Origin: Sialis fuliginosa
Lineage: Eukaryota > Arthropoda > Insecta > Megaloptera > Sialidae
DNA length: 64,000 bases
Direction: 5' to 3'
NCBI GenBank assembly: GCA_961205875.1
Contig: OY540813.1
Location: 22,973,001 to 23,037,000, forward strand
The position numbers were made by a program, and so were the translations under genes. Position 1 is the first letter of the stretch. Every line of letters begins with the position of its first letter. The notes under the pieces are model-generated. The model was not told the DNA's origin, did no database searches, and worked only from the letters and a program-made list of their open reading frames with translations. This document shows positions 1-64,000 of this stretch, in pieces.

Positions 1-111
1 TTATCAGGTAACTCTTTTTTTAGTTGATAATTATCAAACATTATAATTATCTTGATAATTTTCCACCTGTGGATCTTGGCTTCTGGGTATAAGCCGCGTC
101 GATTTTTTCGT

Positions 112-200
112 GTTATCGGCCAACATTTCGTGTAAAGTGCACTTTTACAAGAGCCCTGAAGATGTTCACTGCAATATGTGATGAAACGTTGGCCGATAAC
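112..200. repeat. Short hairpin repeat (possible MITE)
   Basis: GTTATCGGCCAACATTTCG at 112 is inverted as CGTTGGCCGATAAC ending at 200, enclosing a loop of about 50 bases. No target duplication could be seen. Confidence 0.4.
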
Positions 201-734
201 AAGATCCATATCAAGATCACCGCGAAATTCTCAAGAGTTGAATTTTGCACCTAATTTTAAAATATTGTAGGGTTAGTCAAAAGTAAGAAACGGGTAATTT
301 ATTTATTTTTCAAGCGCCTTTTTAGACTGCCTTTTGTTTTTTCTACTTCATCATTGGAAAGACTTTTAATTAGCTATACGTCATGAAATGGGATAGAAAA
401 AAAATTATCGAGGACCTCCAATACAACCCTGGATTAACATTCCTTTCCCAACCCAATACTCAGGGACAATTAAATGTATATGCGCCCTTTTTTCTTGAAA
501 TAGTACTATCTAGAGTCCTATTGACGTCCCAATAGATTTCCTTCCCCTCCCACTCCGCCCATAATTTGAGCGTGTAATAAAATGAACTCCCCCATCGAGC
601 TAATAATATTGCTAATTAAATTTAATAAAAAAATAATTAAATGTAATATATGATATGGACACGCTATTTCAACTCATATAGACATAATATATTGTAATTG
701 CTATGATGAGTATGAACTATAGAGAAATTATAAG

Positions 735-739
735 TCAGT
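735..739 (+). promoter_or_regulatory. Candidate arthropod initiator (TCAGT)
   Basis: TCAGT lies about 56 bases before the ATG of the first ectodomain exon, within AAGTCAGTCTC. This is the arthropod initiator consensus. The sequence around 680-695 is A+T-rich, but there is no clear TATA box at the usual distance. The five-base match is weak evidence alone; it matters because each ectodomain exon would need its own promoter if it is an alternative first exon. Confidence 0.3.
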
Positions 740-794
740 CTCTACCGAACAGTCAAAGAAGTTGTTATGAAATGCAAGTATTTTGTTGAATACA

Positions 795-1425
795 ATGATT
801 GTCTTGAATGTATTTAGTGTACTTTTATTTCTAACGTATACATGTGGGAACTTATCAAAAAGTGATGATGGATTAGTTGATTTGAAACTATTAGATAATC
901 ACAATAGTGCTACAGATTCATCTGCACTGGCTTATAATACAAGCACAGATTCAGTTCTAATGATAACTAGCGAAATCAATATAGGTGAAGTGCGTGACTC
1001 TTATAACGAATCAGATACATTTTGTTTTATCAATGGGACATCCACTGGTTGTGATTGTATTAAATATCAATGTGTAAGAAAGTGTTGTCCTGAGGGTCAG
1101 ATTTACATCGACGTTAACAAAATGGCTTACTGTACAAACCATACTATTAGCTTTCACCCATTTGTGTTTAATAGAACGAAAAGGATCGACAGCAAGAAAA
1201 ATATTAATTTTCTTGTGACAACTCTTTTTGAGGCCGATCTGTTAGCTTCTCCGGATTTGTTCTTGCAATCGGATGGACTGGTATTGAATGGCAGTAAACG
1301 GATTCATATAAGTGACTATTGTTTCGAGGTGACTTTGTTTTCCAACAACAATCGTACTGTCTTGGAGATGTGGAAACGTAGTCAACCAGTGGCTAAAAAT
1401 CTACAAGTTACTTTAGTTGCAACGG
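795..1425 (+). CDS. mth-like: Methuselah-like receptor ectodomain exon (orphan exon 1, copy I)
   Basis: Encodes a secreted N-terminal ectodomain of the Methuselah-like GPCR family, the extracellular ligand-binding head. The ATG at 795 gives a hydrophobic signal peptide (MIVLNVFSVLLFLTYT). The family hallmark CDCIKYQCVRKCC follows near residues 88-100, then FLQSDGLVLNGS and a DYC motif. The reading frame stops at 1431, but a donor (G|GTATTT) at 1425/1426 leaves a phase-1 end in a glycine codon, the same phase as the ectodomain exon of gene A. No transmembrane exon follows before 28017. Two of the family's ten cysteines are missing: the eighth and the tenth, the latter lying in a basic LEMWKRSQ stretch. 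It is either an alternative first exon of gene A or a stranded remnant. Two short upstream ATGs (767, 772) open other frames. Confidence 0.8.
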
Positions 1426-1433
1426 GTATTTGA

Positions 1434-3879
1434 TTTATTATATATTTATTTTATTTTATAAGTTGATTTTATTGGCCCTTTTTAACAGTTCTTGTTAACC
1501 CTTCTGTCAGACCCGCATATATTTATACCATTTTTTTTCTAGTTAAATAAGTTTTTTTTAAAGGAAACTAAACGTAGAATTAGTTGCGAACTACGCAAAA
1601 TACAATTTTTTATAGTTAAAAATGTAATGAAAATGCATCGAATTAAAAAAAAAAACAGTAAAATACTAGGATTTTTGAAAAACAAATGTACGTATTACGT
1701 ATGAGTTATAATATTATGTAGTCATATTGTAGGATATTTTGTAATAAAGCAACAACAATTGTGTCATCATTTATCTAATTACCATTACGCCCTTGTGATA
1801 ATGAAACAAATGGAGAAATAAACCATATCATATTCGAATATAAACTTTACAAAACGCCACAAACAATACTCTAAACTTGCTAACGACTGAAAACAAAAGA
1901 AATTATGATGCCATATAATAGAATTTAAAAGAGACGCTCAAATAAAATTTTAATTGAACAAAATATATTATAACAATCACAAAACGTACTCCTAAAACTC
2001 CTAATGTAATACCCAATACCTAATCCTAGACAACCCTGCCGTACTGTATGTTGAATCCTGCTCTGCCAGGCATAGAGGCAATCTCCATTCCGTATTTGTC
2101 TCCATTTTTATATGTTGTACTTATGTGTTGGTGTTCCTCTCACATTAGGAAGAAGAAACAACATTTAAATAAAATTAGATGACTGATTTTGTAAAAAAGA
2201 ATGCCAAGAAATTTAAATTAAAAGAATGGTGTCATCATCTACTTTGGTTCTCGGGATATATGTATTTTTATGAACTAAGGAAATGAAAAAATAAATTCAC
2301 AAGGTCCAACTTTTGAGTTAGCTCAAGGTTCAGCTTGTGGGACTTTTTGGTCGTGAAACTACAATGCTTATTCTACATTTATGGTACCTATCAATGTTTT
2401 CTGTTAGCAGACATTTTTTTTGTATTATCTTTTTTATAAATAAAATATTACTCGAGTCCATATACATACCATATTATTTAAATATTTTTAAATAAGCTTT
2501 TGTTATTGTTTTGGATATGTATTTCTGAATTTCTCTTGTACTGTTTGGGTAAAACCCAGCCGTACGGTTCTAAATAAAAGTGTTACAGGTGTCTTTTACT
2601 GCCTCTATTTACCTGCTTGGTAACATACTTCAAATACACACGGAATGCCAGTTTTTATGTACTTATATTGTTATTTTTTTGCGATTCTATTTATTTCTTC
2701 ATTCATCAACATGAATTGATGAACTGTCCGTTGTTGCTTAGAGGCAATTTTCAATAAATTGTTAGAAAAAGTTCCAGAAGTGTTTTTGTTTGTTTTAATA
2801 TAAAATTTATTTTTAATAATTGAATTGGTAGTTTGGGTAAGGGAATAATTTTAAAAACTTAATTTTACAAAAAATAAATGTGTTTGAATTTTTTTATTTA
2901 TAGTGTTTTTTTTATTCTAGACTAAAATAAAGAAGAATAACACCATACATTAATTTTAGATAAAATATTTTTTTCATATGAGTGAATTTAAACCTCGTGG
3001 ATTTATCCCTTAATCCAAACCCTTAAAATGGCTAATTCTGCAGAAAAACAATCATTAAATGCAATGTTAAACTTTATTCAGATAGAAAATATTCTCTGTA
3101 GATGGCGACGTATTTATATTACGTATAAGAAAGTGCCATCTTATACGTAATACAACAGTGTACGTGTCTCTAATTATATAACACAAATCTTTCTGCTAAC
3201 TGATAAAAGATATGAAAATATTAATGAAACATAAACTATAGAAAATAACGTTCTCTACAACTTTTTAAAAACATTTATTTCTGTTATGAACCGTTTCAAA
3301 TATACATATATACATAATTTAAAAAATAAAATATCAAAAAGTTAAATCTTAAATGTTCGATTAAAAACATCATTTTTTAGCTCCCTGAAGACGTGTGCTG
3401 ATGGTTCACGTTTTAAAACTTTTGTAGAAAAATATCGAATATTCTTATACCTATCTAAAAAATCTCGTCCAAATCGATTCAGTAGCTCTCTTGTTAGAAG
3501 CGAATATAGACAGGTATAGTTACGAGTATTTGTATTATGTCAATTAACTGAAATATCAATTTTAATTAATACGGATAACAAATTTTACGTTTAAATTTTA
3601 TAGGTAACTTAAAAATAAATATGTTATTATTTTAATTGTATAATTATTAATTAGAAAATAATTTTTATATCAGACGCATCTACAAATAATAATATGTATG
3701 TTTGCATAGTTTAACATGTTTACAGAGAAAACAAGAAATTAATTATAATTTTTTTTGTATTATTTCAACCAAGGTTACATATTTTCTATATTCGTATTAA
3801 GCCAGAAATCTTAAAATAAATATAAAAATATAGGCAAGTGCAGTCAATATCAAATTATTTTGTTTTAAGGTATTTATAC
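1434..3879. other. Intergenic, no gene seen
   Basis: A+T-rich sequence after the first ectodomain exon. A short hairpin (TTACGTATAAGAAAG inverted as CTTATACGTAA) lies at about 3119-3151. No Mth transmembrane exon is visible on the + strand. Confidence 0.6.
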
Positions 3880-4266
3880 CAGGGCTTCGAACCGTTATTT
3901 TCTTCGTTTCGGTTTTCGTTCCGGTTCGAGTAAAAAAATATATTTCGGTTCGGTTCCGGTTTTCGTTCCGAAAATATAGCGGTTTTTCCGGTTTTTTCGG
4001 TTTTTTGATTCAGCTCCGAGTGATTAATTAAAAAAAAAATTATTTGTATTAAATTTTTTTTTTACCATAATTTCAAACATTTTATGGTACTTGTAGTCCG
4101 AACGACAATTGAAGTGGGAAATAAAATCATGTTAACGCGCGTATTTCAACATGTACCTACTGAACCGTAAAAACCGATATTTTTATTTCGGTTCTGTTCC
4201 GGTTTTCGTTCCAGCAAAAAATAACAGTTTTTCCGGGTTTCGGTTCAGTTCCGGTTCGAGGCCCTG
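3880..4266. mobile_element. hAT-type MITE, Cys-free family 1 (CAGGGCTTCGAACC ends)
   Basis: The 387-bp element begins CAGGGCTTCGAACCG and ends CGGTTCGAGGCCCTG, an inverted pair. It is flanked by a perfect 8-bp duplication ATTTATAC (3872-3879 and 4267-4274), which with the CAGGG end is diagnostic of the hAT superfamily. The interior is built of TTCGGTTCCGG-like repeats and contains no coding sequence. The same family recurs at 26462-26606. Confidence 0.85.
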
Positions 4267-4811
4267 ATTTATACAGAGTATAGAATGTAAAACATAATGA
4301 AATTAATGTTATTTTGATTTTATATTAATGATGGTCCAAAAATTACAATTCATGTATCAAATCGATATTTAAGTAAATTGTATAAAAGTTACTAATTTAA
4401 ATTGGTCACGTTCGTTTGATCCCCCCCCCCCCCACCCCAACAGTCACCCAGACGGTTTGCCTAGTGTTGTTTCAGAATTAATATACCTAGATAATAACAA
4501 TGTACATATGTATAAGAAAGATATGATAATAAATAAAATAGTTAAACTATTTTTTTTCTGTGGAGGTTAAACCGGCTTTGCTAGAGAAAGAAAATTGGTT
4601 TTTCTAAAAATGGTAAACTATAATTAGTTTCTTTACTTTCACATTTATATCCTGCATGGATATTTGCCATTTTACTTTCTGTAATTACATTTGTAATTAA
4701 TGAGTAAATATCTAAAAATGAATATCACCACGCTTTAGTATGTAAGTGATTTTTACTCATGTTCACGAATTAATTATATTTACTCAAACTCGATCACGCA
4801 TTTTATAATAA

Positions 4812-5415
4812 AAAATGGCCGAGTGCACATGATAGGTTTCCGTAGTCATTACGATTTATGAACAACAGTTATTTAATTTTTTTTTATAAACTATTCTAGC
4901 TAGTGTTCGTTATAATTTTCATTGAAAGTACTAACTAAAAACTACATTCTGGATTTTTTTTAGATTTTTTGCATTGACAGTGTTCTTTATAATTTTCAGT
5001 GAAAGTACTAATTAAAAGTTACATTCATTATATTGTGACTAAAGGGTTAAAATCAAAAGATCATTTAACATTTTTTGTTGCATTTTAGGAGAACTATCTA
5101 ATGACATCTCACTCAATGGGGTAAGTGAGAAGAAAAATGTGAGTTCATTTTTCAGTTTATGGTAGGGGGGTCCAAAATAATTTTGACAGTGTTCGTTATA
5201 ATTTTCAGTGAAAATACTAATTAAAAGCTATATTCTCGAATTTTTTCAGATTTTTTATTTTGTGGTTTAGAAAATAGAGGGGGGGGGGGGGACGCTCTGA
5301 TAACGACAGTCTTCGTCCGTATACCAAATTTCATCTTAATTGGCTTAAAATTTTTGAGGACGGACGGACATGACGAAACTATAAGGTTTTCTAGTTTTCT
5401 ACGGAAACCTAAAAA
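4812..5415 (+). repeat. Dispersed repeat R2, copy 1
   Basis: It starts with AATGGCCGAGTGCACATGAT and ends with CTACGGAAACCTAAAAAT, and contains internal copies of GTTCGTTATAATTTTCAGTG. A second copy lies at 13567-14228. The end resembles the 3' tails of some insect retroelements, but class is not certain. Confidence 0.6.
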
Positions 5416-6561
5416 TATCATGTGATATGACACAATCTTAACTTCGGAAAAAAATATTATACAATATGAAATATCATTTCTCAATTTAAAATATAAAACT
5501 CGTTTTATAAAATTATTGTTAACGCTTTTTTTTTTTTTAAATATTATTTTATTAAAACTTCTTAAATAATTCGAGGAAAGTATGGTTTTATAATTTTGGT
5601 TTTGGTATTTGACAAAAGTTTAGTTATCTTTAGTAATTTTATTTTAATTTTTTAATGGGATTATTTTTATACAGGTGATCCATTTTAAGTGTTTACTCCT
5701 TTTAACTTTTTATGGCTAGGTTCTATCGAAAAACATTTCAGACGAAAGTTGCACTGTTTAGAAGAGGACATCGATGTACTCTGGTTAATTTTTCTTTAGG
5801 TGGCAGTTTTAATGTAATTGAAAATTCAGTATAACTGTTAGTAGTAAACCAGCTACAGTGATTTTAATACTTTGTTTGTAATATTTTTATTTTATCATAT
5901 TTTGGGAGACTAAATTCAATTTAAAATTCAATTTTAAAGCATATTTGCATATTATATATTTTCAACTGACGCCTCTGGGATAATATGCGATTTTGACAAT
6001 TAAAAAAAGATGGCTGCCGTCAAATTTTGGCAACACTTTCATGTACGGACTAGCATTAATTGTTATGTATTCATAGTCTTTCCTAATCTAAGGAATGGAC
6101 ACTTAAAATGGGTCATCTTGTATGTAGTTTCATTTTGTAATGCAGTCCTTATGACTATGCCAATGTGCCATACACAGTTTTGTAGAACTTCTGAAAGTCT
6201 GTGATGCAGCTTTCATGACCTACCTAAAATAACTTTATTTTATAAACATTAATGTATACATTTTAATAACATAAAGGCGTTATTATTTCTAATTATATCT
6301 ACAATCAATATTTCACAGAAATGACTCATTTTGTTACTGTTAAAATATTTGTTCAGTACAGTTGCAAGTACGAGCTTAAAAATTATTATCTTATCTTATA
6401 TTTACTATATGGTAGTTTAAAATAAGGACTGGGTGGTTTATTTGCGCAACTATCAATTGCACCAAAAAAATATTTTAATAAAAGTTCTAAGGGAAATTCA
6501 TGTAGGCAATTATTTACTGCAAGCTAGAAATTCAACGAATTAAATAAACTGTAACCGGTCA

Positions 6562-7026
6562 GCATATTTCCAAAAGCCCGTCCAGTACAGAGCAACGGAT
6601 GAAAATTGTGCTCTGTAAAGCACTGGAGTTTGGAAATCGTGTCATTGATATTTGCACTCCAAACCCCAGTCGAGTACAGAGCATACTCAGACTAGAACTA
6701 GGTGTGGAATCTCGATGTGGGGCTTATAAACTATAGTTTAAAAAATATGCGTTACTTATTATTATATCAAATTAAAACATTTTCGCGTCAGCGAAAATGT
6801 AGTATTCTTATATGCTATTTTATTATGTAATAAATTTTATGGTTGATACGGAGAATAGGGGTACAAGCTTTCACTACTGTCTAACATTAGCCTCAGTCTG
6901 AGTATGCTCTGTACTCGACTAGGGTTTGGAGTGCAAATATCAATGAAACGATTTCCAAACTCCAGTGCTTTACAGAGCACAATTTTCGTCCGTTGCTCTG
7001 TACTGGACGGGCTTTTGGAAATATGC
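6562..7026. mobile_element. Fold-back DNA element with 9-bp target duplication
   Basis: The 465-bp element is bounded by GCATATTTCC and GGAAATATGC. Two arms of about 132 bp (6562-6693 and 6895-7026) are nearly perfect inverted copies around a loop of about 200 bp. It is flanked by a perfect 9-bp direct repeat AACCGGTCA (6553-6561 and 7027-7035). A 9-bp duplication with long arms suggests a Mutator-like or fold-back element. Confidence 0.8.
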
Positions 7027-7323
7027 AACCGGTCACACGAATTGAAATGTAGTACAATTATTATAATAATATAATAATCGATATCTCATATATAATGGGG
7101 AAATAGATTACTTTTTTTGGAGACTTATTTCGAATTTCGAGTATCATGATTTCGCGATTAGATCACTTGGAGATCGTTAAAAATATAGCTACCAACAGTT
7201 TAGATCCACAGACTACTTGATGACTGATGCATCGCGAACGCGCGATTGTCGCAAACTCACTCACTAGCTCGCACGACCCAGCGCGATCGATATATGTACA
7301 TAGTACATATGTATGTAGTTCAT

Positions 7324-8396
7324 AAGGGAACCTTTTCAAGTGGCATATTCGGATCAAGTTTAAATTTTATATATAGTTAGAGGGGGTCAGAGTAAGTAAG
7401 AAAACAATTATCTTAGCTGCGGTAAAACGGTTTAAAGGGGTGAAAAATAATCATATATTTAAAATAACTCTGAAACTAATGAATATTTAAAAATATCTAT
7501 AATACAAAAATTTTATGATTTTTTGTGCTCTTTCAAACGACAACAGTAGAAATTAAAAAAAATGAAACCGTAAACTCCCACCTTCCACCCATCCCATTAT
7601 TTATTTTAATTTTTTTTTCTATTAACTAAAATGAATTGTAGTCTACAGCAATTCAAATATATAAGACATATTTCACAAATTTTTTTTAACGCTTTCATCG
7701 TCACATTATCATATTTTGAAAAATATTAATTACATTTTTTTATTACGTTAGAGATAAGAAAAGTATTGACTAGAGTTGAAAAGTTACCAATTTAGAAGGA
7801 TATTTACATTTCAGGACCCCTAGAATCCAGTAAAGAGATTTTTAGCACATGTTAGTCTAGTACAAGCTTGTCCAACCCGCGGCCCTCGAGGAGTCTTGGT
7901 GCGGCCCGCGAGGATAATAATAAAACAAAAAAATTATATAGTAATAAATTTACATTAAAATTATTTAGCACAACTAAAAAAAAAAGTCTTTTGTTGTTCC
8001 TAATGTAACTCGTTATTTATTCAATAAAAATTAGAAATTGCAATAGACGCGACTAAAAAAAAAAAAGGTCCTCAGTTTTATATTCTAGCCTGTGGCCCTT
8101 AGTAAATTTAATTAATTAAAATTTCTGCTATGCGGTCCAGAAGATTGAAAAGGTTGGACACCTATGGTCTAGTAAACGGCCGGTTAAAATTGTCATTAGT
8201 TATGTTTGTTTCTTGCATTAGTCCAATTAAAAATTATGTGAATTCAGTCCCGTTTCAAACTTAATTAAAAAATCCGAAATTTCATAACTTGATGTTGTTT
8301 TTTTGGTCATGAGAGCAATCTAAAAGTATTTAAATTAATGTAAAATTATTCAAAATTTAAACTCGATCTGAATATGCCACTTGAAAAGGTTCCCTT
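7324..8396. mobile_element. Larger terminal-inverted-repeat element hosting a nested hAT MITE
   Basis: AAGGGAACCTTTTCAAGTGG at 7324 is inverted as CCACTTGAAAAGGTTCCCTT ending at 8396; the arms continue about 20 bases further with mismatches. The flanks do not show a clear duplication. A hAT MITE (7863-8166) is inserted inside. No intact transposase is seen. Confidence 0.6.
7863..8166. mobile_element. hAT-type MITE, family 2 (TGTCCAACC ends)
   Basis: The 304-bp element begins CAAGCTTGTCCAACC and ends GGTTGGACACCTATG, inverted with a few mismatches. It is flanked by a perfect 8-bp duplication GTCTAGTA (7855-7862 and 8167-8174). A second, oppositely oriented copy is at 52278-52576 with almost the same target sequence. 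Confidence 0.88.
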
Positions 8397-9239
8397 GTCA
8401 GTGGTATGGAAACGTCCAATGTACATACCTATTAGCACCTCATTTTTCGCGCTTCGACCGCGACTTGTTCGTGTAGACGTGCGATTAATAAACGCCTCAA
8501 TCGCTTGATCGCGAGAGATTACGATAGGATATCTATTTATCTATACACATGCCAAATCGCGCGATCTGAAATCAATCAATTCACGATACAATCACTGAAT
8601 CGCACGCTTTGATATAAAAAGTAGCATGTTTGGTTTGGCTCTCAAAACTGAATTTGTAGAATATGTAATTTCTATTTAAAAATGCCATATGGCTTTTTAT
8701 TTATTAATAATAATTGAGGATTAAAAAACTTCCAAATTTTTTTATCCTGGGTCCTATGGGAAATCTACTACTCGTTAAGTTATAATTGCGTTTTCCAACG
8801 CTTATATTGCGGCTTATAAAGGTTTTATAGTTTGGGGTAAGATTGGTGTAAAAACCTCTTTTAATAATAAATAAAATACAAGATTGTAAAATTCTACTTT
8901 ATATATTTATCAGCAATAAAAGCCAAACAAAAACTAAAGAAACTAACTCTGCAAAAAAATAAATAAATGGTTATCAAATACTTGATATCAAAAATCGATG
9001 AAATGTTTGTTTTCTTCTGGTTTCTGAACGAATTATGTAATGTTTATTTACACACATATTTAAAATTAACGTTTTAATTACAGTGGCGGATTAGGACATT
9101 ATTGTTGGGGCTGTAGCTTAGAGGTATCATGTTTAAGATAGCATTAATAATTATAATTAGTCTCATTTAAAGATAATTTTATTAAAAAATTATATACATA
9201 TAATATAGTATAATCTAACAAATAAACGAAAATAGAATA

Positions 9240-9370
9240 TTATGACCACTAGAGATTGGTGCGTGATTTTCGCTTAGGAATTAAATTAATTTACTCACGC
9301 TAGACCACGTAACGTGGGTCACGCCCGTGACACGATTTTATGCATATTGAACAAATAAAATGTCAAATTA
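9240..9370. repeat. CGTGAC-rich dispersed repeat fragment
   Basis: The stretch TTTACTCACGCTAGACC and GTCACGCCCGTGACACGAT recurs in part at 17440-17520, and in inverted, diverged form around 10190-10390 (GTGATCGGGCGTGAGC). Boundaries are unclear. Confidence 0.4.
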
Positions 9371-9636
9371 AAAATTTATTTCTCAATTTAAAATAATGAT
9401 TCATTTTTAAATAAAAAAATATTTTACACTATTTTAGTAAATAATAATATACATAAATTGATGAAAGTATTATTATCAAAAATAATAATTATCGGAAATT
9501 CCTTTTTTTATTTTCAAAATATAATTCACGTCCAGAAATACACGAACTGTTTTGACTTTATGATTAACGTTCATGCATGCTCACGATGTAATATTTCAAA
9601 ATTGATAATAACGCTCATACCGAGACATGTTGCGAC

Positions 9637-9896
9637 TAGGGTTACCAGATTTTTGTTTTGGTAAACCCTGAGATGTAAATGAAGACCCCTTTTTTATTTT
9701 ATTTTATTCTTTTTATTTTTATTTTAATAAAAATTGTTACCAACATCTGCACTGTTATGTCCCCTGCTCTAGTTTTTTTTTTTAGTCGTCGTCATTTTTT
9801 GCAAAACCCGGAGAAATTGCACCCAAACCCGAAGCCCGCAGATTCAGTATGCAAACCCTGAGACTCCGAGTCAAAACCGGAGACCTGGTCACCCTA
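9637..9896. mobile_element. hAT-type MITE, family 3 (TAGGGTNACCAG ends)
   Basis: The 260-bp element is bounded by TAGGGTTACCAG and CTGGTCACCCTA with one mismatch between the termini. It is flanked by a perfect 8-bp duplication GTTGCGAC (9629-9636 and 9897-9904). The interior repeats AAACCCTGAGA-like sequence near both ends. Confidence 0.88.
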
Positions 9897-10432
9897 GTTG
9901 CGACTCGAAAAACTCACAGCCCATGTCCAACTTTAGTATTTAATATTAACTGTAGGGTTTTAAAATCAATAATGTTATTCGACCTATTAATAAATAACAA
10001 GTGGTGTATTCAGCGTTAGTTGCTTATTGTAATATATTTAATAACTAGTTTTTTTTTACTCATGTGTATTTCAAAATCGGCGAATGTCCACGAGACAGAC
10101 TGTCATAATATTGCGCTATCCGCCAATGTTACTGCTCTTTAATGGAGTAACGTTATGATATCTAGCCTAGAGCTGGGTGCGGACCGTGCATTTTTCGTTC
10201 ATCATTTCAAAATTTAATTTACAACAATTACATTAAATCGTGTCACGAGCATGATCCATCGTGCGTGATCGGGCGTGAGCAAAAAAATAGGATTCGTGAG
10301 CATGCGTGATCGTGAATACTTTTTTTTATAATCGTGAGTGAGCGGGCGTGACTGAAATTTTTTCTCTCGTGATCGTATGTAAAAATTACTTACTTAGCCC
10401 AAGCTCTAATCTAGCCTAAACTAATTCTAGTC

Positions 10433-10826
10433 ATGTTGTGTTTAGAAAAAATAAAAAAAATAGCCGAAAATTTACGTATTTTTTTACATTATTTTTTAAT
10501 TCTATAACTGAATACATTTTCAGTTGCAAAAAAAACCTGAAAAGTAGAGATTTAAATTTTTTAAATGTAATTTTATTTTTCACCCTTTTTTCTAGCCATA
10601 TTTTAAAGGCTATTAATGTTTTTTCTTCTTCTGAAAATGTTTTATTTGTTAATTATAATTTTTTTTCAAACAAAATAATTGTCTTTCAATTACAAACTTG
10701 AACCCGAACCCGAACTGAACCCTGAAAAAATAACGGTTTTTAAACCCAAATAATTTGCACCATGTTGAACACAAACCCAAACTCGAACCATAAATAAATT
10801 CCAGTTCAAGTCCCTGGTCTAAACAC
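10433..10826. repeat. Decayed inverted-repeat element
   Basis: The right end (CCAGTTCAAGTCCCTGGTCTAAACACGGCA) combines a hAT-like CCCTG end with the terminal GGTCTAAACACGGCA of the TAA-flanked MITE family at 49410-49535. The left end TGTTGTGTTTAGA is a poor inverse match. It may be a nested insertion; boundaries are uncertain. Confidence 0.35.
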
Positions 10827-11671
10827 GGCATTAGAGTTCTTAAAATTGAAAGTCCCACCATAAGCGGTTCAGTAGTTTAGGAAAGGTTCTAAAAAACTAT
10901 TAAAATTGATTCTAATGTCTGTAAAACGATACAGGCTCAAAAACGCGAAAATATTTATATTGTATAAACAGCTTTTTTTTAAATAATGGTCAATGCATAT
11001 GTACATGAGTGTATGGCAGTGTATGCTATTTGGGTTTCATAGATAATTGAGTACTTAGGTACCATGCAATTTACTTAAATTTCATATTAAAATATTATAT
11101 TATTAGATAACAATTTTTTTCTCAATTTTTGCAATAATTTTTCCAGAATTTTTGAGCCTCTTGCTGGCACCATTTTTGAGTAAAAAAGAGGGTCATGTTC
11201 TACTGATTAAGAATTCAATTTTAATATCAAATATGCCTAGTGCCCCATCTTTCCTCATTTTCTTTAACTAAAACTGAATGTTTTATTAAAATTTTAAGTA
11301 TTTAGTGACGGAAGAAAGATAGACATACAAACAAATGGACGAACGGTAAAGTGAGATTAATAGAAACTTAAAAAAATATTAAATGGGGCATTGAATATTT
11401 TAATTCGCCTCTGACAGTTGTTATTATTGACATACATATTATTTATCATAATTAATAAATAAACACTGAAAATGTACGTTATATTTAATTATAATATATC
11501 AGTTATTTACGTTAAATATAAAATAAAGCATAAAATGAGATCACACACCGGGAGTTTTGTGGTACCAAGCGATAAATCAACCTAATCATAATTGTAAAAC
11601 AATTTAGTCGTGTATCTCACACAACAGATAAACTACGTTTTAAAAATTAAGAGCGGTATTTTACCCCAAAA
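10827..11671. other. Intergenic 5' flank of the second ectodomain exon
   Basis: No gene or bounded repeat recognised. The last 100 bases must hold the leader or promoter of the 11672 exon if it is expressed; no clear TATA or initiator motif was found. Confidence 0.5.
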
Positions 11672-12236
11672 ATGGCTAACGTGAAATATATTTTCATATT
11701 TTCCATATATGTGTTCCTATATTTAGAAATATCCACCAGTGATTTGGTCATTTCTACAGCAAATTTTAACGAAACTGATAACATTCTTTTTGACAATAAC
11801 AAAGATAAGTTGTGTTCAAAATATACGTATGATTTTAAAGAATGTGATTGTGTAAAGTACCAATGTGTTCGCAAATGTTGTGGTGTCAACGAAGTGTATT
11901 ATTTTGAAACACTAAAACCTACGTGTAGAAGAACACAGGACCTTTTGACTTTTCATCCGTATATTTTCGATAATATGACGGGAATGGACAACGATAGACC
12001 GTACAATTTCGTGGTCTCGATTGATTGTAAGAAGTTTAGACTTTATGAAGACGAAGATGCGTTTTTACAACCGAATGGATCGATTGTTTATGAATTTCTT
12101 GAATATGATCTACATAGTTATTGCATGGAGATTATGTTATTTGCTGATAAACGAAGTCCTACAATAGAGACTGCAGTATGTAGTGATCAATTTGAAACGC
12201 CTAATAATGGAAGCTTAGATGTTTTCTTGACTTTGG
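11672..12236 (+). CDS. mth-like: Methuselah-like receptor ectodomain exon (orphan exon 1, copy II)
   Basis: Encodes a second secreted Mth-type ectodomain. The ATG at 11672 starts a signal peptide (MANVKYIFIFSIYVFLYLEI). The core CDCVKYQCVRKCC is present, followed by TFHPYIF, FLQPNGSIV and SYCMEI. All ten family cysteines can be counted. The gap between the first two is much shorter than in gene A. The frame runs to a stop at 12257, but TTGG|GTAATA at 12236/12237 is a good donor, again phase 1 through a glycine codon. Several N-glycosylation sequons are visible. No 7TM exons are seen between here and gene A at 25836, so it may splice onto gene A's TM1 exon. The protein is intact, with no frameshift, which argues for continued use. 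It is diverged from gene A's ectodomain. Confidence 0.83.
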
Positions 12237-12400
12237 GTAATACATTGACATATTTATAAGAGCTTTTTAAATGTTGCTTAAGAGCTTATCGTTATATTCA
12301 TCTTATATAGTGATTAGAAAATTTTTGAATTAATTATTTTCTCGTTGAACATTAAATTCTCGAAATTAGTATATTTTATAGTATTTTGTATTTATATTAT

Positions 12401-13215
12401 ACTAGTGCATTGAACCCGCTATTACCCAGGTTAATATCCACAAAATCATAGTGACCTAAAATATTTAACATGCCCACCCAACATGCCCACAACACACGGT
12501 TCATCACGAATTTTTTTCTGACTTCGTAAAATTTACACAAAATATCCACAAATTGTACACTTAATCCTTAAACTAAAAATATACATCTTAACCATTTTTA
12601 GTTTAAGTAACTAAGAAACCACAGTTTCTCCGTTTTTCCAGTAGCACCTAATCCTACTATATGTTAATCTATGTATCTATAAGTGAAAGGCGGAATAAAA
12701 TCCGTTCATTAGTTACGTGTAAAATTATATTTTCAAACTCTTTTGTATGAAAATCAAAAAATAAAAATAAATATGTTAGCAACAATCATAAATCAACAAT
12801 CATAATCAATTTCGATATTTTACCTTTCATGGAAGTGAAATGTTTCTTTATAGGTATTTCAATTTTCAATCAATATAGATATCTCAAAATTAACATAATA
12901 ATATGTGAAAAATCATCCAATTGTAACCTAAATTAATAAAATAAAATATTGAAACCGTAAATTATAGAATTCTGTATTTCACAGTACTTTGTTTTTATAT
13001 ACCTAAATGGCAGTTGTATGCTGTGACATCATGGAAACAATACACGACTTGATAAAGATTTTTTTAGTCTTTTGATGTTAAATCTTAGGTTTTCATAAAA
13101 TATTAATAACGACGATACTATCTAACTATTGGTGAAAACTGCATTGAATTCGGTTAAGCAATTCCCGATTCTATAAGCCTCTCACAAACGAAAATTCATT
13201 TTTATTCATCGAGAT
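12401..13215 (+). repeat. Dispersed repeat R1, copy 1
   Basis: About 800 bp, from GTGCATTGAACCCG through CATGCCCACCCAACATGCCC to TCTATAAGCCTC. It is matched in the same orientation by 30821-31550 in gene A intron 2. The tail (CCGATTCTATAAGCCTC, then CATTTTTAT) looks like the 3' end of an insect retroposon, but no coding domain remains. Confidence 0.6.
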
Positions 13216-13566
13216 CCAATTCAGCGCTCTGCATTTATGCTGTTTTATATAATTAAGGAGAGCCTTGAATTAAATACATAAGAGATATTCCTCTTAATTT
13301 AATTGAATCCCTTATTAAAGTCACCATACAGAGTATCGAGTTGTTATGAATTTGGTTTGGATTTTAATGTAGTAGTAATTATCTTTTCTATGGTCTATGT
13401 ACTTCTTAAACTTCAGTAGTCTACAGACTCCCATTCGAAAAATGATTATTTCTATTATAATATAAAATATAATTACAATTTCAATAAAAATAAAAATAAC
13501 TTTAAATGAAATATTCTAATGTATGTAAATAGATTCTTGTTTTTTTCCAAAATAATGTTGAAAATA

Positions 13567-14228
13567 AAATGGCCAAGTGCGTGTTGGACATGCAAATGAT
13601 AGAATTCCGTAGTCATTCTCACTAAGATTTATAAAAAAAGACTTACTTCAAAATTTTTCATAAATAATAATTTTTGCTACAGTATTCGTTATAATTTTCA
13701 TTGAAAGTACTAATTAAAAGCTACATTCTGGATTTTTTTTGCATCAATAATTTAGAAATTACAAGGGAGAGGGTTGCTCTGATAACCACATTGAAAAGCA
13801 AATATATCATGACTGAAGGGTTAAAATCAAAAGGTCATATAACATTTTTTGTTGCAATTTAGGAGACCTATTTAAAGATACCCTACTCAATAGGGTAAGT
13901 GAAAAAAAATGTGAGTTCAATTTTCAGTCTATAGGAGGGGGTCCAAAAATTTGTTGACATTGTTCGTTATAATTTTTAATGAAAATACTAACTAAAAGCT
14001 ACATTTTGAATGCAAATATATCGTGACTGAAGGGTTAAAATCTAATGATCCCAAAATATTTTTTGTTGCATTTTAGGACACCTATCTAAAGACACCTCAC
14101 TCAATGGGATATGTGAAAAACAATTTTTGAATATACTTTTCAGTCTATTTCATTATTTCTGTTTTTGGGTCATCAATCTAGAGCAAAATTATAAGGGTTC
14201 CTAGTTCTCTACAGAATCCTAAAAACGC
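13567..14228 (+). repeat. Dispersed repeat R2, copy 2
   Basis: It starts ATGGCCAAGTGCGTGTTGGA and ends CTCTACAGAATCCTAAAAA. It has three internal GTTCGTTATAATTTT-type blocks, as in copy 1 at 4812-5415. Confidence 0.6.
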
Positions 14229-14432
14229 TGAAAATAGTTTTTTTCTATTAAAATCAAGAATTCCCACCATAACGCTCATTCAGTCACGTGGTTTGTGTGA
14301 CGTTATAAATAAACGGATAGCGATTGAATGTTTTGACTGTATATGTATAGTATGTACGAATTCTGTTGTGTGACGTCATACTACTGCAAAACGCTTCTGA
14401 CGCGTTCCCAGTTAAACACATGTAGGTACAAT

Positions 14433-15230
14433 CATAGACATAGAGAATGGACAGTGCATTCTGTATTAACACAATGGTGTAACATGTGTTCAAAAAGTGA
14501 GAGAGATGCAGTGTAGTTTGGAATATATCTATCTCTTTTTCTAAGAATCTGATTGGTAGCTTACTATAGTTCAGGGTAGTATTTCTGTCCGATATCTTTT
14601 TGTATATGTATCTTGTGATTTTTGTGCAATGAGATTTTTATTAGAAAAGTAAATAATATAAACAATAAACATACTATAATGGTTCATATTTCATCGAGGA
14701 AATTAAAAAAAAAACATCAATTGATTTGATAGAAATTTGCAAAATTATGAACGGATATTCCGGGAAAATAACATTTTTGCTACCAAAAATATTAAATATA
14801 TATTAATAAAAAATAGTTTTAAATCAATTCCCATGTGGTTGCTACAAAATGATGAGGTGGATTGCACTTACAAACAGCACATATGTACAAGATTTACTTA
14901 ACAAAATTTTAAATGTTTTTTTTGATATTAGGTTACATTACGAAGCTATAAAAAGGAAGAACAAGATATTAAAATTGAGTCAAAAAATTCGAAACATATT
15001 ATTTAGAAATCAATAATTGTTTTTTTTAAATAGAATTTTTTTATAACGTTAATTATTTTTGTTTTTTAACCTCTTTATATATATATCTATGAATATTTTT
15101 AATATTCGGGGCCAAATAGTTACACTCCTGTTTAAAAAAGGACAAGTATATTCCAAACTTGTTTCTATTTCTTTCTTTTGATACGACTCTGTTTTCGAGT
15201 CAGATGCGTGGTCCATTCTCTATGTCTATG
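14433..15230. mobile_element. Putative terminal-inverted-repeat element
   Basis: CATAGACATAGAGAATGGAC at 14433 is inverted as GTCCATTCTCTATGTCTATG ending at 15230, 798 bp apart. The target duplication is unclear. The interior is A+T-rich with no convincing coding frame. Confidence 0.5.
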
Positions 15231-15654
15231 GATACATCATATTTAACTCACGGTCATCACGGCTTGCAGCAACGTTGTGCGCCTTATGAGTGCGCACCTG
15301 GATGTAAAATTTACTACATATTATGAGTTTACGCAATTTTTAAGTTATATTTGAATCATATTTGGCCAAACAAATTATACATTTGTAGATGACAGATGAT
15401 GAAAAATTTAACTAATGGTGCAATGTAAAGTTTGCATAGACATGAATTCTGTACTAGTATCTATGGATTAGCTATGGAATTTAGAGCAGCGACACTTCAA
15501 TTAATTGTAACACAGTTGGCATCTTTCACCGTACAAAATAATTTTCATAACATCATCACTGTTTTAATACCGTTGGTATTTACCTACAACGCGTGCGCGA
15601 ACCTGTCAGTCATCAACAAACTTCAAAAGAACTGTCATATAAGTTTGATATCTC

Positions 15655-15795
15655 ATTTGAAAGTGCTTGCTAGCTAGCAAATTTGCTAGCTCCTTTATAA
15701 GTACCGGATATTAGACTCCCAGTAGATAGCGTTAGCTAGAAGCAAATTTGCGTGCAAATTCTTTATAATACCGGGCATAAATCATTGATAAAAAT
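15655..15795 (+). repeat. Dispersed repeat R7, copy 1
   Basis: GAAAGTGCTTGCTAGCTAGC with AAATTTGCTAGCTCCTTTAT is repeated with few changes at about 41658-41715. The pattern AGCAAATTTGC recurs within copy 1. Confidence 0.45.
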
Positions 15796-17811
15796 CATAC
15801 AACTGTCATTTAAGTTTTTGTTCTCTGTAATATCGTTTGGTAAGGTTTTTTATATTTATATTACCGGACATTAATCCGTTAAGTATGAGGGAGAAGCTAT
15901 CCGTGGGTTAAATATAGCCTTAACAATTGTTTATATGTATGTACTCGTGTGCATACTATGTATATTGTTATACAAATGAATAAAACAATTCTATTTTTAA
16001 TGAGTGTCCATATCGGAAATCGGTGTTTATGTGTCAATTTGATTTTTTCCAAATGTTCTTAAAATTGTAAGTTTCGAACAAATAAACAAAACAATTTAAA
16101 CGTGCACTATAATAATATCCAAGTACCCAAAAATTATCTTAGAATTTGTGAAACAAAAATGGCAATACAAATTATTAGGCATTCTTTTATTTTGATTTTG
16201 CTTTAATTTAATCTAGAATTCTATTATTACATTTTATTAATTTTATTTAAGTCATATGGCCTGGCCATAAAATATAATAGCCAACATTTTTACAACTAAA
16301 TACGGTACTAAAAAATTAAAATTAAAATATGAGTTGAAATACCTATACAAATTATTACATAGACAGTATGTATTCATAAAGCAAGTAATATCTTGGCTAA
16401 ACTTTGCAATAAACTAGACAATAATATAACAAAACAAATTACTGTACTATGGAGGTTTAATTGTTATATAGCATGCAATTCATTGATCATTATCAGCTAT
16501 TCAGAAATAAAAATTTTATTGAAAAAAATAAGTAGATATAGGTCAATAAAAGTTGTAAAAATATCTTTTTCAATAGATTATTTTTTTTCATCATGAACTG
16601 CTTTATTTTATTTTTACTTATCTAATTTGGCTGATAATAGAAGTGAATTTAAAACGTTGATTATTACGTTTCATCGGCTTAAAAACTACCAAAATTCGAC
16701 ATATTTAACTTCGACATCAAAACTAACAAACAATTAAATAAACAATAACGCTAATAGGCTGTCTAAATGAGTCTAGCGACTCGATAGACAAAACACACCT
16801 AAATAAAAAAAAAAAAAAACTTTGACATCAACAGAAAATTAAAACCTATCAATATTTTTCAAAACGAACTATTTTTAAATAATTTAAAATTATAAAAATG
16901 TCAGGTATGTTAACGTTACACGTTTAGTTTATTGCACATATGTAATATATCTGTGTGTCTATCTGCAAATTCAAAATATTGTTGCATAAAATAGTAATTT
17001 TAATGTTCATATTTTGTGTTTAAGTATAAAGCACAAAACTTTAATGTGTGCATAAAATAATAAATTAAATACTCGTTGTCAGTGTATAAAATAATGCACG
17101 CTTAAATTTTATCCGTAAATAAACATCACATCAGTGGCTCTTAAACTTTGGCACACCAATTAATATAATATGTATACTTAAAAATTATAACTTACATTAC
17201 AAACTTTTTTACTATTGGCTATTTTTTGGATTCATATTAAACAGTACTCTGTAAGTTATATTGGGTATAAAAAAATCTGAGTTGTAATTGTAATTAACGA
17301 GAAAGAAAAGCCCGAAATCACAACCAATTCAGAAGAGCTGTAAAATAAATATGTAATTTGATTTTATGGGAAGCGTACGTGAAAAAAATTTGAACTATGT
17401 AGGTCAATCGATTTTTCTAGGTACCTATAGTGATTTTTGGCTCATGATGGCGAGTTAAATTATTTTACTCACGCTTGGCGGGTCACGTTCGTGTTACGAT
17501 TGTATTTGTATTGAAATAAATAAAAATATTCCAATCTATTAATATATCGGAATAAATATATAACAAATTGAAATTTCATTTGTACTTAAAGTATTGATTT
17601 TTAAATAATTTATGTAGTATTTTATAATATAAATTCACCTCACTTTCCCCTACCCCCTACCAAATATTTTTTTCAAAATTTTAACATATATGAAGATATG
17701 TATACTTCAATGAGGCCATAACATTGCATGTTTAGTTCAAATATTAAGTTTATAGCTAATATTATATTTTACGACATATTTTGCTGAGACAAAAGACGGG
17801 CAGGCGCAGTG

Positions 17812-17930
17812 GTGTAACTACAAGTTTAGGGCCCCTGGAAATTTTTTAAGATGGGGCCTTACTATTGAGAAGATGGTGACCAAAATAATGTTACTGGATA
17901 CGTCGCGGGCCCCTGCTTTTTGTCAGTGCC
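17812..17930. repeat. MITE-end-like fragment
   Basis: GCAGTGGTGTAACTAC followed by GGGCCCCTGG resembles the ends of common insect hAT-type repeats. Related CAGTGGCGGATTAGG-like pieces lie at about 9083, 49182 and 51414. Boundaries could not be set. Confidence 0.35.
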
Positions 17931-18386
17931 ACCTTTTTTGTTTAAAAAAGGTACAATACATGTATAATTATGCAAACTAATCTAGAATTAATAAATAGTG
18001 AAAAAACCTACAATGAAAAATATAATCAAAAAAATGACCAATACAAGTAAAGTATTGGTCTTAATTTATCAAAATCTACTCTTTTCATTCAAATGGGTAA
18101 CTGCCAAATTCAGTACATTGATAAAAAAATGTATTACTTCTTTTATTACTACCATAGAGATGTAGTACCTAATATAACTGAAGTGATAACTCAATGTTAT
18201 TGACATCAGTAAACATCCGTTTCCGGTTTAGTGATGGTTTTCAAAAATAGGAGGTGTCCATCTACAGTATACAAGAACCTTAAATTTAAAATTTCATGTT
18301 TGTAAGTCTCACCGTTTTTGCTGTACAGCGTTCACAGACACACAGACAGACGCCATTGAGATAATGGTCGTACGTGATTCTAACCC

Positions 18387-18619
18387 TTGGTTGCAGAAAG
18401 CATAATTAACAACAATTAGTTAATCAGTTGTTTTCAAACCATGATTAATGTTAATTCTAAACTTATTTTCGATTTGTAAATGAACAATTCACTAAATATG
18501 ATCATTTTTTATCTTATAAAATTTATCATAACTGTGATTGTTTTTTAGAATTAACGTAATAATGGTTTTAAAACAACTGATTAACTAATCGTGATTAATT
18601 TTGCTTTATGCAACCCGAG
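18387..18619. mobile_element. Hairpin MITE
   Basis: GGTTGCAGAAAGCATAATTA near 18389 pairs with AATTTTGCTTTATGCAACC ending at about 18615. The inner arms (AGTTAATCAGTTGTTTT and AAACAACTGATTAACT) also match. No clear target duplication. Confidence 0.55.
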
Positions 18620-18952
18620 GAGAGACTCTCAAAACGTGTTATTCCGTTGTAATCTCGAGTTCGAATTTTTTTATGATCACTATACTTTACTATACAGTAC
18701 ATTTCATGTAGGTATGTATAAAAAATATTCAATAAATTCAGTATTTTTGATCACATAACTTGTTTCGACCCCTGTAGTTTTTGATTGATAGGTTCTCTAT
18801 AATTAATTCATAGACTAGGGAATACTAAAAATAAAATCTCTAATTTGATTTTACGCGAACCGTGCGTGAAAAAGATTTAAACTATATTGATTGCGTGTAT
18901 ATGCCCAGTCCGTTTTACTCTTATTCAATTCGTGTACACTCTCGCTTCATAC

Positions 18953-18977
18953 ACCCACACACACACACACACACACA
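18953..18977. repeat. CA microsatellite
   Basis: A run of CA dinucleotides, slightly interrupted at the left end. Confidence 0.8.
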
Positions 18978-20594
18978 TACCCATCTGCAAAGGATGTTTA
19001 GTCACTTACTCACACTATGACCGAGAGGACGCGCGTTCGTGCTAAAGGACAAATAACTTTAAATATTTAAAGATACGATAAAGTTTCTTTAAACAGTTGT
19101 GAAGTTATGTACAAGTGAAGTATCAACATAAGTAATTTTTTTGTTGTAAAATAAAATAAATGTATTTTAGTGGGAGTTTAAATTTTTGTGATAAAATAAA
19201 TAAATATGTTTAATAAAAAATTACTGAATTAAGTATTTATTAGTATCTTTGGTTTCAACGATCTTATATACTAAAATACCTAAGTAAATCTATTTTATTA
19301 GAAAATAGGAATACCTAATTGATATTTTTCTTATACGTACTTTAAATGTTCTTCCTTTATATGCACTTGGTGTAAATCAATTATCTTAAAGTATAAATTA
19401 CTTCTAGGTTCTTAGGCTTTTGGTCAGTGATATCCTCACCAAAATCAGTTCAGTAATTTTCGTGTCAAGTCGGAACAAACAAACAGATCAAATGATAAAA
19501 ATTCTAAAAACAATAAAAATATTACCTATAAAATGACAAAAAAATTATATTTTAGTATTGATGATGTATATTTCCAACAGTACAAAAATTTATATATTTG
19601 TTATATATAAATCCTTACATAATTTAATACTTAAATAAATACATTTAAATATTTTAAGAAAAAAAAATTCAGTCTTAAAATTTACATGACAGGCACTAAG
19701 GACTAAGATCAATACGCCAAAACTTTATTTTTTCTTTCAAACTTTATAATATACAAATATGACATTTTTCATCAGGTTTTTACATTTCTTTTGATAAATA
19801 AACAATCTTTGTCATTTGTATAACAATTTCTAAATATTTAAAAATATATGGAAAAGAAATAAACATTTCAATATGGTTTAGTCGTAAACGTCTCTTTTCA
19901 AAAAAATGTTATTATATCTTTCAATTAATTAATTAATTAATTAAAAATTTAGATAAAATAATAATAATAATAGTTAACACAAACAACAATTATGTATTAC
20001 GTAAATTATAGATAAGGTACCTACTACATACATGTGCGCACACTTCAATATACAAATATATAGAGTGATAAGAAAGTCCCTAGACAATGTTTAAATACTC
20101 ATAAAATTTAACTAATAATCGTTACTGAATAACAAAAAAATATTATAATTAAAAAATTTCTTTTTTTTCCATATGAAACATTGAATAAATTAAAAAAAAA
20201 AAAAAAAAATCATAAGTGTATACAAAAAAAAACCTAATAGGATTAGATATAAGCTTATTAAATTTTGAACCGGGAGTCTAATAAAATATTGTTTTTAGTT
20301 TGGAAATTTGACAATTCTTATCGGGACACAATAGGACTCTCTTTTCTGTTATTTCTAATCCAGCGTGCCCTTTGATTAAGCGAATCTTGAGTAACATATG
20401 GGCTTATAAGAAGTGACCCTAGACCTAAAAAGCAAATTTATTTTTGAAATGCATTCTTAAATTATTCGATTGTTTCCAGACTTTTTGGACATCTTGTATA
20501 ATTAAATGTCCTAAGTAAAATTAAAGTCTCTTCACAATTACTTATATGGGCAACTTAAGTATCTTTTAGGTGGTATATTTAAAAAAATATTATA

Positions 20595-21128
20595 AGGTAG
20601 TAACACCAGTCTTGGCAAGGACCCCAGTAATGGCAAATTTTTAATTAAATGTACTGAATTAGAAATATTAATCTATATAAGTACATTTAACTGTCTTACA
20701 GCGTGATTTGATGATTATCGGCCAATAGGTGTCAAAATTGTGGATATTTAACTAATTATTAGTATAATTTATTAATTAATTATTGTATTATCATAACAAC
20801 TGCTTTACATTGTTTCTTTGACGATTTTTTTTATATGTTTTGTGTCGTAGTATTTATCATTTTGTAAACATAAGTAAGTGTTCATCAATGAGTGCTCATT
20901 ACTAGTTTTATCTTTGCCATTACTGGAGAAAAAACATGAATAAAATAAAAGGTTATAATTTAAAAAACAAACTATATTTGCGGGCTTTGGTAATTAAATT
21001 GATTTAATAAAGAGTTACTTGTTCTGTTAGTAACATGAGTTCATGGGAATTATAAAGAAAAACAAGCTCATTAATCCAAAAATAACGAAAACTTGCTCTT
21101 ATAGCGCCCATAACTGGTGCCTTTACCT
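20595..21128. mobile_element. Terminal-inverted-repeat element flanked by TATA
   Basis: AAGGTAGTAACACCAGT at the left and ACTGGTGCCTTTACCT at the right are inverted copies. Both sides carry TATA (20591-20594 and 21129-21132), consistent with a TA-type target duplication. About 534 bp, non-coding. Confidence 0.55.
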
Positions 21129-22528
21129 TATATGAGTATCGAAATTTGTATAGATGGTATGTAGTTTTATTTCATACATTTCTTATAATTCTGTAAAATA
21201 GCATAGACCTAATTTGAAAGTTCTATTTACCTACCGAGGGTGACACCCTAGAGATTCTAGACTAGATAAAACTTCAAACTAAAAGTAAAAGCATGTATAA
21301 ACAACGAATAGCAAACAATAAATAACATCTCTTAAAATTCATATTTTGTGTTGTGACATCAATTTTACGGTTTACTGTCATTTTTTTAACAGCTTTATTT
21401 TTGTATGTACAAACAATTAGATAGATAATATATTACATTGAAAACAGACATCTGCAGTGGTCAGTTAGAATTTATTTTTGGTTAAAAAAAATTGCAGGTC
21501 CGTAATTAAGATATTTAACGTTAGTTACTAAGTAAGTCACTCAGTTGTATATGGTGAATCCACTATAACCAAATACTCGAGTACAAAAAATTTCAAATAC
21601 ACAAAATATGGATTCTTTCCAGAAAAGTATAAAAAATCGTTTTGCCAATAACTTGAATAATATGTTATTTTATTTTAGAACTGTGAGCAAGTACAAAAAA
21701 ATTACTTCCAAATTTCCAATAAATATATAAAAGAATAAGTAGGTACTTATAAATGTAAGTATTTTTGAAATAAAAATAATTGAATAATAATACTTTTATT
21801 TGAAATGTACTTGTATCAGCCATATGACTTCATGTAAAGTATACTTAAAAAACATGGAGTTCCTCAACTGTGGGCAAACACTAGTCAAGACTATGATTTT
21901 ATCAATTCAAAATTTTGTACACGTTATGAATTCTACTTGTATAATTATATCAACACTTCCCAAAAACAGGAGAATATAGTATTTATATACCTGTTTTAGT
22001 TAAAATTACATTTTTTTGATAAAAAAAAACATGATAATTAATTGTTTTTAATCAATCGGCAGGAAATATTTAACCACAAAATAAAAATATATAAAAATAT
22101 CACACACGTATCTATACATTTAAAAATGTACTTTTTTTTGTTAAATTATATCACATTAGAATTGCGAAATCATGACCTAATTTTGTTATACAGGGTATGC
22201 TACATTTTCTGTTATATCAATATCATATTTGCGATAAAAATATTCGATTTTGAAGTATTTATTTTTAATCATTATTTTTAGTATATTTTTGTTTCGTAAC
22301 TCGATGTGAACCGGAAAATTCATGGCTCACGCCCAACTCGAGCTTAAATCAGATTTTTTTATATAAAGCCTGTATTACACTTAACACAATATTTTCAACA
22401 ATTTCTCTAACTTAATCAGCAATACTAACTTAAAGTTATAAAATAACAAAACCTTAAAGAAACATATAATTATTATTAATAATTAATATAATATCTTACA
22501 AAATAGCATAGTATGTATTAATCTTGTA

Positions 22529-23409
22529 TGGGGAGAGTGGGGTAATTACGAACTCGGGGTAATCGCGAATTCAGTGGTTTCAGTGTGTTATAAGAGGAAA
22601 GCTAATGTTCTCTCTGCACTTACCGAAAGTTAGGCTTAAGTTTAGTATCGAACCAGGTCAGTGTTGATCACGCTCATAGTACAAAGTAAGCTTAATTCCA
22701 TTTTGATATCATATTTCATTTCATTTTTTAATAAAATAAAAGTCATGTAATAACTGATATCTAATTAATATAAATGCGATTAAGTAATGCTCAAGTAAGC
22801 CTCGATCAATTACTGGATATATGATTCTAACCTCAAAAAAAGATTTTAATTTTTGCAAGCTCATGGGGGTAATGACGAACGAATTAAATGGGGTAATTCC
22901 GAACGTTGTAAAAAAAGACTGATGAAAATTAAAACTGTAAAAAGTGCGATGAATCGCAGCAATTTTAAAGAAAATAATCAAAAGAAGAAGTGCCAAGTAA
23001 AAAACAAGAAGAAACGAAGATATTGATAAAGAAAATATTTATTTTTGTTATTATAATGAATAATATCAAGATCCTCCTGTTGAAGACTAGGTAATGTGCT
23101 ACAAGTGAAATTTATGGGCACATGATAAGTGTATCAGTGGTCAAAGTACATCCAGAGGCTTTCGCTGTGACTTTTGTATCAATTAGGTTTAATTATACCA
23201 CTGTTAGTGATTACCCCATGCTAGTCGAGTAATCACGATCACCAAAATTTTTTTTTAAAGTTAATTCTTATATTTTATTAAACTTGATAATGAAAATTTA
23301 TAATTAATAGATTATAAATGATAATACACAATACATATATTGGTTTCTTACTCAGGTTTTAATTTATTTGATTTTTTCCTTAGGTGCACGTAACTACCCC
23401 ACGCTCCCC
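22529..23409 (+). mobile_element. Degenerate pogo-like (Tc1/mariner-type) transposon with broken transposase tail
   Basis: The ends TGGGGAGAGTGGGGTAATTA and TAACTACCCCACGCTCCCC are inverted copies flanked by TA (22527-22528 and 23410-23411). Around 23042-23180 on the + strand, a frame interrupted by stops still shows a PHD-like cysteine pattern (FCYY, then VMCYK, LWAHDKCISG and FRCDFC). This is typical of the C-terminal finger of some pogo/jerky-type transposases. There are stops at the expected tryptophan and second-cysteine positions, so it cannot make protein. GGGGTAATNNCGAAC recurs internally. Confidence 0.6.
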
Positions 23410-23744
23410 TACTGTAAAAAAATTATCAATTGCGCAACGTTAATATCCCTATAAATTACCAAAAAAATGACAAATATGTTTTATTTTCGTCAAGAAATCG
23501 AGCGTGTAATTGAACGAAAAATTGATAAGTGTACGTAATACAGGCTTAAACTTTTATCCAAAATAAACATAAAATGTATCTATTAAAGTTTTATATTTGT
23601 ATTTGTTTTGTAAACACATTTGGTGACATTTTTTAAGTTGTTTGGTTCGGCACTTTTTTATAAATTTAATGTTATAAATATTAAAAACATTGTCTGACTA
23701 ATTCTAAGAACTTTTCATCCTTTGCAAAATTTTCAAAAAGTTGA

Positions 23745-24030
23745 TCCTTTAGAATTTAGAAGATAAACATAAAAATAAACATAAACATAAAAAGTTTCGG
23801 TGCCGTTTGGAGCAAAAATTATGGATTTTTGTAGTTTGCACTCTTTACAACTTTTGATCAGCTTACTTACTATCATTTTCATAAAAAAATTCAAGTAAAA
23901 GGTAAAATTCATTGTTTGGGGTCCTTTCTTTTGTTCTACTGCTGAAATGGATCATTTGTAGATACGGGTTTATTAACAAAAATCAATTGTTTTAATGTTC
24001 TCGACAACTCCTGAAACGATATGTTTACGG
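23745..24030 (-). repeat. Dispersed repeat R3, copy 1 (minus orientation)
   Basis: The inverse of 58335-58640: the shared text in + orientation of the other copy begins GTGTCCCGTAAACAT, followed by CAGGAGTTGTCGAGAA. The ends resemble short TA-type MITEs. Confidence 0.55.
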
Positions 24031-24092
24031 GACATCTATTTTAAAATAAAATTTGTAGAGAATAATATTACCAAAAAAAAAGAAATTAAAAA

Positions 24093-24362
24093 TTGACAAA
24101 AGTAAACATTCTTCGTTTGCAAGATCATTTTCAAAAATGGGATGTTTTTTCCGAGATGAAAATGAATCTTAAATATAAAATTCGACTCTTTTATGATTTG
24201 TCATTTTCGAGTTATACAACGTTTAAACAGATTCATCATTGCGCGATGAATATAGTAAGAATGGATTCAGGAAGGTCAAAAGAGATGTTTTCATCAAATT
24301 TCGAATTCGAAAAAAATAGGTTTAACAATACTTACTTATACATAGTCGTATAAGAAAGTAAA
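24093..24362 (+). repeat. Dispersed repeat R4 fragment
   Basis: ATGGATTCAGGAAGGTCAAA and a tail CGTATAAGAAAGTAAAA recur at 33560-33868, 40826-41000, 58010-58100 and partly at 18215-18370. The 86-codon frame within it is not a gene. Confidence 0.5.
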
Positions 24363-25805
24363 ATATATCGAATGAAACAAGTACCTGTACTAAAGGAGAG
24401 GCACCTTAATATTTGAAATATATGTAAACATGATACTGTTGACATATTACCTTTGACTTATCTAAACAAACGCCAGAATGTGTTAATGTAAAATGAAATA
24501 TTTATTCAATAATGTCTATATCTTATCATTACATTTCTATGCAAACATAAAACTAGATACTGCTTTTAAAGACCGTTACTTTACATATGTTTGTTGATAA
24601 TCATTAGCCATAGAAGAGTTTCACGTAAAAATTATACTAACAATAGCTATTAAAACATTATATTCATACTCTGTAAATAAAAATGTATTATACATTAATA
24701 TAATTATAAAAAGTGGTACAACTAACAAGGACTATTTTTTGCAGTAACTGTTAATGTTAATATTGAGTCATCTCTCAATACAGTAATAGACAAGTGCTGT
24801 CTCTCGTGTTTGTTTTTTATGTTGTAGAATAATATAGGGACATTTATAATAACGTATAAATACCTGAAATAATAAATATGCATATTATGAACATATCTGT
24901 ATTACGGAAGCATTTAACAATGTGGGTGTGTGTGTGTTTTTTGTTAACATATTTTATAAAGAATAATCACGACCATGTTTGTTATTAAATATATTGGCGG
25001 GAAAAACTATTTGTGTTTGGTTCTTGCCATCACATGTGACAGAACAGGTTTAATAGATGGTGATAATAAACGAACACGTTAATTTTTAAACTAATATATT
25101 TATAAAAGTAATATTGTAGTTGATTTAAAACAGTTTTATAAACAAATTAAAAGTGGAACGAGATTGTAAATTTTTTTAACTCGAATCATAAAATAATTTT
25201 TTATTTGCTATTATCCGTAAAATTTTCGTATTTTATGTAAGGGAGTAATAGTATTACCATTGAAACTCGCCAGTTTGGTGGTCAGTCAGTAGCATAGTTA
25301 TGTATTAGAAGCAAACATATACCGGGTGTTCAAAATAAAATGTTACTAACTTTTATTTTAGAGGGGTGTCAATATTATATTTTTAATATTTCATTTCTGT
25401 GTCAGGTTTTTTATTTTTGTTTTGAGGAGGGGTTTTTACGTGAAAAAATATCAAACTTTTGTCTGAAACACTTTTTCGTTCGGGGTGATTTTTAAAAGTG
25501 TTTCAGCAAATAAATGTAATGGACGCGAATTTTGTCATTAAAATAAATTAATTTAAATAAAAAGTGCAACAGACAAAATGTTGTTTTAAATAATGTTTAA
25601 TTTAAAACTGTTAAAAATATTTGTTGAGGTATAAAATAGTTGTTAAAGAAAAAAATAAAACGGATACATAATAAAAATTACAATACAGTTACAGTTTTTG
25701 CAACAGTTGAAAAATTATTTCTCCAAATTTTTTATTAAAATAGCAGTATTTTTTTCGTAGGTATTATTCTCCAATTTGACGATACTTAATCAGATCATAT
25801 AAAAA

Positions 25806-25829
25806 ATGAAAACAGTTAAAAAAAATTAG
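25806..25829 (+). promoter_or_regulatory. Upstream ORF in the 5' leader of gene A
   Basis: A seven-codon ORF (MKTVKKN, stop TAG) ends six bases before the gene A start codon. A TCAGA motif (initiator-like) lies at about 25790. The tandem copy B has the same ATG but one A fewer, which changes where the uORF ends. Whether it is in the mRNA is inferred from position only. Confidence 0.35.
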
Positions 25830-25835
25830 TTTAAA

Positions 25836-26418
25836 ATGAAGCAACTACCATTAATCAATTACATAATAATTTTATTTCTCGTGACAAACATTATAAGTGA
25901 CGAACAATATCCGTGTTCTCTGCAAGAAACCATTGACATCAACAATGCTACAACAAAACATTATAAAAATAAAAGCATCATTACAGAGGAAGGTGACATA
26001 TACGATGAAGGACAATATTTTCAATACAATTCTACAATTAAAGGATGCGTCTGCATGTTACGGACGTGCATACGAAAATGCTGCCCGATCGGTTATCGCT
26101 ACAAAGGAGGAATATGTGATAAAAAAAATGAAAATGAATCAAATTCATTTGAACCCCAATTTTATATTGGTTCATCACAGACGGAATTTAAAAAGTACAC
26201 AGTTCTTGAGGAAAATGTATGTATATATGGAATGTACTATCTTAATAATTCAGAAAATGAACATTATTTACAAACTAATGGATCGATTCTTCAAGACCAT
26301 TATCTATATACTATAAACGATTATTGTTTGGATGAGTTTGCGGCAATAGACAATGAAACAATTAATACAGGGATTTGTTTCGGACCTCCAGATGACATAC
26401 CTGTTAGTTATCCTTTAG
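25836..26418 (+). CDS. mth-like: Gene A exon 1: signal peptide and Mth ectodomain
   Basis: The ATG at 25836 begins a signal peptide (MKQLPLINYIIILFLVTNII). The mature ectodomain carries ten cysteines in the Methuselah arrangement: one near the start (QYPC), the cluster CVCMLRTCIRKCC at about residues 69-83, then one each in GGIC, ENVC, DYC and GICF. FLQ-like and TNGSI motifs precede DYC. There are many N-glycosylation sequons. The exon ends in PLG, where G|GTATTG at 26418/26419 is the donor (phase 1). It joins TM1 as PL-G-MLISVPF. Read-through past the donor enters a MITE, which shows that the longer reading frame is not the real protein. It is closely related to exon 1 of gene B. Confidence 0.9.
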
Positions 26419-29400
26419 GTATTGATTTTATAATAATAATAATCTTTAACAATATAAAAACCAGGGCTTCGAACCGTTATTTTTTTTCGTTTCGGTTTTC
26501 GTTCCGGTTCGAGTAAAAAAATATATTTCGGTTCGGTTCCGGTTTTCGTTCCGGCAAAAAATAACGGGTTTTCCGGTTTTCGATTCAGTTCCGGTTCGAA
26601 ACCCTTATAAAAACACAGCATATGTACATTTATTCTGAGTTGTGTACACTGTACAAGTTATACAGTAAATGTACTTTAGTAAATGTATTTAAGTACAAGT
26701 ACTTTTGTTTGGTAAAGTACTTAAGTACAAGTACAATTACTCCAAAAAGCACATTAGTATTTGTAATATGTACGTACATAGCACGGCTTTGCATTTATTC
26801 ATATCGGAATTATCGGATTATTTGGAGATATTTAAATCTTAAATCTCCTTGGAATACCTCTTCCTTTTATCAGAGAATCTTCTCTTCGTGAATTTTCCAT
26901 TTATGTTTATAAAAATTTCGGACTCGAAGCATTTTGTTTATGCTATTTAAAAAAGGACATCTTTACAAAAATATTTTAATGTGATATAAACAAAATAATA
27001 TATTTTTTAGTTACATGCTTCACAACTATGTTAAAAAATTATTTAATCACAAATTTTCACATATTGTGAAATAGATTAATGCCCATTTTCACTTTCATTT
27101 GGAGATTTAGAAGTCTCTTTAAAATAACATATTTTAGTGAAAATGGGAGAAACGCAAATAAACAAAATTTTCTAGAATTTAAAAACTGAAACTTCCCAAT
27201 AACAATATTATAAAGTTTCATATTTTTATGTTAATATGTAGGTACATATAAAATAAATATTAGAATAATATTTAGTATAGAATCTTAATGTAAAAGCACT
27301 TAAGTATTTTTGTTTGGAAATTGACTTAAGTACCTTCCATTAACCAATTACCGAATCTTCAATTTGTTGACTAAAATAAAAATAATTAAAAAACCTAATG
27401 GATTTATGTTAGTTATTAAACTAATTTTAATCCAAAATCTTTGTATGAGCCAGTGATATATGCTTTCAGAAGCCAAAGTGGCCAACTAATTTTCTCAATA
27501 TTTTATATATTTATTTTTAACTCTCAGTCTATAATTATTTTTAAATATTTTGTTCATTTCGTTGAGAATATTCAATATGTGATACTTTAACTCACAATCA
27601 ATATTTTTATGTTGCACGCTGCATTTTTGTAGATATCAACAAAATATTTTTGTATTGTTTATTTGGGTTATTTTTTGTATCTTCCATTTAAATACAAAAT
27701 AATAAAATCACATATCTTCATAAATATTTGAAGATATGACGTATTCTTAACACTTGCTTGACCTTATAATTCAATATTTTTTTTGGTTTAATTAAATCAA
27801 TATCATTAAATTTATAAAATATGTTTACTGTAAAATGTCGATTATAAACTTTTTTTAAAACGAACCTGTCCTAATTCAACTAATTCTAGGATGTAGGAGA
27901 AGAATGAAGTCCTTGACAAGAAAACCATGAAATATATTAAAAAATATATATATAATTTTGGTACTTATATCAATAATGGTTCATAATTAATAATAATAGT
28001 ATATTTTCTGTTTCAGGAATGCTTATATCTGTCCCGTTCCTATTCGCTACGTTTCTGGTGTACGCCTTAATTCCAGAGCTCCAAAATTTGCATGGGAAAT
28101 CGCTCATGTGCCACGTGACCAGTCTGTCATTCGCTTACATCTTTTTAGCTACTGTACAACTCAATCTTCAACTTCCAGAAACAATTTGCCATTCTTTTGG
28201 TTAGTATAAAAGAGTTTTTAACTAGTTTAACAAACAATAAAAACAACTAATATGACATATTATAGAATTGAGTGCTTTTCCATTTATTTATAAATAGAAA
28301 TCATATTGATTTTTGGTATTCATTATTAATACAATTAGTTAAGTGTTAACTTAATTAATACTTGGAAATATCATAATATTAATAATATATTATATTAATA
28401 ATATTAATATTTATTTTGTGCGTAATTGAGACACAAACAAGTACTTTATTAGGGATATGTTATATTATTTTGATTTTTATAGGTTCTTAAAAAACTGTTT
28501 AGAAATTAAAATAAAAGGTTAAAAATAATTTAAATTTGGTATTTAAACACCATGATTTTTGTCGTAATATGACACGCAAATATATCGTCATGCTGACTAA
28601 AATATTTGTGATTACTGTTAAGGTGTGTAGCTGTCAAAGGAGTAAAGAAATAATAACTGCGGTAGTTGTTTCGTGTATATAGTTCTAGATTAATTCAGAG
28701 GGCTGTACAAATCTAATGAATGCTATTACAGCATATAAAGGAGACAAATTTATTTTTCACCTTGTAAAAACAATTATCCAATACTTTGTATCAAGGGTGT
28801 TTAACTTTATGGCTTCCCTCGGTCACTGAGTGCATGAAGATAAATTAAGTTAAACAAAACGCAATCAGGTAGTAATTAAAAATAATTTGAAATGCATGTA
28901 AATTTAAGTTCGTCAAAAAAACAATAGTTTGATACAATACGGTAACCTTAACAAAATGTTTTTCAAGAGTGTAAGAATTTAATTCCAGTTTTCTATGTTG
29001 GAAAATAAAGTAAAAATGTGAATTGTACCTCCCCCTCTCACCATCCCACACAACTTAAAATTCAACACTAGTTATGAAAATCTGACCCCCATGAGTAAAA
29101 TGAAAAGTCGAAGCTTATGGAACCCTGGTTATGTTCAACCCTAGCAACCCTAGAAAGTATAATCAATAATCCGCAGTTTTTTTTATTTACGCAAATGATT
29201 TTATATGAAAATTTCTGTATTGATTTTTTTTGTATTTAATAATATTCATTACGTTTTTGTATAAAAATAGTTTTTTGTTGAATGTAGATTATAATAATTT
29301 ACATAAATATTATGTTCAATTTGTCTTATTGCTATTTAAAAAAAATCTATTTGAAACATGATAAAAATACTGGATAAGTGAGAGGTTCAGGATAATTGTT

Positions 29401-32400
29401 TAGACATTTAAAATGTAACTATGTAGCTATATTCATATATGTAAGTCGTTGTTTATTTGGGTTCGTATTTTATTTTTCATCGCTTTAGTATTATTTATTT
29501 TGATCGAAAAATGACCTTGCTCAATTTTGATGATTCTACGTGTCTAGATCCTAAAAATCCGAAAAAAACGTTTTTTTTTAATGTCGGTCTGTCTGTCTGA
29601 CAAATTAGCCGAATCATTTCGTAATCGACCATATGCAAAATAATATAATTTCGTACGCTTGTTTTACAAAGAAATTACTTTTTGATGGAAATTGAAAGAG
29701 TAATAGGTCATCTCGACTACAAACGTACCAAATTTATTTCAGTCTGTGTGTCTATCTGTCTGACACACTAGTCGAATGATCACAAAATGGTATTCAGTAA
29801 TTTTGTTTCATCTTTTGCCATCGGTCGATAAAAAATGCTATACCTATGTCATTTTAATCCGACTTTCGGCCCTACCGGAAATATATTTTTTGACAACCAA
29901 TATTTCTTTTACTGAAAATTAATATAATTTTATATCTCTGGGGTTTTTATTAAGCTGGGACATATAAATTATGAAGCTTAATTAAATTCTTACTATCTAA
30001 ATACCCTTTTTAATGAAATATACCGACATATTTAATTATTTGCATACGTACATACTTATATTTTGTAAATACAGGAGTGAAAGTAATTGTTCCTGTAAGC
30101 CCTATGAACGTTTTGTTGTTGTACATTACATTTTTATGACCACTTAAAGTATACCATGTGACATAGCACTTTGAATGAATTCTAAAAATAGAGTTGTTTT
30201 AACTTTATACTCTACATAATTTATATCCGGTGAAGTAGTATAAAAAATTTATGTATCTGCAAAAACCTACTCCAATTCAAATTTTATGTGCTTTGTAACA
30301 TAATATGGATATATGAGCAACGTACCCCTTTCTACAAAGTAATAAAAAAACTTTAGTTTACCTATGAGTAATAATTTTAAATACATCCCTTTGAGAACAA
30401 TTTTAAACCGAAAATTAAACAGCCAAGAACTGTTGAAAAGTATCTCGTGGTAAATTTCTGCTTTCTCTGAAATTTCTAAGAAAAGCGATGCTTATGATTC
30501 AAATAGAAAATTTTGTCATAAATTAATTGATTACACAAGCCAACGCGACATTTTCTGTTTTAAATACTTCTGGTATTAATTATATCAACTTTTGTCTCGA
30601 GTTTACATACAATTTTTAAAACTTCTTAAAATTTCTAAAGATAATAACTTTTATAATTTTTCCAAAATTTTCATTATTTCAAAATTATGACGTCATAAAG
30701 AAATAATGAAAATCACTATTGAAATTAGAGTATCCTAATTATATAAAATCTGTTAACTATATACCCCAACTAATAAAGTAGAACTACGTATTTTGTCACT
30801 TCGTTATTTATTCATTAATAGCGCATTGAACCCGGTGTTACTCGGGTTAATATCCACAAAATCAGACCTAAAATATTCAACATGCCCACCCAACATGCTC
30901 ACAACACCCGATTCACCACGAATTGCTTTTTTCCGACTTCATGAAATTTACACAAAATATCCACAAATTATATACCTAAACCTAACCTATCCATTAGTGA
31001 AAAGGGGAATAAAATCCGTTTAGTAGTTACTGAGAAAATCGTGTAAAATTATATTTTCAAACTCTCAAGAAACTATGAATTTGTATGAAAATCAAAAAAT
31101 AAAAATAAATCTTTATATTAATAATCTTTTTTTTTAATTTTCAATCAATATAGGTATTTTAAAATATTTAATTGTTAACATATATCAAAAATCATCCAAC
31201 TGTTCAACAAAATATTTGAAAGAGACGTGATCATAGTAACCTAAATTAATAAAATAAAATATTGAAACCGTAAATTATAGAATTCTGTATTCCATGGCTA
31301 GGTACTATGTTTTTATATACCTAAATGACAGTTGTATGCTGTGACATTATGGAAACAAAACATGACTTGATAAAGATTTTTTTAGTCTTTTGATGTTAAA
31401 TTTTAGGTTTTCATAAAATATTAATAGCGACGTTACTGCACAGAAAAATTATCTAACTATTAGTGAAAACCGTATTGAAATCGGTTCAGTAATTTCCGAG
31501 TCTATAAGCCTCATACAAACAACGAACATTCATTTTTATATATAGAGATAGAAAATCGTAAATATCTCGCCTCCTATGCGAGATAAGGGGTACATTTTTC
31601 CCTATAACTCTTATAGTCCCCTAATTGTAAGCCTCAAACTATCGTAAGGATTTTCCTGCCGAATCAATTAATAAAAGTAACAACTCGCCATATTTTCAAT
31701 ATTGAATGTAATATTTTATCAGCTCAACTTTGAATATTACTGTATTTAAGGGTTAAGGGATGAGAAGTTATTTTGTTATAAATGGAGCTGTAAAAGCTAT
31801 CTATTTGTTTTTATTTATTGCTCTACTATTATTAGTTCCAGACTTATAAGGTTTTAAAAGCTTACATATTTTTGTTACCTATTTATACATATAATCCAAA
31901 TAGAATATTTTGTTATAAATTAATTGATTATACTACACTTTATATTTTAACTTTCTTGGTATTTTACCTGTATTAATTTTTGGCTCCAATTTTCCCATAT
32001 ATTTTAAGCAGTCAATAGGTTACAGTTTGTGGGCATATGTTATCAAACGTCGTGTTTTTAAATTATTTATAAATTAAACAATGTTCTTGATATGATTATC
32101 TCCTTCATTTAATGCTTTGAAAAGATAGTAAAACAGATTTTTATGGGCAATAAACACTCCTAATAATCAATAGGCACGTTTAATAGCTCATCAAAGATCT
32201 GGTTACTTTGTTATGTAGTAATAAAAAGAATTATTGGTAGGATAATTAATAAAAAAAACATGTTACAAAATTTTTATAAAGTTTTACCTATAAAAACAGG
32301 AAGAGCAACCCGAAAAATGACGTTACTTATAAAATTATTTATTGCCTTTACAAGTACTGATATATATAACGACAAAAATTAAATTGTAACGTTACTCATA

Positions 32401-35400
32401 TCGTTACAAAATCACTTAAATATGTTTATTTTACTATCAAAAATAACGTTATTTTAATACCATAGATGTAAATAAATGTATCGTAACGGAAAATACCGTT
32501 ATTTCGTTATGGTACCTACTGTAACGTTAGCCAACACTAAGAAGTATATATTTTAATTCATATAATTTTCAACATGTTATTACATAAAATGAAATGTGAT
32601 AGAGTGGCATTTTTTTATTTTAACCCACACTGATGATAACAAACAAATGATAACGTATCGATTTAATTGAGAGTGTAATTATATAAGTATTACAATTTTT
32701 TTGATTTATCTATAATTATTTATTAAAGTACATGGATAAAAAAAACTCACTTTAAAGTTTAAAATCTATTTAATTGATTTATAGTTTTTGTACTAACTTC
32801 AATTTTGTTTTTGTTTTTAGATTTAATCTACGAGGTAATTTTTTAACTTAAAAATTCGTTTTGAAGCTGAAACTATACTTTCAAAAAATATCAAGAGATT
32901 TTGTGTAAAAATATTGTCTAGTCCCATGTATACCTAAACAAAGTTTAAAATATCTGTCTTGGGAACCACTGGACTTTCTTATAAGTAATCCTAACAGTGA
33001 ATAGTATACTTACGTGATTCTTATTTTATTAAAACATTTCTGACAAACTAACAAGATAGAATAAAATGAATAATATAGGTAATATTATTCTCTACATTAT
33101 AATATAACAAATGATTTTTTTAACGTAATAACTGAAAACGGATGTAAAATTTTTGAATTTTCGAATTATTTTTAAAATAAGAAAAAAATGTTTTAGATAA
33201 AAAATGTCGAGTATGTTATTATCTATAATTTATTTCCCATACATTTTTTTCCAACATTTATGATTTAGCCAGAAAGAATTTTTTTATGTAATTATTTACA
33301 CTCACCTACACTGTTCACTCTCATTATTACGTATAAGAAAGTCCCATGGTACCTATGACAAACACACACACACTGTTCAATCTCTATAATACGTATAAGA
33401 TAGTCCCATGACACTCATGGCAGATATTTCTCCTCTGTTATGAACCATTTGAATTATAATAAAATTATTTTTTCAAAATCTCGTTTTTACGAAAATATGA
33501 ATAGAACATAAATTATAGATATTGATATTACCTACAATTTTTCACTTGACCATTTTTCTCTAGTTCGCATTGTTTCAGTATCCGGTTGAAAGATCGTTTT
33601 CAAAAATAGGACGTTTTCTTCCCAGACAAAAATTAATCTTAAATATAAAATTTCATTTTTCTACGATTTGTCGTATTTGAATTATAGCGCTTACAGACAG
33701 ACCAACATACAGTCAGACACAGAGACATCATGGCGAAAATAGTCAGAATGGATTCAGGGAAGGTCAAAATGGATAATTCCATCAAAATCCGGATATCGAA
33801 AAAAATCGACTTCACTATACTTATACTATATGTATGTTTCATATACATATAGTATAAGAAAGTAAAAAAATGATTTGTTTTGCTATAAGTTCATAGTCAC
33901 ATTACTAAACAGGAAATTAATGAAATATCAATATTAAATAATATTCAGGTCTTTAAAATGCATTTTGACTATAATTATACACATATATTTAGTCCCTGAC
34001 CAAAAAATTATTCAGAAGATTTATTATGTACAAATATTTTAAAAACAAAATTTAATTTTTTAAACTGTTTGAGTAATAATTGTGTTTTATTTTCAGCTTT
34101 CTGTATACAGTTTTTCTTCTTGGTGAGCTTTCTATGGCTGAATGTTATGTGTTTCGATATTTGGTGGACATTCAGGTAAGAAATTTATAAATTAGGTATA
34201 TGATATATATTAATTTTAATTTTTATGGTTTCTTAATTTAGAGAAAAACAGTGTCAGTAAAAAGATACTAAAATAACTAAATTATAATAATAATTAAATA
34301 TATCTTTATATAAATATAAATTTAAATATATACACACACAGGGTCTTTCACGTCAACATAGCCAGAATAGCCCACTATATCCACCTATAATATCATATAT
34401 TAAATGTACCTATATAATATTATTACTACTTATAATTATATTTTTGAAACAGAGAATTTTTCTTTTGTGATTTTTATAAAATTTGTAATTATTTTATCAA
34501 AACTATCATATATTTTTAAGATGACATTTTTTTAGCCATAGCCAATTATGAGACAACAATTCTATAAATTAAAAAGTAAAAAAAAATCATCCTGAATTGA
34601 GAATTTCAGAAGAAAATTCATAATAATCGATTTTTGTCATATTTTAAACATGAACATCATTTACTTCAATGGGAAAATTCGTTATGATTAACAAAAGAAT
34701 TTAGATAAAATTTGGGATGACAAATACCACATTTGTTTAATATACTTATTATTCCTAAAATTGTAGTTATGTAGTATTTGTATAACTTATCATTGAGATT
34801 TCAGATAAAAAATATAAATATCAACTTCTGTAAGTATTTAATTGATGCCAGAGCCATAATTTTATTATTTATTCTGTTTATCTTTGATTAAAACACCAAA
34901 TAACACAATAAATAATTTTGTTATACACTATCACAAAATAAATCACTTTACTGAAATAATCCTGCAACAGATATCCAATAACCAAAAATTTAGTCAATCG
35001 GTCAGTAAATAAGTTCACCTACGCTATAGATAAACAAGATCTCTTCGTAATCAGCCTGTTTCGTTATTTGCTTTGTCATTTTTATGTAAACATAATTCGA
35101 AGTAGATTTGCACTAATTAAATTTTCTGGTTTTGGTATTAATTCGACGCTACGTCAGAATTATTTGTTTATGATTTAAATATAATTGATTTTTTAAATTA
35201 ATTTAGTTCTTTTCACAATAAAAATTTGTTAGAACATAACGAGGCGAGGGAACGAATATACTAAAATATATTAATGGGTAGTATTTAAGCGTGCAACATT
35301 TTATAAAATTGAGCATTAAATATATTTTATTTGAGCAATCACATTTTGAATGCTGAGCACTATACTAAACACAAAGTGTGGTGTTAAATATAATTTTTTG

Positions 35401-38400
35401 CGCAATATCATTTTCTGTTTTGAGCATTAAGATTTTGTTTTGCGCAATAATATTTGCGTTCGTTATTATTATATTATTGAATTTAATTATTATATTATTA
35501 ATTTGGGGGGGGGGGATTCCATTACCCCCACTCCCAAATAAAAACCTGAAGAATATGCCGTTACCGACATCACAACTATCAAATATCACGTGTTAATGTG
35601 TTAGACCTAACCTAACCTAACGAAAACTAACCAACCCAAAAGTAATCAACTCAATTTCACCCCAATAGTTTAGGTACCCTAACCAAGGACAGTTAACTTG
35701 TATTTAAGTGTTAGAATAGTTTATTTAATATTCTTCACTATTTCTTATTTCATTTAAAATAGTGCGCGTTTAATTTCTTCCCTATATTTATTACTTACTG
35801 GTATACTTAAGTAGGTACTTTACCAAATAGAAGTGTTTTAAATAATTTTTCAAAAAAGTACTTCTTGTACCTTTATTGAAAAAAAATTGTACTTGTACTC
35901 TGTAGCGGATCAAAGGTGAGAGGAGTGGTCCTTTCTGGGCTCCAAGCGCTATATAATTTTTCTTGAAATACGATACAATTTTTTATGTTAATAAAAAAAC
36001 ATACATTATGAGAACAAATATTGATTTTTCATAATTCATATTTTCACTTTCTACTCAATTACATAATTAATTGCTTTTCTGACATTTAATCTCAATGTCC
36101 GAAACGCAAACATATTATGTGGCTACAGAAGAGCAAATAAACCTAACAAATACATGGATATATCAATACCAAAATATATGGGGTAGGTTTAAAATAGTAA
36201 TACTGATATTTGAAACAAATAAAACATTTTTTTTAAATAAAAATTTTAGAGAAAAGTAAATAAACACTGAAATAATTAAATACAGTAGAACCTCGATAAA
36301 TTGAAATGTGCATTTCCGTTCCTTTAGACCTAAAAAACCTCTATTATTCGAAATATAGACCCTCTGCAAGACGAACTAATTGCAGTTTCCATATAGGAGG
36401 TATTTTCAATTCGGAGATATTTAATTGTAGCCTCTATAAATCAAAACCTCTTTACCCCGATTTTTTTAATGTTTCCCTTGAATATCGACTAATATAGGTT
36501 TTACTGTAATAATTTTTATTTTCAAAAATATTTAACTAAGTAAAAAAAAAACTAATATCTTGTGGTATAATATTAATTCTTATCATGTAGAGATTTCGAT
36601 TCGGAATTGTAGTTATTAATTCATCAATCATTTCTGCCATTTTCTCTATACTAAAACTGATATTAAACCGTGTTAATAGCGAGGTTTCTGTTCTTTTCAA
36701 TAATTTTTATTGAAAAATACATATATCACAAATTTTCTTGGTAATATAATAATTCATTTCGTTTTCCACGCGGATTTTTAGACGTGTAGTGAAATGATTC
36801 GTTCAAATTAAATTTAAAAAATCAGTAATTTTGAAAAAACATTAAATTTGATTATATTGGCCTACTTAACTCATATAATCAAAATAGAAAAATATTTTCA
36901 TAATACAGAGATAACTATGTGTATGAGTATACAGAAATCTTTCTATTTACCCGTTTAATTGGTAAAAATGTAAAAAATAAGTACCTGTTATATATTGTTA
37001 TATATATTATAAATATTTTCCTCTTGGTGAGATATAATTTATTTTATAAAAGGCTATAGCCAGGTAAGGATGCAAAACATGCCTTTGCATAGATTTGGCT
37101 GATTTTTAAAAAGTTTTTTTTGAACATATTGAAGCACAAACATTTAGGGCGATTTAATTTTATTTAAAAAATAACCTATGAGAAAAAATAGCTTAATTTG
37201 TTCAATGGCACAGTAGCTTGGAATCTACGATCTCTATATTTTATCTTTGTTAGGCTATGGGTCCCGTCAAATTTCCGGTATTCCTCTGGGCTGGTCCAAC
37301 TCTGTTTAGCAAACAAATTAGAGATATTTTAAAAGTGATAAAATACTTGTACCACGTCCGCGCCGCGTCGATACGAATGCGAAATACGATGCGAATTTAT
37401 ACGAGTATGTTATACCCTTTGAATCAGTTTGGGATTTTGATATGTTATTTGGGTATATTTTATGAAAAAATGGTGATTGCCCCCTGAGTAACGATAATTA
37501 TAAATTTTTGGTAGGTAATATTTAGCCAGGTTAAAAGTTATGTAGAATGTGATTTAAAAAAAAAAAATCAGCCAAATATATGCAAAGCATGTTTTTTTCG
37601 ATGTTGTTGGTATAAAAAAACTATCCAGATTCTACTGCTTGATGTCAAAACGATGACATCTGAACTTTTAATCCCATGCAAATTGAACCACTTATTTTAC
37701 CAACAGAATTTCTGTTTTCAATAAATTAAATAGCTTTTTGAACCATAGATAATATGAAACTTTTTTCAACGGAGTAAAAGTGAATCCGTGCGTTATGGAA
37801 GGGATTACTATATTTTTTATATTTGTAGGTATATTAGTAAATTAGTATTAATTAATGATTAATAAATAATAAATAATTGATTATTATGTGTTTCAGTGGA
37901 TTCCGAGGATTCCGTGGATCAATGAGAGAAGCTGAACACAAAAAGTTCTTGATCTACTGCGTGTATGCGTGGGGTGTTCCCTTAGTTATATCAATCATTA
38001 CCATCATTATGCAATATCATCCGACTATGACAGACCACTCTTTATCACCTAAAATTGGAGCCAGTAAATGCTTCTTTGACTGTAAGTTTGAGCCTTTATT
38101 AATATTAAAGTTGTAATGATTATTTATCAAAAAAGTAATAATTAAAATAAATAAGCCGACATTTTATTAATTTGATCAAGAAAGAACTTATTGAATACGT
38201 ATTTAGTGGGGGACATTTATTATAAACAAAATTTTGAGAAGTCTGGCGTTGAATTTAAAAAAAAAATGGAAAAGGATACCCCTCTTCTCGGTTGTATTAA
38301 AGGGAACGCAATATTAAGTTTACATATTTTTTGTAGTAAACTTTAAATCTTTTGCGTTGTATAATGTGTGAAAATAGTAGGAAAATTTAAAAAATAAGCT

Positions 38401-41400
38401 CTTATACAATATTATGGTTGAACATTTTCTGCGGACACCCCTTGTTACTATTATAATATTATTTTACAGCTGATGATGCACTTCTTCTGTATTTCTATGG
38501 ACCAGTGGCTGCAATTATAATCTGCAATTTGATCCTGTTTATTATAACTGCAATTAAAATAATCCGCATTAAAAGAGAAACGGCTATGTTGCAGAGAGGC
38601 GACAGTCAAAGGCACGACCGTTATGAAAATGATAAACAAAGGTATACATTTCAAATTTTTCTCTCCTGAAAAATCACATTTTTGCATTTATCATGTCATA
38701 ACCTTTCACCATTTATATAAATCTATAGCAATAATAAATCGTAAATAAACGTTTGATTTTCGGATCGAATATGTTTTTTCCTAAGAGATACTCATTATAA
38801 GAGTTCTGACAGCTCGAATCGATTTCTGGTTGATTGTAGAAACCAAGTCTCACTCACAGCTGTATTTTCTGATTTTATCAATTAATCAATATTAAATATA
38901 ATTTATATGTTACATTCGGGAGTTATTTTAGTGTGTAGTGTAGACCAAAAAAAAGGTCACTATAATTTGTAAGAGAGAAATATACAAAGTGTAAAGCAAA
39001 AAGGCAAAAAAAAAGATAATTACAATTGAACAATTTTCTTAAATTAACCCCTGGTTAAATTATGTTCAATTATTATTTTATTATTTTATGTTTGCTAAAA
39101 AAAATACATAAATGAATTTTTGAATAAATCGCATAACGTGCCGCTGCCAGTTTGGCTAAAAATGACATCTTAACTCTAACTGGAGTATCTTCAGTTTTTC
39201 CTTTTTTATACCTAACTGATTACTGACTAACCTTTTGAAACCCAATCCGTATCTAGAATCGTATCTAAAAATGTGACCTATTATTAAAATTATAAAAAAT
39301 GGATATACTTAGTCGCTTCGACTTCTGAAATCATCTTTCAGGTTAATAAACTTGATGTATGTTTCTATTTATAAAAAATATTCATATTTATTACTACGAC
39401 AAATAGCTGTTAGGTTAACGACACACATAGCTAGGAAATTTAAAACTATTCTGTCAAATATGTCTCTAGAGGGCTGTTTATCAACACCGTATCGTCAGAT
39501 GTTAGATATACACATACACACCTATTTGAATTTAATCAACTTATGTATTCCATTTACATAATAATATACATACATAAGCTGTCAACTTCTGTGTAGGCAT
39601 AAATACAATTGTTTTTGCTATTTTTGGTATTCTTTTAACGAATAATAAAAAAATGTACACCTGACTTGATTTAATACTAGCTTGAACGTAAATTGGGAAA
39701 TTATGTAAATTTTCTTATTTTAGGTTTATTAAATTAATATCAATAGAGTTGGCGCGCCTTGCTCTTTGAAATCATAATTTCATTATATACATATAGGTAT
39801 CAATAATTTAATATATTATTTAATTTGTATTTTTACAAGTATGTTTTAAAAGCATTTCATTACAGTTATATGTTTATTATTGACGAATTTAAAAATGATT
39901 TGACAATCGAGAATCTTATAATATTTTTTCTTACTGGTTGCGTGAAATTCAAAATCAGTGAATGCCCGCTCGACTGGCTGTTCTAACAACGTAGGAACCA
40001 TACGATTTTTTAACCGACTGTTATTATTTTAGATTCAACTTGTACCTGAAGCTGTTCATTGTGATGGGGGTCAACTGGGTGGCGGAGGTGTTGTCGTTCT
40101 TCGCGGAAGGTCCAGAGTGGATGTGGATTGTCACAGACTTGTTCAACACTCTGCAAGGCGTCCTCATATTTATAATATTCGTTTGCAAAAGACATATCTG
40201 GAAACTGTTGAAGAAACGGTACGTTTTATATTTGTATACTTTTATTATTTATACAAAAATCAGGCATTGTATTTTTTTACCCTTCGTAAGTAGCAGAATT
40301 TTGTAGACTCTATAAAACATTTTTATTTAAATCAGAAGTTATTGACAAATAACTTTTTGAATGTATGTATAATTATCGCTTAACATTACAACATTTATTT
40401 ATAACATTTTCTTAACCGTTAACCTCATTCTACTATTTTGACAGCCATCCTACGTCTAGCAATCTGAGAAGTCGGCATGAATTGTCGAAAGTTTAAGACG
40501 ATTAAATGTAATTAAACTATCAATTACGATATTTTTAATTAAAAGTTAGATTTCTAGGTTGTAATTTATTTGATTTTCATTAAATAAAAGTGAATTAATA
40601 AGTTACTTAAGAACAATTGGATTTAAAGTATTACTGCTATTGATTTTAAATTTAATTATAATTGGTTTTAAATTTTGTTTGAAAAAAAGTAAATGTGGTG
40701 AGTGCAGATTATTTTCTTATTTTCATTATTATACATTATACATAGTTGTAAAAACACGATCACTCAGGCTGGTAGAATGAGATTAACGGTTAATACGCAC
40801 CGTTTCAATAATATAATATATAATAAACATCCGTTTCCGGTTGTATGATATTTTTCAAAAATAGAAATATATTGGTCCTAAAAATAAATAATAAATAAAA
40901 AAGTTAAATTGAATCAAAGAAGGTGAAAAAATATATAATTCCATCAAAATTTCAGATTTGAAAAATATATTTATGGCCGTATAAAAAAGTGAAAAAATTA
41001 TCAAATTATCAAAATAGGATTTATGTTGTTTACTCTTTTATTTTTATCTCAGTTCCCACATATGTAATTTTCTGCAGTCTAAAAGCAGCCTCGTATATCG
41101 AAAATAATTTAATTAAACTTGATAAACAATACATTTAGTAGATATGTCTAATGGATCCTGATTAAAAACATTTAAAGAATATAAGAGTAATTATTTTCGT
41201 TTACACATGTGTTACCAGACGTAAAGTGTAACTTATATGTATGTTTGTAAATACCATTCATAAATTCCGATTCTATTTGGCCAATAACAAGATGGTGTGA
41301 AGATTAGTGAGCATATTTAGCTTAACACTTTAATAACTGGTCATAATAAAGTTATGTAATAAATATCTTGTATACCAGTGACTCCCAAACGAAGTGTTAC

Positions 41401-44400
41401 GAATTTAAAGTTTGATTATTCATTATAAAAAAAAATAAGGACTCCGAGATATTAAATCCTTTTTTCGATGTGTGTAGCAGTATAGTATATTATAATATAT
41501 TTATTGTTAAAAGTGATTTCTTTGTGATATGAATTATAGACAGTTAGAAATTTTCTTAACAATCAGAACAAAAACAAAAAAGATGTACTTTCAATTAATT
41601 ATGATCTCTTTCGTGTAGAAAAATCTTTTTAGATACTATCACATAATATATACCCCTTTGAAAGTGCTTGCTATAGCTAGCAAATTTGTTAGCTCCTTTA
41701 TATCATAATACCGGATATAACACTTTAATAACTAGTCATAAAAATGTTATGTAATAAATACTAGTGATCTTCTATATCAGTGACACTCAAACGAAATGTC
41801 ACGAATTTTTAATTTTGACTATTCTTTATGAAAAAAAAATCAAATTTAAAGACTCCGAGGTTTTAAATCCATTATAAAAAAATCAACTATTTGATGTATG
41901 TATAGAGTAATAGTAAATTAACATACCTATTTATTGTTAAAAATGATTTATTTGTGATATAGATTATAGACAGTTAGAAATTTTCTTAACAGTCAGTACA
42001 AAATTCATAAAGATTTATATGCAATTAATTATAATCTCTTTCGTATATAAAAATCTTTTTAAAGAAGTTGGCTACCGAGACAAAAATGGTTCCATCAAGC
42101 TAAGAAGTGTGGCAACGTCGCATGGCTTCGACACGTAAGATTGATGTTTGTGCATGGCATGAATATAACTCCATACATAATGCCGTGTTCAGACCGAAAA
42201 AACAAAACAGCAACATCGTGTCTTTTTGACAAAAGTGCAATAAAGCCTATGCATTTTTAAATACGATGTGTTTTCAAACACCGTGTTGCTGTTTTGTTTT
42301 CTTTGGTGTGAACACCGCATAACAATACTACACTAACCAAGCGTTGTTGCCACGATTTCAGTGCTAACCAAATATGTTACAAAAATATTTTGAAACCCAT
42401 ATCATAGTCCAGGCTGTCGAGGCTAAAACAGATTATTTTTGGGTACAGTTTTAATACTTACAGGATATGTTAAAAAAGTGGTGTAGAATAATACCCTTAG
42501 TTTGCTCCGATTTTGGTTGCCCGCAACAGGGGTTAACCATGGTTCAATTGCAAAATTCTTAAGATTTTCTGATTTTTGCTAAATAGTGGTCTAAATAAGT
42601 ATCATACAAAAAAAAGTTATTCGCTACAAAATTCTCTACAACCTCCATTTTGAAAAAAATTAAAAAATTCATTTGTTTATTCGCTACGCTGATTAAAATG
42701 GCTAAAAATACACTTTTTTATGCTGTTTTTTTTTTTATTTCTGTGTTTTCATTATAACCCTACACTGCTTGTCACAATTAGTGGGACACTTTTTCAATGT
42801 AACACAGTTTTGGTAAAAATTGTCTTATTAATATGAAAATTCATACAAATCATAAGTATGGTGTTGTTTCAAAGCCCAAATAGTAAAAACTTTGTGCGTG
42901 CATCGATAGCGGGTGTACAACCTTTGGAGGGGTGAAAAATGGAAAGGGACAATTTCAAGTATTGAAAAAAAAGTTTAAAAACTGTTTATTCCAAGATAAT
43001 GATAAAATTCACATTAATTTTTATACGTAGAACTTATTTGAACCCTAAAGGTATAAACTATTTTTTAAAATAAATATTTAATTCTATTTACCACCTGTTA
43101 TCATCCCCTAAATTTAGGTTATTAGAAATATAGGAAAAAATGAAAGAAATTTTAAAAATCTTCAAGGGTTGTTAGAAATAATCACAATAAATATAAATTT
43201 ACAATTTCAATAAAATCCAGTACTTTTCAACCACTTTTCTACCCTTTAATATTCAACCCCCTGTGTATGACAATTCATTCGAACAACGTAGGTAAAGATA
43301 CATTTTCGAAATGTACAAAATAATGTATAAAAATTAATTTCCATAGATACCTATATTTATGTCCAAGAAGTTAGCAGAGCAAAGTCAGCAAAACAAAATT
43401 TCACTTGACTAATAATTAAATGCTAATTAAATGCTAATTAAATGCGCAAAAAGAAAATTTAATGCTCTTTTAGAAAAAAAAATATTGCATGTTTTGCTAG
43501 CTTCAGATGAACTCAGCAGAACAAAGAATCGAAAAACAGTTAAAATCGTATGTAACTACACGAGACGTTTCAGAAAATTAAATGCTAATTAAATGCGCAA
43601 AAAGAAAATTTAATGCTTTTTTAGAAAAAAAAATATTGCATGTTTTGCTAGCTTCAGATGAACTAAGCAGAACAAAGTGTCGAATAACAGTTAAAGTCGT
43701 ATGTAACTACAGGAAATGCTTCAGAAAATTAAATGCTAATTAAATGCGCAAAAAGAAAATGTAATGCTCTTTTAAAAAAAAAATATTGCAACTTTTGCTG
43801 GTTTCAGATAAACTCAGCAGAACAAAGAATCGAAAAACAGTTAAAATCGTATGTAACTACACGAGATGCTTCAGAAAATTAAATGCGCAAAAATAAAATT
43901 TAATGCTCTTTTAGAAAAAAAAATATTGCATGTTTTGCTAGCTTCAGATGAACTCAGCAGAACAAAGAATCGAAAAACAGTTAAAATCGTATGTAACTAC
44001 ACGAAATGCTTCAGAAAATTAAATGCTAATTAAATGCGCAAAAAGAATTTTTAATGCTCTTTTAAAAAAAAAATATTGCATGTTTTGCTGGTTTCAGATG
44101 AACTCAGCACAACAAAGTATCGAAAAACAGTTTAAATCGTATGTAACTACACGAGATGCTTCAGAAAATTAAATGCTAATTAAATGCGCAAAAATAAAAT
44201 TTAATGCTCTTTTAAAAAAAAAATATTGCATGTTTTGCTGGTTTCAGATGAACTCAGCACAACAAAGTATCGAAAAACAGTTAAAATCGTATGTAACTAC
44301 ACGAGATGCTTCAGAAAATTAAATGCTAATTAAATGCGCAAAAAGAAAATTTAATGCTCTTTTAGAAAAAAAAAATATTTCATGTTTTGCTAGTTTCAGA

Positions 44401-47400
44401 TGAACTAAGCAGAACAAAGTGTCGAATAACAGTTAAAGTCGTATGTAACTACACGAAATTCTTCAAAAAAATTAAATGCTAATTAAATGCTCATAGTGAT
44501 ACAGTTGAAATATATGAAATTTGATAATCGGTTTATTATTAATAAGTATTATCTATTTCCAGTATCAAACAATAATAATTTTTACCAGGAGTGTATGGGG
44601 CCAGTGGGTCCGTCGATTTTTTTCAAATATTTTTTTGTTCTTTAATTATTTCCCGAGTAGGGTTCTTGTAAAGATTATTTGTCAAAAAATACACAGAAAT
44701 ATACTTTTTTCATTTTGGTGTTTTGAAAAAAATTAAGTTCAGAGTTTTGATACGCCCTGTACAAAGAATACAATTTTGTTAATGTTTGATGTAATATCGC
44801 AATAATAGAGCATATGCCAAAATTATTTTTAGCAGAAAACAAAATTTTTTTGTTGTAATTACAAGATGTTGAAAATAACACAATTTTCTTACAAAAATGG
44901 TCATAATTTATAAACCACTCAATATAATCCCACACATGCTAATCAAAGTATCCAAAAAATAAATACCTTTAGATTATAAATTAAAAAAATATACTTTGTA
45001 TTTAAAAAAATATTACTTTGGTCTGTAACACACTCATGGGACACCCTATATAAATGTAACTATTTAAAAAATGTGCTGCTTGTCTATCCTGACAACTTTT
45101 GTATTTAAAGTTTTCTTCCACTTATTATAATAAATGAAATATTGAACTTTGACAAAATAAGGCAAATAGCGTCCTATTAAAACATATATATAAAGACCTT
45201 GATAAACAACGATAGATGCATGTTAACTGTCAAATCTGAATTCAACAACAGTTTTTTAGAAGAGCATTAAATTTTCTTTTTGCGCATTTAATTAGCATTT
45301 AATTTTCTGAAGCATTTCGTGTAGTTACATACGACTTTTACTGTTATTCCACACATTGTTCTGCTGAGTTCATCTGAAGCTAGCAAAACATGCAATATTT
45401 TTTTTTCTAAAAGAGCATTAAATTTTATTTTTGCGCATTTAATTAGCATTTAATTTTCTGAAGCATCTCGTGTAGTTACATACGACTTTTACTGTTATTC
45501 CACACATTGTTCTGCTGAGTTCATCTGAAGCTAGCAAAACATGCAATATTTTTTTTTCTAAAAGAGCATTAAATTTTATTTTTGCGCATTTAATTAGCAT
45601 TTAATTATCTGAAGCATCTCGTGTAGTAACATACGATTTTAACTGTTTTTCAATTCTTTGTTCTGCTGAGTTCATCTGAAACCAGCAAAACATGCAATAT
45701 TTTTTTTTCTAAAAGAGCATTAAATTTTCTTTTTGCGCATTTAATTGGCATTTAATTTTCTGAAGCATTTCGTGTAGTTACATACGATTTTAACTGTTAT
45801 TCGACACTTTGTTCTGCTGAGTTCATCTGAAGCTAGCAAAACATGCAATATTTTTTTTTCTAAAAGAGCATTAAATTTTCTTTTTGCGCATTTAATTAGC
45901 ATTTAATTTTCTGAAGCATCTCGTGTAGTTACATACGACTTTTACTGTTATTCCACACATTGTTCTGCTTAGTTCATCTGAAGCTAGCAAAACATGCAAT
46001 ATTTTTTTTTCTAAAAGAGCATTAAATTTTCTTTTTGCGCATTTAATTAGCATTTAATTTTCTGAAGCATTTCCTGTAGTTACATACGACTTTAACTGTT
46101 ATTCGACACTTTGTTCTGCTTAGTTCATCTGAAGCTAGCAAAACATGCAATATTTTTTTTTCTAAAAGAGCATTAAATTTTCTTTTTGCGCATTTAATTA
46201 GCATTTAATTTTCTGAAGCATCTCGTGTAGTTACATACGATTTTAACTGTTTTTCGATTCTTTGTTCTGCTGAGTTCATCTGAAGCTAGCAAAACATGCA
46301 ATATTTTTTTTTGTAAAATAGCATTAAATTTTCTTTTTGCGCATTTAATTAGCATTTAATTTTCTGAAGCGTCTCGTGTATTTACATACGATTTTAACTG
46401 TTATTCGACACTTTGTTCTGCTGAGTTCATCTGAAGCTAGCAAAACATGCAATATTTTTTTTTCTAAAAGAGCATTAAATTTTCTTTTTACGCATTTAAT
46501 TAGCATTTAATTTTCTAAAGCGTCTCGTGTAGTTACATACGATTTTAACTGTTATTCGACACTTTGTTCTGCTGAGTTCATCTGAAGCTAGCAAAACATG
46601 CAATATTTTTTTTTCTAAAAGAGCATTAAATTTTCTTTTTGTGCATTTAATTAGCATTTAATTAGCACTAAATTTTTAGTCAAGTGAATTTTTGTTTTGC
46701 TGACTTTGCTCTGCTAACTTCATGGACATCCTATATTTTCAATATTAATTGAAATAAAATTTATTTTATTTTTAAGAAATAAGAATTTAAGGGTAGTTCC
46801 TGATAGTGTATTGTTTTAATTTTAACGGTGTAGAAAGATCAAATGTCGGCCTTTTATATTACGAAAGGATGACAAAAAAATTCCACTGAATTTTTAGATA
46901 CGATGTTTTAAAAAAAGTGTATATTTTTTTAATTTAGGGTAGTTACATCCGTAGGGGTGAATTGTGGTGCACAAAATTTTCACAAAAATCTTCAAATAAG
47001 AGCATTAATTGATTTCTTGTAAAATCACACTTAAATTTAATATTCTACCCTACTATTTGGGGCGGTTTAGTATTTAAGGGTTGATGCCTACCCTTATAAT
47101 TTATTTGTGTTTTTTAACATACAGTACTGTTGTATATACAGTTTACTACCTATTTTGTACATTTCAAAAATGTATCTTTACCTACGTTGTTCGAATGAAT
47201 TGTAATACACAGGGGGTTGAATATTAAAGGGTAGAAAAGTGGTTGAAAAGTACTGGATTTTATTGAAATTGTAAATTTATATTTATTGTGATTATTTCTA
47301 ACAACCCTTGAAGATTTTTAAAATTTCTTTCATTTTTTCCTATATTTCTAATAACCTAAATTTAGGGGATGATAACAGGTGGTAAATAGAATTAAATATT

Positions 47401-50400
47401 GATTTTAAAAAATAGTTTATACCTTTAGGGTTCAAATAAGTTCTACGTATAAAAATTAATGTGAATTTTATCATTATCTTGGAATAAACAGTTTTTAAAC
47501 TTTTTTTTCAATACTTGAAATTATCCCTTTCCATTTTTCACCCCTCCAAAGGTTGTACACCCGCTATCGATGCACGCACAAAGTTTTTACTATTTGGGCT
47601 TTGAAACAACACCATACTTATGATTTGTATGAATTTTCATATTAATAAGACAATTTTTACCAAAACTGTGTTACATTGAAAAAGTGTCCCACTAATTGTG
47701 ACAAGCAGTGTATTATAAAAAAAACCCACCCCTCTTGGTCTGCTACTTAGAGACCCCTTTATCTACTTTTATTATATATGAAATGAAATTAGATCTTAAT
47801 GTGTGAATTCGATTTCTTATAGAAGATATCATAAATCAACATCGTTTTTTTTTTAACTCCGAGAGAATATTTTATTTTTCACTCAATAAAAAAGTATTAA
47901 TAGATGGTAATAAATTCGACTTGTAGACACTAAAAACTGTCAGCAATAAATACCAAATTTGATTGATATGAAATATATAATAAGCAAAAAATGTTTAATA
48001 ACTGCATTTTTGTTTTTTTTTATTAATTAAACATAAATAATATTAGTGTAATCCTTATTTATTTAAACATTTAACTTTATATTAATACAAATTTAAATCT
48101 TATTGCTACATTTTTTTAATTTTAGATGGTATATCCAAAGGACTGATGTGAGCCAAACTAAACTACTTTTTGGTAATTCTGTAGAATAGTTTGTTATGTG
48201 TAAACTATTAGTAGTTGGCATGTTGTGATTAATATTTCATAATACATAGTGTAGTAATAACAATAGTATGCATTAGAATTTATATTTCAGCACAAATTGC
48301 AAAAATGGTATGAGTAGAGATAGAAGTAGTAAGTACTTAACCATAAATTAAAAAAATTATGTATAGAAGTCAACTGAAAAGTAAACTATTGCTGTAAGGT
48401 AGCGGTCCTCGGTTATTTTTGAATAAAACTCTGTTAACATTCGAAATACATTTTTTCTATTGACGATTATGCCAAAAATATTGAATTCTAAATTCTTCGT
48501 TCATTTTCATGTTATTTTATACATATTTATATATTACAACTCAGATTAATTTTTCTTCAGCTCGCCATACATTTCAAATAAATAATAATAAAAATTATAT
48601 ATGTGGCCTTTTTTCAAAAAATCTAAGGTTTAGTTAAAAAAAAAAAAATAACTAACAAAAAAATTAATGGAATTATCCTATAAAATTGTACAATATTCAA
48701 ACACCTTAACATTGGTTAAAAAGATCACAATTAGGAGTCGTTCAAAATTTGTCTTCAAATTTTAAGATAACTCAATAAAAAAATAAAAGCTTCCAAATGG
48801 CATGTTTCAAATTTAATTTTGTTTTTACACTCGACGCACGTTGCCAAATTTCCAAAAAAAATCGGCGCCGTCTTTATTGGCCTATTACTTTTTAAGTTTT
48901 TAATAAAAATAAAAATTGTCACAATGACTAACTTTATGTATATCATATATCATATCATCATAACGTTATTTATATCTAATTAGGGCTTCACATGAGACGA
49001 GACAAGATTAGGTTTAGGTAAGTTTTGGGATTTATAACTGATAGTCTCGTCTGAGAAAAATGTCATAGTCCAAGAGCTAACGGATTTTTTTGATAAATCA
49101 TTTATATACTTAGGGCTGAAACGTTTTTAAATTATATTTATCGCTTGACCGAACAAGAAATTGGTTCCTTCTTGCAGGCACCAGTGCCGGATTAAAACGT
49201 AGCAGGCGTAGCAAATGCTACGGGCCTCGCATCTCTGGGGGCCCCGCGACTTTGCGGAAAAATATCTCTTATTGGACTTACTACTTACCGTCCAATGATT
49301 GATACGGGCATGCACGTGAATGCATAATGCTCTCTCTCTCTCTCTCTTGCACTCACTTGCAACCATATTTTCATATTCGCATATTATTTTAAATAGATGT
49401 TAACAATAATGCCGTGTTTACACCGAAAAAACAAAACAAAAACATCGTGTCTTTTTGACAAAAGATGCATTTTTAAATATGATGTGTTTTCAAACACCGT
49501 GTTGCTGTTTTGTTTTCTTTGGTCTAAACACGGCATAACAATACGTTATACAACTTTTGCTGCTTTAACAAATTATAGATACCAGCGCCACCGATACCAA
49601 ACTGCCAAATATTCCATTCCTTGTTGAGTTAGGGGTTAAACTCCATTTTAAAAAGTTTTCGCCCTTAGAAAATTATTTATCAAAAATAAACCTTAGATTT
49701 TGTAATACAATTGCTTGCGAATTCTATTTTGTTTTCATAGAAAATCTCAAATTTATAGACTAAAATCATTTTTAATTTAAGCATATGAAAAATAAATCTT
49801 ATTAAATAACTAATTATTTAATTATATATAATATAACTAATTAATTATCTCTTAAAACCGAGACTCTTGATGAGACCTATGTATAAAACTAATACAGTAG
49901 TACCTCGCAATAACGGTACTAAATTGTACTAATATACAGGGTGAGTCATATCAGGTGGAACAAACATGAACAGTTGATCGAGAATAATATTTTAAGCAAA
50001 AAAGTTTATATGTACATTTTTCATGCGTCCGGAAAATCGTGAGGGAGCTACAGATCTCCAAAGATTTTACCAAAATTAGTTTTTATTTAATATCTGGAGA
50101 ACCCATTGTAATACAGTAATGAAATAATAATAATAAAATATTGTATTATAATATATAATTAATAATAATAATATTAGTATTAATATAATACGTGTTATCG
50201 ATTTTCAGTATCAACCAATGATTATTTAGACCAGGGGTATATGGGGCCAGCAGGCCCTTTAATTTTTATTCAATAATTTTATGTTCTTTTTTTTCCCAAG
50301 TTTGGCACTTTTATCGATTACAACTGAAAAAGAAATAGAAATATAAAATTTTTAATTAGTAGTGAGTATCTTGGATGGATATTTAAAAGAGCGCCGTTAT

Positions 50401-51086
50401 TGCGAAACGCCGTTAAACGAGTAGCCGTATTGCGAAGTTCTACTGTATTGTAATATTTTTATATGTCGTATTCAGAATCTATAACCTAATTTTATTAATG
50501 GCCACGAAATACAGGTCGGTTTTTAATTCATGCATTTATTGTTATGGAATGTTTCGTGAATGTAAAGTCATATTATGTCCAGTAATTTGGCTCCACTTTT
50601 TTTTTTAATAAATAAATAAAAAAGTTTGTGCTTTAGTGTGCTAATGTTGTGTTTAAATTTGTTGCATTTTCACTAAAAGCTTATAAAAGAGCTCTACATT
50701 ATATTAGATCAAAGCACTCTAATTGTTTAGTAAAAATGATGAAGTTAACTAGCAAAAATTATATAAATCTGCATTATCTGCCAATTTTTTGTATTGGTGA
50801 ATTTTTTGAATTAGCCTATCTAAATAAAATACTAGAACAACTTATTTTTATTTTATTTTTTGAAAAAAAAAACGGGGCTAAGTTAATGAACATAGTTATA
50901 TCATAAGCATAATATATTTGTAATATAAATAAATTATAATTATGTTCATGTTTTTTTTTCAGGTACTACTCTGTAAAGGGTAAACCTTACTTCACAACGA
51001 CCTCGACTATTCGCACCCAGGACTCAAACGTGTCAACTTCAAATGACGTGCAAATGAGGAAAATATCTCGAAATAACGATTCCTAA
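25836..51086 (+). CDS. mth-like: Gene A: complete Methuselah-like G-protein-coupled receptor (gene span, exons listed separately)
   Basis: Seven-exon secretin-type receptor of the Methuselah-like family, predicted at the plasma membrane. Joined exons: 25836-26418, 28017-28199, 34097-34175, 37897-38081, 38470-38641, 40033-40218, then one of three last exons. Splice phases agree at every junction (1, 1, 2, 1, 2, 2), and the total length is a multiple of three for every tail. Lengths of about 479, 483 or 503 residues compare with roughly 500 for known family members. The order is signal peptide, ten-cysteine ectodomain, TM1-TM7, basic tail. Introns are large: about 5.9 kb before TM3, and about 10.7 kb before the most distal tail exon. 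The ligand cannot be told from sequence. Known family roles (stress resistance, ageing, signalling) are not assigned to this copy. Confidence 0.9.
26462..26606. mobile_element. hAT-type MITE, family 1, in gene A intron 1
   Basis: The 145-bp element bounded by CAGGGCTTCGAACCG and CGGTTCGAAACCCTT is flanked by a perfect 8-bp duplication ATAAAAAC (26454-26461 and 26607-26614). Gene B has the empty site at the same place (about 60891-60898, one ATAAAAAC). That proves an insertion after the A/B duplication (or loss in B) and fixes the boundaries exactly. It lies 43 bases after the exon 1 donor. Confidence 0.93.
27083..27150. repeat. Small hairpin in gene A intron 1
   Basis: CCCATTTTCACT and AGTGAAAATGGG form an inverted pair with a loop of about 45 bases. 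Absent from the gene B intron. Confidence 0.4.
28017..28199 (+). CDS. mth-like: Gene A exon 2: TM1-TM2
   Basis: The acceptor TTTCTGTTTCAG precedes 28017; the donor G|GTTAGT follows 28199 (phase 1 to phase 1). It encodes GMLISVPFLFATFLVYALIP (TM1), the first intracellular loop ELQNLHGKSLMCH, TM2 (VTSLSFAYIFLATVQL) and the extracellular approach to TM3 with a conserved cysteine (ICHSF). YALIPELQNLHGK is the diagnostic Mth-like loop. An almost identical exon is present in gene B at 61942. Confidence 0.92.
30821..31550 (+). repeat. Dispersed repeat R1, copy 2 (gene A intron 2)
   Basis: Same family and orientation as 12401-13215 (GCGCATTGAACCCG to CATTTTTATATATAGAGAT). Missing from the gene B intron 2, so it is one of the insertions that lengthened gene A. 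Confidence 0.6.
33560..33868 (+). repeat. Dispersed repeat R4 fragment (gene A intron 2)
   Basis: Contains ATGGATTCAGGGAAGGTCAA and ends TATAAGAAAGTAAAA, as at 24093-24362. A nearby GTATAAGAAAGTCCCATG block is repeated twice at 33328-33412. Confidence 0.5.
34097..34175 (+). CDS. mth-like: Gene A exon 3: TM3
   Basis: The acceptor TTTTATTTTCAG precedes and the donor AG|GTAAG follows. It encodes [20 protein letters not shown] and DIWWTF, the TM3 helix with the FDIWWTF end typical of the family. It starts phase 1 and ends phase 2. The 79-base exon appears identical to its counterpart in gene B (62716-62794), more conserved than the surrounding intron. It is preceded by a 5.9-kb intron filled with repeats. 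Confidence 0.92.
35600..35700 (+). repeat. Dispersed repeat R6, copy 1
   Basis: CAACCCAAAAGTAATCAACT and CTAACCAAGGACAGTTA recur at 56180-56275 inside a TA-flanked element. A short (CCTAA)3 run opens the copy. Confidence 0.5.
36283..36506. mobile_element. pogo/Tigger-type MITE
   Basis: The 224-bp element begins CAGTAGAACCTCGATAAATT and ends ATAGGTTTTACTG. It is flanked by TA on each side (36281-36282 and 36507-36508). CAGTAGAACCTCG is a typical pogo-group terminus. It lies in gene A intron 3. Confidence 0.75.
37897..38081 (+). CDS. mth-like: Gene A exon 4: second intracellular loop, TM4, second extracellular loop
   Basis: The acceptor TGTGTTTCAG and the donor T|GTAAGT flank 185 bases. It encodes the loop GFRGFRGSMREAEHKKF, TM4 (LIYCVYAWGVPLVISIITII) and an extracellular loop ending IGASKCFFD, whose cysteine is placed to pair with TM3. 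The phase-2 start completes a serine codon with exon 3 (WWTF-S-GFRG). The exon begins 3.7 kb after TM3. The gene B counterpart would lie beyond the window. Confidence 0.92.
38470..38641 (+). CDS. mth-like: Gene A exon 5: TM5 and third intracellular loop
   Basis: The acceptor ATTATTTTACAG precedes. It encodes SDDALLLYFYGPVAAIII, the rest of TM5 (CNLILFIITAIKII), and a charged third intracellular loop (RIKRETAMLQRGDSQRHD followed by RYENDKQ). The donor AG|GTATAC at 38641/38642 is usable but not strong. The intron before it is only 388 bases. The charged loop is the expected G-protein-facing region. Confidence 0.9.
40033..40218 (+). CDS. mth-like: Gene A exon 6: TM6-TM7
   Basis: The acceptor TTATTATTTTAG precedes and the donor CG|GTACG follows (phase 2). 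It encodes RFNLYLKLFIVMGVNWVAEV (TM6), the loop SFFAEGPEWMW, TM7 (IVTDLFNTLQGVLIFIIFVC) and the start of the cytoplasmic tail, KRHIWKLLKKR. NWVAEVLSF and the DLFNTLQGVLIF helix are strong Mth-family signatures. This exon is noticeably richer in G+C than its surroundings. It must be joined to a further exon because the frame runs into intron sequence; three in-phase acceptors are candidates. Confidence 0.92.
40445..40496 (+). CDS. mth-like: Gene A alternative last exon 7a (short tail)
   Basis: After a 226-base intron, TCTACTATTTTGACAG is a good acceptor. In phase 2 the exon reads R-HPTSSNLRSRHELSKV and then TAA (40494-40496), a short serine- and arginine-rich cytoplasmic tail plausible for this family. 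A polyadenylation signal AATAAA lies at 40583-40588, so a compact transcript could end here, before the repeat-laden 10-kb intron. The frame is open, and the acceptor, stop and poly-A signal sit together. No transcript evidence is available. Confidence 0.6.
40583..40588 (+). promoter_or_regulatory. Candidate polyadenylation signal for last exon 7a
   Basis: AATAAA lies 87 bases after the exon 7a stop codon. AATAAA is common by chance in such A+T-rich DNA, so only its position supports it. Confidence 0.35.
40826..41000 (+). repeat. Dispersed repeat R4 fragment (gene A last intron)
   Basis: CATCCGTTTCCGGTTGTATG at the start and GTATAAAAAAGTGAAAAA at the end match the family at 24093 and 33560, with internal deletions. 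Confidence 0.45.
41318..42062 (+). repeat. Tandem duplication of about 350 bp
   Basis: Copy 1 (about 41318-41632) and copy 2 (about 41702-42062) share CACTTTAATAACT, CCAAACGAAGTGTTACGAAT-like text and ATAGACAGTTAGAAATTTTC. R7 copy 2 (GAAAGTGCTTGCTATAGCTA) sits between them. Confidence 0.65.
42181..42319. mobile_element. Palindromic MITE flanked by TAA, copy 1
   Basis: TGCCGTGTTCAGACCGAAAA at the left is inverted at the right (GGTGTGAACACCGCA). TAA occurs on both sides (42178-42180 and 42320-42322), which fits a PIF/Harbinger-type target. The interior has AAAACAAAACAGCAACA and its inverse TGTTGCTGTTTTGTTTT. It is related to 49410-49535. Confidence 0.7.
43410..44490 (+). repeat. ~150-bp tandem repeat array, about 7 units, left arm of giant fold-back
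   Basis: Each unit contains AAATGCTAATTAAATGCGCA, then an A run with ATATTGCATGTTTTGCTAGC, then TTCAGATGAACTCAGCAGAA and TCGTATGTAACTACACGAGA. Units differ by scattered substitutions; one (near 43870) lacks the AAATGCTAATT half. Confidence 0.88.
45255..46670 (-). repeat. ~150-bp tandem repeat array, about 9-10 units, right arm of giant fold-back
   Basis: The reverse complement of the left-arm unit: TGCGCATTTAATTAGCATTT, GTAGTTACATACGA, TGCTGAGTTCATCTGAAGCT, AGCAAAACATGCAATATTTT. There are more units than in the left arm, so the two arrays have expanded unequally. Confidence 0.88.
48126..48189 (+). CDS. mth-like: Gene A possible alternative last exon 7b
   Basis: ACATTTTTTTAATTTTAG is an acceptor-like tract before 48126. 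In the required phase 2 the sequence reads R-WYIQRTDVSQTKLLFGNSVE and then TAG (48187-48189), a short polar tail. It lies just right of the giant fold-back element. A candidate AATAAA follows at 48422-48427. Support is only splice-site shape, frame and plausible composition; a chance 20-codon frame cannot be excluded. Confidence 0.35.
49330..49347. repeat. TC microsatellite
   Basis: A short CT/TC dinucleotide run within an A+T-rich intron. Confidence 0.6.
49410..49535. mobile_element. Palindromic MITE flanked by TAA, copy 2
   Basis: TGCCGTGTTTACACCGAAAA at the left and TTGGTCTAAACACGGCA at the right are inverted copies, with TAA on both sides (49407-49409 and 49536-49538). An alternative reading is an 8-bp duplication TAACAATA (49401-49408 and 49536-49543). 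Same family as 42181-42319. Confidence 0.7.
49895..50445. mobile_element. pogo-type element with nested dispersed repeat
   Basis: The left end CAGTAGTACCTCGCAATAAC and the right end TATTGCGAAGTTCTACTG are inverted copies flanked by TA (49893-49894 and 50446-50447). From about 49931 a different repeat (R5, starting ATATACAGGGTGAGTCATAT) is nested inside up to roughly 50370. Confidence 0.7.
49931..50370 (+). repeat. Dispersed repeat R5, copy 1 (nested)
   Basis: ACAGGGTGAGTCA, GTCCGGAAAATCGTGAGGGA and ATATGGGGCCAGCAGGCCC recur in part at 63165-63390. The right half recurs in the centre of the giant fold-back (44520-44720, TATGGGGCCAGTGGGTCCG). Confidence 0.6.
50963..51086 (+). CDS. mth-like: Gene A last exon 7c (long tail)
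   Basis: TTTTTTTTTCAG is a strong acceptor before 50963. In phase 2 the exon reads R-YYSVKGKPYFTTTSTIRTQD, then SNVSTSNDVQMRKISRNDS and TAA at 51084-51086. The tail is rich in serine and threonine (possible phosphorylation sites) and its base composition resembles the other coding exons. The open frame is longer and less A+T-rich than the flanks, which makes it the best-supported distal terminal exon. Use requires splicing across about 10.7 kb containing a 4.95-kb inverted-repeat element. A candidate AATAAA is at 51378-51383. Confidence 0.75.
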
Positions 51087-52269
51087 ATCAACTGAATTTA
51101 GTTTACGAAATAATATGTTTATATTTTATTTTGTTAGTCTAACACCAACAAGGATTTTTTTTAAATGTTAGCCGGGAACGATAACATTAGATGACCGTCA
51201 TAATAACTTGAATAGTATTGATTAAGGTTAAACAAGTTAATTGAATATAATTTAAGGTATTTATGTTTAATGAGATATTTTCAATTGATAAAAATAAGGT
51301 GAGAAAGAAGATATGCTGTATTTCAATTTACTTGATTTTATTTATTTTAGACTCGAATTTTAGATACTTTAACTTTGAATAAAAAATATCAATATACTTA
51401 ATATAGCATAATCAGGTTCGGATTAAGGTAAACCGGGGTCCTAAGCTAAGTATGGGCCTTATTAGTACATATATATCAATTAACACGGTAAAAAATTGTA
51501 AATCAAACATATTTGATTGATACATTTTCTACATATTTTTAAACGAGACAGTATATAAAATATATAGATGTATTTTATAATGTATATATTATATTATTTC
51601 TAAATTAATACAGAAACAGTGACAGATAACGAATTACATAAAAAGTGGTAAAGTTTTACATCGCACAATTTCCCAGTTGATCAATTTTAGTAGATGTCAC
51701 TGTGTAAATGTTTGTTTCATTATATAAGGTTGTTTATAGAGATTTTAAATAGTTCAAAAATTAAAAAACGTTCAATTATCTTTATCAAATGTTTTTTTTT
51801 ACATTGACTAACTGTCACCTGAGCGCACCACAAAGCTTTGATTACCCTTTCTATACCTTATAGATTTTTTTTTAAATAGGTATTTTTGGCCCTACGAATT
51901 ATTAAATAATATTTAAAAAAAAATAATAATAACAATCATATAAACATATTTCAAACCTAGTCTATTTATTTTTATACAAAATGAATTTAAATGACTATCT
52001 GTAACGACATAATATTGTAATTATTATTATGTCAAAATAATTGTTAATGTCAATGCATAAATGTTAGAAATTTTATATTAAATGTTAAGTGAGATTCGCA
52101 TTAGTAAAAAAAAAACTTTGTGTTACATTCGGCACAAAATGTGTGCACTAACAAATTTTTGTGACAGGGTTCACACGACGTCGTAAGGATTATTTCCCGT
52201 AACATTATTTTGCGTGCTCTAGCAGTGGCAATGTACACGACAGACGCTCATATAAAATGCTCTGACACT
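51087..52269. other. 3' flank of gene A
   Basis: Presumed 3' UTR up to the AATAAA at 51378, then A+T-rich intergenic DNA with a hAT-end-like fragment near 51414. No gene seen. Confidence 0.5.
51378..51383 (+). promoter_or_regulatory. Candidate polyadenylation signal for last exon 7c
   Basis: AATAAA lies about 290 bases after the exon 7c stop. It is plausible by position only. Confidence 0.3.
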
Positions 52270-52277
52270 GTCTAGAG

Positions 52278-52576
52278 CATAGGTGTCCAACCTTTTGAAC
52301 CTCTGAGGCCGCATAGCAAAATTTTTATTTAATTTAGTTTACTGAGGGCCGCAGTATTACAATATAAAACTGAGGACCTTTTTTTTTTTTTAGTCGCTTC
52401 AATTTCAATTCCTAATTAATATTATAAATATAAATAAATAATAACTAGAGATTAGGAAAAACCCTTTTTTCTTTTTTTAGTCGTAGGTATTTAATTATCA
52501 TAAATTATTATTTTTTTTTAATTATGCTCTCGGGCCGCACCGAGGGTCCTCGAGGGCCGCGGCTTGGACAAGCTTG
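52278..52576. mobile_element. hAT-type MITE, family 2, second copy
   Basis: The 299-bp element begins CATAGGTGTCCAACC and ends GGCTTGGACAAGCTTG, so it is reversed relative to 7863-8166. It is flanked by 8-bp repeats GTCTAGAG and GTCTAGTG (52270-52277 and 52577-52584), one mismatch. GGGCCGCACCGAGGGTCC-like G+C-rich blocks near the ends are family features. Confidence 0.85.
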
Positions 52577-54495
52577 GTCTAGTGCACGGGAAATAATAGG
52601 TACGACGTCATGTGACGTGTTCGTCGCATTCAACAGACGTAATATTAGTATAGAATAGTATAGACGTATCTGTGAACGCACAGTGATTTTGATTAATGTT
52701 GCTGCAGTTAAATTTAACTGATTTTGAACTAAAGTACCAATAATGTTTTAAATAATCATTACTGGTACATTGTTAATGAAAAAGAAATGTACTGCTTTCA
52801 TTATTATGTACTATTGAATTAAGAAAAAAAGAGAAGTTAATTATCAATAAAACAAAGCGTTAATGGATTAAACGTTACTTTTAAAATAAAAGACTAACGG
52901 CACAGTGAAAACTGTGTCGTTACTAATAACGTGGAACAATGTACATATAGGTATCTATTGTCACTTTTTTTATAGTTCAGGAGATATAAGCTTTCAGTAT
53001 ATTCGTACTCCCGAGTACAGAATATACCTACTCCCTACTACTGCCGGTATAGCGTCGAAGAGTAATAGCTATATTCAACACGGAGTATGTTTACTAATGT
53101 GGACCCAGCTTTAGTGTAAACTTTCACGGCACAAAAACATGAATGTATAGAGAATGAAATAAATTGTAAAGTAGGGAAATTCATTCTTTAGTTTAACTAA
53201 ATTTTATTATATTATATAATCCATGCATGTTATATTTTATTATTTGTCATAAATTACACTGCCAATAATAATAATATTTTAAATATACAGGTTGTAAGAA
53301 TTATAGAGAAATTGAGATAAATTGGAACCTATTTTTATCATCTAGAAATTATTGCTGACGTCAAGCCGAATTCAATAATTTCCATTTTTTTTGCATTTTC
53401 GATAAAATTTGAGCAATCTCTCAGTCCAATGATTTTTTTAATTCTGATATCTTATTGTATTTTTTATTTGAGATTGGTTCAAGGATTTTCTTTTAAAATA
53501 ATATCCGCTTTAATTAAAAATGTTTGTAATCGTCCAGAATGAAATTGAATAATCAAAGTGGTGTAAGACTGGATATAGTTGAATTTGTCTTGACATCATC
53601 TATGATTATGTAGAAACAAATATAGAAGGTGCACATTAAAAAAATCACTGATCTATTCAACAATGGTTCAACCTGTATTTTAAAACAGTTACTGTTGCAT
53701 TTATCACGGTTGGCTTTAACACATCTGGCGCTCCTTGGTCGACATCTTCCCCATCGTGGGACTATTATTAATTACATAAAATAAAAAATAAAAATATATT
53801 TTTTTTAAACAATTAAAATGAAGTATTAATAAATACAAATGTTTAAAAATTTACCTTTCGTTTTTTTTAACGGAAAATTTTTTTATTAGAGGCGTAAGTT
53901 TTCTTATAAAAAATTCTAATTTTTATTTCGTATATGAGATTTTAAACTACCAAGTGGCAATAAAATTTTCGATCTTACTAAAATTTGAACTAAGTTTTTC
54001 TCCGTATTGTCCGTCACTCTTCCTGGCCTAGCGCTTCGGGTGGTCACCTAGACCCCCCCCCCCGTTTAACGCCGAAACTGTGATAAACTATTACCAAAAC
54101 TCGTCAAACATATTTTGCAAGCAATGTTTTTATCATTATAATTTAAAGTAACTAAAACACTTTTTTAGTAAGTAGAGGATACAAGTCAGCCACTTAGCAT
54201 AAGTGAGCATGTATGTACGTGTCATTATGTAAATATAGTTTTAATTTTGATTTATGTTATCGTGTACCTAATTCCATAAAATTATAATAACTAAACATAT
54301 ACGTGTACCTACTTTAGAATAAATTTAAGATTTGTTATTGTATTGTGCCAAGAACAAAAAGAGTAGCAGTTCTAAAACTTTTTGGACTTTATAAATTTTA
54401 TATATTAATAAGGTTATTTATCCCTTGATACAGTTATACGTACCTAAATATTTAAATAAAAATATTTTATCAAAAAATATGAATGTATTATTAAA

Positions 54496-55112
54496 CAGGG
54501 TGGGACATTTAATGTTTATCTCAAACCATCGTATATTTGAAAAAATGTTTTTGTTGTGAGGCGGTAATCGAATAGTAATATTTATTTGTTAATTTTGCGT
54601 GGCCTTCTAGGATAATTGAAGGTCAACATCATTTTTTAAATAGGAACCTTTAGTTTTTATTTAGTAATCTTATTCTACGTGAACAAACACGAATTTTTCA
54701 TTGAAAAACTTTTTTTTCAAGATATAAGCAAAATAATTCGTGATTTTGAACTTTCAAGAATTTTTTACTCAGAAATCATAAACTTTAGAGAAAAGGTACA
54801 AGATACAAAAAATATTTATTGTGGTCTAATAAAAAATTTTCAAACTTTATTTATTTATTTTATTAAGTTAGATACCTTGTAAAGTTTAGGTTGTTCAAAA
54901 AAAACTTTTTGATAAACGTAGAATAAGATTATTAAATAAAAACCATCGGTCCCTAGTAAAAAAATTATGTTGTCCTTCAAATAACCTTAAAGGTCACGAT
55001 AAAATGACAAATAAATTTTACCATTCGATTATCCCCTCACAACAAAACATTTTTTTTAACTATACGATGGTTCTGAGATAAAAATCTGTAACACTTTAAA
55101 TGCTCCAATCTG
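54496..55112. mobile_element. Fold-back MITE
   Basis: The left arm (from CAGGGTGGGACATTTAATG through CCATCGTATA to TAATCTTATTCTACGT) is inverted in the right arm (ACGTAGAATAAGATTATT through TATACGATGG to TTTAAATGCTCCAATCTG). Arms are about 220-240 bp. TA is seen only at the right flank. The 67-codon frame inside the loop is not a gene. Confidence 0.65.
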
Positions 55113-55660
55113 TATAAAGCCATATTATACTAACTATAAAAAATAGCTTGAAGATTAACTTGTGCAATATATGTACTTTTATAAAATAAATATATTTTAA
55201 GTGTCTGCTAACCATACTATATTTCAATAACTTTAATACCGTTGCATTAAAAAATTTTTGCCTATATATGTATTAACAACCCTTGGTCTCTACTATTCTG
55301 ATACAAAAGGATAAGTCAATCGGATTAATTAGTCGTTTTTGCATTATTGAGACACAAACAAAAAACCGGTTTTTGATTTTTATATACATATAAAAAAGAG
55401 AGATTTATTAGTTTCAAGTACAGTTAGTAACTGATTTCTTGATGGTTGACGTTCTAAAATTTAAATCTTTTTGTGTCAAAATATTTTTTTGTATAATATT
55501 GATCTCGAAAAAAAACGGGTGTATTTATTTAAATATTTGAATAAAATAATATAAATATTATATGGGGTCTGACATATATAAAGTATATATCTATAAGGAA
55601 TAAATGCAATTATAGTATAACCTCTCTTAAGTATAGTATCTAAACGTACAAACTTCAGTA

Positions 55661-56439
55661 CTTGTCTATTATATCCCCAGCGGTTTGAAAAAATAAAATC
55701 ACTAGGAATATAAAATAAACAGTTCTATAGATAGGCAAGTGTAATGTATTATATGATAAATCAGGGCCAATGTGAGTAAAGTTTGTACTATTAATTTCAA
55801 TATTTTTAAATAAGTAATTAATGGGTAATTATTATACATATGACTATAAGTATTCTATCGCTGAAAAGAAGATTTAATCGTTTTAAAGAGTGACCGGGGT
55901 ATAGTTACCCTGCTAAAAGGCCAAGATTTATTTATTTTGAGTTTTTATTATATACATCATACTTATTAATATTTTATTATGAATCTGTAAGCTTTTTTTT
56001 GTACTTTTGGTTAATAGGGAGAACACGAATGGCGGTTAACAGAATTGTCAATAATCACGTATATAGTAATTCAGTATAGAGTTGAAGCGCATGCGTGACT
56101 ACAACATATTTACCATTTTTACGTTTATTTTGTTTGATAGAATTATTTAAAAACAGTTTGTTGCGACGGATATTGAATCCCCGTTTTTAACCTAACAAAA
56201 ACCGATCAACCCAAAAGTAATCAACTCGATTTCGTCCCAATATATTTCCCTAACTAAGGACAGTTAGGAGTTATCGTTTAAAAATAATGAAAAATGTTAT
56301 ATCTATATAAATATGTATATTTAAACTAATAGTACACACGGCGCTAATCAAACATGACACTTGCCTATCTGAAAAACTGGTTATTTAATGTTCCTAGTGT
56401 TTTTAATTTTTTCAAACCGACGGGGATATAATAGACAAG
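55661..56439. mobile_element. TA-flanked terminal-inverted-repeat element
   Basis: CTTGTCTATTATATCCCC and GGGGATATAATAGACAAG are perfect inverted ends of a 779-bp element flanked by TA (55659-55660 and 56440-56441). The arms extend with mismatches to about 85 bp (GGTTTGAAAAAAT, CACTAGGAA, ATAGGCAAGTG). R6 copy 2 lies inside at 56180-56275. Non-coding. Confidence 0.8.
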
Positions 56440-58334
56440 TACCCAAACCTCTCTTAAGGTATATAATTTACCTCTCTAAACGTATATTTTCCCCTTGATC
56501 TCTTTCCTTACACACTCTTCTTATTAATATAAACCAATAAACCAAAAATAGTTAAACTTCAAACATTTTTATAGTTTAATTTGATGTCGAATGAGTTTTT
56601 ATCAAGTATGTGGATGGGGGTAGTAGAGGGGAATCACACTTTTAGAAAGATTATCATGTGCCATGTGTATACATTTAGGGAGGTTGTATTGTATTTATTA
56701 AGAAATAATAATGTTGAATGTGAGTCATTCTTTTAATGCTAATTATGCTACTTACTTTTTGTGATTTTATTATAATTTGTAATTCACTTAGAATTTTAAT
56801 TAAATGTTACTATTATGTGCTTTTTTAAATTTTTCATGTAATAATTAAATCATAACATGTTTCTATGTGCTTAAATATAGTTTAATTGTAATTAAATTAT
56901 CTATTTTTTTATATACATTTTTAAGTTTAAACTTCATATATGTATCATACAAGATACTACATATATACAAATAATATATATTTATTATTAAATGTTAAAA
57001 TGTGCACTATCCTTATAAAATTATCTATATAATAATTATTAAACGTATATTATGTTTATTAATAGTATTAATAATAACAAACACGCTAACATGTGTTGAA
57101 TTTAAAGGGGTTCCGCCGACTGAAATATAATAAATTTTAAATTTCAATATAAATTATATATTTATTTTAATAAATATTAAATCTAATAACTAATAATTAC
57201 TATGTTTTAAAATATATAAAAAATGTTATATAAATTATCTCTCCTTCCCCCCTCCACCCCAGAGATTAAAATCTTTGGATTCAACACTGCGTGTGGTCTC
57301 CATTGTAAATGTTCAAAAGTTTTTTTTAAATGTATATTAAAACAATAAATAACAATTAAAACAAATTTAAAAAGTAGTATAAGAAATCATATTAGAAAGA
57401 ATCATTGCTTGCTCTCTACCAGCTTTATAAAATAATTGTTAATTTGATGGAAACCAACATGATTTATATTAATTTTAAGGTAAACTATGAAAGTTAATAA
57501 ATTAATTAATGTATACTTATTACAATCCTAGTCATGCTTAAGATATATATTTATGTATTATATACCTGTAGCTTTTAAATAATATGTTTTATTTATGTAT
57601 GTATAACAACACTCTTGTCGTATGATAAATATAATAAAGATTTAAATATCCCCAATTTACTTATTTTGCTTTTTTTTATTTAGAAAAATAAAATATCAAT
57701 GATTGAAAATTATCGTTTGATGGCCCAAAATAACAGCGTCCCTGGAAATCACCCTAACATTTCATATCTTAATTACAAATACAGTTTGAAAGGTTTTAGG
57801 TATGTTGTTATTTTTTTATTTATCTATATATTATAATAATATAAAATATTAGATGGGACTTTCTTATACGTAATACTGAAAATAAACAGTATCCACACAT
57901 TTACTTTGATATATAAAACAAATCAAACTGGTTACTGATAGAAGAAAAGAAAATCGATTATTTCCTTTAAAAACAATATTAATAAGATAAATATCAAAAG
58001 CAAAATACAGTCAGAATTGATTCAGGGAAGGTTTTTAAATGGATATTTCTATCAAAATCTCGTATCCGATATCCGTTATATACACATATTTCACTTTTAA
58101 ACATTGACAAGAAAATAATTATAAATAAAATAAATAGTGTGTGTCCACTAAACGAATATTAGTCATAAATTCTAATCTTAATTTAATCCCACAACATTTT
58201 TTTCGGCAAAACAAAATACCAGGTATTATAAAGAATTTGCTCTAGAGCAAAGGCAAAGCGAACACTATCTGTAGGGTATCAAAGCATTATGAATATGCTC
58301 GGGATTTTAGAAAAGTGATATATACATATACATA
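56440..58334. other. Intergenic between genes A and B
   Basis: Extremely A+T-rich, no convincing gene. A GGGACTTTCTTATACGTAAT block near 57855 is the inverse of the GTATAAGAAAGTCCC blocks at 33330 and 33390. Confidence 0.5.
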
Positions 58335-58640
58335 CAGAGTGTCCCGTAAACATACCGACAAACTTTCAGGAGTTGTCGAGAATCGATTTTTGTCAATAAA
58401 CCCATATCAACAAATGAGCCGTTTTAGTAATAGAGCAAAAGAAAAGTCCCCGCAAAAAAGCAATGAAATTCGCCTTTCTGTAGAAATTATAGTTCAAAGT
58501 GTGCTGAACGAAAGTTGTAAAAGGCGCTACCCACGAAAAACCATAATTACTACTCCGGGGGGCATCAAAACATTTAAACATAATGATATGTTTATATTTA
58601 TTTTTATCTCCCTAAAGGATCAACTTTTAGAACAATTTGC
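58335..58640 (+). repeat. Dispersed repeat R3, copy 2
   Basis: It begins GAGTGTCCCGTAAACATACC and contains CAGGAGTTGTCGAGAATCGA and AAACCCATATCAACAAATGA, found inverted at 23745-24030. The 120-codon frame covering it is a by-product and resembles no protein I know. Confidence 0.55.
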
Positions 58641-59513
58641 AAAGAATAAAAAGTGCTTCGAATTAGTCAACGAATAAAAATATTTTTTTAGAACATTTGG
58701 ATTTGGTGATATTTTTTTAGATTTTTGGTTAACCATTTTATATAACTAATGGATAAAAAAAATAAAAAGAATAATTTTATAGGGTTGTTGGGATAAATTC
58801 TACTCCGGGGGTAGTTTTTTTTACGTGAACGGGGATGTTCCATTCACGATTTAGGTGGGAATTTTTCTGACCCTTATTCCTATATATAAAAATATGCCAA
58901 ATAGCAAAAATTTTGGCAATTTATACCACATACATACATAGTTATAAAGTGAACTTAATATGATATGTGAAAGTTCACTTACTTTTACAAAGTCTTTTAT
59001 TTAAGGGGTTATTTTGATTACCGCTTAAGTGACCGACATTCTCCCATCCTACCCTACGCATTTTATGAACATATCTGTATTACGGAAACATTTAACAATG
59101 TGTGTGTGTGTTTTGTTAACATATTTTATAAAGAATAATCACGATCATGTTTGTTATTAAATATATTGGCACGAAAAAATATTTGTGTTTAGTTCTAGCT
59201 ATCACATGTGACAGAACAGGTTTAATAAATGGTGAAAATAAACGAACACGTTAATTTTTAAACTAATGTATTTATAAAAGTAATATTGTAGTTGATTTAG
59301 AACAGTTTTACAAACATATTAAAAGTAGAACGAGATTGAAAGATTTTTTAACTCGAATATTAAATAATTTTTTATTCGCTATTATCCGTAAAATTTTAAT
59401 TTTTATGTAAGGGAGTAATAGAGTTATATTGTAAGAAACTCGCCAGTTTGGTGACCAATAGCATAGTTATGTATAAGAAACAAAAATATACCAAGTGTTC
59501 AAAATGAAATGTT

Positions 59514-59738
59514 TTTTTTTAATTTAAGTTATTGGCCATCGGGCGCAGCTCCTCAGCCAGACTTAAACTGTATTGTATATATTTTTTTTCCTAGTGTTTA
59601 TTTTTATTTTTTATTTCTGTTGTTTTTTTAACGTTATTCTATACTTTATATATATGTATATTTTTTTCCTATTTTTGATTGTTTATTTTTATTAGTATTT
59701 GCTGACTACCTAATTAATATAGATATCACTTGGGATAA
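59514..59738 (-). mobile_element. Short retroposon (SINE or 5'-truncated LINE), minus strand
   Basis: A 225-bp insertion starts with a T run (a poly-A tail on the minus strand) followed by AATTTAAGTTATTGGCCATC. It is flanked by a perfect 13-bp duplication AAAATGAAATGTT (59501-59513 and 59739-59751). Unit A has the empty site near 25330-25343. Tail plus variable-length duplication marks target-primed retroposition, after the A/B duplication or lost from A. Confidence 0.88.
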
Positions 59739-60243
59739 AAAATGAAATGTTACTAACTTTTAATTTACAGAAAAACATTAAAGCTTAAAAGTTATTCAGT
59801 TTTAAGGAGGATATATATATTATGATATTTTTAATAAGTATTTCATTTTTGTGTAGCTTTTTTTAATGAGATTTTTTATTTTTGTTTTGAGGATGTGATT
59901 CTACGTGAAAAATATCAAACTTTTCTCCGAAATACTTTTTCATTCGGGGTGTTTTTTAAAAGTGTTTCAGCAAATAAATGTAACGAACGCGAATTTTGTC
60001 ATTAAAATAAATTAATTTAAAGAAAAAGTACAACATTTAAATAACATTTAGTTTAAAACTGTTCAAAAAATTTGTTGAAGTGTAAAATCGTTTATTAAAA
60101 AAAAAATAAAATGGATACATAATAAATACAATTACAGTTTTTGCAACAGTTGAAAAATTATTCCAAACTCTTTATTAAAATAGCAGTCTTTTTTTCGTAG
60201 GTATTATTCTCCAATCATTAATCTTAATCAGATCATGTAAAAA

Positions 60244-60276
60244 ATGAAAACAGTTAAAAAAATTAGTTTAAAATGA
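60244..60276 (+). promoter_or_regulatory. Overlapping upstream ORF in the leader of gene B
   Basis: The uORF starts at the same ATG as in gene A, but a one-base deletion in the A run shifts its frame. It now ends at TGA (60274-60276), which overlaps the gene B start codon (60273) as ATGA. In gene A the uORF ends before the main ATG. Such overlap can change initiation efficiency; any effect is inferred. Confidence 0.35.
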
Positions 60277-60855
60277 AGCAATTACCATTAATCAATTACA
60301 TAATAATTTTATTTCTCGTGACAAACATTATAAGTGACGAACAATATCCGTGTTCTTTGCAAGAAACCATTGACATCAACAATGCTACAACAAAACATTA
60401 TAAAAATAAAAGCATCATTACAGAGGAAGGTGACAAATACGATGAAGGACAATATTTTCAATACAATTCTACAATTAAAGGATGCGTCTGCATGTTACGG
60501 ACATGCATACGAAAATGTTGTCCCATCGGATACCGCTACAAAAGAGAAGATTGTTATAAAAAAAATGAAAATGAGTCAAATTCATTTGAACCCCAATTTT
60601 ATATTGGTTCATCACAGACGGAATTTAAAAACTTCACAGTTCTTGAGGGAAATGTATGTAAATATGGAGTGTACTATCTTAATTACTCACAAAATGAACA
60701 TTATTTACAAACTAATGGATCGATTCTTCAAGACCATATTCTACATACTATAAACGGTTATTGTTTGGATGAGTTTATGACAATAGACAATGAAACAATT
60801 AATACAGGGATTTGTTTCGGACCTCCAGACGACATACCTGTTGGTTATCCTATAG
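60273..60855 (+). CDS. mth-like: Gene B exon 1: signal peptide and Mth ectodomain
   Basis: A tandem paralogue of gene A exon 1 of the same length (583 bases). It has the same signal peptide (MKQLPLINYIIILFLVTNII), cysteine cluster CVCMLRTCIRKCC and all ten family cysteines. The donor G|GTACTG at 60855/60856 is in the same phase. By eye, the first half differs from A almost only at silent sites. From about residue 90 onward most differences change amino acids (for example KREDCY for KGGICD, HILHTINGYC for HYLYTINDYC). Copy B lacks the MITE found just after the gene A donor. The gene continues beyond the window. Confidence 0.9.
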
Positions 60856-61941
60856 GTACTGATTTTATAATAATAATAATCTTCAACAATATAAAAACAT
60901 AGTACGAGTATATGTACATTCATTCTGAGCTGTGTACACTGTAGAAGTACAGTAAATGTACTTTAGTACAATTACTAGACACATATATTTGCTTAATTAA
61001 GTACAAGTACATTGCCAAACAAAATTTTTAAGTAAAATAAAAGTATTTTTTAATAAATGTATTTAAGTAAAAGTACTTTTGTTTGGTTAAGTACTTAAGT
61101 ACAAGTACAATTACTCCAAAAAGCACATTAGTATGTATGTATATGTACATTGCACAGCTTTGCATTTATTCATATCGGAATTATCGGATTATTTGGAGAT
61201 ATTTAAATCTTTCTTCTCCTTGGAATACCTCTTCCTCTTACCAGAGAATCTTCTCTGCGTGTATATATAATTTTCCATTTGTTTATGAAAATTTCGGACT
61301 CGAAGCATTTTGTTTATGCTATTTAAAAAAGGACATCTTTACAAAAATATTTTAATGTGATATAAACACTAAAACTAGGTAAAAAATTGTTTTTTAAACC
61401 AAGGCATGTAGCACGTTAAAATGTATAACCAAACAAGCGGAATTTGACTCTTTTTCTAATTTTTTTCTAAATCAAAAATGGTGCCTGTAGGGATCTTTAA
61501 AGTAAATCCCAAAAAAAAATTCTATACCAAGACGTAGATCTCAATCAGTAGACCCTATTTTTTATTTTTTTTCTAACATAAAAATGGCGTCTGGTGGGAC
61601 TAACAACGACAAATACTAAAGCCAAGAAAATAATTTTAAATTTTGGAATAATAGGGAGGAGCGACATAATTTTTTTTTTCTTATCTAGGCATGTGGGGTG
61701 TCTAAATTAGTAGAATATGACCATATATTTTTTTTCTAACTCAAAAATGCACCTGTAATTGGCTCCAAACAGTCCATGCAGTACGTACTTCGGAATCCTT
61801 ATGGCATACACTCGTGTATGTCTTGCCCGAATTATTGTTTATTAAATCAATATCATTAAATTTATAAAATATTTTTACTGTAAAATGTCGATTATAAACT
61901 TTCATAATTAATAATAATAATAGGTATATTTTCTATTTCAG

Positions 61942-62124
61942 GAATGCTTATATCTGTCCCGTTCCTATTGGCCACGTTTCTGGTGTACGCCTTAATTCCA
62001 GAGCTCCAAAATTTGCATGGGAAATCGCTCATGTGCCACGTGATCAGTTTGTCATTAGCTTACATCTTTTTAGCGACTGTACAACTCAATCTTGCACTTC
62101 CAGAAGGAATTTGCCATTTTTCTG
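61942..62124 (+). CDS. mth-like: Gene B exon 2: TM1-TM2
   Basis: The acceptor TTTTCTATTTCAG and the donor G|GTTAGT match gene A. It encodes GMLISVPFLLATFLVYALIP, the loop ELQNLHGKSLMCH and TM2 (VISLSLAYIFLATVQLNLAL). It differs from gene A at a handful of residues, mostly hydrophobic exchanges and the outer end of TM2 (LALPEGICHF). Intron 1 is 1.1 kb here against 1.6 kb in gene A. Confidence 0.92.
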
Positions 62125-62715
62125 GTTAGTATAAAAGAATTTTTAACTATTTTAACATAATCTGCAGTTTTTTTTTACATACGCAAATGATTTTATATGA
62201 AAATTTCATGTAACACCTCAAAAAATACTAAAGCTGTATTGATTCTTTTTGTATTTAATAATATTCATTACGTTTTTATATAAAAATAGTTTTTTGTTGA
62301 ATGTAGATTATAGTAATTTACATAAAGTGAAATTGTAGCTTCAATTTTGTTTTTGTTTTTAGAAGCTGAAACTATACTTTCAAAAATATCAAAAGATTTT
62401 GTCTAAAAATATTTTCTAGCCCCATGTATACCTAAACAAAGTTTGAAAAAAATGATTTGTTTTGCTATAAGTTAATAGTGACATTACTAACCAAGAAATT
62501 AATGAAAAATCAATATTTAGGTCTTAAAAATGCATTTATATAATTTTATAGTTTTGAATATTACCCATCTTTCTTTTCTTAATCCCTGACCAAAATATTA
62601 TGTTTTTAATTATTTTTTTGTTTCAGAAGATTTATTATGTATCTACCTACAAATGTTTTAAAAACAAAATTTTATTTTTTACACTGTTTCAGTAATAATT
62701 GTGTTTTATTTTTAG

Positions 62716-62794
62716 CTTTCTGTATACAGTTTTTCTTCTTGGTGAGCTTTCTATGGCTGAATGTTATGTGTTTCGATATTTGGTGGACATTCAG
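62716..62794 (+). CDS. mth-like: Gene B exon 3: TM3 (last exon in window)
   Basis: Encodes [20 protein letters not shown] plus DIWWTF and ends phase 2 at AG|GTAAG. I find no base difference from gene A exon 3. Intron 2 is only 591 bases here against about 5.9 kb in gene A. Exon 4 and later exons of gene B are not in the remaining 1.2 kb, so the gene is partial only because of the window edge. Confidence 0.92.
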
Positions 62795-63164
62795 GTAAGA
62801 AATCTAGAAATATATTTTTAATATATTATTCTTATTTGCATTGCATAAGCACTTTTCGGAAACTATATATTTCCTTCGTCAGTGCTCTGTTGAGAAGTAA
62901 TGGGTTTGTAATACGAGTATATATGTATATTATTTTTTTTAATCTAATATAATTCATATACTATTTAACAACTCACCTTATAATAAGTGTACAGTACAAT
63001 GTACCTATTATTCTTTGTTGTATTAAATAATTAATATAAATGCATAAAAAATGTCAATAGCGCTTATGTAATGCAAATAAAAATAATATATTAAAAAACT
63101 ATATGTTTTTTTTTTTTTAATTATTGGTGAAAAAAAGAAAAAATAATAATTAATAATCCTGTAT

Positions 63165-63390
63165 ACAGGATGATTTACAACTAGTGTAAAAAAATTTAAC
63201 AGTAGATCGAGGATGTAATTTTTAGTAAAAAACTGTGTCCGGAAATTCTTCCTGAGGGAGCTACAAACTTTTACCCAAAATTAATGTTTATTTAATATCT
63301 AGAGAGCCCATTGTGCTACAGTTATGAAATTTGATACAGGGATTAGTATTAATAAGTGTAATCGATTACAGTATTATTTGTGTTCATTTA
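63165..63390 (+). repeat. Dispersed repeat R5, copy 2 (gene B intron 3)
   Basis: TACAGGATGATTTACAACTA, GTCCGGAAATTCTTCCTGAG and TATTTAATATCTAGAGAGCC match 49931-50105. Confidence 0.55.
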
Positions 63391-64000
63391 TTTTTATTTC
63401 CGTACAACGTTTTAAACCGTAATTTAAACATATTTCAAAAAATATTTAAATAAAATTAAAATTTGGAATGACAAATACCACATTTGTTTAATATATTATT
63501 CCTAAAATTATATTTATGTAGTATTTGCATAACCTATTATTGTGATTTCAGATAAAAAAATATTGGTATCAACTTCTATATTTTCTTGATGCCTGAGCCA
63601 TATGTTTATTATTTATTCTGTTTATCTATGATTAAAACGTCAAATAACACAATAAATAATTTTGTTATACACTATCACAAAATAAATCCCTTTATTGAAA
63701 TAATCCTGCAACAGATATCCAATAACCAAAAATTTAGTCAATCGGTCAGTAAATAAGTTCACCTACGCTATAAATAAACAAGATATCTTCGTAATCAGCC
63801 TGTTACGTTATTTGCTTTGCGATTTTTATGTAAACATAATTCGAAGTAGATTTGCACTAATTAAATTTTCTGGTTTTGGTATTAATCCGACGCGACGCCA
63901 GAATTATTTGTTTATGATTTAAACATATAATTGATTTTTTAAATTAATTTATTTCTTTGGTTTAATTACTTATAACTACATAGAGACTATGTATATTACC

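Follow-up and report, generated by a model that had tools for sequence, protein, structure and literature searches.

Mammalian UGT1A and the clustered protocadherins have variable first exons, each under its own promoter, that are joined to one common set of downstream exons. Neither encodes GPCRs, and in the protocadherins the membrane helix is part of the variable exon. In class-B GPCRs, ligand choice is held to depend largely on the ectodomain, and the signal on the seven-membrane (7TM) body. Among insect chemoreceptors, the variable exon of the gustatory receptors holds much of the membrane protein, and Drosophila Gr39a and Gr28b reportedly have alternative N-terminal exons. The beetle genes Tribolium TcasGr214 and Dendroctonus DponGr38a-d are described as carrying unique N-terminal exons ahead of shared C-terminal exons, each unique exon giving one variant, with 30 variants for TcasGr214 (PMC6720082). 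For the Methuselah receptors, the ten-cysteine framework is given as the defining feature of the Mth ectodomain and the Methuselah_N domain is described as arthropod-specific; the accessible part of the text of this 2016 family survey contains no word starting with 'splic' or 'exon' (PMC4768249). In the open-licence literature we found no report of Methuselah receptor genes with a shared cassette. Here we describe a Methuselah-family locus (locus A) of Sialis fuliginosa in which seven ectodomain exons precede one 7TM cassette.

Results

Architecture of the locus

The window is the 64,000-nucleotide stretch C5:22973001-23037000 of a 392 Mb, 20-contig genome; its coordinates are numbered from its own first base, and its A+T content is ~72%. 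Locus A lies on the + strand and consists of seven head exons (C5:22953815-22999418) followed by one 7TM cassette (window 28017-40497), in the order D1, D2, D3, D4, E1, E2, E3 and then TM1 at 23001017. An earlier note on this DNA had recognized three open head exons (795-1425, 11672-12236 and 25836-26418), each with a phase-1 donor that splits a glycine codon, and a matching TM1 acceptor at 28017. These junction features are borne out, the donors reading G|GTA and the phase-1 acceptor completing the glycine codon, and the count of three gives way to seven heads ahead of the cassette, four of them upstream of the window. The four were located by genome search with E1, E2, E3 and D4 as queries. 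All are type-1 heads on the + strand, D1 at C5:22953815-22954343, D2 at C5:22957151-22957697, D3 at C5:22961236-22961881 and D4 at C5:22966803-22967469, with starts that precede the window by 6 to 19 kb. A NIF3-family open frame at 22946300 lies upstream of the array.

Within the window, the orphan head E1 (window 795..1425 = C5:22973795-22974425, + strand) encodes a type-1 Methuselah-like ectodomain of 210 aa and ends at the phase-1 donor G|gtatttg, and the orphan head E2 (window 11672..12236 = C5:22984672-22985236, + strand), also type 1, encodes 188 aa and ends at the phase-1 donor G|gtaatac. The type-2 head E3 (window 25836..26418 = C5:22998836-22999418, + strand; 194 aa, Pfam Methuselah_N) is the first coding exon adjoining the cassette. 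All three have an ATG start and a hydrophobic leader, the leader being judged by eye. Locus A therefore comprises six type-1 heads (D1-D4, E1 and E2) and one type-2 head, E3, which is nearest the cassette.

E3 is the first of the seven exons of gene A3 (25836-40497), whose splice sites are consistent and whose translation has no internal stop. The TM1 exon (28017..28199), which provides the shared acceptor, enters and leaves in phase 1, and is followed on the + strand by the TM3-region exon (34097..34175), the TM4/5-region exon (37897..38081), the TM5/6-region exon (38470..38641), the TM6/7 exon (40033..40218) and a C-terminal exon closing with the stop codon (40445..40497). The shared cassette scores 73.1 bits against 7tm_2 PF00002 (cut-off 20.6) and E3 scores 45.8 bits against Methuselah_N (Pfam cut-off 21.5). 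A tandem duplicate of A3, gene A4, starts at 60273 and extends beyond the window to about 23041655, with its exons seen in frame by eye. Its head E4 (60273..60855, + strand) has 90% aa identity to E3 and is followed on the + strand by a TM1 exon (61942..62124) and a TM3-region exon (62716..62794), the other A4 TM exons lying past the window. The TM1 exon at 28017, described previously as the only one, thus has a counterpart downstream, at 61942-62124 in A4.

The window also holds a foldback element of ~5 kb (42742-47728), with outer inverted repeats of ~580 bp that are 98% identical and that enclose two opposed arrays of 150-151-bp tandem repeats in 7.1 and 9.4 copies; by eye, its ends look Tc1/mariner-like. 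Two dispersed repeat pairs, ~75-84% identical, lie in introns or spacers of locus A at 12389-13215 / 30805-31549 and at 4824-5234 / 13591-14005, and are probably mobile elements. Neither an Rfam nor a tRNA scan gave a match in the window.

Two diverged classes of ectodomain

The head tree splits the ectodomains into two types with support of 100/99, type 1 containing D1-D4, E1, E2, B1 and D0, and type 2 containing E3, E4, B2, C1-C5 and Eh. Against the Methuselah_N cut-off of 21.5 bits, one of the seven type-1 head exons scores above (B1, 21.8). All six orphan heads of locus A fall below it, four of them at 12.3-18.2 bits (D1 18.2, D4 14.7, D2 14.5, E1 12.3) and two, E2 and D3, without a match. 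Profile comparison of six type-1 with seven type-2 heads relates the two classes at E=2.7e-13 (probability 98%). For the type-1 heads, the best two PDB matches are chains of the Mth ectodomain, both weak (E=0.016 and 0.02). The ten family cysteines are all aligned in D1-D4, E2 and B1, six of the seven type-1 head exons, while E1 has eight of the ten, being without the 8th and 10th, and D0 is likewise without both. We take these two conserved cysteines to form a disulphide pair in Mth, and their joint absence in E1, D0, C2/C3 and C4 is as expected of such a pair. By eye, C1 and Eh have a gap at the 8th cysteine column with a cysteine close by. An AlphaFold model of E1 from a four-row alignment reached a pLDDT of 31.

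A paralogous locus and other copies in the genome

The order found in locus A recurs on the minus strand of the same contig in locus B, where a type-1 head (B1, C5:2008132-2007520) and a type-2 head (B2, C5:1999298-1998662) precede one cassette (C5:1997910-1993096). B1 clusters with D4/E2 with support of 93/93, just below the tool's mark, and B2 falls on the type-2 side. By identity, A4 aside, the A3 cassette is nearest that of locus B (66% vs 51-56% for cluster C), whereas the approximate cassette tree places A3/A4 closer to cluster C than to locus B with weak support (0.80). The tree result counts against one two-headed ancestor for loci A and B, though both may descend from one. Several other loci read have one head per cassette, namely cluster C, with five heads and five cassettes in alternation, locus E (1:1) and A4 (1:1).

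The genome queries recovered eight type-1 heads. Locus A holds six of them and locus B one, and the eighth belongs to D0 (G000:C2:36653917-36656202, L010). D0 is a Methuselah-like receptor in a single intronless open frame of 762 aa that fuses a type-1 head to 7tm_2, whereas A3 has six introns; D0 also has a long Ser/Thr/Asn-rich N-terminal stretch and may be the retrocopy of a processed transcript. With heads E1, E2, E3 and D4 as queries, no type-1 head exon with its own cassette was found, the D0 fusion being the only other copy. As placed, the eight type-1 heads therefore include no head exon with a cassette of its own, yet D0 puts the type on a 7TM protein. Locus B additionally contains a TM exon set, B0 (C5:2014067-2011538, L012, minus strand). 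A search for its head as far as 2037999 found none, and parts of these receptor genes can therefore be lost. Upstream of B0 are a succinyl-CoA-ligase-like frame and kinase exons (names by eye), so that unrelated genes intervene.

Maintenance of the head exons

All seven separate type-1 head exons found (D1-D4, E1, E2 and B1) are open with an in-phase donor; at local composition, the chance that 190 codons stay open at a given position is 6.5e-8. A phase-1 GGT donor is present in 16 of the 16 heads examined (D1-D4, E1-E4, B1, B2, C1-C5 and Eh), and 15 of these donors begin GTA; D1, E3, E4, C4 and C5 had more than one GGT in the scanned stretch, and the one at the matching position was chosen. 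The tail between the final cysteine and the donor, counted by eye, is 10, 10, 16, 20, 18 and 21 aa in D1, D2, D3, D4, E2 and B1, respectively, with phase 1 unchanged.

D1 and D2, the youngest type-1 pair, are 72% identical and bear the mark of purifying selection (dN 0.152, dS 0.378; Fisher p=0.002). Only 2 of 1000 neutral simulations were as low, and 11 of 1000 were stop-free. Among the controls, C2/C3 gave p=2.6e-5 and E3/E4 gave p=0.056, which is not significant. The other type-1 pairs tried were saturated, and selection is testable for D1/D2 only. Up to the donor, D1 and D2 agree at 74/90 positions, the final 17 being identical, and past it at 54/113, which is the shuffled level (51%, sd 2.7); in the 100 bases ahead of the ATG, 63/119 positions match. 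E3/E4, a younger pair, are alike on both sides of the donor (84/90, then 75/106). Splicing at the donor base, where D1/D2 conservation ends, is therefore probably the feature maintained by selection. No coding similarity was found when the D1-D2 interval was compared with the D2-D3 interval (plus-strand frames of at least 20 aa, E up to 0.001), and a shared private downstream exon of at least 20 aa is therefore unlikely. Matches among the larger inter-head intervals resemble dispersed repeats.

These data bear on the alternative that the six upstream heads are independent genes for secreted, soluble ectodomains, perhaps receptor decoys, each with a short and mostly untranslated private 3' exon. 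A small 3' exon would evade every scan used here, each head opens a coding sequence with a start codon of its own, and each frame stops 2-33 codons past the donor. We nevertheless consider such genes unlikely, as phase 1 is kept in all seven type-1 head exons despite the varying tail lengths, no private exon common to the D1-D2 and D2-D3 intervals was found, D0 joins a head of this type directly to a 7TM domain and locus B repeats the arrangement. The divergence of D1 and D2 past the donor, next to a conserved exon, also disfavours an unspliced reading, and on this ground soluble heads made by plain read-through were rejected.

Search for other transmembrane exons

The earlier note had seen no TM exon in 1426-28016, and this stands. 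None was found there by tblastn of the window, among the matches listed (complete for the whole-7TM query), nor by profile HMMs up to E3. Genome-wide, a 7TM search in which the best candidates were scored gave 76 listed matches, none of them at C5 22953000-23001015. The HMMs cover five TM segments and draw on at most 12 cassettes (8 once loci A and B are excluded), with uncurated rows anchored on A3; they were run against six-frame open frames of at least 12 aa in the loci fetched. When built without loci A and B they still detect the five segments of A3, A4, B and B0, with E from 4e-8 to 7e-32. Applied to both strands of 22943001-22998835, the 55.8 kb with the six orphan heads, these leave-out HMMs gave a best E of 0.018 on the minus strand and 0.15 on the plus strand; this profile search, which had been proposed along with the original observation, reveals no hidden TM exon set before 25836. 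The minus-strand match at E=0.018 (22967937-22967626) overlaps an inverted-repeat arm, has no Pfam match above cut-off and was dropped as chance. Of the non-head open frames of at least 85 aa between the heads, 13/15 were put through Pfam and none scored above cut-off; those left out are a frame at 22952963, upstream of D1, and a frame antisense to D4.

Could the heads instead be decaying exons, left behind when tandem duplicates lost their TM exons? Duplication in tandem does occur in the family, both in cluster C, with its five heads and five cassettes, and in the duplication that gave A3 and A4, and no head was detected for the TM exons of B0. Stranding would, however, require six losses that left no TM remnant found by the HMMs, and no head has acquired a stop or lost its donor. 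We regard this history as very unlikely, and decay of the orphan heads was rejected on the open frames, the D1/D2 selection, with conservation that reaches the donor, and the kept cysteines. The case made earlier against simple decay is thereby strengthened, from open frames in the window to seven of seven type-1 head exons open with an in-phase donor, six of seven with all ten cysteines, and purifying selection in D1/D2. More improbable still is that private TM exons exist and were dropped from the assembly or have diverged past recognition, as the locus A region contains no N, the TM segments modelled are still recovered from loci A and B by the leave-out HMMs, and all six intervals would need to be affected.

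Discussion

From the sequence, we think it quite likely that locus A forms a single class-B GPCR gene of the Methuselah family, in which seven first coding exons serve as alternatives ahead of one 7TM cassette. The basis of this reading is that the heads are intact, selection acts on the testable pair, the donor is conserved, no other TM exons were found and the arrangement occurs twice. The shared cassette suggested by the earlier note is thus supported, and the donors at 1425 and 12236 would be spliced to 28017.

Under the alternative-first-exon reading, each head exon would supply a cysteine-rich ectodomain in full, preceded by a leader peptide and closed by the lead-in to TM1. Each head would probably be transcribed from its own promoter, and a transcript begun at a head would have its donor joined through a phase-1 junction to the single TM1 acceptor at window 28017. 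In a simple scan of up to 300 bp upstream, no acceptor-like site was seen in any of the seven type-1 heads or in five of the nine type-2 heads. Meeting no acceptor at the intervening heads, a transcript from a given head would reach the TM1 acceptor; E3 has an acceptor-like site upstream, and some choice by skipping may remain there. Such a gene would make several receptors that differ in the outer head, and presumably in ligand, and have one 7TM signalling body in common. Initiator and TATA words upstream of the heads are inconsistent, and the orphan-head donors are mostly not the strong GTAAGT, with the donors of cassette-owning heads no better. Weak promoter signs, weak donors, Pfam scores below cut-off and the loss seen in B0 count against alternative first exons.

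It also seems reasonably probable that the locus is modular, combining two diverged classes of Methuselah ectodomain in at least seven heads with one 7TM body, and that the paralogous locus is built in the same way with two. The ligand range of such a gene would evolve by duplication of single head exons, as in D1/D2, with signalling fixed. If so, a natural array of swappable ectodomains would separate ligand choice from signal in vivo, offering a direct route to ligands of the largely orphan Methuselah receptors, and several distinct signals could be sensed through one gene. Gene catalogues would also miss receptors, since annotation by one head and one gene would yield one receptor and fragments where seven may be made.

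Locus A resembles the Methuselah and Methuselah-like class-B GPCRs, such as Drosophila Mth, in its 7tm_2 cassette, in the Methuselah_N domain of E3/E4 and in the ten-cysteine framework of the type-1 heads. It differs from several other Methuselah loci read, which have one head per cassette, in having seven heads and a second, diverged head type. Like UGT1A and the clustered protocadherins, the proposed gene would splice variable first exons to a common set, although those genes do not encode GPCRs. Like the gustatory receptor genes, it places unique N-terminal exons ahead of a shared C-terminal set. This organization is established for beetle taste receptors and, as far as the open-licence literature shows, would be new for Methuselah receptors. 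The gustatory receptors are an unrelated family, and in locus A the variable exon is the extracellular domain, with the membrane helices shared apart from the lead-in to TM1.
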